Of a DNA stretch of 64,000 bases, positions 1 to 64,000 are shown piece by piece. The DNA comes from Planoprotostelium fungivorum. Taxonomy: Eukaryota > Evosea > Variosea > Cavosteliida > Cavosteliaceae. The notes under the pieces were generated by a model. The model was not told the origin of the DNA. It did no database searches and saw only the letters and a list, made by a program, of their open reading frames with translations. Made by a program: the position numbers and the translations under genes. Where the stretch lies: NCBI GenBank assembly GCA_003024175.1, contig MDYQ01000111.1:155012-219011 (forward strand), written 5' to 3'. Position 1 is the stretch's first letter. Each line of letters opens with the position of its first letter.

Positions 1-2051
1 ACTCTGGTCACCCGTTAGAACGTATGGCTTCCGTGATGTTCGTGTATCTCTTCTCCTTGCCATGGCTGTCCGTCACTGTCCTCCTTCAGTCTCTCATCAT
101 CATCGCATGCGTCTCACAGATGACTCCGTCCATGGTAGACGAGACGAAGAACTGACAAAACCTCTTCTTACTGTCCGTGTAATTGATCTCCATCGCTCCA
201 GGAGTCGTCTGCCCCTATCAATATCCATCTACACCGTTGTAGTCTGACGTCCCACCTTCGAGATACGGCAGAGGAAAGTGCCGGGCCAAGTGTCTGCCAG
301 TAGGAGAGCAGCTTCGTTCTTTGACAAGTAACCGTAGAACCACTTGCATTGGAACATGCCCTTCACCTGATCCATCGTTCAGCTCGCATTCCACGGTAAG
401 AGACGTCGACGGATACGGTACTTGACGTGAGATCACCTGTTCGACGCAGTTGCCGTTGGAAGTGCGAATGGGGCCGAAAAAATGCAAAAAACTCTCGAAA
501 ACGGTTCGATTTACAACGTCCAGGTTACTGTTATCTGACGTGGGGTCAGTCTTGATGTCACCATTCTACATCGTTGTAGATCGACTCTTGCTCACCCAAC
601 AAAAATTTGAGAATGGACTCGATATCAGGGCGAATGGTGATGTTCAAAAATTCAGCCAACGAGTGAACGAACGATTTCCAATTGATGTACAGCTGCGTCA
701 GCCGCGTCAGCTCGATCTACAACGTTGTAGACGGTCACCTGAGTTCCAAAGTATAACTTCCAAAATCCGATGGAGGACGCCGAGGTGGGTGAATAGAGAG
801 GAGAGTCGTTCGAGTCTTCTGACTCATCATTCAACGTCTGATACTTGCGATATGCATTCAAGTTGTACGACGTGATCTTCATTCTATAGGTAGAGCGATA
901 CGTGTTCAACACCGAAGCCAAGACACCTGTTTCGAGTCGGTTCCCGCCCGAAAAGAAGGTTCAAAATTCGAATTCTCACCGGAAGATTGGAGGTTGTCGA
1001 CGAACATGTGATAGTCTCGAATTGCGAGTCTCAAATCTTTGAGCAAGTGATCGGGAACGCCTTCGAAAGTCAGTTTAAAATCCTATTTTATTCTTTTATT
1101 CTCGATGTGTCTCACCTGCTTTCAGCCTCTCGAGCATGTCTAAACCGTTGTAGACGCTCGTCATCGCCACGGTGTATTCCTCCGAGCAGTCTGCGTCTGC
1201 CTCTCTCAACATCTTTGCAGTGATTAGCGAGATGTCTTACGCTAACAAACACGCTCACCTTCAAGATTCGATTGCATTTCTCCTTGCACTGCAATAGATC
1301 GACCTGTGTTCACATCAGAGATGATGACAAGATGGAATGCATACCTCATGTTGCGTGGTCAGTCTCTCTACCTCTGGTAAGCTCTTTCGCGATCCTCTCA
1401 GTATCTTCAAGATGCTGAGACCTTGATCGGTTCCTGAGCCCGATGAAGATCGATGGGTGATCTCTTTTCCGTATGCGGCAGTCTCTCTATAGTCTTTCTC
1501 TTTCAGAGCCTGCTTGTAAAGTTCCTCTGTCACGGATTCAGGGGAGATGAAGACATCTCGTGAGACTCACCGATATACTGTCTATATTCTACGCTTTTGA
1601 TGAATTTTGGAAACGAATCCATGGTCAGAAGGTTCAGGACAGCAGCGGAAACTTCGTTGAAGGCATCACTCTTGAGGTTTTCCGCATCGAGGATCCTGGC
1701 ACTCATTGATTTTCTCGTTTCAGAATCTACATTGACTTGGGTTTCTGCGTCTGAGGAAATGAAGGTGTCATAGATGAGCTTGGCTCTTTTTCCTCTTTCC
1801 TCGGTTGTCATCTCTCCCGCTGCAGATTGAAATGAGATCAGCTCTCTATAGCAGTCGAGGTTTTCCACTGAGAAGGTCCTCCTCAAGAATATTACGAATA
1901 GATCGTAGAGCTCCTCCAATCGTATCAGGACCCTCTTATCATTACATAAAACCGAAGTAGTCCGCCCGCTGACATCTCCCAAGATCTCATCCAATCTCGG
2001 TGGATTATCCAATGTCAGCTGCGGCGGTGAAGCTGTCTCCGGCTGGGGCAT
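1..2051 (-). CDS. RGS domain - Cbl-like TKB/SH2 protein (3' end beyond window)
   Basis: The ATG is at 2051. Exon 1 (2051-1571) encodes a clear RGS domain at about residues 40-160, with the typical helical pattern of a GTPase-activating protein for G-alpha. Further exons join in phase (1526-1345, 1304-1259, 1212-1116, then pieces down to 1) and encode a long helical stretch, an EF-hand-like segment containing INWKSFVHSLAEF, and an SH2 domain with the phosphotyrosine-pocket motif TFLCRIS and a C-terminal YTNITEAIRSNG. Four-helix, EF-hand and SH2 in this order is the layout of the Cbl tyrosine-kinase-binding region; a STAT-like linker-SH2 is an alternative. The SH2 arginine is present. No RING is seen, but the gene runs off the window at a donor site. 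It likely links G-protein and phosphotyrosine signalling. The RGS call is strong; the Cbl-type reading of the middle is inference. Intron 693-738 carries the dispersed palindrome. Confidence 0.75.
714..733. repeat. Dispersed palindrome copy inside an intron
   Basis: The 16-bp palindromic core TCTACAACGTTGTAGA lies at 716-731, inside the 46-nt intron 693-738 of the minus-strand RGS gene. Read on the gene strand the intron begins GTGACCGTCTACAACGTTG, nearly the same as the 40-nt intron at 39821-39860 of an unrelated kinase gene. Confidence 0.8.
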
Positions 2052-2564
2052 GAGAGCTGATGGCCCCAGCTCTTCGATAGGGGAAAATATTTGATATGCG
2101 CAACGAGCTGCTTCGAGGTCACGTGACCTATATATGTGTGGAACTTGTCAACTGTACTGCGAACGCTCTGCGTCTTTCATTCCCGCGGCCCAACCATACA
2201 GGGCACAGCAACTCATGAAGCCACTCACCGTGTCTGCCAGAGTCACACATTAGAGGTGCAAGTAGAGGAGGAAATCACAGGACCGCGATACAGCGAGATT
2301 CGAGTTCTATTAATAAAATATCGATAGGCTGACGGTCTGGGTAGAAGAAACTTGTATGAGACCTCTACAGATCTCGGAAGACAGGCCTACGTCCGGGCCA
2401 CGAGAGCAGAGAGACAGCGCGAGACGATGACATTGGAGTTTGTTGTGAGTTCTCAAACTCTAAAGTCATGTTGCAAGAGGAGCCCGCGCGACATTATCGC
2501 TAGATCTCCGGGTCATTGCCGTGACGGAAGATATTTTGCATCACAATGTGGAACATGATGCATC
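2052..2564. other. Upstream region of the RGS gene
   Basis: About 510 bp between the RGS gene start and the 3' end of the coiled-coil gene. I see no convincing ORF. The only clear signal is the E-box palindrome and TATA-like stretch listed separately. Confidence 0.5.
2117..2136 (-). promoter_or_regulatory. E-box palindrome next to a TATA-like stretch
   Basis: The perfect 12-bp palindrome GGTCACGTGACC (2117-2128) abuts TATATATG (2129-2136), 66-85 bp upstream of the minus-strand RGS start. CACGTG is the classical E-box core. The same hexamer recurs near the starts of other genes (6336, 6355, 34190, 35306, 35319). A promoter role is inferred from position only. Confidence 0.45.
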
Positions 2565-4016
2565 TCATCCTTTACTCTTCTCCTTTCTCGCTTGGACGAG
2601 TTGGGCGTAGACCGTCACCATCTGTCTCTCTAATACCTCTACTTTCTCCTCTTCATCTTCCACTTGGTCGTTTGTTTGTGTGGATAACCCGTAACATTCT
2701 TGTGTCACTGTGTCCCTCTCAGTACCGCTTTCCATGTTTCTGCTCACTCTGCATGCCCTTCTGTCTTCGATTCAATCTCTGTTGAAGGTTCTCGCATGCC
2801 TCCTCCAGCATCTTGTTCTTCGTCTGTTCGTGTTTGATGGTAAGATCTTTATCCCACAACAGCCGCTCGAGAGCTTGCATTCTCTCTGGATCTTCTAACG
2901 GTTGTGATCCACCCATCTAAGATGATCAGCGCGTGAGAGGAGGAAGAATAAAAGGAAAGCATCCGATTTTAATCATTTCCCCAGTCGCTCACCTCGTGAC
3001 GTCTCTGTACTTCTTCCAAGTTTGTCCTCAGCATGTTGTTCTCTTCTTTCAATATGGAGATGTCTCTGGACAATTGAGGTTCGCTGACAGACTGCTCCCT
3101 GCCTCCCTCTTCGGACCATCGTCTTCCATCACGATCAGAGGCGAACGATGAAGAGCACTCACCTTCTCAGTTCTTCCAGAGAATCGAGTTGAATGTTGAT
3201 AGAGGCTTTGACGTCCACCAACATCGTCAACCTCGATCGAGATGAGACGTATGAGATGAAAGATGAGATACCTCTGAACTTCCTGTTCTAACGACTCGAT
3301 TTTAGCTCCGCTCAACTGCAACTCTTCTTCCATTCTCGGGCAATTGGTGCATTGATGTACTTCTCTGGATAGTTTCTTGTCTATGCTTTGTGGATCGGTA
3401 CCATGCAACGGAGACGCTCATACTCACTGATGGGTTGTCCATCTAAAATCTCACGGATGGCGGATAGTTGTTCTTCGTACGATTCGATGCGATCATGTAA
3501 CGATCGATCTGTGGAATGAATCTCGTCATTATGCAGAACATCGGTGCATGCCGGTGCAGAGACTCTTCGTTTCTTTCTGTGTCTATCCATTACCGCACGA
3601 TTGGCATTTGTCTTCACAAATCAGTACATTCAACATCTGTTTCAGATGATTGTAAATTTCACCTTGTTCTCTTTGTCTTTGTTATTCACTTTATCATCTG
3701 TGTCTTTCTCCTCCTTCTTCTTCTTGGGTGGAACGAACGTCATTTCAGGCCTCAATACACCACCATCTCGTTTGAGAATGTGTGATGTCTTATCTGGCTC
3801 TTGAGGTATAGGTGACGTTTTCTTCTTTCTAAATGATTCTGAAGATGATTGTCTGCTCAAAGAGTAGAAATCCATTTCGAGTTTCGTCAGTTTGTTGGGT
3901 GAGGCACCGTTCTTATTTGGTGCCGATTTCATCTTGTGGTGATGATGATATGCGTTTTCCGATGCGATGTGATGTGATGATGGTAAAAAGAAAACCAAAA
4001 GGATCCAAGCACTCAT
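2565..4016 (-). CDS. Coiled-coil protein, function unknown
   Basis: Several minus-strand exons join in phase. The N-terminal part (from ATG 4016, or more likely ATG 3932 starting MKSAPNKNGASP) is Ser/Lys-rich and disordered, with a PPKKKKEEK basic patch. It is followed by TNANRAVMDRHRKKRRVS and then heptad-rich segments typical of coiled coils: DRIESYEEQLSAIREILDG, EEELQLSGAKIESLEQEVQR, ILKEENNMLRTNLEEVQRR, MQALERLLWDKDLTIKHEQ. The last exon ends QLVQARKEKSKG and a stop at 2565. The peptide from the 4016 start contains a hydrophobic stretch that could mimic a signal sequence, but it ends in a His run and reads more like 5' leader. A cytoskeletal, centrosomal or golgin-type scaffold role would fit, but no family is recognised. 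Confidence 0.6.
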
Positions 4017-4182
4017 ACAAATGTTTTCGTCAGATCAAAGATAGTCAAGAGTAGCAAATATTTTTTGAAATCATCGTGCTAAAGTCCTCCCAGCCTGCCT
4101 GATACTTTTAGGGTCGACCGCACAAAAATCGACAACTTAAATATTATGGTACGATATTCGAGAATAAAATCGATTTATCTGA

Positions 4183-6071
4183 TCATATCACATTCAGAAG
4201 AGGTACTGCCGATTGCACCGCAAATTCGACATCGTACGCGGCGTCTCCTCCACCGTAGCACAAGTAATACTTTCCCTTCTCCCTCACGCTGATCGTCGTG
4301 ATCGTCTGGTTCAGAGACACCTTTCCTGTGAACGCTCCAGTGCAGAGCTTGTCCCCCGAGAAATAGATCCACCCAGTGGAGCTGGAAGCCTTGAAGCGAA
4401 AGGAGGTGGGAGTGGCTGTTCTCGTGACGTTGGGCTGCATGGAGCGGATGACATCATCGGACGGAATGTTGTGAGTGAATGCCATGGCGGTGGTAGAGGG
4501 AGTCGAATAGAATCGGCTGTTGAATGCGGACAGACTATCATCGTCATCACCATCGTGTCTTCTCGTATGTCGATCTCACGTGAATTGGTATAGAATGTGT
4601 GTGTCGAGGCCTTCGACCGTGAGTTGGTCGTTCAGGACTTCGTTCACAGACACGTTGAAACTGTAATATCCACCATCGGCCGGTCCAGAATATTCTACGA
4701 CGTAATGTGTGATCTCGTACGGATAACCACTATCATCGGGGCGGTTCCACCTCAATTGAACTTGAGAAGAAGACAACACTTGCGCCTTGACGTTCGATGG
4801 AGAAGAAGGCACCGGCAGTATCAGCTGACCTCCCCACGTGATTTCGGCGCTGCGGTATGCATTGTGATTTTCGACTGCACGAAGTCAGATATAGACACCG
4901 CAGGTCTCTACAAACTCACGAACGAGGACGTAGCTGTCATCGTTGAGACGGTAAGTTGTCTCTTGGCCTTCGTAACCGTTCGAAGAGGGTAGCAAGAGAC
5001 GTTTACCGTCACCACCGCAATCGCGATCGGAAGTGTAAGAGTAATCCGTGTCTTCCACGACGAAGACACAGACGGAGACGGTGTCCGGAGAGGAGATCTG
5101 TAGGTGGAGGGTGGTGCCCTGATCGAGTGAGATGATGTGATGAGTGTCGCTCGATCTCACCATGTCCACGTTCGATAAGGTGTATTGGACTTCGTCGTAC
5201 ACACTCAGGGTCATCATCTCCATGTCTTGTTGCATGGCACAATTCTGCGCAGATTGCGATCGGGATCTACGTATCGCTCAGCATTTGAAAAAGTATAAAT
5301 ATCTCACCTCAATACATCGACGTATCCGCTCATACTGTGCAGCGTGAGCCAATTGAAAGGTCCCCACGCGAACATCCCTCCACATCCCGTGCAATCTACA
5401 TCCTGCCTCTCCCCCATATCCGGCCACCCCGGCGGTAGACTCGTCACCACATCCTGCTGCGTCCCGTACGTCTTGACGTACCTCACGTAATCTACACCGT
5501 AAGATTGGAAGGTGGAGATGAATTCAGCATCTCCGACACGTGGCTGACCGAACGTCACGAGGCCGTCTACGTTCTGTCCCTGGGTGAGACGGTCCAACGA
5601 GTACAACACGGCGAGAGCTCCCCCGAGACTGTGACCTGTGACGAAGATCTTGTACTTGTCCAAGTCCCTCGGTATCCTCGTTCTGAATTGTCCGAGGTCT
5701 TCGAAGGCCGAGAAGAAGCCACTGTGAACGTTTCCACAAGGTGCGCCGTTCAGCTGGCATGGGATCTGGGCGGCGTCGATGTCGGTGAGATCATTGTTGA
5801 GATTCTGTATGACGGTGCCACGGAATGAGATGATGGCCCAGCCAAGAGAAGATGATGCGAACAGATCTCCACGAGCTAGAGGAGAGTCCATGGTATTGAG
5901 GAAGGTGAATCGGTGGCACTTTCCTTGATAAGTCCACTGGTGGTCGGTGGCGTCAGAGTATGAGCGTGATGCGAAGTAGGCCAAGAGGGCGTCACGATCG
6001 GCGGAATTGCATTGGACAGCTGAGAGGAGAGAGAGAAAAATACAGAGGGAGGCGATTGTACTAAGCTTCAT
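4183..6071 (-). CDS. Secreted class 3 lipase, probably fused to a fibronectin type III region
   Basis: ATG 6071 starts a textbook signal peptide (MKLSTIASLCIFLSLLSAVQC). The main exon to about 5304 is a lipase_3 (alpha/beta hydrolase) domain with the nucleophile elbow GHSLGG, followed by GLVTFGQPRVGD and a C-terminal WLTLHSMSGYVDVL. These enzymes hydrolyse triglyceride or phospholipid esters. Downstream exons on the same strand encode a beta-rich domain, a fibronectin III domain (VKAQVLSSSQVQLRWNRPDD) and a further beta-rich tail ending at 4183. Two acceptors are possible after the lipase exon. One (ATACGTAG) keeps the frame open into the FN3 part. The other (CTGCGCAG) adds IVPCNKTWR and a stop. 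Because the FN3 part has no signal peptide of its own, I prefer one gene, with possible alternative splicing. The lipase is certain; the fusion is not. Confidence 0.75.
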
Positions 6072-6388
6072 CGTGAAGCGATCTGATTGAAGATCACGGA
6101 GCAAGAACAGCCATTGGGCTGGTGAAGCAGAAGTCACCTTAACGGAACGAGAAGTTTGATTACTTGAATATTCTAAAGGAGTTGGCGTTGGTCTCAACGC
6201 CAACGACGCATTCAGCTCTGTCGTTTGACTGATCTCATTGTCGAGATTGTGTGGTCAGTGCCTGACCTTGAAGTTGGGGAGTAATTGAATGGCACGAGTG
6301 TCCTCAAAGTCATCGTCGTTGTGAGATTTCATTCTCACGTGACTTCGGTCTCGTCACGTGGACATTTGTTACAAATACATAAACCACG
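6072..6388. promoter_or_regulatory. Divergent promoter with two E-boxes
   Basis: This 317-bp gap separates the minus-strand lipase start from the plus-strand phosphatase/nuclease start. It holds two CACGTG hexamers (6336-6341 and 6355-6360), 19 bp apart centre to centre. They sit about 30-50 bp upstream of the plus-strand ATG. A shared regulatory role is inferred from placement. Confidence 0.45.
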
Positions 6389-7268
6389 ATGACGAAGAAG
6401 AAGAAGCCCGTTTTACAATACGATGAGCCAGTTGATGAGACACCTCTTCCACTGCCTTTGAAGACATGCAGTTGGAACATCATGACTTCCAATTTCAGGA
6501 CGGAAGGTGACACAGACCATGTGAAGAGGAACGAGGGAATCATCGACCTTCTCGATCAACAAGATTGTGACTTGATCTTTTTGCAAGAGGTGTGGCACAT
6601 CACCTTCGATTCGATTGACAATCATTCAGGTCGACGAACTATTCCTCAACGTTCTGAACGCCCACTCCATTGTCACAGACAAAAATTACCACGTCTACGT
6701 GACCGAATCATTGGATCCCTACGGCCAAGCCGTCCTCTCTCGACCAGAGCTGAGTAGTCGAGGATACTTCCGTAACAAGGGAGGAGAGAAGCAATTCCTC
6801 ATGGTAGAAGCCTCCAACGTCCAATTCTTCAACGTCCACCTCATCGCAACAGACGAACAGCGAAAACAGAGACAAGGACAGATCCGAGACCTCGTCAAGT
6901 ACTGTGTCGACGAGGGTAGAACTGCTGTCATCTGTGGCGACTTGAATTTTGCCACCGAAGATGAAGTCATCGAGGGGTGGAAAGAACTATGCCCACCAAA
7001 CAAGAGAAAGGCCACGTATGACGTGAACAACCCGATGACCATCACCGAAGAGAGCTACCGTTTCGACAGGTCAGCGTGTCGTTCAGGATGAGATTGTGAG
7101 CTGAATGGCTTCTGCAGGTTCTATTGCTCGGATGATAGTTTGGTTGCAGAGGAATACAGCCTGGTAAAAAACGAAGGTCTTTCTGATCATTATGCCGTAC
7201 GATTCGTACTGAACTATAGGAAGAAGAAAGGGTCAAGCAGTGAAAACGTGACGCTGAATAAACCATGA
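6389..7268 (+). CDS. Endonuclease/exonuclease/phosphatase family enzyme
   Basis: Three exons join in phase (6389 to about 6588; about 6629-7069; about 7119-7268). The product of roughly 260 residues shows the EEP fold landmarks in order: CSWNI near the N-terminus, DLIFLQEV with the metal-binding Glu, NVHLIA, AVICGDLNF (the D-x-N signature) and GLSDHYAV with the terminal Asp-His pair. EEP enzymes cleave phosphodiester bonds in DNA, RNA, phosphoinositides or sphingomyelin. The small size without extra domains resembles DNase I/sphingomyelinase-like members, but the substrate cannot be read from the sequence. There is no signal peptide, and the N-terminus is Lys-rich (MTKKKKP). The second intron uses the less common donor GTCAGC. 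Confidence 0.85.
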
Positions 7269-7403
7269 TGATGTGTATCGAGGAGGTATTTGTGATCATC
7301 ATAATCAATTCGTGGAATACAAATGGTCGTAAACAGATTTGTAGAATGAACGGAAAAAACGGAAGAATTTCTATCTTCCCATTTACATTTTACACACAAC
7401 ATC

Positions 7404-8504
7404 ATGTCGGCAGCATCAGGTGCAACGAAGAAGAACTTCGACTTGGAGATTAAGAGCGGTTATGCTATTCTCAGTGAGTGCAACTTTCCCTTAACTCATG
7501 ATTCACATCACCTCTTCAGCCCTCTGCTCCGAACCCGTCAACACCATGACGATGTCGATGTGGAAAGAACTCAATGCAACTCTCGAAAAGTTAGAGAAGG
7601 ACTCCTCCGTTCGAGGTCTGATCATCACATCTGGTCTGTCCAAGAATCTCTTCTCCGCAGGAAATGACATCAAAGAGTTGTACGCCCCCAACACAAACGA
7701 AGAGAGGTACACGACCTTCCACAAGGAGTCGAATCGCTTCCTAGGTCGTCTCTTCTTCAGTCGTCTCGTAGTCATCTCGGCCATCAAGGGTGTGTGGCGA
7801 TCTCGTCTCGTTGATCATGTTCCGTAATGGTATCATGTAGGTGCATGCCCGGCCGCTGGCACTTGTGTGGCCATGGTATCTGATATCCGCATCGTCACTC
7901 CCGACACCTGGATGTCTCTCAATGAGGTATGTCACATCTTCCATTTCAAATCGTCGCACCTCCATCACGATCGTCATCTCACCTCCATACAGGTATCCAT
8001 CGGTGTCCCCGTTCCAGAAGTGTGGATCAAGGTGAGATCGTACTTTCATCTCATGATCTGAATCATCTGTGCAGGTGTTGGCCTTCCACCTCGGTGCATC
8101 AAGAGCCGACAAGGCCGTCCAATACTCCCAAAAGATCGACGCCCAATCCGGAAAGGACCTCGGGTTCATCGATGAGGTGAGTCCATCATCTTCCATCGCA
8201 CCATCCATCATCACACGTTCACCGTCATCACCTCTAAACTGAAGACGACCAGATCGTCAACGATGCGGCTCTCCTCATTCCCGCCGCCGAGATCGCGATG
8301 AAGACCATCTTGAAGTTGTCCGATTCCGCCAGAGCTACGACCAAGCAGTTGTCTCGCAGAGCTCTCGCAGAAGAGTGGTTGAACGAGAGCCGATTGGACA
8401 AGGAGGGTAGAGAGGGCTTCCACAAGATCATCAGCGCCGAGTCCACCGTCAAGGCTCTCGGAGCCACTCTGGCCAGATTAGGTGGAGGAAAGAGCAAGAT
8501 CTGA
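7404..8504 (+). CDS. Enoyl-CoA hydratase/isomerase family protein
   Basis: Six exons starting at ATG 7404 (MSAASGATKKNFDLEI). The crotonase fold is evident: NTMTMSMWKELN, the oxyanion-hole segment FSAGNDIKELY, then SAIKGACPAAGTCVAMVSDIRI, the second oxyanion loop of this superfamily, and NEVSIGVPVPE. The protein ends KALGATLARLGGGKSKI. Length and features resemble delta3,delta2-enoyl-CoA isomerases, which move double bonds during beta-oxidation of unsaturated fatty acids. The C-terminal SKI is close to a PTS1 peroxisomal signal (SKL type), so peroxisomal location is a fair inference. A second AATAAA-rich stretch follows at 8565. The next gene begins about 155 bp downstream on the same strand. 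Confidence 0.88.
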
Positions 8505-8659
8505 ATGAAAGAACGTCTTCTCTTTTGTGATCTCCATCATGAGATGATGATCGTGCGTTATTTTTATTGAAAATAAATGGTAAATCTTGTTTACAACGGA
8601 AAAGTACGGCGGCTCCCGTCACAACTTTTACGTTCTTGAACGTACTGAGAGACACGAAC

Positions 8660-10499
8660 ATGCAACAGTGGACATTCATAGAAGAGGAAGATATCTCTAA
8701 CGTCACGATATTCGTAGATCCTCCATTTGAAACCGTTCAAAAGGAAAGCCATCTTTTGGCACTGCCCCATGATGGTTGCCCGTTATCCGTAAGAGTATAT
8801 CCAAAAGAAGGATATATCTTGCACAAGATATATTCTCTTGGTGGTGGAGTGAGAAATATACGAGGTGGTTACGACCTTACTCAGGGCATCATCTCAGAAG
8901 GTACACACGTCGTCACGGTCCTGCCCCTCTTCCAGAGATACGATCGAACCACCTTCTACCTCTACATCTTGTGTACACTGTCCACCGTGCAAGGTCCGAT
9001 GAGAGATGTCATCTTCCGCTCTCGGTTCTCTCCAACACAAGGAGATGAACCGTCATCGCCAGACTCCGACCTCGTGTGGACACCTGGCTTCTTATTACAA
9101 CAAGACGGAGACAAGAGTTCCATCTTAGGTGAGACATCGATGGACGATGAAGAGAAGAATCACTCTGAACAGGCTCGATACGTGATCCAAAGAAGCTGGC
9201 GGCCATCTGGCCCGGTTTCATCTCTACGAGAGATGTCACAAGGTTATCCGGTGCTTATCAAGAATGCATATTGGGCTCTCGAGTGATGCACGAAGCGGCC
9301 GATCGATTGGAAAAGAACGAAATGTCCCCGTCAGAGTACCTCATCTATAACGTTATACTTAAGTGACTGAATCGTAGGCTGAGCGCCATGAGTCCGGACA
9401 TCTTATCGTCCCTACTGCCTCTTGCGATAGACTTGGGATGTTCCGTGAAGCTCCTCCGGGTCATCGCTCAAACCACATCCACAGAGAAATTGAATCTACA
9501 ACCAGCCCTGTTTTCGGCAGTGTGTGCCAAGCGAGAGGAAGTCGTCCATTGGTTGACGACAGAATGCGGGGTGGATCCAACGGCTGATGATGGTTTCATC
9601 ATCTTCTGTGCCAGCTACCTGGACGATCAGTCCGTGGTCAAGTGATGTCATCGCACGTGCATCGACTCCATCACTCACCCGTAACAGACTCCTACTCAGC
9701 TGTGGTTGCCGAGCTCGTTCAATTCTCCCGTGGGTAATTCGAGTAGAATCCACGTTACGTAGAGAGCTACCCGTTCCATTGCGGCTCACCAGCTCTCTCG
9801 ACGGACCCACTTCCATCACCCTCCGTACATCTACAACGAGCCACATCGATTCTCCCGCCTCACCAGAGACGACCCCGGACAGAGAGGAAGATGAGAACCA
9901 CGGACACTTTCGATTCTATTCGGCACCCGTCAAGCCACATCAGAGAGCTTCTTACGAACACACGCCGAGACGCATGTACCTCATCGATGGAACGAAGGAC
10001 GTCATCATCGGTGAGTGGTGGATAGAGGACGTCGTGTGATGTGCATCAGGTAATCGGATGGGATGTCAATTGTGCTTCTCTTCCGTCTTAGTTCTCATCG
10101 ACATCCCTCCCTGCCTGGAAGGACCTACAAAATTGCAGATGCCTCTCGATCAGACCTCCCCCGCAGCTTTCAAACTGCCCGCTCTGACCTACCGCGTGAG
10201 ACAAACAAAGATACACCATCATCTCGATTCTCACGGACGTCTAACAGATGAGACCTTCATTCTGGGGGAAAGATGTTCGCATCGTCTTTCGTATCTTCGC
10301 CGATGTGATGGATCCAATCACAGGGGAAATCACCATGATTCACGAAGAGCTACCCACTCATCCATTCTCGGTCTGCAGCAATCCGGCCAGATTGAAGGCG
10401 AAGAACAACCGAAAGATGATCGAGCCATCTGCATTCTGTGGAGGATGCATCCTCGATCACCGTGGAATAGCCTCACCCCCCTGCGATAGCTACCAATGA
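8660..10499 (+). CDS. Unrecognised multidomain protein with ankyrin-like centre
   Basis: Joined from ATG 8660 (MQQWTFIEEED). The first part (about 155 residues) is beta-rich (VTIFVDPPFETVQKE, GTHVVTVLPLFQRYDRTTF). An intron at 9129-9172 leads to a helical part (KKLAAIWPGFISTRDV). An intron with donor GTCAGA leads to ankyrin-like helices ending VVKLLLSCG. The last part reads FRFYSAPVKPHQRASYEHTP, then VLIDIPPCLEGPTKLQMPL, then VRIVFRIFADVMDPITGE and HPFSVCSNPARLKAKNNRK, ending at 10499. The HQR-x-SY segment and the following beta pattern resemble the small minus-strand gene at 25976-26510, so the two share an unnamed domain. The beta-ankyrin-beta layout loosely recalls Rel/NF-kB-type Ig-fold proteins, but no diagnostic motif is present and I make no such call. 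Confidence 0.6.
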
Positions 10500-11302
10500 G
10501 AAGTGAAAGAATAAAGAACACTTCTTTCAGGATGTCTTTCATGATGGACCGTCGGTGCGCGGCTCATTCCCGCCAAAACTTCGCAGAATTCAGACGGGAG
10601 ATTCTGCGCGGATGAGATCAGTTGCAATGTTCTCCAAAGAGTACGAAGGGCCAAGCGTGGTTGAGTTTCGCTCCCCCTTGGTCTTTTCAGGAGAGATGAT
10701 TACACCAAGAGCAGATATTTGAAACGTATGAGTCTTGAGCCCATGCTTTGAAAATACTTTCAACGGATGATCTTCAGTGCTTTCATAAAGAGAACATATT
10801 GCAATCCTTCCTCTTCTTCATTAAACAATAGTGATTAACGTCTAAATCGTGATGGTGATAGGGAAATTCCCTGCTCTGTAATTCACACGAAGGTACACAA
10901 AGAAGAACGATTCTCTCCCCTAACGTGTATAGAGATCAATGTCTGTAGTCATTTGAATACTTTCATCTTCAAATAGGGTGCGAAATGCCGTCGGTACAAC
11001 GAAACTCACGCTGAATCCACATGATTGAGCTCAAGTGTGGAATTGTATCTCAGCGCAAGTGATGCAGTGTGGATTAGTGAGGTGGAACTCATCAGCTGAG
11101 TATGGACTCATCTGACGGTCGTGTTGACCATTCTAATCGAGTGTGCAAATCATTGGAGACATCCATAGAAAGAATACATCCACCTTGTGTTCAAAAAGGC
11201 CAAAGTTGATGGACGAAGATTCGAAATATAAATCCGGCGCGAAAAAGTTCCACTACAACGAAGGGTTGGGCGACATCAGATCACCTGTGTGCACACTTCG
11301 CA
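10500..11302. other. Gap with no recognised gene
   Basis: About 800 bp downstream of the ankyrin-like gene and upstream of NUP54. No ORF with coding character, no RNA gene and no long repeat is visible. A short plus-strand reading frame (MDEDSKYKSGAKKF, from about 11210) overlaps the NUP54 leader but does not splice into its frame. Confidence 0.4.
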
Positions 11303-13312
11303 ATGGTGAGTATGATTCTGTATTCGAACCTAATCTCATGCAGTTTGGACAACCTGCAGCTGGTAATCTACATCCTTTGTGAATATTGTTAGAATATCTC
11401 ATTAACTTCTCCCAGCACCATCCTTCGGTGGATTCGGTAATACTAATACGCCATCGACTCCAGGTGATGTTATATCCGTAATAGAAATCCATCACCTTCG
11501 CGATTGCATCTGTATACAGATGTACATTCTGTGTATACATCATTTCGACTTTGGCTTCCCATCCTCCCATCTTAAATATCTGATCCGTGGATTCACATTT
11601 CAATCACACCATCATCAATTCTCGACCCTTCGAACATCCACCCATCGATCGTCGAATGACAATGATCCACAGCTTTCGGCGCTTCACCCTTTGGCGCACC
11701 CGCCAGCACACCTGCCTTCGGCGCACCTGCTAGCACACCTGCCTTCGGTGCACCTGCCAGCACACCCGCCTTCGGTGCACCTTCCACCGGTTTCGGCGCC
11801 AGCACATCTACCTTCCCCTCTTTCGGTGCACCTGCTGCCAGTACACCTGCCTTCGGTGCTGCCAGCACACCTGCTTTCGGTGGCGCCAGTACACCTGCCT
11901 TTGGTGCTGCCAGCACACCTGCCTTCGGTGCTGCCAGCACACCTGCCTTCGGTGGCGCCAGTACACCTGCCTTTGGTGGCGCCAGTACACCTGCCTTCGG
12001 TGCTGCCAGTACACCTGCCTTCGGTGGCGCCAGCACACCACCGTTCGGTGCATCGACTGGAGGCTTCTCTGGATTCGGTGCATCCACACCAAGCTTCGGC
12101 TCCCCCTTTGGCGCCACGCCCGCCGCGAATAATCTACCACAGGCACCCTCCACACGTGATTACCATTACGATGTCACGGACGATATCACATCGACACCGG
12201 CTGATCGTTACAGCGTTGGGTGCTAACGCGGGATACGGTCAAGCTCAGTCCTTTGTGATCACACCTCAACATAGAGTCAATGCCATCCAAGAAGCTTACA
12301 ATACGAACAGTCCAAACTGCAGGTTCCGGTACATGCTGTACAATGAAGTCAATCCGTCTGACGTGAGCGTTTTGGCGGGAGATTTGAATTTTAAATTGGG
12401 CAGGTGGCGTCGTTTCGTAAACCGGACAATGTGAGTCAGAAGGCGTGGAATGATGCCATAGAAAATAATCCGGACCCCACGCGGTGAGTTACATCTACAA
12501 CGAGCCAAACCTGACCTCCCCCAGCCTCGTTCCCGTGCAAGCCAACGGTTTCACTGAATTACAAGAGAGAATGGAGGGACAACAGAAGAGGGCAGAAAGA
12601 CACAAGACCATATTGAACAATATCAGCCAACAGGTCACATTTTTTCCTACATTTTTCTCACGTTTTTCTCAGAAGTTTCGTGGAATTCTTCTGACGTTCA
12701 CCAGGTGACAGACATGCAGAGGACACACACTCTTAGAACTCTCGGTAGAATCGAAGAATACAAACACGCTCACATGCTCATGGCTCAACGCATCCTCAAC
12801 CTCGTCAAGAGGATGGAGGTGATCCACCATCTACAACGTTGTAGATGCAGTCACGTGACCTCCGACAGACCATCCGATGGCAGGGACTACCACTTCCTGA
12901 TGGGCCGGAAGTTGCATTCTTTAACCGAGTGTGGGAGGCAGAGCAGTATCTCGTTCAACCAGACTCTATTCGAGGAAAACTGAGCGAGGTGATTTTATTC
13001 TATTTTATTTCTACGATCATCACGATGTCCATCACGATGTCCATCACGATGACTGATGATGGGGACAGTTGGCGGCGCTCAGTTATCAAGAGGACGACGG
13101 TATCATCGCGGAGGAGTACAGAATCGAAGAGTCGGAGTTGAGGAAGGTCCACGAGGTGATGGATGAGACACGTGATGTCCATTCTCATCTTGATGCAGTT
13201 TCTGTTGCAACAGGCCGAAGGGATCTCGAAGATGATGAAGGCCGTCGAGCAGTTGAACTCGGACACACAGATCAAATTGGAGGGAATCCAACAAATGAAG
13301 AGAGACTATTGA
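11303..13312 (+). CDS. NUP54: Nucleoporin NUP54/Nup57 (central channel FG nucleoporin)
   Basis: Multi-exon gene. The N-terminal half is an FG-repeat domain of FG dipeptides in a Thr/Ala/Ser/Pro spacer (ASTPAFG units). The C-terminal half has the NUP54 landmarks: [51 protein letters not shown], then a coiled coil ([40 protein letters not shown]) and a helical tail to the stop at 13312. It would sit in the Nup62-Nup58-Nup54 complex, binding karyopherins. Start choice: ATG 11303 followed at once by a consensus intron (GTGAGT...ATGCAG) gives MFGQPA; unspliced ATG 11338 gives MQFGQP. Intron 12819-12850 is only 32 nt and is mostly the 20-bp palindrome. Confidence 0.9.
11690..12075 (+). repeat. 24-bp coding minisatellite (FG repeats)
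   Basis: Tandem units of about 24 bp encode the eight-residue spacer-plus-FG unit of NUP54, with silent and conservative changes between units. Copy number is likely variable. Confidence 0.8.
12819..12850 (+). repeat. 32-nt intron made mostly of the 20-bp palindrome
   Basis: The perfect palindrome CATCTACAACGTTGTAGATG occupies 12828-12847, between a nine-base donor segment (GTGATCCAC) and CAG. The flanking exons join in phase 0 to give the expected NUP54 reading ([11 protein letters not shown]). The transcribed palindrome could fold back on itself. Confidence 0.85.
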
Positions 13313-13494
13313 TTTCTATCGTCTCTTCTTCTATTTCGTGTCTTCTCTTCTTTCGAATCGTCGTGAAAATGAAATAAAAAGATTTACATATTATTATAAA
13401 TAATGATTTATTTTTTTCAATAAAAAAGAATCAGAGATGATGAAAACAGATCAATTTCAATCTTTTATCGAACATAAATAGTTGGGTTCAAAAT

Positions 13495-14390
13495 TTAGAG
13501 GGCGAGAGGAGCAGCCTTTCCCTTCATCGACTCGCTTTGGACGATGACCTTCTCTCTTGTGATCTCTCTCATGGGTAGCTCTTCACGGATGAGAACGGCG
13601 GCCTCGACGATCTTCTCGTAGATGGGCTTCGTCTCTTGGATGAGAGTGGGTACGACGGTGTCCTTCTCCAATACAGGTTGCACCTCTTCGATGACTGTCT
13701 TCTTGATGCTGCACAGCGTGTCAGAGGATTTCATTAGAGAAGATGAAGAATGACTCACACTTCGTTGACGATGGGAGCGTGCATCTCAACCGATCGGAGG
13801 GTGGCATCGACATCGACCGATGGAAGGACGACGTTCTCTGGGATGGGAGCTGCCTTCTCCACAACGACCTCTCTGACTTCAGGGGCCAAGTCTCTCTTCT
13901 CGATCAGGGTGGGCTGGATCTCGGTCTCATGCAGTCTCTCTGTGATCTGCTTGACTTCCATCTGCTCGCGTTCCCTGAAGATGACGGGTTGGATTTCCTC
14001 CTTCTCTACCGGATGGATGTGTTCGTGCACCACGACGTCCTGATGACTGTCGGCTCGTTGTAGATGAAGAATCTATGTCACCTTCTCCACGTGCTTGATG
14101 TTGAGAGGCTCTACAGTGGTGGTGGCTACAGCAGGCTCGACGATTTCGACTTTCTTGACTTCGACGGGTACTAGTACTTCCTTCTTCGTCAGAAGCTCAT
14201 CGTGCACCTCTTGTCTCTGCACGAGCTCGGCGGCAGGCACGGGCTGTGTCATGACGGGCTCGGATGTGGGCAGTCTCTCAGGCTCTCTGTGACGGTGGAG
14301 GAGACCTCCCAGTGTGTGATGATGTGTGGTGTTGCTGTCAGTCGTGTTGGTTTGGTTGGTGTGGTGGATGATGTTCTTGATCTTCTGCAT
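13495..14390 (-). CDS. Charged Glu/Val/Pro/Ile repeat protein
   Basis: ATG 14390 (MQKIKNIIHHTNQTNTTD) begins a protein of about 250 residues in three exons, with introns near 14045-14085 and 13710-13755. After a His/Arg-rich head (THHHTLGGLLHRHREPE) it consists of short imperfect repeats mixing Glu, Lys, Val, Pro and Ile, such as VPVEVKKVEIVEP, VEKEEIQPVIFRE, EIQPTLIEKRDLAPE and LEKDTVVPTLIQETKPI. This style recalls alveolin-type cytoskeletal repeats and small fungal stress/allergen-like proteins with a P-x-I/V-x-E/K pattern. I cannot assign either. There are no membrane segments and no signal peptide. It is probably an extended, soluble repeat protein. Confidence 0.7.
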
Positions 14391-15000
14391 GGTTGTTCGT
14401 GTGTTGTGTGTTGTGTGTTGTGCTTGGTTGTGTGAGGTGAATGATTCTAATGCAGGAAAGAACGTGTGAAAGTGGCGGAGAAATCGTGTGGATCGCGGAA
14501 CAATGTCGGAACAATCTCGAATTTCGAAATTCCCAGTTTTCTCTATGTGTGGATTTGAAACCTCTTCTTTGCGAATGATGATTACAAGTCGCATCCATTC
14601 GAATGTAGTGTTCTAACGCTACATGAGCATCCAGCTGCCTGACTCTACTCAAACAAGTTGGAGGAGGATATTATTCTTACTCGTTCCTGGTGAATGTATG
14701 GATGTAGAGTGGCAGGTCTGATCGATCAGCGGAGAAGGGAAGACGTATAATACGATGGATTGTCGAATACATGTCAAGGAAGGCATTGTTATGTGAAGAT
14801 GGTGCATGAACTCCTTGTCGTCAACTCCTCTTGCTCAATCAAACGAAAAACAAATCAAACTTACCCAGATCTCAACAAAAATACAAAAATTTTGTCGAAA
14901 TTTCACCCAGTTTTCCCAATTTCAGAATGCCGATTTGTGATGTCACCCACACTATCTAAGACATACGACATCAGATCGACCACGAGCGACAACGACACCC
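14391..15000. other. Divergent upstream region, no gene seen
   Basis: About 610 bp between the minus-strand repeat protein and the small plus-strand candidate. Reading frames here are short and lack splice support. AT-rich patches around 14840-14920 are the only compositional feature. Confidence 0.35.
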
Positions 15001-15322
15001 ATGCCGAGCAAGAGCCAAGCCTCAAAAGCCTTCCACCCAGAATCTCTCTTCCATTCTCTCTTTGGATGTAACGATTTCTACTCCCCCTTCGTGTACGACC
15101 AATCTCTCATGCCATCGATCGACGATCAAGAATGGAGTGGCAAGTCTGTAAGCAACGGCACCGAGATAAATGAGGGAGAATCCAAGTTGAAGATGACGGA
15201 AGCACCGAAGGGTAGAAGTGAGTGACACCACTATACGAAAGGATGAATAAAACTCTTTTCTATAAATATAATTAGATAGACATGCTGAAGGCGGATGTGG
15301 TATCGAATCGGGGCCACTGTGA
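15001..15322 (+). CDS. Possible small protein, unknown
   Basis: ATG 15001 (MPSKSQASKAFHPESLFHSL) opens about 73 residues. A donor GTGAGTGACACC and acceptor ATAATTAG allow a join to RHAEGGCGIESGPL and a stop at 15322, giving about 87 residues. Residue use (FGCNDFYSPFVYDQSLMPSI) looks coding, but no family is recognised and the gene could be spurious. Confidence 0.3.
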
Positions 15323-15725
15323 GGCACCGACGACGACCACTGGACAGACATCACGAGAAGGTCACCACACGAAAGGAATCGAAGCAGCATAGATTTACCC
15401 GTCTTGAGCACTCAAGAGTTGAAGACGTTCACGGGAAAGCGTATAAAATGTCAATGTCGCATCATTGTGAGATGCGTGTCGATGATGTCTCACGTGTACT
15501 ACTCTCCTCGCGTCTTCATCGTACGTTTTGCAAGGTTCATTCTATATACAAGAGCGAAGCTCACCTTATGAAATGATGTCGCCTCAGAAATGTAAAGACA
15601 AATATGCAAATGGAACCGTTGTTTTTTGTGGTCTCCCACATCGGTATCCGATCGTACACCACATCGGCAGGAGGTTGAGAATCGAAGCGGTCGGCGGTAT
15701 TCAGGATCGTTAGAATCCAATCATC
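15323..15725. other. Leader region of the PI3K gene
   Basis: About 400 bp with only short frames. I see no RNA gene or repeat. Confidence 0.35.
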
Positions 15726-20493
<4,768 letters not shown>

Positions 20494-20980
20494 AGAAGAG
20501 GAAGGACAGAAGAGGAAAGAGGAGGAAGAAGGCTCTCGTTGTGACGGAAGGATTGAATAGACGACGCCTCTTGTGGTATCGATCGAATGAGATGATGGAA
20601 GATGATGCGAACGGTTCTCGTCAGAGGAATACGAACGAGCCTCTTGTTTCAGATGATTGCCAGGACGATGAATGAAATAGTACGTGGAAGATGTACCACG
20701 ATCTGGGAGATCTACAGATCGCCCTCTTTGGGGTGTGTTTGATGCCTCTTGGGATACACCGCTACTTCACGCAGCAACGCGGCGATCAATCCAATGGAAA
20801 GCTGTAACACAGAGAGACACACGGCTAGAGGATCAGTTGTCGATACAAGTCTCTTTGTCTCTTCCTCTCTTTCATCCGTGGGTTGGTGCTTCCTCACACC
20901 TTTGGTTGCGTTGAGGTGATTTCACCTGTCAAAAAGTGAGATCTAAAATAGCGCTAGAATCGAAAGAGAACGGAGTCAGC
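20494..20980. other. Gap between PI3K and receptor kinase
   Basis: About 490 bp. Two frames are open here on each strand, but with no splice logic or family likeness. No other feature is seen. Confidence 0.35.
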
Positions 20981-23900
20981 ATGCGGCCTCACCTGCTCCA
21001 GTTCGTAGTGCTCTTGTATCTTATCAGTGGGGCAGGTTCGACTCAAGTAAAAAAATAGATGTAGCTATTGAGATCTCACTGTTACAGGCAAGAGACACGA
21101 ACATGATATCGTCACCACCATCAACGCCTCACAGTTCATCGGTATGATTTTTATAGTTGTCCACTCCACTGAATTGAGCAGATGTATTTATATATATTAC
21201 CTACCATTGCAGCGGTTGGTGTAATCGTATTATTTGTATTCAAGGCAGTCACTGAAGATATAACTATCTATTCTGCTGTTTCCAAACGGGCGTCCGCCGC
21301 AAGGACATCATCTTCTATGACACCAGAGATGATGGAAAGAGGCAATACGACTGGCAGCTCTGACAACGAACCGATGACCGATTCTTCTCTGGTCTACGCA
21401 GCGAATCCTCTCATGGTGATTCAATCGTTTCTGGTGGAATCATCCAGATGTTGAGTGTATCTTCAGAACGATAAGACATCGACTCACAACGACCGGTGGC
21501 GGAAATTCGTCTCCATTCCAACTGTCTTCATCGTGGCCGTTCTCGTCTTCATTGCCATCATTGCCATCTCCATCACCCTCCTCAGCTATAACGCACAGAA
21601 CAACATGGTAGAAGATCTGACGTCACAGATTCAACAGGAGATCAGCAAGAGCTATCTGAGCCAAGTCAACGACGCATTCGAAGAATACAAAGAATGGGGG
21701 GAAGAGAGTGGGTCATCATCATCACCTCCATCACCTCCGTCTACGATCGATCGGATGTTATAAATCGTCTCACAATTTCTCAGTCGCTGCCTTTGTCGGC
21801 TATTACATACCACCCAGTACAACCCCGCTCGCGCTCAACGAATCAGCTTACAGGCAATACCCACACATCTTTCAATATCTCATCTCTTCCATGACACACC
21901 GCGACATCGGTTCCGGCTTCAACATCGGAGTGAGATCATCATCCGATCATCATATCATCACCCTTCACATTCGATCTACACGTCTGGACGTGAGAACATA
22001 ACACTCGTGCTGATCTCGCTCCAGTTTTCAAACGGTAAGAGCTTCGGTGGAGGCTACGAATTGTTCGGTGTCGACATTTATGACACCGTCGTCATCAACG
22101 ATACGAATTACATCTGGGTCAGCATCCTTCCACCCAGCTTAAATTTCTCCACCATAGATTATCCAGAGTGGGCCTTTCTTCATCACAATCATCGCTGACG
22201 AGAACAGCCCTCACCCTTTTTATCGTTTCTCGCTGGGACCAGATCTGACCGTACAAGATTGTCCCACGGACAGCTCCACCCGCTACTGGAGCCCACTACA
22301 ACCCACGGTGAAGATTGTACGTTGTGTCGACGCTGACCCTGTCGACAGCCTGTGAACGCCACCTCAATCGAAATCGCCGTGATTCGAGGAGTCAGAATAT
22401 GCTACAACAAGATGCTCTCTTATACCATCAATGTCACGGTCAAATTCACTCGATTTGCAAAGTTATTGCAACAGATGGTATCTCAAGCACAGGGAAGAGC
22501 TTTCATCGTAGAAAAGAACGGTGCTCTGGTGGCATCTACAACGGGGTCCAAGCCTTTCGCCTTCACCTCTACTGGGTGACGTCGTCTCTCGTCACGATGA
22601 CGTCATTGACTTTACCAGTGCGATCGTCCGATATTTCGCCAGCAATTGTACGGACGATTGGATTCGGGAAGCTTGGAGGCTATATATAGACAATCCAACT
22701 GCATCACAGACCACCCACACGATCGACGGGGTAGACTACTTCCTCTTACCCAGTTCATTCGATTCCGGTGACGGAATATCCTGGATCACCCTCCACCTGG
22801 TAGAATCCGAACCGTACATCGGTACCATCCGCGTCTACAACAGGTGATGACGGATGATGACGTCATCGACGAGAGATTGACGTGACGACAGGCGCACTGG
22901 TATCATCGTGGGGGTTGTCTGTGCATTTGCAGTGGTGCTGGCCGTGTTGGCTTCCTTCTGGATCACCCGTCCGTTCACTTACCTTACGAAACAATTGCAG
23001 AAGGCGGCCAGAATGCAGTACACGGAGGATCACATCTCCGCACCCGTCTTGTTCGAAGCAAGGAGGCTGCATCAAGCTTTTGAGACGATGAAAGATGCGA
23101 TGATGAGCTTCCAAAGATACATTCCGGAAGCACTCGTGAAGACGAGGGTGAGTCGTTCATCATCCGATCATGTGACATCATCTCCACATCACCATGTTCA
23201 TGATGATGACGATGACCTCTGACAAAGACAGATGGACTATAAAGATCTGAAACACCTCGTGGAGATCGGCTCCGGTGCATACGGTATCGTTTTCCGCGCA
23301 GGTATAACATTTAATCGAAATCGACTCAGACCTTTCAGAATGGAACGACGAGATCGTAGCCGTGAAGCAGATGAAGATGGACAGAATGGGAGAGACACAG
23401 ATGTCCGACTTTCTATCTGAAGTCAGCATCCTCCAGAGGCTGCCACCACACCGCAACGTCGTTCTGTTCAGAGCGGCCACTTTTCCTCCCCAGCCACTCA
23501 GGTGAGCACGCATCATCATCATCATCATCATCAGGTTCATCGTGGGGATATAAGCTGATCCGTTATAGTATGATCACGGAGTTCTGCGGTGGTGGTAGTC
23601 TGTACGGTGAGGAGATGAAAATTCACGAGGATCTCACTCTTTCCAGCTTATCTAAGAAACCACCCTGGTATGCTACCGAACGAGAAATTGAGGCTCGTCA
23701 CCGAGATCGCCAGAGGCATGCGTCACCTCCACCAGCAGAAGGTCGTTCACAGGTACAATATCACCTTTAAGACGTATCGTCTAACACGTGCACAGAGATC
23801 TCGCTCTTAGAAACATCCTCTTAAGTGACCAATTGGAAGCGAAAGTGTCTGATTTCGGTCTGTCGAGAGTCAACTCGAACGGGGACGGATCGACCACGAA

Positions 23901-24414
23901 GAGTGACGTGGGACCACTAAAGTGGATGTCACCTGAGGCCGTCACGGAGAGCAGATACTCCACGAAATCGGATGTCTTTAGCTTCGGTGTCGTAGTGTGA
24001 GTTTGATGATGATCGAGACGGGATCTGATTGGATGATGATAGATGGGAAATTTTTGAAGAGCAGGATCCCTTTCCAGAGGTAACTGCAGTGGAGGCGGCC
24101 TTTCAAGTGGTAAACGGACAGAGACTAGAGTTCACTAACTGTCCATATCCTTGGCTCATCCGCCTCGTTCAATGTGATACGTGACACGTCCATCCATGTC
24201 CTGACATCAGGCAGCATGTTGGGAGAAAGAGCCGAAGAATCGTCCGAGCTTCAAGTACGTCCTTCAAGCCATGATCAATGAGGCCATACCGGAAGACAAA
24301 GAAGTGGAAGACGATGAGGAAGTTCAGATACCTCTCGTAACAGTCACGGTGTCCCCGACACAGTATCATCACGTTTCAGTCGTGTCCACGCCTCGTCATT
24401 CGACCTACACGTAG
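20981..24414 (+). CDS. Receptor-like protein kinase with extracellular Cache-like sensor and HAMP-like linker
   Basis: The upstream exons (ATG 20981, MRPHLLQFVVLLYLISGA) can be spliced in; ATG 21182 or a later ATG is also possible. A membrane segment (VFIVAVLVFIAIIAISITLL) follows, then about 350 extracellular residues with a double-Cache-like pattern (AFVGYYIPP, MVSQAQGRAFIVEKNGALVA). A second membrane segment (GIIVGVVCAFAVVLAVLASF) runs directly into a HAMP-like linker (WITRPFTYLTKQLQKAARMQ) and SFQRYIPEALV. The kinase domain has GSGAYGIVFRA, VAVKQM, HRDLALRN, SDFGLSR and PLKWMSPEA, placing it in the TKL/tyrosine-kinase-like group. It ends in an acidic tail at 24414. Two-membrane Cache-HAMP is the layout of bacterial chemoreceptors and sensor kinases, here with a eukaryotic kinase as output. 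The ligand is unknown. Confidence 0.8.
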
Positions 24415-24501
24415 ACATCATCATCAGAAAAAGGAATAAATGTTGTATGTATGTAGGGTTTGTAATTTGAGATATTTGTCCCGCACAGAAGGCGGAAGAG
24501 G

Positions 24502-25811
24502 ATGTCTTCAACAAAGCCTCGCATCGTGATCGGTTTCGATGGTGGAGCCACTAAGACCAATGTTGTTGCCATCGATGTCACAACGGCACAGGTGCGTATG
24601 TCTGATCTCCTATGATTTGGAGATATGTTCTGAAAGGTCCAGGTTCTAGCTCACTGGAAAGGCCCTTGCACTAACTTCAATAGCGTTGGTCCAGCTGCTG
24701 TAAAAGAGACCATCAGAGAAGGAATTGTGAATGTCACTCGTGATGCAGGCAGCGACGAGTCGCACGGTGAGAGATCAGAATCCATCGACCTCACGAAATG
24801 GAGTCTCAATTCATAATGCAGTACTGGGAGTGGGGCTTGGAATCTCAGGAATCGATCGCCCGGAAGATCAAGAGCTGGTCAAAACGTGGATTCACGAGAT
24901 GCTTCCATCCCATTCAGACATTGCCATCGGTATCTACAATGATGCCATCGCCGCTCTGGCCAGCGGCACGGATGGCATCTTGGAGAATGGAGTCGTTCTC
25001 ATCAGCGGCACGGGAGTCATCGCATGGGGCTTCGACAAAGACAGAAAGGATCTACGTGCGGCTGGTTGGGGACCGCTCCTCGGGGACGAAGGCGCAGGCT
25101 ATCAGATCGGCTACCACGTCTTAACTGCCTCCGTCGAATGTGCAGTGAGTGCATCTCATATCATCATTACAGGCGATCTGATGTTTCATTCTCAGGACGG
25201 GAGAGGTCCAGAGACGACTCTACTTCCTGCTGTTTTAGAACAATTGAAGTTGAAGAAACCAGAAGATCTCATTCCATGGGCTTACTCGAGCGATCGCATC
25301 CAGTGGGCCAAGTTTGCTGATCTGGCACCACTGGCGGTGATTCACATGAACAAGGGAGACGCCGTAGCCACGAAGATCGTCGAGAAGACTGTTCACCATC
25401 TGCTGGTATGTCATAGTTTCACGATCGCCATCATTACACGTTCGATCGTCATCGTTCACATTCACGATCAACTCGGACTTTATCACCATTCGACAACAAC
25501 TACATCATCACATCATCGACACCCCTCGATCATCAATCATCACATCATTTCCATCATCTTCACGAGAGAGAATAACTGAAAGACAGAACGCCGTCTCCAC
25601 TGTCATCCGTAGATTGAATTTAGACAAAGAGGAACAGTTCAACGTCGTTCTATCGGGTGGCAACCTCACTCATGATGGCAGCGTCTATGCAAAGCGGATT
25701 ACGGAGGGGCTTCGTGGATCTTTTGGAGAGAAAGTGAAAGTGACGTTCCCAAAGATAGGGCCAGAGGTAGCGTTGGCGATCCTCTTGACGAAACAAAATC
25801 AATTGCAATAG
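24502..25811 (+). CDS. N-acetylglucosamine kinase-type sugar kinase (BadF/BadG/NAGK family)
   Basis: ATG 24502 starts MSSTKPRIVIGFDGGATKTN, the phosphate-1 loop of the ASKHA kinases. Further exons give GVGLGISGIDRPEDQELV, VLISGTGVIAWGF (phosphate-2), GWGPLLGDEGAGYQIGY, ECADGRGPETTL and, in the last exon, FNVVLSGGNLTHDGSVYA (adenosine motif), ending at 25811. Length (about 345 residues) fits NAGK, which phosphorylates N-acetylglucosamine at O6 in amino-sugar salvage. It would act in the cytosol. The intron before the last exon is unusually long for this window and rich in CATCA repeats. Confidence 0.88.
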
Positions 25812-25975
25812 ATTCGATATGTATCGATCTCTCTTTCTTCAGATGATGATCGACGATGTGTGACTGCTATGCTTGAACGTGTCTCACTGGTCGATTTCTA
25901 TTTCAGCAGTGAAAGAAAGATCACCGTTCTGGGCATAGGCTGGTCTGATGGTAGAAGAACAAGCCGATTTAATTC

Positions 25976-26510
25976 TCACGCCTCCTCTTTACGATTAAGC
26001 TTGCGTCCTGAACGCTTCCTCGTCTGGCGATGTCGATCTCTGACCATCTGAAAGACGTTCGATGTCAAGTTCATCTTGTGTCCTCCTAGGGTTTCATACT
26101 CGATCGAAAACCCCAATCGCATGCTCTTCCCCTCTATTTGCCCAGTCAACTGGTGTACGATGAGACCATGTCGCATCAACACACAGTTCCACACCTTTAA
26201 GAGGATAGGAGGCGTGCGGAGATAGTCTGGTAATAAGGTAGTCTCCTGACCGTTTGGACAGAAGAGGCAGGACTGCTCCTCGACATCGAGGGGTGAGCCA
26301 TCGCCGTCCAAGAGTTTCACGGTCACAGTACACCTCGAGAGACAACCAGAGAGTGGAGACGCCTGTTCAATTGTGAGTCAATCCTTTCTGTCACCAGCGC
26401 ACCTCATTCAGAATAATGATGGGCTTGGGGGACAGAAATCTGCTCTCGCCGTGATAAGACTTCCTCTGGTGAGCTCTGAGGGGCTCTAAAAGCTTGAACG
26501 ATACAGGCAT
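25976..26510 (-). CDS. Small protein sharing a domain with the 8660-10499 gene
   Basis: ATG 26510 opens MPVSFKLLEPLRAHQRKSYH. A phase-0 intron (GTGCGC...AACAG, about 26362-26402) joins LSPKPIIILNE to ASPLSGCLSRCTVTVKLLDG, and the protein runs to a stop at 25976 with a basic tail (RKRSGRKLNRKEEA). Total is about 165 residues, mostly predicted beta strand. The core resembles the C-terminal part of the plus-strand gene at 8660: an HQR-x-SY segment, then a PI-rich strand, a long beta stretch and a V-F/S terminal strand before a basic tail. The proline-bounded P-L-R-A-H-Q-R segment loosely recalls velvet-domain proteins, but I see no firm match. An alternative upstream start (MEAYGQGPPLSLVLE, 26631) lies in another frame and would need an extra splice. 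Confidence 0.55.
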
Positions 26511-27240
26511 AGCTGAAGATAGAGGTGTGTCCAGAATCGACTGTGCCTTCTCTTCCCCCCTCCAGCGTCCACAGGTCGTCTATCCACTCCAAAACCAAGG
26601 AGAGTGGTGGTCCTTGTCCGTATGCCTCCATACTCGACGATTGTTTCGTGTGTTGGGGGTCGGCGTTGCTCTAGCAATCATCCAGTCTGATTCTGAAACA
26701 AATTTTGACAGATAAACTCCGCTGTGGCGCGCTTGACGGATCATTTGTGTCATTCATCTAATCATGCCCCAAGTTCTCCATCTTTGATCTCCGAAGTACG
26801 CAGAACCTGATCGTTTTTGTCACCCTGGGGAGCTTCTTCAATGGTGCCCGACGAAACAGTGGTTCGTAATCTATCTGTTGTGGGACCGCATCTCTTGATG
26901 TTTACGTGTGTTTCAGCCGAAAATGCAGACCGTTTACCTCATACAAAGTGGGCGGTAAGGCCCATTTTGCCGCGTAACCCGCTGGAGGATTTACTTCACC
27001 TCCCTAACTTTACTTTTCCTTTGATTCTCTGATCATGCACTGTCAGAAAAAGGAGAAGGATAGGGATCTCGGGCTCTGCGAGAGAGGGAACCGCTGGAAG
27101 TCAAGGTAACGGTACGTTTTTGAGCTCCTTTCAGAGGCTTTTATTTTACAGAGAGGCCAAGAAGCAACCCAGAACGACCACTCCAAAGACCAACCTGATC
27201 GACTCCGTCAGCATCATCTCACTCTTCATCATCCAAAATC
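26511..27240. other. Gap with at most a very small plus-strand ORF
   Basis: About 730 bp. A plus-strand reading from ATG 27035 (MHCQKKEKDRDLGLCERGNR) could splice (GTAACG...TTACAG) to EAKKQPRTTTPKTNLIDSV and run to the edge of the next gene. It is Lys/Arg-rich and small, and I cannot name it. Nothing else is supported. Confidence 0.25.
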
Positions 27241-29087
27241 TCACTTGTCTCCGGCGTTCGGTGCGGTCGTGATGATTCCACTGTTGGACGTAGATGCTTC
27301 AGTTTGGGAGGTAGAGAATGTCGCTTCTACTGTGTCTGAGCTTCCAGAAACCGAATCGGAATCGGAGACGGACGTCGCGGTGACCACTGGGTTGGAGCTC
27401 GTTGTAGACGAAGTCTCCTGGGTAGTTGTAGATGTAGTATCCTGGCTCGTTGTAGACGAAGTGTCTTGGCTGGTGGAAGAAGCGATAGAAGTCTGCGTAC
27501 TCTGCGTAACTTCGGTCTCTTGCGTAGTCTCCGTATCTTGAGTAGTCTCCGAATCTTCTGTGCTCGATGTGCTTTGACTCGTTGTAGATGAAGGGGAGGA
27601 CGACAGAGATCGGTAAGCCTGGTGGATGTAACTGGGGAGGGTGACCGAATTGGCCAGAGTGTGGATGTGTACACCCGCCAATTGATGAGAAGCAAAGAAG
27701 GCGATCTGTGATGGATGAGAATGGCGATGACGATGATGGCGAATCACCTTGTTGTAGATGGTCACGTTGTTCTCCCAGCCGATCCAGTTGTCTCCTGGAG
27801 AGATTGAATATGGAAAGCGTTGGATGATGTCATGTGATGTTCACCTTGAAGGAGGTAGAATTGGTCTTGTGAGGTAGAATACACTCCAGTAGCTCCATCC
27901 GCTTCCAAAGAATCCAACTGCATCATCGTCAACACGATCGAGATGACATGTGATATGGTGCATCACCTCTCTCTGAGACAGTTGACCCTCTCCAAACTGA
28001 GTACTGAGGCATCCAGAAGGATTCAACTGGGCCACTGGAGAGCCCACGTCTGTAAGACTCGAATTGGCGAGCTGGTATGTGATGCCGGTACCAGGGATGC
28101 CGACGACGATCTGATTAGAGGATGAGCGACGAGGAGACGCCTTCTCATCGACACACCTTCTGACTGGGGATCAATTGGACGAGCTCTTGGATGGTCCATT
28201 GCAATGATGAGAGGGGGGAGAGAGCGGATGTTCCGACCGTCTGGACCGTCCAGCTTCCGAAAAAGGAGATACTGTCCAAGATCATGTAATCGACTGTGTC
28301 CGAATGAGATGTGATGCATCATACGATACACGAACCGATATTGGCCGTTTGGGTGTAGTTCAAAGTCTGGTACCAGTCACTGCGAACGGATGTCCAGAAG
28401 AAGAGTTCCAAGGGCTCACTCTGGGCGGCGATGGCCGCTCGAACTGCGGTGGCGAGGCTCAGTGCTTTCGGCTGTGGAACATGATGAGTCCAGAGGTTGT
28501 GATGTTCGAGTCTATCTCACTCCATCGTCTTGACTCCATGTCCAGTGGATCTCAACACCCTTCATGCCATATTGGAGGGCGTATTGGATGAGACCGGAAG
28601 CAAAGGAGCTAGTCTTTGTGGCGTTCTCATACAGAGTGTCCTGCAGATCAGTGCTGGTGAGGGAGGAGATCTACAGAAGATGGTGAGTCCGCGATATGGA
28701 GACGACTCCATCGAGGTGACTCACCACGAGCTTTGTGGTGGCATTCTGTTGGGTGATATCGTTGAGCATACCAGGATATTGCCAGGCTGTGGCGCGTCAA
28801 CATCATTAGACAATACATCAGACTCACCATCCCCCTCTGGAAAGGTGTCCGAGGCAGTGTCATACGCGGCATTCTGGATGATGATGTGTGTGTACTGCGT
28901 GTAATCGATCTGAAGAGTCCCCTTAGTATCCACACTGCATGATGCTGGTGCTACTCACGGTGTCTGGGCTGACCGCACACAGACCACCCGAATAACGGAA
29001 CCAATTCTGGTAGTAGGCCACGCTCAGGGGGGTACCAACGGTCGCCGCCAGGAGGCTCAAGAGAACGATGAGGGTCTGGACCTGCAT
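27241..29087 (-). CDS. Secreted GH18 chitinase-like protein, catalytic motif degenerate
   Basis: ATG 29087 starts a signal peptide (MQVQTLIVLLSLLAATVG) followed by the GH18 first-strand signature VAYYQNWFRYSGG and IDYTQYTHIIIQNA. Later exons give LIQYALQYGMKGVEIHWTWS, VMILDSISFFGSW-like strands, IVVGIPGTGITYQ and a C-terminal tail of about 110 residues made of Ser/Thr/Gln repeats (STTSQDT type), typical of O-glycosylated cell-surface stalks. In active GH18 enzymes the strand-4 motif is D-G-x-D-x-D-W-E. Here it reads K-G-V-E-I-H-W-T, so the catalytic Glu and both preceding Asp residues are replaced. It is more likely a chitinase-like lectin or a wall or cyst protein than a hydrolase. Several half-site copies (GTTGTAG) fall inside the Ser/Thr-repeat coding region. 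Confidence 0.7.
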
Positions 29088-29689
29088 GCTGCCTCGGAAG
29101 AAATGGAAGGCTTCTCAAGATATCTAGAGCTCACCTTAGGTGATCCGACTCGGTCTAAGCGTGAGTCGGAGAAGTCTTAACGCGGTGGTCCTATGGCCTC
29201 ACCTTTCAGGGAGAAGAGTCGCTGACGCCAACACGACAGTGGATGACAAGCGGAGAGACGACAGACTTGTCTCTGTACTCAGCATAACCGCGATAATTTT
29301 CCGTCGCTGATGAGGGAGCAGATGGCGATATCAACAAGAGGGAACAAAGTCTTCTTGTAGCTAGCTGCATTCGTGGATTGTTCTCTCTTGTGTGAATCAG
29401 ATGCGATCCGATGAACGGAGCGTCGAGTGAAGGTGTCGTCGAAGATAGACTGGTGACGAGCGTGGCCACATCGAGAGCCGCTGTGGCTATTAGTCTCGGC
29501 TTGATAAATTGAAAATCGATTTTATTTGAGGTTGATTTTTCAGCGCAAATCGGGTAGAGGAGCGGGATCTCGACACCATTGACAAAGATCTCGTCTTTGC
29601 TGTAGAGCTCAATTGTAAATTAGTATACTGCCACGGCCTCGTCTCATCCTAAACCGTCAAACTAGTGATTCAGGAACAGACATCGTATC
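29088..29689. other. Divergent region between chitinase-like gene and SH2-VPS9 gene
   Basis: About 600 bp. A 12-bp palindrome AAAATCGATTTT lies at 29512-29523. The open frame on the minus strand at 29206-29469 has no ATG and no splice partner. No gene is called. Confidence 0.4.
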
Positions 29690-32600
29690 ATGGAGGGTAA
29701 GTGACTTTCTTGCGAAGTCTAGACCTCCATTCGATCTCTGATCCTCGGTCGTCATCTTCTCAACTTTTGATTCATTTAATGCAGATTGGTTTCGTCCAAC
29801 TATCAGTCGCGTCCAAGCGGAGGTAATGATTTTCTCTTCACACAATCGTTTGCACAAAGACTCACGATACATAGAACCTTCTGGCCAATTTAGAAGTCGG
29901 AATGTTTGTCGTCCGTGGTTCCTCACAGCCCGATAGCTACGCTCTATCCTATGTGGACAGCAGCACCGATGTAGTGCATTCCCTGATCAACAAGACGCCA
30001 TCTGGTTTCATTTTGCCCGACATACCAGCCGCTGTATTTCCAACTTTAGAGGCTCTCGTCTCCGCTTGTAACTTTCTTATGCAAATTCCAAAGAAGAAGA
30101 CGCTTCCTCATCAACAGCCCGCCTCCCCAGCTCCACCCAATGTCAATAACTACGCAGATCCATACCCTGCCATTGCAGCAGCAGTTGCTGGCGCCAGCAC
30201 CACATCACCGACCAACATCCAATCACCCAATGTTCAATTATCAAATGTTCAAACACCCACACCATCCAACAACGCTCAAACACCCAACCTCCCTATCATC
30301 CAATCTCCCAAACCTTCGAGTGTCCAATCATCCAAGACCTCCAATGTCCAATCACCCGAAACCGTATCACACGATTCATCCATCGCCATCATCTCGGAGG
30401 CGTTTACCGACAGAAGCGCAGCGGAGATCAAAGAAGCATTGAAGGCATCTCAATATGACGTTACCGCCGCCATCGATCTCTTGGTGAGTCCACGCGTCGG
30501 ACTCATCGTCATTACCTCTTCTTCCCTTCTCATCATCTCCTGCCTTCTCATCTCGTTATCTCTTGTATGATCTCATCATCTCATCATCTCATTTGCATCA
30601 GCTGCGCACGCCCGCAGAGCCCAAGAAGATCGTCGAAGAGGCCCCCCGTGTCTCTCAGAAAATCGAGTGAGTCCGTCTACATCGTTGTAGATTGACTCAT
30701 TTCCCCAGATCTCCACGATCCATTCCCGAGGAACAACCCAAGGAGAGGAAATCGTGAGAGAGTGGAAATTTCGCGGGAAATTCACGAAAACAGGTTCAAC
30801 GTGGTCAACGTCTTCCTACAGCACATCAAGACGAACGTAAAATACTCACCCGAAGTAAGATATCTCACTTGACACACATTTCACTGAAATTTCTCAGTAC
30901 ATCGACGAGAACTGGGCCAGGCTGCCCAAAATTTTGGACCAGTCGAACGTCCCTGGTTCCCTGGAGAGTAACCTCCACAAGATCCTCCAGTACGTCGAAT
31001 TTCCTCCGAAATTTCTCACCGTTCCAGGAACACAGACCACCCGTTGGGTTTGAAGATGGATGCCTTCATCAACAACTACAACATGACCATCACCGTACCC
31101 TCTTACGGTGCAAGCAGAGCTCTCGCCGAGGCATCCAATTTCGTCACTTCCCTACAGAACATCATCTCGTCCAAGGTAACGACCATCTACAACGCTTCAT
31201 TGAAATGAAACAGGTGGAATCGTTCAGAAGTCCACTCGGTAGCCAGGTCGCCTGGAGGGTTATCGTTTCCGTCTTGTTGCCCAGAGTATACGAAAACCTC
31301 TTCCACATAGTTACGTCGGAATTCGCTGCGGTGAATTCCGATCGACTCCACAAGATGAAGCAGCTGGTCAATTGTGAACCCGCGGTCTTTCTCGGTATGG
31401 TTCGTTGTAGATGACCGGAAAATAACGGAAAATAGGGAGGTCGACGCCGGTGTCGAAGGCTCAGTTGGAGGAGGTCGCGAAGCGATTCGCGGAAATCAGT
31501 CGAACGATTCCGGTGCACAATCGATTGAGCCTCTTAGTTGAGATCGTGCAGGCCATCTCTGATCTGGCCCAACCAGCCGTAACGTGAGTTTTCATCTGAT
31601 TTTCGTCGACATACATACTGACCCCTCATCCAGGAACGCCGATAGCCTCTTGTGCTATTTCTCCGCCGTGCTGTGTTATTCCGGATTAAATTCTCCGATG
31701 GCCCACGCTCTCATCACTCGAACTTTCTCTCCTCCATTCGTCATCGAAGGCCTCGAAGGTGAGAAATTTCCGCGAAAGAGAACCGAAATATCGACGAATC
31801 TTCAGGTTTCGCCTTGACCGTGTTTGAGACTTCACTGGATTACGTGCACTCCAATTCTCAGGCCATTCTACCCGAAGTCACCTTCCGGTAATCACCCCAA
31901 CTCGTACGTACGTAACCTGAAATCTCCCAGAAACGTCCGCGCTCCTTCCCTGGGTGTTCCCAGGTCGGCCGACGGCAGCCCCATCGTCTTGTCTTCCACG
32001 CGAAATCCCACGGTAAATCCGGCCAATTACTTATCGGTACGTATGGTAGCCAACCACTTGACGTCCTCCGACCCACAGCAATTGGCCCAGCAGTATCCTT
32101 ACATCAGGAAGGAGACGAGGACAGAAGAGCCCCCGAAGGAAATCAAACCAGGTGAGGCTCGTTGTAGACGATCGGATGATGACGTCATCAGTCGAAGAGC
32201 CTCCGGTCGTACAGCCGGAGCCGAATTTTTCCGGTTACGGAAATCTCGATGATGTCTTTGCGGGAAGGGAGCAGGAGAAATCGCAGGCGCAGAATCCAGC
32301 TCCCGTGAGAGCGACTGCCACATTACCCTCCTTGAGTCCGAGCGTTCCCAGGAATCACGTGGTCAGTTCTCCGAATCTTCCCAGGATGCCCACGGCTCCC
32401 GCACCTTCTCCACCAGTCCCCGCCAGTGAGAGACCTGAGATTTCCGAGAAAGTTCTGACGTAGACTAGATGCCTCTTGGAGGGAACAGGCGAAGGTGTCT
32501 CCCTCGACTTCGACAGAAAAGGTCAATTTCCAATCTACAACGAGCCCCGTACCAGCCACTACGTCTGCTGCGAGCACTCCGAAGCAGCCTTTGAACCTGT

Positions 32601-33064
32601 ACGGCTCGTTCTCTAGCTTGGAAGCTTCTCTCGCTACTCCTTCTTCCCCTTCTAAAAATAGCCCCAGCGAAACACCCACTCCGACACTTTCCCGCCCACC
32701 CATAGAGAGGACCTCTTCCACGGTGAGGCCCAATCGATCGTGCCGTCTCTATTCTTTGTGCCCCCGTCTCAAATGTTCGTGCCACCCGACTCACACGATA
32801 CAGACGAGCATGGATGACTCTGAGTTTGCCCTACACCGTGCCGAGATTGCGTATATCGCAGCTCTCAGAGATGCGCCCAGATCTGCGAAGAATCTGAACA
32901 AGCTGGCTGCCCACTACAACAACAAGCACAACTTTGCCAAAGCAGTGGAGCACACGAAGGAAGCTCTGAAGGCAGACCCGAACGATATCATTGCAAAGAA
33001 CAACTTGCCCGTATTTATTAAGAACCTACAAGAACAGTTCAACAGTCTCGTGGGTGGAACGTGA
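29690..33064 (+). CDS. SH2-UBA/CUE-VPS9-TPR protein (RIN-like Rab5 exchange factor)
   Basis: ATG 29690 begins a two-codon first exon (ME, split D) that splices to an SH2 domain: DWFRPTISRVQAENLLANLE, then GMFVVRGSS with the conserved phosphotyrosine Arg. A Pro/Ser/Asn/Gln-rich linker (SPNVQLSNVQTPTP repeats) leads to a UBA/CUE-like helix triad (IISEAFTDRSAAEIKEALKA). Then come helical exons and a VPS9-like core: RTIPVHNRLSLLVEIVQAIS, NADSLLCYFSAVLCYSGLNS, FVIEGLEGFALTVFETSL. A Ser/Pro-rich tail and a C-terminal TPR segment (NLNKLAAHYNNKHNFAKAVE) end in SLVGGT. VPS9 domains load GTP on Rab5-family GTPases at endosomes. SH2 plus VPS9 is the RIN1-3 layout of animals, where it couples tyrosine kinases to endocytosis. 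The last exon lies in the duplicated block at 32968-33396. Confidence 0.75.
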
Positions 33065-33396
33065 AGAAATAAAAGACAGACGATGATCATCTATATGCAG
33101 AATATCACAACTTCCAAGCGTCTTGTAGAAAGTGATGGAAATCATCTTCTTGTGGGTAGTTGCGGCTGATCATGCTCAGGTNGAAGGCAGACCCGAACGA
33201 TATCATTGCAAAGAACAATTTGCCCGTATTTATTAAGAACCTACAAGAACAGTTCAACAGTCTCGTGGGTGGAACGTGAAGAAGTAAAAGACAGACGATG
33301 ATCATTTATATGTGGAATATCACAACTTCCAAGCGTCTTGTAGAAAGTGATGGAAATCATCTTCTTGTGGGTAGTTGCGGCTGATCATGCTCAGGT
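32968..33396. repeat. 214-bp direct duplication flanking a single N (assembly join)
   Basis: Positions 32968-33181 and 33183-33396 match base for base without gaps, except for about five substitutions. The single N at 33182 lies exactly between them. The block contains the last codons of the SH2-VPS9 gene and the last exon of the convergent EF-hand gene, so both ends appear twice. The left copy of the EF-hand exon is orphaned by the N. This looks like two overlapping contig ends (two alleles) left uncollapsed, not a biological repeat. Confidence 0.85.
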
Positions 33397-34151
33397 AGAT
33401 GAGGAAAGCTTCGCGGGTGATCGTGATGGTTTCGGTTTCTTCTCCGTCTGAGATGGCCAAGAGAAGGTCACCTCTGACGTGTTCTTCCGTTCGGTCTCCA
33501 GAGACCACCTTATCTCTCTTCAGTCACTATTGAATGACAACAGTTGGTGATCGACGGTGATCTCACGCTGGGATGATCTTCTGCATAGAATCTCGTCAGG
33601 AGTTGTCCTAATTGGGTATCTTCAGGAAATAGGGCGTTGGCTGTGAACAGTTATGTGGACAGAAGAGAATAGACATGATCACCCCATTCTAATCGGGTGT
33701 CGTCCAAGTTAATTCGCTGGTTTAAATTGAGTCGAACGAGAGAGATCTACAAAATCGTACCCAAAGCATAGTCAGGAAATCTTCCAGCTTGACAAATCCA
33801 GGGTCTGCTCAATGGAATGTGAGTCACGCTCGATTCTCTTCACTATCACCTGCATCATATGCATAATACTTCATGATCTCTTGTAGCTCCTGCGATGGTC
33901 AAGATGCGAAGTTGATGAATCTGTAAGCTCACTAATTTGTTCACGCATAAGCCCATCGCGATCAACACACTCGATAATCCCCGGATATCGAGCATTCGTC
34001 CTACGCCACTCTCTAACGCATGTCTGAGAGATGCAGCTGCCAATGGTCCCTTGTTCCAGAATCGCTGAGCTACTGTCTCGTCCAGACGACTCTGTTACAT
34101 GTTAGAAGAGAAGAGTGAGTGTCACACCTTCGCGATCTTGACTCGGCTCAT
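33320..34151 (-). CDS. Calcyphosin-like EF-hand protein
   Basis: ATG 34151 (MSRVKIAK) splices to SRLDETVAQRFWNKGPLAAA, then ELQEIMKYYAYDA, DPGFVKLEDFLTMLW, ANALFPEDTQLGQLLTRFYA, and a last exon ending SRNYPQEDDFHHFLQDAWKL with a stop at 33320. The closing pattern (acidic D-x-F then AWKL) is the C-terminus of calcyphosin/CAPS-type EF-hand proteins. Several EF-hand loops look degenerate, so calcium binding is uncertain. It is convergent with the SH2-VPS9 gene, and the stops are only tens of bases apart. A broken second copy of the last exon sits at 33105-33181 because of the assembly duplication. Confidence 0.6.
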
Positions 34152-34272
34152 GATGTTGTGAGGGGGGGGGTAGCCAAAAACAGATTGATCACGTGACTAT
34201 CATGGAAAAACGAACACGACTGAAAAGACAGAGATGCACAACCTTAGATCTCCTGCTATATGCACGGACAAC
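34152..34272 (-). promoter_or_regulatory. Short upstream region with E-box and G-run
   Basis: Between the EF-hand gene start and the PPR gene end. It contains a run of about nine G residues near 34162-34171 and TCACGTGA with core CACGTG at 34190-34195, about 40 bp upstream of the EF-hand ATG on its strand. Confidence 0.4.
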
Positions 34273-34305
34273 CTATGGGAGAGACCTTGACTCTCCCATA
34301 GGTTG
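34269..34305. repeat. Perfect 15-bp inverted repeat with 7-nt loop
   Basis: Left arm CAACCTATGGGAGAG (34269-34283), loop ACCTTGA, right arm CTCTCCCATAGGTTG (34291-34305). The match is perfect. It straddles the end of the minus-strand PPR reading frame, so the PPR mRNA 3' end would carry a stable hairpin. It could be a 3'-processing or regulatory hairpin, or a remnant of a mobile inverted repeat. Confidence 0.8.
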
Positions 34306-35254
34306 CCTGTGATGTTTCGTCCTCTGCACTCTTTGTCTGTTTTCTCCGGGAACATCCTTCCATTGTCTTCCATCATCGAGTAACATGAGGTGAGATGAAG
34401 AGACGTAAATCTTTGTAGATGCTTTATCTTCTGCAACCTTCCAATCTCCTTTACTGGCTTCATCCATCAACTGTTTATACTTTTCCATGTCCGTGATCTT
34501 GAACCAATGTAAAGCATTTTGACACATGTGAGAATCTGGAGTCAAATCCCTCGCTCGCATGTCCGTCCATACCTAACACGACCGTCATCCATCACATCCG
34601 CATGCGAATCGTGCATCACCTTCTCGGCCAACTCGTATTGTTTCTCTTTAAATAGTGCATTATGGAGTGTTTGGAAAGTCTTTACATTGGGTTCTATCTT
34701 TGTCTCCTTCATCTCTTCCCAGACGGCGTACATTCTCTCGGCTGTATTGGGGATGCGACTCATCGCGTCGAGCAGGAGGTTATATACGAAGAAGTTGAGA
34801 GTCAATTTAGACTGTCTCAACAACTTCCAAACCAAGATAGTCGACCGGGGGTCGTCCGCTCGAAGAAAGGCGTGCATCGTAGAGCCGTAGATGAAGATGT
34901 CGGGGGTGATTTGATCATCTTGCATGTCTTTGAGAACTTGTAGAACGCCTTGCATGTTGTGAGATTGAGCGGCGACGGTGATTCTCTTCAGATATTGTTG
35001 ACGGTGCACAGCTGCTGACGTCAGATCGGTAGTATGCATTAGATTATAGACAGTAAGAGCTCACTATAGCCGATTGAGCGGTGATTGAAAAATGGAGTGA
35101 GACGTGGTATTGTTAGTGGACGCTGATGGATTCTATGGACATTGCTAATCTTGATGTTTGAAGTATTCTTCTTGGCGTCAGAAAAAAAAGCGTGAAATAT
35201 TCCTCTCACTCGTATGGCTCGTATAAAAGGCCGCTGAAGCATGAAGAGCTTCAT
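34273..35254 (-). CDS. Pentatricopeptide-repeat protein, mitochondrial
   Basis: ATG 35254 begins a basic, hydrophobic, acid-free leader typical of mitochondrial import (MKLFMLQRPFIRAIRVRGIF). An intron (GTGAGC...GTCAG) joins RSIGY to TAVHRQQYLKRITVAAQSHN. PPR motifs follow: GVLQVLKDMQDDQITPDIFI, LVWKLLRQSKLTLNFFVYNL, RMYAVWEEMKETKIEPNVKT, LFKEKQYELAEKVM. A second intron (about 44 nt) leads to the C-terminal exon (HMCQNALHWFKITDMEKYKQ). The frame closes near 34273 beside the inverted repeat. PPR proteins bind organellar RNA sequence-specifically for processing or translation. With about 5 repeats the RNA target cannot be predicted. Confidence 0.8.
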
Positions 35255-35611
35255 CGTTTCTGATGTGATGTGATGTGATCTTCAAAAACAAATAGCCGAA
35301 AAAGTCACGTGATGAGTTCACGTGGCTGGTCACGAGTGCAGGCTCGTGTTCTTCTTCAGTGTCTTTATAACTGCAGTTGAATCCAATTCTGACTGACCGC
35401 ATCGTTACCAGTGGAGTGACGACACCAACCGAATGACCTGATTTTCGTACAATGCCCGAACTGCAGCCTCTTTGTCTCTGGATGTGGGCCAGCTTGAATT
35501 GAAAACGAATCTGCTCTTCTCATGAGATGGGCGGAATGTGATGTCAGGTCGCGAGTTCGTTGTGATTTTCAGACCCGCGAGCAAAAAGCGAAGACACGAG
35601 AACGGCGGAAG
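35255..35611. promoter_or_regulatory. Divergent promoter with paired E-boxes
   Basis: This 357-bp gap lies between the minus-strand PPR start and the plus-strand LRR receptor kinase start. Two CACGTG hexamers lie at 35306-35311 and 35319-35324, 13 bp apart, and a third near-match (GGTCACGAG) follows. The pairing resembles the divergent promoter at 6336-6360. Confidence 0.45.
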
Positions 35612-38600
35612 ATGAGACAGAGCATGAGGAGTCTTACCACTCCTCTATTCCTCCTGCTGTTTATGTTCCTCTGCTCGTCTGACGCTTTTCCTACTGATCC
35701 ACGCACTCTGGCTGCACTTCGAGAACTGAACGTACAAACAAAAGGTATGTGTCGATGGAGTCGATCGTCAACGTATCGACACCATTCGAGTGATCTGAGA
35801 ATGCATTCTCAAACATTACAGGAGAAGGTTGGAGGCATTCTGATAACTGGAACACAGGAGACGATTACTGTAATTATTTCGGTATCACGTGTTATAACGA
35901 TGGAACCATCGATGTCAAGCTCCCCTCCAATCGATTGATCGGCAAAGCATTAGATTTCCCCAAACTCTTTGATCTCCGCACTCTGAGATCGTTAGATCTC
36001 TCAGACAATGCCATCGCTGGAAATGTAATCATCTTCGACAAGATCTATCTCACGTGTTATCAGTTGCCCAATTTTACGAGAGATGCAGCCGGCATCAAAT
36101 TCATCTCCTTCAGAGGTTGTGATCTGGAGGGTTCCATTCCCAGCTCTATAGAACACATGACTCATCTCGATGAATTGTACCTCTCAGGTGATGCGGTCCA
36201 TCATCATTGTCCTCTAAACCTATACAGGTAACCAGCTGACGCACCTTCCCAACAGCATCTCCAGTCTCAGTTCGCTCAGAGTCTTAGATTTGTCCTTCAA
36301 TTCAATCAACAAGATCCCCGACACTCTCGGCTCCATGGTGATGATCGTCTCCCTTTAGACATCATGCACGATGACAACTCCTGATGATGATGATCAGGAG
36401 AGCTTGGTGACTTTGAGACTGCAAAAGAATGGTATTACCGGTAGTTTTCCCACGGTAGCCGGCTGGGACAATCTTCAAGACTTGAACTTGGCTTCGAACA
36501 ATTTCAGCGGGGCCATACCTTCACTCAGGGGGTGAGATCGTAGATTTCACGGAGAACTCACGGTGACAGGTGTGTCAATCTGACACGTGTTAACTTGGCC
36601 CACAATCGTCTGAGTGTTGTCGACAAGAAAGCTTTCTTCTATCTACAACGCCTCAGATACCTCGATTTGAGTTTCAATTCGTTTTTCGGTGAGATTTCTC
36701 TCCATGGCAAAAAAATTGATGCAGGGAACCAGGATCGATGCCGAGGCTACCGTCTACCATCTCCTCCGTCCAATTGAACAACAACCTCTTCTTTGGAGAT
36801 CTCCACGAGTTTCTCACAGACCTCTCCAACTTCACTTCTCCGAGAGGTAAATCGTTAATTATTCGTCCATCTACAACGTTGTAGATGATCTCTTGACCAT
36901 CGACGTATCAAACAACCATCTGACTGGAACTCTACCCGAGGCGATGGGAGATATACCACATTTGAGCAGCTTCAAAGCTTCACAGAATGTCTTAGAAGGT
37001 GGTCTACCCGATATGGTCGAATGCGGCAAGTGAGTGACGTAACGTAAGAGATGGGGTGGAGTAACCGTGGGACAGATTGTCGGAGTTAGATCTGTCCGAC
37101 AATCATCTCACCGCAGTCAACTGGACCCGACTGGATGCCTGCAACGCCCTCGCCACTCTCGATCTATCGAATAATTCGGTGAAATCTAGGTGAAATTTCA
37201 TCGACTGATTGTGACAGATTGGAGGCGATGTAGATAGCTTACCTCGTAGTGGAGTCTTATCTGCACTGGACGTCAGCTACAATCGAATTTCGGCCGTGTC
37301 GGTGGGTGGAGTGTACAGAATTCTCAATGAAAATGTTTCAGCTGACAGCGTTACCCTCTACCATGAAGAATTTAGATGCGAAGAATAATAAGATGATCGA
37401 AATTCCAAAGGGGATTTATTCCGCCAATTTAGAGTGTTTAGATTTGTCATGGTGAGTTGGTGTACGTAACGTGAAATCTGATTGGATTTTCAGGAATCAG
37501 ATACAAGACTCCCTCACTTATCGGATCAGTGAGATGTCCAATCTACAACATTTGGATCTGGTGAGTACTGTACGTACGCTACGTACGTCATACTCACGAG
37601 TACAGAGCCACAATTTCATCGAAGATTCTATCCCTCGTATCATTGGCGATCTCAACTTGTTGCGTCACATGGACTTCGTGAGAATTTCATCCGTCTACAA
37701 CGACGCTTTATTTCCATCTACAACGATCTCACGTCCTCTCAGTCTTGGAACAAATTATCGGGCTCCATACCCAGCTCCCTCTACACCCTCCCCCGGCTCA
37801 TTCATTTGGACCTCAGCCACAATCAGCTGACCAGTTCTCTCTACCAAGTCGACCGACCCTTTCCCGAGCTGACTCACCTCGATCTGTCCGACAACAGATT
37901 GTCCGGTGAAATACCGCAAGACTTTGAGACCATGGGAAAACTCATCGTGGCCAATCTGTCCCACAACTCGTTCGGTGGCAGATTGTTCAGCACACACCTG
38001 ATGAGAACGCTCACCATCATCGACGTCAGCCACAATACGGATCTGAGTGGGTCCGTCACAAAGGTCGACGCTGACGTGTCGACAGCCGGGGAAATCGGTG
38101 TATTGGGGCCAGACGTGGAGCACATTGATTTCTCACACTGCGATTTCACTGGCTCGACAGAATTCTTGTCTGATCGTCCCATGATGACGTATGCTGACAT
38201 CAGGTGAGACGTCTCGACTCGTTGTCATGACATCATACAGTCACAACCGATTTGATGGACCGATTCGATACCTCCCCGGTGCACTTAATGTGAGTGGCGC
38301 GTTGTAGATGGGAGTTACATTGAATTCGAACAGTATTTGGATATCTCAAGCAACAATTTGTCCGCATTACCCGACATCGTACACCTCGAGGTACGTTTCT
38401 CTCAGAAATTACAGAGAAAACTGATCGAATTTTCAGTCCATCCAGTACCTGAACATCTCCAACAACGAACTGGATGGTGATATGCCAAAGCTTACCAGCG
38501 CCCATTTGACAGTATGTCTACGTCGATGTAGACATGTCAATCTGACACGTGACAGACTTACGATGCCAGCAACAATTTGTTCGACACTCTCCGTGATATC

Positions 38601-40951
38601 AAATCATTACCCCCCTCGGTCAACGTCTGTAGGTTTGACCGAAATCCTCTGAAATGCCCCATTTCCTGGGAAGCTTGGACCAAGTGAGGAAAATTTCGAT
38701 GAAAATCAGTGAGATTGACTCGTTGTAGATGCAATACGAGGTGTACCGTGGATAATGGAACGGAGAGGGTGTGGATCACTGTTACCAGGGAGACTACCGG
38801 CTCAAAGAATTGGCCCGAAGCTGTCTCTGAGAGGCTAGCCAGAGCCTACAACATCACATACTCCCGCCTCCACATTCAGAAGGTGAAGAGGCACGAACAT
38901 TCGTGCCACCTGCCTCACCCCCACCCAGGAGAACGACCGGCTGGAATACCACATCGACGAACCGAAGAGAAATTTCAACGAATGGTCGTCAAAAGACCTG
39001 ACGCAGCAGATGTCTGACGACTGGAAGGACCATTCCAACTTATGGTGGGTCCATCTACAACCTGCCATTCCGAATTCCGACGGTCCGATGACAGGTTGGC
39101 CAACTACAACGTGACAAGAGTCGAATTGAGTCTCCCCCAAGAGAATCACACGGCTCTCATCGCGAGTGTATCGACGTTGACACCCCTCTTTGTGGTGACA
39201 GCGGCCATTCTATTTGTCTATCTGAGAAGGAGATGGAGAAGGGCAGACAAGAACAAACACAGAAAAAAATTTGAAAAAGTGGAACTCATCGACGAATTCG
39301 AGGCACTCACACTGTGGGATATTCAAGTTCAAGGTGAGATATGTCGATCTACAACCGGTCATATGGTTCGTTGTAGATGGTCGTATTGACGTGGAAAAGG
39401 TATTATCGGGCAGGGACATTTTGGACAAGTGTACAGAGGTCTGTGGAACAATACAACTGTTGCACTGAAGACCATGGAAACGGAGCACGATGACATGAAG
39501 AAGGCAGAGTGGAAGAAGGAAATCGTGTTGTTACAGTGAGTGTCTACACCGTTGCAGATGATACTGAGCGGAGTAGGAAATTAAATCACCCGAATATCGT
39601 CAGATTGTTCGGAGTGTACGATCTGTACAGTAAATTGTACATGGTGAGAGATTTCACAGAAATTTACGTCATTCAAAGAAAGGTATCATTTATCTAATCT
39701 GTTTGGCAGGTTGTAGAATTCGCTGAGAATGGATCATTAGATGTATTTCTACAGAAGAGAACGAACGCCAATCGACTCAGCAACAACGATCTCATTCGAA
39801 TGTGCCTGGACGTCGTCAAGGTGACCACCGTCTACAACGTTGTAGATCTGACTCAATTAGGGAATGTGCTACCTCTCGTCCAGACGAATCATCCACAGGT
39901 GATCGTCTCGTTGTACATGGATCGTCTTCTCATACTTTCCAGAGATTTAGCCGCCCGTAATCTATTATTAGACGGTTCACTCCGCGTCAAGGTGAGATCG
40001 TTCTACAACGAGCCAATTACCGACGAAATTTCAGATATCTGACTTTGGCATGAGTCGAATGGAGAATTTCTACGAATCGAGGAGCCGTGTAGTTCCAATC
40101 CGTTGGGCAGCACCAGAGATGTATTTGAGACATCACAGCTCTCTACAATCAGACGTCTGGTCCTTCGGTGTCTGTATGGTGAGTCCGAATATTTCACTTC
40201 GTTTCGTCACATTTTAAACGATTTTATTCTTTTTTTCTCATTTTTTTACCAGTGGGAGATCATGACTTTCGGTTCCAGTGAGTGTAAAGTTCACAGAAAA
40301 TTCGTCTGACGTTCGATAGTACCCTACGAAGACTACTCGAACAAAGAAGTGATCAAGCTCGTTGTAGATGACAACTACCGCCTACCTCAACCACCTCGTT
40401 GCCCTGAAGATCTGTACGGCCTGATGTTACAGTGTTGGCAGATCGAGCCCGAAGAGAGACCCTGCTTCCAAACCATATACGAGCAGATCGTCAAAGAGAA
40501 TCCGGAGGTAACATTCGAATGAAACCTTAAACCCTAAATCCCACGTACACGATACGAAGAAGACTGACGCGAAAGAACAGATCGACAAGAGAGAAGAAGA
40601 AGAGAAACATCACGAGGGAGGTCTCTTATCCAGGATATTGACATCATCTGGAGGCGACTCGATTGTCAGCTGGCCGATATTGAGACCGAATCAATCGAGT
40701 GGATCTGGTTACACAGACGAAGACAATTACGATGACAGCGCATCACGATCGAGTGAGTCATCACGATCGTCATCATCATCATCGACACGGAAAGAGGAGA
40801 GCTGACGAAGAGTTTAGGATCTCTAAGACAGAGTCGTGAAGATGATGGTGTTGGTGAAACGAGGCCATACGAGGACAACATCATGTTGCAGAGTCTGTTC
40901 AAATTTGGAGCAGGAAGGAAGTACAGTCACTTGTCTTCCGGTGAGCCGTAG
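35612..40951 (+). CDS. Leucine-rich-repeat receptor tyrosine kinase
   Basis: ATG 35612 starts a signal peptide (MRQSMRSLTTPLFLLLFMFL). An LRR N-cap follows (WRHSDNWNTGDDYCNYFGIT), in the style of plant LRR receptor kinases. Then come about 20 LRRs over many short exons (LRSLDLSDNAIAG, LRYLDLSFNSFFG, LTHLDLSDNRLSGEIP) and a Cys-containing C-cap (CNTRCTVDNGT). A membrane segment (LTPLFVVTAAILFVYLRRRW) is followed by the kinase domain: GQGHFGQVYRG, VALKTME, HRDLAARN, SDFGMSR, PIRWAAPE, SDVWSFGVCMWEI. HRDLAARN and PIRWAAPE are tyrosine-kinase hallmarks. The tail carries YTDEDNYDDS and PYEDN tyrosines, candidate SH2 docking sites. Introns at 36847-36884 and 38684-38728 end in the GTTGTAG half-site, and intron 39821-39860 holds the palindrome core. 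Some LRR exon borders are approximate. Confidence 0.85.
36847..36887 (+). repeat. Palindrome overlapping a 3' splice site
   Basis: The perfect palindrome is at 36868-36887. The intron runs 36847-36884 and ends at the GTTGTAG inside the palindrome, leaving ATG of the palindrome as exon sequence. The join gives SPR|DDLLTIDVSNNHLTG, a good LRR, which supports this acceptor. Confidence 0.8.
38684..38728 (+). repeat. Intron ending in the GTTGTAG half-site
   Basis: A 45-nt intron of the LRR kinase gene containing AAATTTC and ending CTCGTTGTAG. The join WTK|CNTRCTVDN restores a plausible LRR C-cap. Confidence 0.75.
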
Positions 40952-41095
40952 AAATAGTCAGGAGAAGAAGGAGAGGAGGATGTGAATATGTGGATATAAA
41001 AGAGTGACTACCAATGCAATGAATGGGCCTGACCTTGACGAGTCATCCATCGGCATTCTGCACGATGAGTTTATTCAAGGCACAATTGTGATGCA

Positions 41096-44000
41096 TTAGA
41101 AGTCAAAGACTTCTCTGTGGAAGGCAAAGTTATTCCCAGCCCTCTGTTCCTTCTGTGCGAGATCCCAGCACTTCTTCGTCAGATGATCTGGTCCGCATGC
41201 AAAGACCAAAGTAGAATGAGCCGCTCCCCTGAAGCTCAGATCGGAGAATTCAGATTTCAGATCAGGTCGTCCACTCATGATGGAGATTCCTCCCCGAGGT
41301 AAATCAGTGGGCTGCATCTTCCATCAGCTCTCTTCCACATCATCACATCATCATCATCTGGTCACATCTGATCGTCGCGATCCCGAATGTGATCAGACTC
41401 ACCACTTGATTCTTTCCCGTGAGGTAGATGGATAATTCCAACTGAATGGGCCCCGCTCTACTGCGGCAAGCTTCCTTGATCTCCTGCAGGTCCCTCTCGA
41501 ACCACTCCACCTGAATCGCTTTCCTGACGATCCAGATGAAACAAATGCGTCGAGTCCTCCAATTGAACTTGCTCTCGCCACAGAAAGCATCCTGAAGGGA
41601 TGAGGTGGACCACAGAGGAAGATAAGGGATCACCTTGAGTATGGCAATACCGGGGGTGACACCGATACCACCGAAGATGAGGGCGACTTGGTAGTATTGG
41701 TACCAATCGTAAGGAAGTAAACCGTATGGACCGTCTAATCTGGCCCAGTGAGGTCTCTGCATCCATCAGCATAATCACGATGAATGATGTCGTGAAGTGA
41801 TGGAAGGACATCGATGGGGGATCGAATGGTTCACCAGATTGCTGTTGATCTTTTGCAGCAACAATTTCGTCTGATCTCCAAGTGGCTGTAGTGAGTAAAT
41901 ATCAGAAGCAAGTGATGAATGTGTCTTCACCTTGATGGCAATCTCCAAAGTATTATCGTCTGTCTTAGAACAAATGGTGTAAGGATGCCACTCTAAGAAC
42001 TTGACCCCGGGAAAGTTGACAAACACGTATTGTCCTCCAGATCGATACAAACCTGAATATAGAAATGAATCCCGTTGATTCAGATGATTCATCTTTACCC
42101 AATACTCTGGATAAGAACGGTTTTTTGATGACCAAACGAATGATCTCTTCTTCTCCCTGGCCCACGGTGCTGATCTACAACTCCTTGAGACGTCATGCGT
42201 GACATCGTACTTCACCTCGGTGATACGAGAAGGGAACAGTCCCCACACCCATCTGAGGATGCGATCAGCTCCATAGATACAAGCGAAGCCAATGGTCCAT
42301 CTACAACGAATAAGTGAGAGAAACTCAACGAAACGATGGTACCTCCTGAATTGACCCGAATGCAAGCTACCGAAGACGTAGAAGGTGATGAACAAGAAGA
42401 TATGAGGGTAGTAGAACCATTCGAACATCTTCCTTCTGATGGGTTCAAAAGATGTTAAGAGGATGAAGAAGCCTATCGTCGTGTCATGATCATCACGTCG
42501 TGATGATGTACGTGATCGACATCGTGATCATCATCATGCTCGTGATGACTCACCAGATAAACCACCGAGTGTACCGTACAACATGAAGTGATCCTCCGTC
42601 AATTTGAACGGTACATTTTCTCCCGCCTGAACGAATTCCTTGACGTACCAGAAAGGATGCAAGAAGGCCACGATGAGTACCACCCACACTCCCAACCATC
42701 TGTGGTACAAGATCAACCTCTCGTATGATTCCCTGAAACTTCTCAGAAACTCTTCGGAATCTTCCCGTTCACCTGAACAGAAATCCTAACACGGAGTTTC
42801 TCGTGGCTAATATTCCCAAGAGGGCAGAATTTGCCGCAGCTAACGATCCGAATGATTTACCAAAGGACCAGCCTGGATAGAGAGCAAAGACGATCGCCAA
42901 GTTGAGTGCGAGATAAAAGACGGCGATCATGATGGTCCACAGAGCAGCTTTCGTGCCACTCACTCTCCAGCCCAGGACAGATTGGAACTGATGACGTTAG
43001 GTGACCTCATCGAGGTGTGGAGTGGAGAATTTGTGGGAAGACTCACCCTGCCGGCGGGATTGCGGGAGCGAAGGAGAGCGGCCTCCTCGGCGGTGATGGT
43101 GGCTGGGATAGGTCAGTTCCCGCCAAAATATCGGACTCACGAGTGTGTTCGGATAAGGACAAGGGTCTGGCTACTTCTTCGGCTTCTTCTGGCTCCACCT
43201 CATCACTTCCATCGTAATGTCTCCTGTACCATCTGGTGGCGATCACATCAGATGGTGAGATGATGCGGGTGCATGATGTACTCACTTGGCCCTGCGATTG
43301 TCTCTCGCTTTCCTCCGGAGGTAGTAGATCCATTTGAAGAGGGAGCTCAACACGATGAGACTGCCGACGGAGACACCTAGCAAGTTGGAGGGGACTGTGT
43401 ACCAGTGCTTGACTCGCTTGACCTTCTCATTCGCCAGGAGAGTGGATGTGACGTGTCCGGTGAAAGACTCGTTACCGTCTTGGATCAGCCAAGCGATGAC
43501 GTAATCCTGGGGAGGTCAGTGGTGAAAGTTCGAGATGATATCATCATACTCCATGCAGTATGGAAGAGCAATTAGTGGGGTGAAGGGCTCTAGACAGTTG
43601 AATTGATGTCGTAGAGTTGTGAGAGGTAGTGGACGTGTTGTGAACGCTGTGATGGCATCCTGCCATTGTTTCAGGTGGACGACGAGAGCATTACATTACC
43701 CTCCGTGGTATTCCTACACTCAAAAACTCGACTCTTAATCTCACATTGGCCTAAAGTGATGCTGCCATTCGCCACGACAAAGGACAAAGTGACATCGCGT
43801 GAGGTCACGTTATCTTCGATCTGATCAGCTGAGAGCGAGTCTGATTAGTATCACCGTGCTTCAACTTGGGGTAAACACTCAAGACTAGGCGTTGACCGAC
43901 GAAGGAAGAACTGATCTGAAGATCGTTCTTCATTTCCTTCCACATCAATTCAAATCGAGTTAGATTCGAACATGGAACTCTCGATTCTGTGATATTATAG

Positions 44001-44141
44001 GTCCCGTCCATACATTGATACACAGTGGTTGAAGATGCTGAGCAAAATGAGATTGAGAACGACACACTCCTTACCCCAAGTGCCCCCAATCGTCGAAACG
44101 ATCAGGAGCGTGGCATACGTGAACAGCATTGTCATTTTCAT
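41096..44141 (-). CDS. NADPH oxidase / ferric reductase-like flavocytochrome
   Basis: ATG 44141 starts a signal peptide (MKMTMLFTYATLLIVSTIGG). About 190 extracellular residues with several N-x-S/T sites follow, then a first membrane span (LLGVSVGSLIVLSSLFKWIY). A cytosolic acidic/Pro stretch leads to the ferric-reductase membrane core, with candidate haem histidines in LYHRWLGVWVVLIVAFLHPF and YPHIFLFITFYVFGSLHSG. The dehydrogenase part has the FAD motif LEWHPYTICS, the NADPH-binding GGIGVTPGIAIL and the terminal FACGP, ending REVFDF at 41096. The enzyme would move electrons from cytosolic NADPH across the membrane to oxygen or ferric iron. The extra N-terminal ectodomain is not part of the standard NOX or FRE core. 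EF-hands are absent. Confidence 0.85.
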
Positions 44142-44363
44142 CTCGATGTGCTCTTCTGATGTGAGAAATCTCTGATTCTAAGATCGGAATTCGGACTTCT
44201 CAAACTAAGCGGAACAACATTCCACCCCCTAAGCCCCCATATCCCTTCACCGTCAGTATGCCTCATACACATACCAATGGACGTCACTGGTACAAAGATA
44301 TTCACAATGCATGGAACCTCCTCGTGAAGAGATGTTGAGGCGATCATGTCTGCTCGATACGAT

Positions 44364-44615
44364 TTATTCCATCTTCTTTCTCATGTACCTCTCTTCTCGC
44401 AATTCTGCGTTCATCTGGCAGTACCGATCGAACATGTAGCGATCCACGGTACAGTGATCTTCTTCAGTGGATGACTCCGTCTGTTGAGCTGCAGGGCCCA
44501 CGAGATCTCTCTCGAGTCGAGTATAGAGGTTGGACACGGCGAGCCACAGTACTTGCTGCAGACAGAAGATGATGGCGATGTCTTTCCATTCTAATTGAGC
44601 CAATAATTCGATCAT
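44364..44615 (-). CDS. Small single-span membrane protein, unknown
   Basis: ATG 44615 opens 83 residues (MIELLAQLEWKDIAIIFCLQ) with one hydrophobic segment (DIAIIFCLQQVLWLAVSNLY) and a charged helical tail (AELREERYMRKKME). The start overlaps the stop of an upstream open frame in the pattern ATGA, so it may instead be the last exon of a longer gene. No family is recognised. Confidence 0.45.
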   Translation of the reverse strand: MIELLAQLEWKDIAIIFCLQQVLWLAVSNLYTRLERDLVGPAAQQTESSTEEDHCTVDRYMFDRYCQMNAELREERYMRKKME

Positions 44616-45420
44616 ATCTGGGTGTTCGGTTTAATGAGATTGAGAGTATCGTCTTCCGTTCTCGTGACGACGCGAAGCTTTTCCTCGAATAGCATCAATG
44701 ATTTGTGCCCTTCCTGGAATTCGCAGTAAGGCGGATCATTGACCGATGTGACCGATAGAACCTGTTCTTTCATACCGTTACAGAGGTAACATCAATGATC
44801 TAATCACTTCACATCTTACGGAGACAAGGGATGATCGTGAGTGCGTGTAAAGGTTCGAAGGTGATCTTGGGTACCTTCGGCCCCACCCCGAGACAAGAGC
44901 TTCAACGGAGTCTTTCACCACACGGGCTCAACACCTCAACTGCACGAGAGAGAAGATGGAACGTGTCCACAGCCACCTCCAACGACCCTCTCAAACGACA
45001 GTGATCACAAGTAGCTTCTGCTCTCCTCTCGAGATGATCACACACTGTTGTCCCTGAGCTGGCGATGTGAGGTGACGGGGCTGTTATCAGGAGTCAGACC
45101 GACAAACGAACGAGAGATGTATGGCCAGTATTGCTTTCGGGCAGAAAATTGTATGTCTTCGGGTCGACCGCACAGAAGATGATACACGAAAGTGTTTGAT
45201 TCTGGCCGGAGTAGAGACACCTTTCGAGGGACTCTACAAGGAAGGCAGGCGAGTGTCTGACGAGGCTGTGGTGTACGGAGTATGGCCGTACCCAGCCCAG
45301 GTAGAGCATCGGCGTTCCTTCTTCTCTCGAATGTGGACGAGACATCATCGATACGCACTCCGCACGAGGGAGGTGATTCAAATAAATTGAACAGTATCGA
45401 ATCTGTTTTATTCTTTCCTC
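44616..45420. other. Weakly coding stretch, gene structure unresolved
   Basis: On the minus strand, 44617-44784 encodes MKEQVLSVTSVNDPPYCEFQ...LIKPNTQI and looks coding. A 59-nt candidate intron (GTAAGA...AACAG) could join it to upstream sequence reading KVPKITFEPLHALTIIPCLR. On the plus strand, ATG 45121 opens 89 residues (MASIAFGQKIVCLRVDRTED), and a minus-strand frame overlaps it. I cannot decide which is real. Confidence 0.3.
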
Positions 45421-45600
45421 TCAAGGTTTGACGATCATCTCTGCAACACGTCTAGTAATGTCCTTGTGTCTGAGTACCTCTAAACGATCTTTTGGAGTGC
45501 ACTTCTCCCGGAATAGGAGGTGTACCTTCTGTTGAAAGACTATTTCATGTTCACCTTGGTTCTCATCAGATATTCGAAAGAAATCATATAAGATCTTCAT
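45421..45600 (-). CDS. Possible small protein, unknown
   Basis: ATG 45600 opens 59 residues (MKILYDFFRISDENQGEHEI ... VAEMIVKP), charged and probably helical. A second minus-strand frame from ATG 45700 (MLNELGEVFSLQQFSESIQR) overlaps its start. The two may be exons of one gene with an unseen splice. No family is recognised. Confidence 0.3.
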   Translation of the reverse strand: MKILYDFFRISDENQGEHEIVFQQKVHLLFREKCTPKDRLEVLRHKDITRRVAEMIVKP

Positions 45601-45748
45601 GATTGTAGATGTCGCGGTACTCCTCTTCTGAATAATACACTCGCTGAATGGATTCGGAGAACTGCTGCAGTGAAAACACTTCACCCAACTCGTTCAACAT
45701 TCCTTCACTGAGATCTCTTATGACTCACTTCTACAAAACCAAACAGAG

Positions 45749-48280
45749 ATGATAGTCTTCTTCAACATTGCCGCTCAAAAGGGACAAACCGTGACGCTCG
45801 ACTTGGATGCAGACACGACCATCGTCGAGCTGAGAAAGAAGGTCGACTCAACTTTCCTATGGCTGATTCTGATGATTAACAGATTGCCGAGCGATTGAAC
45901 GTTCATCCCGAAGCCAACCGCTTCGTCTTTGCAGGAAAGACGTTAGAGAAAGGGAAGCTGGCAGACTATGGAATTACGAACGAATGCACCGTTCACGTCA
46001 ACGCCATTCCACCTCTGAAGCTGACAATCACATACGGAGCCGAGACAGTTGGGATCGATGTGCCAAGGAGATCTGATGTCACAGCGAGAGACATCAAGAG
46101 GTACGAAGAGGACCATCCCATCATCTGACTCGTTCTGCAGGATCGTTCGAGATGCATTTCCGGACGAGCCAGAGTTCGGAAGATGCTTGCCAGACCTCTA
46201 TCGAGGAAAGACCAAACTCCGCAACAACATCAAGGCCGAGTCTTTGAAATTGACCGATGGAGAGAACCTCGCCGCTCAGAAGGGCACCCCCGAAGAGACC
46301 GCGGTTGTCAATCACGGTACACAACACTTTCAAGATCAGATCGTAGATCGAGACGAGTTGATTGCCAGTTTCGATGCCTCCAAAGGCGTCGAAGTGGCTT
46401 TCTCATTCGACACGACTGGTTCCATGGCAGGTGATGTCATTGTCTCCTCCCATCTTCTCATCTCTCACAGATTGTCTTCAGAAGGTCCGGGCCAAGATCA
46501 CTGAGACGGCGGAGAAATTATTGAAAGACATCAAAGACATCAAGATCGCCATCATCGCTCACGGCGACTACGTCGATAACCTCAAAGCCATCCAAGTCTT
46601 AGACCTCACTAATAATGTTCGAAAGATCAAAAAATTTGTAGACGGGGCGGGGACCACTTACGGCGATGACGCACCGGAAGCTTACGAGTTAGCTCTGAGA
46701 GAGGCGAACCATCTGAGTTGGACGAAGGAGAAATCAAAAGCGTTAGTCATGATCGGAGATGAGGTGATGTCGCACGTGTCTCTGTGAAAATCTGACGTTC
46801 ACAGGTGCCACATCCTCCTTCTTTCACCACGGAATCGATCGATTGGTACGAAGAGACGGTGAGTCCCACATCATTCGATCATCATCACGATCATCTGACG
46901 TCCATCAGGACAAATTGAGAGAGAAGGGAGTCAAAGTGTACGGCGTCAGGGCGTTGAACTGTTCCCACGCAGTACCCTTCTACGAGGAAATTTCAGAGAG
47001 AACTGGTGGACTTCCCATACGCTTCGAGAGCTTCGACATGATCGTGGAGATGTTTATGGCCATATGCTACCGCGAAGCGGGCATGGATAAATTGGAACAG
47101 TACAAACAGCAGGTGACATCTACCATTGACACGTAATATTGACACGCAACAGGTCATGTCTGACAACAAGACTACCTCTGCTGACATGGCAGCCATGTTC
47201 TCTTCATTGGAGCGACCCAACGTGGAGATCAAATTGAAAGAAGAAGAGAAGGAAGAAAAAGAACCCAGAGTGAGAGCGCCCTGGTACGATTATTCTCTGG
47301 ATGTGGGGACACCTTACTACGAGAGGAAGGACAAGGGATGGAGATCGATCGCTTCTGGTATCCCACCCGCTTCTACCATCACATCCACTGCAGAAATGTA
47401 TCGATCGGGTCATTGTACGATGAGTGCTCCATTCACTGCGGAGGCAATCTATAAGGTGATGATGGAGACGATGACTTGAACTGACTCTTCTTAGTTAGTC
47501 ATCGTTGGCGATGGAGCTGTGGGACCATTCACGTGGAAGGATTCGGCTGACGAGGTTGACAGGTAGGAAAGACATCACTCCTCCTGTCGTATTGTACGGG
47601 GACTTTTCCCGAGGAATACGTACCCACCGTATTTGATAATTACGCCTCCGAGATCGCGGTAGATGGTGAGTGGAAGAATCACGTCGATCGCTCGACTCAA
47701 ACGAAGGCCAGATGGTGAGACCATAGGTCTCAGCTTCTGGGACACTGCAGGACAAGAAGACTACGACAGATTAAGACCGTTGAGCTATCCAGGTACAGAC
47801 ATCTTTGTTGTCTGTTTCAACGTGACAAGTCCCTCCTCGTTCGATAATGTGCTTCACAAATGGTTGCCAGAGGTAGATTCGATCATCTCGTCATCATGCG
47901 ATCATCTCATCGTGATCGTCATCGAGTCTCTTACATGGATTAGATCCGACACCATTGTCCAACTGTTCCTTTCGTTCTATTAGGATTGAAATCAGATCTG
48001 AGAAACGACGGAGCGACATTGGAGCGATTGAAGGGAAAGGGTATCTCCATGATCGCGAGGGAGCAAGCCGTTGCACTAGCCAAAACCGAAAAGGCCATCG
48101 GCTATCACGAAATATCCGCCAGAACAGGTGACGATGATGTGATGATGATCTCGAACTGATGAGAGAACAGGAGAGAACATGAAGGAGTTCTTTCTGAGCG
48201 TTGGAAATCATCTGCACCAGTGGAGAAAGGGAGGAATGAAGAGAGAGAAATCGAAGGGAAAGGGATGCAATGTCATATAA
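45749..48280 (+). CDS. Ubiquitin-like - vWA - Rho-family GTPase fusion
   Basis: ATG 45749. Residues 1 to about 70 are ubiquitin-like ([40 protein letters not shown]). A von Willebrand A domain follows, with the MIDAS motif [10 protein letters not shown], then [18 protein letters not shown] and VYGVRAL. After a charged linker the exon ending FTAEAIYK splices in frame to a complete small GTPase: [13 protein letters not shown] (donor GTGGGA inside the P-loop), switch [54 protein letters not shown]. The C-terminus is polybasic and ends CNVI, a CaaX prenylation box. The GTPase is Rac/Cdc42-like. No stop or promoter gap separates the parts. A separate GTPase transcript starting at an internal Met ([13 protein letters not shown]) is the alternative. 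Confidence 0.75.
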
Positions 48281-48355
48281 AAGAATATACAAAGCGAAGG
48301 CTCGATATCATCTCGTTCGATATTCCACGAAAATGGAGAATAAATCCCTCCCGTC

Positions 48356-51300
48356 TCATTTATTGACCACTTGGCAGTAGACGGTGACCGAAGGACACAA
48401 GGCAGAAGCCTCTTCCTCTTCTATGGGTGACATAACCCTTCTCATGAGAGACAACTTGCAGCTGTTGATGCCCTCTCCTATCTCCATGTCTAAACATTCA
48501 CTCAGAGAAAAATTCAATCGGAGCTGATACTGGTGACTGCTGACTGGTTGTAGATGGTTCTGTGACAAGAGGATCCTCCTCTTCTTCCCCTTGTGCTCGA
48601 TCTCCACAGATAGCTCGGAGGCTTGGTCCACGTTCTGGTGGTGAAATGAATGGAAGAATGGACGACTCGACTCACGTGTAGCGTGGCCTCGAGGTCGAGT
48701 TGTAGAAGGAAGGGAAAATGCACGTGAATGGGTTTCTCTTGATTTGTAGATGGTGATAATATCTCTCCACCGCATTCTTTGATGAGATTGTTCAGGGAGG
48801 GTAGACAGGGCTTGAAGTTCTATTGTTTAGCTCAGTACGTAACGGGAGATTTCGGGTGGAACTCACGTTGACGAGTTGTATGGGAATGTCCTGGGAGTGG
48901 GAGGAAGAGTTGAGGTACGTTTCTACGCCTCGCAAGAGAACTTGAAATCCCGTCGAAATCTCCGCTTCCAGGGCGTCGATCGATCTGACGTTTCATCAGA
49001 ACGAAATGCACGTCACGTGACTCACTCCTTGATCTTTTCCGAGATCTTTCTGAGAATGTTCTTGTTCTCCATCGTGTCATGATGAGAGCAGATGAGGAGT
49101 TGATGAATGACGGACCACGACATCATCTCTAATTGGGTGTCCTGTGATATTCCCAAGAACAGATTGTTCATGTCTCGAATTTTCTCTGAAATTTCTCCCG
49201 CCAAAATGAATACGTCGCAGTTGTCCAGATCGGTCTGGAGCTGCAAGAGGATTTCCATCAATCTACAAAAGGAGAGATAGAATCTGGAATTTCCGTGGAA
49301 TTTCGTCGACATTCTCATGACGTAAGATAGATCCCTGATTGTGTCAATACCTCTGACCATACGTACGTCACGTGACACACTGACGTACGACATCTCTTCT
49401 CACCTGGAGCAGATCTGGTGTGATATCTTCGCCTGTGCCATACCCCTCTCGTATTTCCGATCCGTCCGATCCATTCCGATCGACTCGTTGTAGTATTCCA
49501 CCATCTACAACGAGTCACTCCTCCCTCCACACCCCTCTCACCTGTGATACCAACTGGACTCCGTTGAGAAAGAATTCGTTCATCTTGTGAGAGGCAACAG
49601 AGACATCGTTCTCTCTGTTTTCCTCCTTCAGATTCTCCACGTCATCTTTCGACATGTTCGGCATGTGTTGTATCTGGGGCACGAGGGTGGAGTACTTCTC
49701 TCTCAGGTAAAAGTAATGCTTGAAGATGTAACCGGGTAATTTCGAAACGATGTTGATATTCTTCTGTGAAGCGTTCAAGAGGAAGAGGGCACAACCGACG
49801 TCTGCGGTGGTGAAGGAGAATTCGAAGGAAATAGAATGAAATTTCAGGGATACAGTGCTTGTCCTCCAAGTGCGGTTCGATGGGAATGAATCTCTCGTCG
49901 AGTTGTAGAAGGGGCACGATGAGAGATTCTGATGACGTCAGATGACGTCACGACACGTCACACTCACCGGAAAAACTCGGATGATTCGCTCCCATGCATT
50001 TGACCGCCGAATAGGCTCCGGTGATGTCCCTCGGGTATCTACAACCAGTCAAATCGATTTTCCACCCCCTCTCACCGGTGTATCGCGTTCTGAAGAACAG
50101 CCTGTATCGATGCGTGTAGAGATTGAGCGTTGCTGAATTGTAGAACGGACAAGAATCGATGCACGGCCGCCCTGACTTCGGCATTTGCATCTTCCAGGGC
50201 AGAGAGGACGATGTGCAGTTGATTCTCTCTCAATCGTACTCTGTGCTCCATCTTTCGCAGGCTGTTGATGGCGTTGATTCTCACGCGATCGATCTCGTCG
50301 TTGAACATGTCGACGAGGAAATCGACGCTGCGGTGGGCAAAGGATTGACTCTGGAGGCTGAGCTCGCAGATGGCATCTGAGATTTCCGTGAGATTTCACG
50401 GAGATTTTGCGACTCACCCAAGGCGGCGTTACGGACTTCCCAGAATTCGTCTTCGAGGCATTGGATGAAAACACCGATGGCTCCGTTGTCTAGATTGACG
50501 TCCTCCTCTGAGAAGATGATCTCGTCTGTTCATGATCAGATGAGGTGGCGTGATGACATCATCACCTTCGGCCTGTTGCTCTCTACCCTTTCCTCGGCTC
50601 AAAGTTAATTTTCCGGACTGCTCTCCCACCAATACTTCTTTGCTGAACGTCTGAAGGAGATATTTCTCCGTGACCCCGCGGATACTTCCGAGGAGACTGC
50701 AAGCCTGATGACGTCATCACACGTCATAACACGTCATCCTCCACCTTCGTTCGGACCAAAATGGAAGGGTCAGACGCGGCGTTGGCCAGTTTCGTGAAAG
50801 CATTGTCCAGTAACTTGCTCTCCCTTCCCCTCGAGAACGTGAACAGCCACAGCAGCTTGACAGCCTCCAATCTGACTTCAGACGAATCGTCCCTCAGAAG
50901 CTTGCTGACACGGTCGTACGTGTCTGGATTATAATCACGGAGAGGTCTTCTATCCCACAGCTGCAAGAGACACTCAACGGCAGTTCTCCTCACTCTCTCA
51001 TCGTTGTCCTCCGTGTAAGCCGTTATAATTTCTTCGGCGTGGTCTGCGTTGTAGATGTCGTCTTGGCTCGTTGTAGATGAGAAGCGGGAGAGGATTCGGA
51101 GGCACTCGCAGGTGATGGCGGTATTGTTCTTTCGGAGGAGTTCGAGGGAGGCGTCGATGAGTTGGTGTTGGGGGACGTCTTTGCTGTGGCCGATGGTGTA
51201 GAGGGTGCGTAAGATGCACACGATGATGTCTTTGGAGCTGCCGGTGATCTGTGTGAGTGAGCGATCTACCGGATACGGTTATTGAGTTATCACCATAGAA

Positions 51301-51765
51301 GAGAGATCGAGGGTTATGATGTATACATCGACGTCGGGTTCTAGTGATACGGAGCCCAAGATTCGAATCAAGAGTTTCTGTTGAGGTTCGTGAGAGGAAA
51401 GGAATTGAAAAGATCTCTCACCTTCACTTCTTTGTCCTTCTCTACTCTCAATTGACTTCTCAGACTCTGAATGAGGAGAGATAATTTGTTCGAATCATTT
51501 AGAGGTAAGAGTGAGGATATTTCCAATAGAGCCTGAGGATATTCAGACATTTGGGGATGTCAAATGAGATCACCTGTAATCTCGCCTTCTTATCCTGTGA
51601 TTGAAAAGCGTCTGTCAATTTGATTATAACATGATCTTGCGTCTGCGAGGAAAATGTGAGAGGAGCTCCTTCAGTGTGAATGTGTTGAGCAGGCAGCGAT
51701 TGAACGACTTGATCATCTCTCCTTCTCTTCCTGGGGAGATTATCCTCTATCCCTCTCGATTGCAT
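48356..51765 (-). CDS. INTS4: Integrator complex subunit 4
   Basis: ATG 51765 (MQSRGIEDNLPRKRRRDDQ) begins a basic head. HEAT-repeat exons follow: SLLIQSLRSQLRVEKDKEVK, CILRTLYTIGHSKDVPQHQL, VRRTAVECLLQLWD, SEVRLEAVKLLWLF. Then comes the family-diagnostic block FWEVRNAALDAICELSLQS with SVDFLVDMFNDEIDRVRINA, and SLRKMEHRVRLRENQLHIVL. This closely follows animal INTS4, including the YPRDITGAYSAVKCMGANHP region. The C-terminal part ends ALCPSVTVYCQVVNK at 48356. INTS4 is a scaffold for the INTS9/11 endonuclease in nuclear 3'-processing of snRNA and transcription attenuation. The gene is convergent with the GTPase fusion, with 75 bp between stops. Half-sites occur both in introns and in coding sequence (51050-51085). 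Confidence 0.85.
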
Positions 51766-52277
51766 GATCAGATGAGGTATGCGGGTGATGTCCTGTAGAT
51801 TTACAATAAATGAAAAAAATCATTATGCAGAATATCCCTCCAATCGTAACAGGTTTCTTCTTCTCAGCATCCAGTCTGACGCGATACTATGTACACGGCT
51901 GCTACCACTGTCGGATGATTGAATTCGATTAAATAGCATGAGATAATCTTTTTTGGACATTTTACACAATTTCGAAGATCCCCTTGAAATAGACCAACTG
52001 AGCAAGGGCCCACGAGTCGTTCATCAGCGGTGAACGAAGGGGTGATCAGCGTCAAATTTTCTCCAATTTTACAACTTGACTGTTTTTCTGTTGAGGCAAT
52101 CGAGAAGATCATGGATCGATTGTTGGGGTGGGAAACATCATAGATCATTTCTGACGAGAATAGATACATTCGGGAGTGGTTTCAGGGTCATCCTGAATCG
52201 GTCACGATATCTCATCAGCAGCTGAGAGGTAAACGATCGCAGAAGAAGCAATATGTAATTAACATAATTTAGTTCTG
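51766..52277. other. Divergent region, one weak ORF
   Basis: About 510 bp between INTS4 and the RING protein start. A minus-strand frame from ATG 52169 (MYLFSSEMIYDVSHPNNRSM) runs 101 codons to 51864. It lies in AT-richer sequence, shows no family likeness and would occupy the INTS4 promoter, so I do not call it a gene. Confidence 0.3.
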
Positions 52278-53464
52278 ATGACTCAAAGAGGCGTCGATTG
52301 GAGGTCAATTGATGATGGATACGCCACAATGAAGGAGTTAGGAACCGCCCTCTCCAAAGTCGGTCACATGAAGATCGCTGCTACAAGAAAGGTACCTTCA
52401 GGTTTCACACTCTCAATGCCCTCCCTCCCCTCTTCATCACCAGTGAAGCACCCGTCCCCCAGCTCACTCGTCAAGACCAATTCGAAGTGCGACAGGATCG
52501 ATCTCAGCCAAGAAGAGGAACCCATACATCCCATTCGACCTCTCCAACCCATTTCGAATGTCTCCCAATCCAAAGAACCACAAGACGGAGAGAGACCGAA
52601 GAAACTAGTCAAGCTCTCCCACCCTGAGAAGCCATCGAGAGATGTTCCATCCAAGCCAATGCCATCGCAGCTCCTCAATGCCGCACGCCAGCACTTGCCC
52701 AAGCCAGAGCTACCCAAGCCACAGCTACCGAGAACATCCTCCAAGGCAGCACCATCACAGCAGCACCCAAAGCCAGAGCTGCCGAACACACCAGTGAGGA
52801 GATCCCACATCTCATTGCAGCCGGTCGCATCGAAGATAGTTCCGAAGGCACCGAAGAAGATATCCAAGCCGGATTTATTGAAGCCACCATCGAAGCCAGA
52901 ACCATCACAGCGTCAACCCAAGCTGGAACCTCCAAAGGTGAGTCTCTCGCGTCTTCTCGTCTTCGTTTTGAAAGAAGATAGATGGTTCTCTGTCCGGTAT
53001 GCAGCCAATCGTTCACCGTGGAAGTGATCGATGGACATCTGAATGACTGTCTGACCCATCAGATGTTGTCCGATGAGTCCAAGAGGATGGACTTGGATGT
53101 GGTGGAAGAGCCCATCTTGTATACAACCGTCAACACGACACGTTTCATCAGTGAGATGGTCCATCATACACATGCAGCTGATGGACGTTGTAGAGCAGGT
53201 TTCAGATGGTGGCCAACCGAAGAGTGTGGAGTGCAGTATTTGTCTGGAACCTTTCCTGGCAGGTGAGACATCATATCGTCATCTAGATTACATCTTCTGG
53301 AGACGAAGAGATCCCCGCGTGAGTATAGAACGTGTCGTGATGGGATAACAGGAGAAGAGACGGCCAGGCTGGAATGTCTGTGTCTGTATCACAGCCATTG
53401 CATCGTCCAATGGGTAGAACGTGCAGATTGCTGCCCCCAACACCCAGTATATAAGAATAAATGA
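52278..53464 (+). CDS. UBZ-type zinc finger and RING E3 ubiquitin ligase (ZNRF-like RING)
   Basis: ATG 52278. About 210 residues of Pro/Lys/Ser-rich, disordered sequence (KPELPKPQLP repeats) come first. A splice then leads to a Rad18-type UBZ4 finger: CPVCSQSFTVEVIDGHLNDC (C-x2-C...H-x3-C). A linker helix (VVEQVSDGGQPKSVEC) runs into a RING: CSICLEPFLAGE, then ARLECLCLYHSHCIVQWVER and CCPQHPVY, ending at 53464. The RING spacing and the CLCLYHSHC and CPxHP pattern resemble ZNRF1/2. UBZ4 binds ubiquitin, so the protein likely reads and writes ubiquitin marks. Substrates are unknown. Intron borders around 53262-53350 are approximate. Confidence 0.8.
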
Positions 53465-53699
53465 GTCGTGTGTGTGTGTCCTTCTCTTCACATCACGTTC
53501 GCATGGCATGTTGGCTGTGTGGATCACCATGGACACGAATGACAGTCTACAATGACTGTTACTGCTTTGAACTGCCACTGGGTTCAACCGCAGGTGGGAG
53601 GCAGGGAGAGATCGGCTTCCACAGTGAGACTGTATCTTCTCAGCTCGAGCACTGAGCAAATCATAACGGTCCAAACGTATACCACCATCTCGAGACGAG

Positions 53700-55915
53700 A
53701 TGCTAAGCGCCGGATTGACCATCAAAGGCAAGTGGAAGATCACCAGAAAGATAGGACAAGGCGCTTTCGGTGAGCGGATTTATGTGAAAGTCTCACAAGT
53801 GATACCATCTCGGAGATGTATCATATCTATCTCAATCTCTGGTCGATGGTTCTCTCACGGGCTGACCCGAAATCAGGTGAAATCTATCAGGCAAAGAACA
53901 CGCAGTCAGGAGACGATGTCGCCCTCAAAGTTGAAAAGGTAGATATCAAGAAGCAAGTATTAAAGTTAGAAGTCGCCGTCCTCAAGAAACTGCAAGGTGA
54001 ACGAGATTCTTCTTTCCATCGTCCATCACCGACACCCGACCCATCTATATGACAGAATGTCCGCACGTGTGTAGGTTCATCACCTGCGGTCGCTACGCAG
54101 AATTCAACTATCTAGCCATGGAACTCTTGGGTGAGAACCTCTCCGAGTTAAGGAGGAAGCAGCCCGATGGATGTTTCTCGATGGGCACGACTCTTAAATT
54201 GGGAGAACAATTATTACGTGTCATCCAAGCCATGCACGATTTAGGTTACCTCCACAGAGACATCAAACCGGTGAGAGACATCGAACGATACGAGAGATAT
54301 TTTCGAGCATCTACAACGTTGTAGATGACGTGAGACAGTCTAATTTTGCCATGGGGCTGGGACCGAAGAAGAGGAACGTCTTTGTCATCGATTTTGGGCT
54401 ATCTCGTAGGTTCCTCTTACCCGACGGCGAGGTCCGACCCGTATCTTTTCCCGCCATTTTCAAATTTCAAATGCGTCCCTGACTCTTCAGCCCCGCGACA
54501 GCACCGGTTTTCGCGGTACAGCTCGTTACGCATCGATCTTCAGCCACCAAGGACAAGACCTGGGCAGGAGAGATGACTTGTGGTCCCTCTTTTATGTCTT
54601 AGTGGAAATGACAAAAGGACAACTTCCGTGGAGAAAATTGAAAGAGAAAGAACAGATCGGCGAGATGAAGCAGAAGATCACCCAGGCCGAACTGTGTCAC
54701 GGATTACCCGCGGAATTTCTCACGTTCGCTCTGTACCTGCAGGTGAGGTAGCGTTGTAGATCGACGTGACGTCATCAGGGCTTGGAATTTCTGACTCGGC
54801 CGGATTACGATTACTTGTACAACTTGTTGACTTCCATGCTGTCCAGAGAGAAGGGAGAGAAGAACCTGTACGATTGGGAGGTGGCGACGGCAGGCACCAT
54901 CAGCAGTGACCCGCCCAGCCATTTGGCCGTTACTTCGGCGGGAACAGTCAGCCAGATGTCAAATACAAAGATGTCGAACCCAACTGCACCCGGACAGAGG
55001 TGAAATTTACGGGAAAAGTGGAAGAAAATTCTGAGAAAATCAGGCCTTACAGCAGGGGGTCGGGTTCTCAGATTTCACCGAAACCGATGAGAAATATCGT
55101 GAGACGTTACATCTCGTCTCGTTGTAGATGGACTGACCGTAGTAGTTGGAGAATCGAAATCGGGACGGTGGCAGCCATGGAGAAGGCGGGGATCAACCCA
55201 AAGACGACAGTTACTCTGATTCCGGCCGCCGACCCCAGACGTACAATACGTCGGACGGTGAGAAATCACCCGATGAAATCTTCCGGTTCTGAAGAACGTC
55301 AGCCGTTTTGTCCAGGGAGAAGACCCAAAAAGACAATGGAAATAACATCAGACCGACTAAACCGCCACAAGGAAGTGACGACACTGCATCGGAGAGTGAA
55401 GATCACTCAGACATGAACGAGAAGACGAAAGAGGTGATCATCTACAACGAGTCAGCGACTGATGGAATCAGGATGTGTTTGCAACGCCACCGGTGGGCAG
55501 GAAGAACAACAACGATAAGAGGTTGGGTAATGGAAAGAGCAGTGGGCTCAGAATGCAACCTCTCAACATCACAGAACAGACGGATAAGGTGACATTCACC
55601 CATCATCATCTCATCCCATCACGATCGTCATGAGCTTCGGACGTCTAAACGATGAAAGGGGCCTGTCACATCACAACCACAGACACAATCCGTTGAGAGG
55701 ATCGAACCCATCGTGCAACCGATCAAGGTGACAGAATTCGAAATTCAAAGTCGTTCTGATGGCGGGAACAGACGACCAGTACCTTCAGCAGTGGTGCACC
55801 GGCTCTCACTGATGCGACGACGAAGAATGTGGCGGGAGAGAGTGCAGGAACGAGAACGAAGCGAGGAAGAAGAGAGAGGGAGAAGAAGAGTGGGGGCTGC
55901 TGCGTTTTGCAATAA
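53700..55915 (+). CDS. CK1/tau-tubulin kinase-like protein kinase with CaaX terminus
   Basis: ATG 53700 ([20 protein letters not shown]). The CK1-superfamily kinase domain has GQGAFGEIYQA, VALKVEK, the VAVLKKLQ helix, [26 protein letters not shown], then FRGTARYAS (tau-tubulin kinase style) and [20 protein letters not shown]. After about 300 residues comes a long disordered Ser/Thr/Lys tail. In the last exons a 44-nt intron (GTGACAG...GAACAG) joins to [20 protein letters not shown] and a polybasic segment ending [10 protein letters not shown] and a stop at 55915. CVLQ is a CaaX box and the preceding Cys could be palmitoylated, so membrane anchoring is likely. An unspliced reading would instead end in an Arg-rich tail. 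Intron 54271-54338 contains a perfect palindrome copy. Confidence 0.8.
54308..54327. repeat. Perfect palindrome copy in a kinase intron
   Basis: CATCTACAACGTTGTAGATG, complete and exact, inside the 68-nt intron 54271-54338 that interrupts the catalytic loop (HRDIKP|SNFAMG) of the CK1-like kinase. Confidence 0.9.
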
Positions 55916-56108
55916 ATAACTGTGACGAACATCATTTGTACGCGAGACATCACGGACATGATGATCATGTTCATAGATCTGGAGTCCATTCTTACCGATT
56001 CCTATGGTAGTTTTTTACCCCGATTTTGACAATCATCCCGTTGTTGAAGAATTTATTCTGTGTCATTTCCACTTGTTCCATTACACCTACATTACATCGG
56101 ATGCAAAG

Positions 56109-59100
56109 ATGATCGAGCGGGCTCTATATTTCCTTCTCTTTGTATACATGGTCAGTTCTCTGGACGACTGTGAGACCTACGTAGACAGCCACTCCGGAAG
56201 CGATACCACCTCGTGTGGGGATGTGGTGCATCCGTGCAGAACCATTCCTCTCAATAGCACGAACGTATGCCTATCGTCCGGTCAGTATAGCATCACGGAC
56301 CGATTACCCCCTAAAATGCGAGCATGGTGGCCAGCCTCCACGGAAGTACAGGTCATTTGCTTGATAGAATGAAACCTGAACATATACAGAATCCACAGAT
56401 CACCTGCACTGGCGAAGTGATTCTCCCTTGTGATTCCATTTATTGGAACCATGTGGACATCAGCAATTGTATAATCGATATACTAAATTGTAAAGAGATC
56501 GCACTGAAATCTGCTCGTTTCTTGGAAACCTCCCTCTGGGTGGGTCAACTACTACACGATGTGGCCTTCCATCATCTCACACGATCAGATCTCGACGAAA
56601 GATATTTCTCTTGATTCGGCGATCAGTGATTGCTTGTTCAACCATTCGTTTTTGAGTACCTTGCTCTCCTCGAGCGAATCATTCACAAAGACCATCACCG
56701 CACCCACTCATCTCAGCTTCATCGGTAATCACCTGATCAATACCAACTTTATCTTCGAAGATACGACCGTGGGCATTCCATCTTTTCAAGAGTTCATCAA
56801 CAACACGGTATATCATCCAACTGAAATATCCACTGTGCAATTCATATGGAGTGGCGTGTACGATCGAGGCAACACGACGGGGTGCCGCTTCCTCGCAGAG
56901 AACAACACTGTAGAGTCCCTCGCGATCCTCATCACCCCCACATCAGGGACACCAGACGTCCAACTCTTTGGAAACCATTTCAAATATCTCGGCATCGATT
57001 TGTCCGTTCGTCCAGATAACCCTCACGGCTCGTTGTCGGCACTCTTCGAGAGGAATACGGTATCGACTCTTCGATTGAATAAGGAGGGTCCAGCCATCGA
57101 GGGAGCATTCATCGTCCGGCAGAATCACATTCAATCGATCAACCTCTTGTCTGACGGTTTACAATTGGTCATCCAGAATAACAATATCGGTACGTGCAAG
57201 ATATCCGAGGTAAACGACCGATCGATTTCTACTTCTGAACACAGAAGAGAGGATTCGCTCCACCAGCTACGGGAAACACTATCACAGACAACGTCATCAG
57301 CCTTCTCAAGTATAACCTCATGTATAGCCAAGCAGACATGATCATTTTCAGAGTCACAGAGATCAGCCGGAATACCATCTCCAATGCATATATGACCATC
57401 ACTGCAAATACGTTCACGAAATTGTGCATGGTGGATAACGTGTGGACCGGCCCAACGGCAGATAGCAAGGAGCCAGCATTGCACATTCCTCAGATGCAGA
57501 ACTGTGCCTTCTTCCTTAGAAACAGCAGCATAGATGGCTACAGAGGAGGAGGCATCAGAATTGGTAGTGCTGTGGGGTCTGATATTACCTTTGAATCCAT
57601 CAGGTGAACGCCCACTGAATATCGATATTTCAGAGAAATGTAGTAGAAAGATTTCTCAACATTTCGCTGAACGTGTGAAGCGTCAGCAACTGTGAAACGG
57701 GTGGTATCACAATATCCACCGAGGCATCTTACGTGAACTTGACATCCATCGACCTCTACAACAACACGAGCCCCACCGTCGGTGGTGCTATCTTCATCTC
57801 GAGTCAATCCGAATCCATCATCGTTCACAACTGCAATCTGATCCACAATCGATCACCTCACAGTTCGGCTCTCTTTCTCTCGTCAGAAGCATCCATTCAC
57901 GTGAGGAAACATCACGATGTCGTCTCTCACCAGATCAGGTCACGAACGTCAGTATCATCGTGGAAGATGACGTGAAGGATCCTCTCGTCGATCATTCTGT
58001 AGTCACCGTCAGTGGTCAGCACGACCACGAGAACGTGTCTCTGTCTTGTGCGGAAGAGAGATATCTGGCATCGTCTCTCACTCCCTCTTCATTGATGTGG
58101 AGTTGCAGGCCTTGTTCCAGTGGATCTTATCTGCTGGGAAGAGGAGAAGTCGTGGACGATGTAGAGAGGGGAAATGAATGTCTCGCTTGTCCCAACAAGG
58201 GTGTAGAATGTGTCGAAGGAAAGACACCTCAGGTACGCATACGGAGATCCTTATATCACATCGTGACAATCATCACCTATTCATCCTCATGATATTGTCC
58301 TTGTCGTCCTCGTCGACAGTGTAACTGATGTAGATGGTAGGGCCATCCTGATTATTGGTGTGGAAAGAGCAGAGGAGGAGAATTGATCTGTCACATCTGC
58401 CCTAACGGCTACTGCAACGCAAGTCTTCACCTCTGGAACGAACCTTGCATCGGACATCGCAGTGGTGACCTGTGTGGTGGCTGCGCCGATAATTATACGC
58501 TCGGATTCCTCACTTCTTCTTGCCTGCCACTGGATCACTGCAGACCTCAGTGGATCGTCTTATTATCCTTCATTCCCTTCGTCTACGTAACGGTGCTGCT
58601 CTTTCTACCGATAGGGGACGGATCGATGTGGAAGTCCATGTCTTATTTCGTACAGACCGCGCCACTTTTACGTGAGAAGTTATATTAGATCGTATCGTAT
58701 CATTCACTGATATTGCCATGACAGTGAAACAAGAGAAACAGAACACTATCATCACGATGTTCTCTTCTCTCTTCACCACTCCCACCAACATGGGATCATC
58801 AGCTGTGGGCATATGTATCGGACAGATGGACTACATCCAGAGGGAGTTCCTCTCCCTCTACCTCCCTATCGGTACAGTTGTCCTCTTCCTCTTCTTCTGT
58901 CTGTGCGTCTTTCTCTACCACAAGATTGGATGTCAGATGCCCAGTCGGAAGATCTTATTCATCACGAAAGCACTGGAAGAGAGGAACATGATCAGTAGAT
59001 GCACCACTGGCCTCTTGACAGCTTTCCTGCTGATGTACAGTGGACTCATCGCATCTTATCTCAAACTCTTCTTTTGCGTTGAGGTGAGTCGAGTGAGAGA

Positions 59101-59868
59101 CGAAAGATTTGAAATTCAAACAGATCGAACCATCACGATCGGTCATGTATAACGCGGGGACGGAGACATGTGATCAGCCGTGGAGGATCGCACTCGTCAC
59201 CATCGCTTCCATCACCCTGTTACCTTCTCCCCTGTTTCTCATCTTCATGAGGTGACACAATCGTTCGTTCCTCCTCTGCATCCGTAACATCAGTCAGACG
59301 AAAGCTGAGAGGAACGGAGAGGGAGACTGGAAGAGATGTACTCATGGTGTTGGATGGTTGTTATAGAAAGGGTAGAAAGTGAGAAAAGAGATGAGAGAGG
59401 AGGTGGTGAAGAGAAACAGGTACTGGGAGAGCGTATACATGGTCCGCAGATTGGCCATTGCAGTAGCGTACGTGTTCATCACAGACGACAAGTGGTGCGT
59501 GTCTCGCACACAACATTTTTTTTCTTAACGTGATAGGTCTGCCACGGCCATGCGATTTCTCCTCGTGTCTGCACTCTTCTTTCACCTATTCTTCACCCCT
59601 TTCGTTACTCTCGCAGGACAGTCATTAGAGACGATTTGTCTACTCTCTCTCTGTTGCCTGACGCTACTGAATGGGCAATTGGCGGGGAAGTACGAGTTCT
59701 TGTTCCTGGTGAGTTCAGAGTTTTAGCGGGTGGCTGATGTGAATGCAGATTTTCATCCTTTTTCCTTTCATTGCGAGTTCCATCATCGGCATCCACAAGC
59801 TTTGGATGAAATGGAAGAAGAAAAAGGAGACGCTGTATGAGCCACTCCTCAGCACGGAGGAACAGTAA
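56109..59868 (+). CDS. Beta-helix / Cys-rich / multi-pass membrane protein
   Basis: ATG 56109 starts a signal peptide (MIERALYFLLFVYMVSS) and CETYVDSHSGSDTTSCGD, a parallel beta-helix opening. Several hundred residues of Asn-rich beta-helix rungs follow (NTFTKLCMVDN, LYNNTSPTVGGAIFISSQSE, RNSSIDGYRGGGIRIGSAVG). A Cys-rich segment (CRPCSSGSYLLG, CLACPNKGVEC, CHICPNGYCN, GGCADNYTLGF) resembles growth-factor-receptor or Ephrin_rec-like Cys modules. The C-terminal third has at least seven hydrophobic spans, from WIVLLSFIPFVYVTVLLFLP to IFILFPFIASSIIGI, and ends LYEPLLSTEEQ at 59868 with a possible dileucine sorting motif. Large surface proteins with a beta-helix ectodomain and a multi-span C-terminus occur in several protists. 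A receptor or adhesion role is inferred. Exon borders in the membrane part are approximate. Confidence 0.7.
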
Positions 59869-60136
59869 GAGCAATTTTATTCCGCTCTGAGACTGGCAGC
59901 AGCCACGAGAATGATAAATAAGGATTTTCATTTCCAATTGCTCGATCGAGGCAACACTACTCCGTCTCAGATTGTTTCGACCAGTATCTTCGGTTGTTTC
60001 ATTCAAAGTCACACGAACTTGTCCTCTTTTGGTGTTCAGCAGACGCCCTCTCATCTTCACGAGAAGGTGAAAGGCCATGAAGATATCACACAGAAAGGCG
60101 AAATGCGTGATAAGAGGAAACAACAAAAAAGAATCC

Positions 60137-60209
60137 CACCCGATTTGGGGTTCGAACCCAAGGCCTACAGCTTAGAAGGCTGTCGCTCTTCCAACTGAGC
60201 TAACCGGGT
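60137..60209 (-). tRNA. tRNA-Arg (anticodon UCU)
   Basis: The 73-nt cloverleaf folds completely: acceptor ACCCGGT/ATCGGGT with one G-U pair, D stem GCTC/GAGC, anticodon stem ACAGC/GCTGT with loop CTTCTAA (anticodon TCT, reading AGA), five-base variable loop, T stem TTGGG/CCCAA with loop TTCGAAC, discriminator G. The A box (TAGCTCAGTTGG) and B box (GGTTCGAACCC) are intact. There is no intron and no encoded CCA. It lies in the gap between two convergent protein genes. Confidence 0.95.
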
Positions 60210-60343
60210 GTGTTCTGCCTCCATCGCACGTGCGACGTGTATCATAAACATCTTAGTATCAACTTGTCAGTAGGTCAGGCGAACGTTCTCGCCCAGGTAG
60301 AGAATTTGAAGGTCCGTTCATTCATACGATTGTGCCCATCGAT

Positions 60344-63300
60344 TTATTGTGTCAATTCACGAACTAAATTCTTCCTCTTCTTCATCGCATCTTCAAAGAA
60401 CTCATGCGTCGTCTCCTGTTCGATTCTCCTCTTGTGGAAGTTGAGTGCGGCACGATTGACACCCATGATATCCTACCCTCTTCACTCTACGTCCCTCTTC
60501 ACTTCCACTCACCTTCGTCTGCTGCAGTGCCTTGTGCACGTTCTGTCTCAACTTGTGCATGGTACTGGCGATCTCTGGATGACTGCAGATCTGATCGTGG
60601 AACGTGTTCATCAGGAAGAAGAGGGCTCTACACACGATCTCGGTCTGCGTTGAAACGTTTAGAAGGGAGAGAGAGGATGAGTTACCTGTGTGTTGTTGGC
60701 GGTCCACGTGACCATGTAGTCGAGGAGCTCCACGGCGGAGACGAAGGGGAGAACTCGCAGAGATTCCTCCAACTCGGTCAATTTGATCTCCTTCAAGGTC
60801 TGTGCTGTGGATCAGTCTACACAATGACGTAACGTACGTACCTTCAACACGTATTCCTGTGGAGTCAGTCCCAATAGCGCCAGATTCGGTGTGGGTGCTT
60901 CTACCAGGGACGATAGGGTACCCTGACTGCGAAAAGTGAGTGAAAACTTGCGGAAAGAAGACTCACACTCTGCCCGCGTCGAGGTCACGTTTGGCGGCAG
61001 TTAGATCTTCTTCGTATTCTTTCAGCTCCTTCATCTCAGATCTGGCCAGATCTAACGCCTCCAACAACTGCTCTCCCTGTCTGATCGTCTCCACACTCTT
61101 CTTCGTCGCACGATCTCCGTCCTGATATCGTCAATCTACAACCCGCCACGTCTCCATCTACAACGAGCCCCACCTCTTCCCCGCGGTTACCCCTGACTTC
61201 TTCGTCGTCCAATAATTCTTCCATTTCTTTGTTCCTCTCTTCACTGAGGAAGAGTTGTTCATCCGTGCGAATTTGGAACCGAATCGATTTGTCGTGCGAG
61301 CAACTGGCGATGAAATTTCCGTTCCTGGACGTAGCCAAGGCCCACACGGCTCCATGGTGGGGGTCGATGGTCTGTACGTGATCGTACTGCACGTGTCATT
61401 GGCGCGTTGTAGACGATCAACTCACGGTATCGGCATCCCAGTATTTGATGGTCTTGTCTTTCGATGCGGAGAAGAGGTAGTGAGTCTTGTTGACGAAACG
61501 AACGCTGGTGATACTGTCGTCGTGGGCAAATATGGACTTGTGGCAATCTCCGAAATCAGTGCCCCAGAACTACGGAACGTCAATCTACAACGATGACGTG
61601 GGATGACGTCATCACCTTGATATTCTTATCGGCGGAACCGGTGGCGATGAGTGTTCCATCGGATGAAAAATCGACGGATAACACGGGGAGCTGATGAAAT
61701 TTCAGTGAAATCTCCGCGAATAACACTCACCCTGTGCCCGTACAGTGACAGGTAGAACTGCAGAGAATCTTCGTAGAAAACTTTCACCGTGTTGTCCAGC
61801 AGTGAAGCGGCGACGTACTTGCAATCTGGACTGTACCTCACACTCAACACGTCGTCCGACATCTTCAGCGTCCTCGTGTGTTTCAACGACAGCTGTTTAC
61901 CCTGGGTCTGAGGGGTCAGTGGCGGGTTGTAGAGCGTCACCTCACCGTACTGCTCTGAGCCAGTTCGAATTCCCAGAATTTGATGTGCTTGTCTGCTGAA
62001 CCGGTGACCATTCCGGTCTTGTCCGGCTTCACTTGCAGACCCCAGATACACGCCGTGTGGGCGTCGACCTACAACGAGTCAAAAAAAATCGCGGAGAAAA
62101 GGTCTCACCATCTGAACGCATTCACCCGAGTTGATGTCGTACACTTCGAGTGGGCCCTTCTTCGTTCCTATGACGACCATACGGTTCCCAGGGACAAAGT
62201 TACCACACATACCGTAACCGGAAGCGATGGTACGTATACACCTCTGCGACTCTACGTTCCAGATCTTAATCTCGGCTGATGAAATTTAGAGGTGAAATTT
62301 CGGGGGAATCTCACTGTTTGATGTCGTCATGACGAGGGTATCATCTACGGAGATGCATACGTCTCTTACGTCTGATCGATGCCCTGTACACGTCAGAGAT
62401 GTCTCGTTGTAGATGGGGAAATGTCCGAAATTTCACCCGGCAGCGTCAATTCGTGGGCACTCTCGAACACCTGCCCCTCTTCTCCTTCCTTCTTCTTCAA
62501 CTTGAAAACTTCGATCTTGTTCGTGTTCAGCCCCAACACCAACTGCAAACGTCATCCATCATCCATCTACAACGCGCCACCTGTTCGTTCCCGCTGAACG
62601 AGAAACAATTGAGATCTCCCGTTGCCGTGACGATCTGCATCTCTTCGAGCTCATCGGTAGCTGAAAAGTGTGCCACGTTCACCGTCTCTTCCTTCTTCTT
62701 CTCCTTCTTTCTCAGGGCTCTCCTCTTCCTTCTAGAAGAAGCTCTCTCCTCGTCAGACACGTGAAAGAGTTCGATCTGTCGACCGGAAGTCTGAACGGCC
62801 AACGTTCTACCGTCCGGGGAGAAGCGAAGGCGGGAAACTCTCTCGGTAGATTTCCTGTCGATCTTTCCGATGTAACGAGCCTAGATCTCCGTGAGTTTTC
62901 CGGCCTCGTTGTAGATGACGGGGAGCTAAAAATAGATGTATACTCACGAACGAATCGCCGTCGGAGGATGTGTCTTCCGGTGTTTCACCCTCTATGTCTT
63001 CTACGTTGATTCCCGTTTTAATGAGATGAAATTCGGTTGGGTTGAGACTCCACATGTGGATGCGAGGCCCACTGGTGGCCGTCACCATGCGAGTACCCTG
63101 TTCAGATTGAGCGGATGGCGGGTTGTAGATGGATCACCTCCGGGTTGATGTGTACGGTCCAGATCTCTTCTCTGTGGCCGACCACGGTGGCAATACACGT
63201 GCGTAGATCTGTATCCCAGACCTGTCATGCATGCATGAGCCACACGATCATCACGATGAAGAGTAGACGTGTCACCTTCAAAAGAGTATCTTTCGATGTG

Positions 63301-63920
63301 GAGACGATTTTCTTCGATTTTTCCAGATAAAAGAGATCGGTGATCTCGTTTCGGTGACCTTTCAGTCTGTACCTCGGTCACGATAAATTTCTCGGAAGAG
63401 TCTCACCTGTATAACCCCTGTTCTCCTACAATGTCCCACACCACGATGTCAGTGTCAGCTGAGCCGGATAAGAGGATGCTTCCATCGTCATTGAAGTTGA
63501 GGCATGTGATTCTCTTGTTGTGTCCGTTGAAGGTGGAGGTCAACGTCCGATCTCCCAAGTTGTATACGCGAATGGAACCGTCGAAATAACTATAAAATGA
63601 GGTCAGAGGATGAGATGGATTGATTAATTACCCCACGGCAACGGATCTATTGTTAGGGGACATCAAAAGTGATGTTACATTGCTCTTGGCCTTTGCATCT
63701 TGGAGTGAGCCGACCTATCGATCATCAGATGATCTGATTCGCACGTGATGATCCCTCTAAGAGAGAGACCTACCAATTCTCCCTTCTTCGTGTTCCAGAT
63801 ATTGACCACTTCTAAAGCAGCTGACAAGACATACTGGGTGTTAGGATCGACAGTGAGAGAACCCGAGCAGATGACACCGAACGATGCAGATGGGCTGTAA
63901 CGTAGATATGCCTTGACCAT
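60344..63920 (-). CDS. WDR3: WDR3/Utp12, WD40 protein of the small-subunit processome
   Basis: ATG 63920 ([20 protein letters not shown]) matches the conserved N-terminus of WDR3/Dip2, where the first WD repeat reads [20 protein letters not shown]. Many exons encode two tandem seven-bladed propellers (for example [39 protein letters not shown]). An acidic helical insert ([15 protein letters not shown]) and the Utp12 C-terminal helical domain follow ([40 protein letters not shown]), ending [17 protein letters not shown] at 60344. It acts in the nucleolus in the UTP-B complex for 18S rRNA maturation. Many introns carry CATCTACAAC half-sites in both orientations, one of the densest runs in the window (61133-63972). 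Confidence 0.9.
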
Positions 63921-64000
63921 CTGATGTAAAGGGGTCTGTGATGGTGATGATGTTCTCCGTTCACAACTTTTTCCGTCATCTACAAATGGTCTCTTCCTGT

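Follow-up and report, generated by a model that had tools for sequence, protein, structure and literature searches.

A short palindromic DNA word within the introns of unrelated genes: a putative recognition site of a DNA-binding protein

In the 64-kb stretch of DNA analysed here (the window), and in the rest of its intron-rich genome, a precise DNA word, at times doubled to form a palindrome, recurs in the very short introns of genes that are otherwise unrelated; it can point either way, and its pairs follow spacing rules. We propose that a sequence-specific DNA-binding protein recognises this motif within gene bodies, and give this reading, drawn from the pattern of the sequence, a probability of about 0.6. 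The sequence of the motif, its counts, intron bias, strand symmetry and pair spacing were established directly; protein binding and its role are what we infer.

The exact 20-bp palindrome CATCTACAACGTTGTAGATG occurs three times in the window (starts 12828, 36868, and 54308) and the exact half-site 38 times, six of them inside these palindromes and 32 outside. In 100 dinucleotide shuffles of the window, the half-site averaged 0.12 with a maximum of 1, and there were zero palindromes, even allowing 3 mismatches. A sequence-only reading had reported this recurrence, with all three palindromes at the right positions and at least 30 further half-sites; the half-site positions that it listed are correct to within 0-3 bases. 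Its near-complete copies needed some adjustment: those at 714 and 39829 stood (2 mismatches each), those at 18172 and 30675 belong at 18171 (2 mismatches) and 30674 (3 mismatches), and for the one reported at 567 the best fit begins at 563, with 4 mismatches. The window, singled out in that reading for its motif density, is about 3.5 times denser in half-sites than the genome average (38 vs. 10.7 expected from 6,181 per 36.86 Mb). The palindromes, with no strand assigned unless given, are:

12828-12847, exact 20-bp palindrome within predicted intron 12819-12868 (+)
36868-36887, exact 20-bp palindrome at the 3' end of predicted intron 36847-36884 (+) of an LRR tyrosine-kinase-like gene
54308-54327, exact 20-bp palindrome within predicted intron 54271-54338 (+)
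714-733, palindrome with 2 mismatches and TCTACAACGTTGTAGA intact, in intron 693-738 (-)
563-582, variant palindrome with TCTACATCGTTGTAGA, one half-site altered at position 7, 4 mismatches
18158-18203, plus strand, intron with a variant palindrome (18171-18190) and a TGACGTCA palindrome
30674-30693, variant palindrome TCTACATCGTTGTAGA in intron 30667-30708 (+)
39829-39848, palindrome with 2 mismatches in the kinase domain, exonic in the first gene model; the motif-blind model puts it in a predicted intron that begins at 39821

In the palindrome at 36868, GTTGTAG is the predicted 3' splice site of intron 36847-36884 (+).

Genome-wide (36.86 Mb), the core TCTACAAC has 17,887 copies vs. 4,005 for the reversed word, and the perfect 16-bp palindrome 681 vs. 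0. One site unit reads approximately CATCTACAAC-GM-GYCA over about 16 bp; its first ten bases are the firmest, and the flanks are unevenly informative from about -3 to +14. Site picking fixed the core in the flank and palindrome analysis, so its information content is no evidence, but the counts of one-base variants are: TCTACAACG has 138 copies vs. 1-20 for each one-base variant, with at most 12 for changes in the first eight bases. When the partner in a palindrome carries one mismatch, the change falls at position 7 in 10 of 11 cases, a pattern that suggests a recognition-type tolerance at that base of the second half. The 20-mer was absent from the viral contigs and prokaryote genomes searched, and a literature text search for four motif words gave, among the matches listed, titles that look unrelated.

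Most copies are intronic, as the sequence-only reading had held. When blind to the motif, home-made gene models, built without RNA evidence and missing some introns, assign 27 of the window's 38 half-sites to introns, 11 to exons and none to intergenic DNA (28, 10, and 0 when unblinded). Some exon-assigned half-sites probably lie in missed introns (9828, judged by eye), and others resemble coding Tyr-Asn codons; some exonic copies are Tyr-Asn codons inside repeats (window 27401-27449, and sampled locus L028). With the motif-blind model, site densities per 10 kb were 22 in introns, 3.9 in exons, and 3.1 in intergenic DNA. Part of the sample was chosen with the motif in mind (L004-L007 and L012 over or next to known palindromes, L026-L028 for low or high density). 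At the 14 loci chosen without regard to it, the densities were 11.3, 2.8, and 3.0, and once six surplus units of a single tandem array were set aside, introns still had 8.9 vs. 2.9 elsewhere (p 1e-4). The earlier reading had named a lack of intron enrichment, or enrichment from a single coding or tandem repeat, as evidence against itself; the sampled loci, which this test covers, gave neither. Locus L013 carries a seven-unit motif array; a coding or tandem-repeat artefact was rejected since introns stay enriched without it. A general excess of palindromes in introns was likewise rejected, being weak once both words are left out (8-mers 1.18x and 10-mers 1.26x shuffles; intergenic 1.11x and 1.56x).

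The motif occurs in 79 of 873 sampled introns (42 of 232 in the window, 19 of 463 in the unselected loci), in both orientations as first read: 53 intronic copies are sense and 52 antisense. Cores lie within 20 nt past GTGAG at 2.4x (sense) and 3.2x (antisense) the independence expectation. Introns with the motif are slightly longer (median 48 vs. 44 nt, p 5e-4; 1 nt longer in the first sample), their phases 0/1/2 number 43/20/20 vs. 411/257/198 overall, and their splice sites are as strong as those of other introns (donor p 0.70, acceptor p 0.95). The motif is patchy along contig C1, and heterogeneity among 13 of the unselected loci stands at p 0.05. Regulatory sites are usually promoter-proximal, and the scarcity of intergenic copies (3.1 vs. 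22 per 10 kb) counts against a site of that kind; no promoter-side enrichment appeared either among 197 introns lying at most 400 bp from a start codon, of which 5 carry the motif.

Genome-wide, among the 100 of 507 tandem pairs listed, 29 have an offset of 22 and 15 of 23; among the 50 of 150 convergent pairs listed, 14 have an offset of 21; the 33 divergent pairs have their biggest class (6) at offset 24. Pairs prefer set geometries: the palindrome, tandem at 22-23 bp, and convergent at 21 bp. No nucleosome-like spacing or periodicity was found in 92 pairs (p 0.55). Most half-sites stand alone: perfect 16-bp palindromes account for 1,362 of the 17,887 cores genome-wide, and in the local set of 212 cores, 41 face a partner that has one mismatch or none. 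Paired sites and motif-rich genes in the window include:

18839-18904, plus strand, three antisense half-sites at 22-bp spacing (18854, 18876, 18898), intron in the unblinded model and exon in the blind one
37678-37742, plus strand, intron with two sense half-sites 23 bp apart (37694, 37717)
61122-61173, minus strand, intron with two half-sites 22 bp apart (61135, 61157)
39334-39399, plus strand, intron with two convergent half-sites 22 bp apart (39348, 39370)
20079-20122, plus strand, intron with the composite TCTACAACGATGACGTCA
60344-63979, minus strand, WDR3/Utp12 gene, motif in 8 of 20 predicted introns (unblinded model)
15726-20493, plus strand, PI3-kinase gene, motif in 8 of 19 predicted introns (unblinded model)
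35612-40951, plus strand, LRR receptor tyrosine-kinase-like gene, motif in 6 of 27 predicted introns (unblinded model)

The spliced product of the WDR3/Utp12 gene matches WDR3 end to end in alignment. The gene at 35612-40951 is presumably a kinase, named from its translated sequence; it has no near copy, with one 68% match over 235 bp. No shared function was obvious by eye among the motif-gene proteins listed. Conservation between paralogues is slight evidence: 40 core positions (16 of them ascertained) show 0 changes, an outcome to which the flank rate gives a probability of about 0.07.

A homodimer-binding site was the best supported of the three meanings first offered for the palindrome, and the sequence data suggest refining it to a site of about 16 bp with several pair geometries and one tolerant base. 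Two proteins could sit head to head on the palindrome, where two cores abut, occupy a convergent pair at 21 bp, or line up in tandem with a separation of about two helical turns. Introns would be the main place where sites are kept, in either direction, and the bound protein may act in gene bodies at the level of DNA or chromatin, as an intragenic regulatory or architectural element that could, for example, slow RNA polymerase or organise chromatin. Introns of about 44 nt are commonly viewed as splice signals plus filler; if the sites are functional, very short introns carry DNA-level signals within genes.

A second word, TGACGTCA, the CRE / bZIP palindrome, shares some introns with the motif, a pattern that is strong in the window. 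It occurs in 15 of 96 motif introns vs. 18 of 870 others across all sampled loci (odds ratio 8.8) and in 1 of 19 vs. 9 of 444 at the 14 unselected loci (p 0.35). Composites of both words number 254 vs. 55 expected under independence, an excess that may be due in large part to both residing in introns, and TCTACAACGATGACGTCA accounts for 11 among the 100 composites listed. Placement in the middle of long genes is also strong in the window; it was not significant at the unselected loci (p 0.06; p 0.09 outside the window). The partner word and the mid-gene place in long genes are suggestive only, and being unproven in unselected loci they lower our confidence in the reading proposed here. It is a speculative possibility, which we hold at rather long odds, that the word belongs either to a gene-body code, in which a dedicated protein, perhaps with a CRE-type partner, marks the interiors of long genes through thousands of sites that lie in tiny introns and stay out of promoters, or to a short self-spreading eukaryotic motif whose copies last mostly in introns.

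Molecular drive, the accumulation of a self-spreading motif, appears unlikely. The word would bias repair, conversion or uptake in its own favour and persist mostly in harmless places such as introns, as DNA uptake sequences in bacteria are thought to favour their own spread. It fits this reading that the word has thousands of sharp copies running both ways, forms inverted pairs, is scarce in exons and in intergenic DNA, is patchy along contig C1, and sits in genes with no functional theme. However, drive alone predicts neither the pair spacing of 21 and 22-23 bp nor the tolerant seventh base, and both point to a binding protein.

An RNA-level splicing element or hairpin, also among the meanings first offered, is improbable. 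The palindromes could fold in RNA, the motif often lies between donor and branch region, and one intron takes its predicted 3' splice site from it. Nevertheless, the near-equal numbers of sense and antisense copies argue against an RNA signal, most cores lack the partner that a hairpin needs, and splice-site strengths are alike with and without the motif.

The sequence-only reading had also suggested remnants of introners or another mobile intron family, which we consider very improbable. There are thousands of copies, chiefly intronic, and some introns from separate genes have as much as 34 bp in common, the pair with 34 bp sharing the TGACGT word. Yet of the 966 introns compared, no more than 2 pairs align across 70% or more of the shorter intron, through motif letters and, in one pair, also the 5' splice site; the motif introns are otherwise unalike and thus do not form an introner family. 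The place of the motif within the intron varies, so that it does not behave as terminal inverted repeats at intron ends, its mismatches are uneven where decay should scatter them evenly, and the 1-4 nt of extra median length are far under an inserted 16-24 bp.

A promoter-like element for small non-coding RNAs that lie inside introns, comparable to the Ruby motif of nematode piRNA genes, would also have a short core in thousands of copies on either strand, patchy on C1, but it is very improbable given the few intergenic copies and the lack of a conserved second element (across 85 intronic sites, no position past the motif and up to 100 bp away exceeds 0.14 bit).

Compared with known systems, the motif shares with transcription-factor site clusters and composites a sharp core with position-specific tolerance, orientation independence, preferred pair spacing (tandem and convergent among the pairs listed), and perhaps the partner word. 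It differs in being mainly intronic and scarce in intergenic DNA, with a factor that is putative. The CRE / bZIP palindrome is identical to the second word, of which 0 of 44 sampled copies here are intergenic. DNA uptake sequences are likewise sharp words in many copies and both orientations, and they also form inverted pairs. Those of Neisseria and Pasteurellaceae (PMC2397512, PMC1939737) number thousands of exact short words, as here; the present motif differs in its intron bias and its pair spacing rules, and if drive explained its spread, it would be their counterpart in a eukaryote. Introners (PMC9860276) are also intron-linked repeats with many copies, but in them the whole intron repeats and here just a short word recurs. 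LRR tyrosine kinases, short dense introns and genome size tentatively suggest Protostelium (Amoebozoa) as the source of the DNA. PMC10639083 describes Protostelium aurantium as relatively rich in minor introns. Finally, intragenic CTCF sites, which PMC8373115 ties to alternative splicing, are also DNA sites within genes in either orientation; CTCF is a zinc-finger protein with a splicing link, and the motif described here is known from its sequence.

At the genome level (36.86 Mb), there are 6,181 copies of the half-site CATCTACAAC and 280 of its reversed word (the same letters in reverse order); the core TCTACAAC is present 17,887 times against 4,005, and the 16-bp and 20-bp palindromes 681 and 67 times, each against 0. 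Motif density in the window is about 3.5 times the genome average. The three exact 20-bp palindromes and 38 exact half-sites lie where the sequence-only reading had placed them, and a shuffled window gives 0 palindromes and 0.12 half-sites. Among the near-copies that it proposed, the one given at 567 fits best at 563, with four mismatches.

To locate the sites relative to genes, we used an unsupervised gene finder written for this work and trained on the window and on loci fetched from the rest of the genome. It predicted 873 introns there (median 44 nt), with mostly GTGAG donors and CAG acceptors. In the WDR3/Utp12 gene, 8 of 20 introns bear the motif, yet the predicted protein still aligns with 7mq8_LQ, the solved WDR3 chain, over residues 6-894. 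This alignment supports the gene model, as does the recovery of PI3-kinase, protein-kinase, and RasGEF domains in the products of other genes with the motif.

To avoid circularity, the genes were predicted again after masking all 179 motif sites along with 149 sites placed at random. In this motif-blind prediction, 105 of the 179 motif sites fell in introns, 59 in exons, and 15 in intergenic sequence (22.0, 3.9, and 3.1 per 10 kb), and 27 of the 149 random sites were intronic; the sample is largely non-neutral (the window was picked for density and five loci overlap or adjoin palindromes that were already known), with three further density-chosen loci left out. The earlier description of the motif as mostly intronic and in either orientation was confirmed, with 53 intronic sites sense and 52 antisense. 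Exonic sites leaned to the sense strand (42/59), as expected of Tyr-Asn codons.

The 14 loci not selected for the motif had 11.3 sites per 10 kb in introns, 2.8 in exons, and 3.0 in intergenic sequence. Their 28 intronic sites (18 sense, 10 antisense) include seven from a single tandem array in locus L013. Neither outcome named as refuting the sequence-only reading, a lack of intron enrichment or an enrichment due to one tandem or coding repeat, was seen in these sampled loci: with this array counted once, introns still held 8.9 sites per 10 kb and the remaining sequence 2.9 (odds ratio 3.1, p 1e-4). Genome-wide, 1,751 sense and 2,315 antisense cores lie within 20 nt downstream of GTGAG, palindromes being counted in both orientations, against about 726 per orientation expected under independence.

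Repeats and a tRNA gene in L013 and the window
L013:8996-9105, seven cores in 17-bp units (TCTACAACGCACTCTCA), within a predicted 360-nt intron
Window 32968-33399, about 216 bp duplicated in direct orientation at 97% identity, within or close to the SH2-domain gene
Window 11688-12051, 24-bp repeat array of CACCTGCCTTCGG units
Window 60137-60209, minus strand, tRNA gene (Rfam match)

In the 85 predicted genes that were complete and had three or more introns, 10/327 introns were motif-positive in genes shorter than 2 kb and 58/439 in longer ones. Within genes, the distance to the nearest gene end was larger for motif introns than for the others (1,060 vs. 876 bp, p 0.0007), an effect carried by the window: the distance p was 0.09 in loci outside it, where short and longer genes had 6/274 and 21/268 positive introns (p 0.003), and 0.06 in the unselected loci (4/196 and 4/143). 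These 85 genes displayed neither a 5′ or 3′ preference of motif introns nor a nearest-end effect for the CRE-type palindrome TGACGTCA (p 0.22). Positive introns were 5/197 at up to 400 bp from the start codon and 65/593 later. Loci were unequal (39/619 introns, p 0.008 over 17 loci, of which four had been positioned at palindromes; p 0.05 in 13 unselected loci). The first 140 kb of contig C1 held 5 of 100 half-sites among the matches listed, and two loci there, with 22 and 34 predicted introns, had one site each; L028, a locus taken from a dense stretch, had 31 sites.

TGACGTCA is a second intron-biased word, with the extended form GTGATGACGTCATCAC; of its 44 copies in the sample, 35 are intronic, 9 exonic, and none intergenic. 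It was present in 15/96 motif introns and 18/870 other introns over all loci (p 7e-8), and in 15/96 vs. 12/384 inside motif-bearing genes.

TGACGTCA in motif introns and other introns, and examples
Window, 8/42 vs. 2/190
Loci at palindromes, 4/22 vs. 4/149
Density-chosen loci, 2/13 vs. 3/87
Unselected loci, 1/19 vs. 9/444 (p 0.35)
Intronic examples of this type of word, window 20079-20122 and 50705-50744, L028:2674-2734

Genome-wide, both words lie within 30 bp of each other 254 times, against 5 for the reversed pattern and about 55 expected by independence alone, a value that shared intron residence would raise. TCTACAACGATGACGTCA made up 11 of the 100 composite matches listed, and tandem TGACGTGTGATGACGTCATCA in 12-bp steps is also repeated in introns. 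Another word, CATCTCAT, is strand-biased (55 sense vs. 3 antisense in introns of the sampled loci) and, with intronic CATCATC runs, is perhaps related to splicing.

Regarding site anatomy, in 85 intronic non-palindromic sites chosen by exact core, the core is preceded by CA (72% and 76%) and followed in turn by G (79%), A or C (87%), G, C or T, C, and A, with no further conserved positions within 100 bp. Core variants with one changed base were rare. Partners were perfect for 30/212 cores and had one mismatch for 11/212, at position 7 in ten of these 11. Tandem offsets were 22 in 29, 23 in 15, and 24 in 16 of the 100 matches listed out of 507, which include repeats, many offset-24 pairs being coding repeats. 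Convergent offsets were 21 in 14, 30 in 8, 28 in 6, 11 in 5, and 22 in 4 of the 50 pairs listed out of 150. Divergent pairs numbered 33, including some from duplicated stretches, and their most frequent offset was 24 (six pairs). Offsets of 11, 21-22, and about 30 approximate one, two, and three helical turns; 28 approximates none of these.

In two diverged copies on contig C11 (L030 and L031), core positions were unchanged (40/40), with changes at 3/10 core-adjacent positions, 2/20 in the right flank GYCA, and 45/697 elsewhere, a weak test because two of the five sites led to the pair. A tandem array likewise found via the motif (L029) keeps TGGCRGGTTGTAGACTGAC in four copies, and other parts of that intron differ between some of them. 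This locus (C5:39001-48000) holds related genes in tandem at 74-89% identity, with one stretch nearly identical across copies, suggesting gene conversion.

Four features give the motif the look of protein-binding sites: its symmetry between strands, its sharp core, the single tolerant base in palindromes, and the phasing of its pairs. Of the three meanings offered by the sequence-only reading, a dimer-binding site is the best supported, in a refined form. This likeness favors a DNA-binding protein within genes, and we put at about 0.6 the probability that the motif is the recognition site of such a protein. It would act within gene bodies, and we infer what it may do there: intergenic scarcity suggests that bound sites could be unwanted near initiation or termination, or of use only inside transcription units. 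A motif that spreads by itself is compatible with the observed distribution, and we consider it a less likely alternative. The same four features are unlike those of decayed copies or RNA signals, and the other two meanings, an introner remnant and an RNA hairpin, are not supported.

Our search of open-access papers found no description of the motif word. We compared the motif feature by feature with introners, uptake sequences, piRNA promoters, and intragenic CTCF sites, and each of these systems departs from it in at least one of the features tested.
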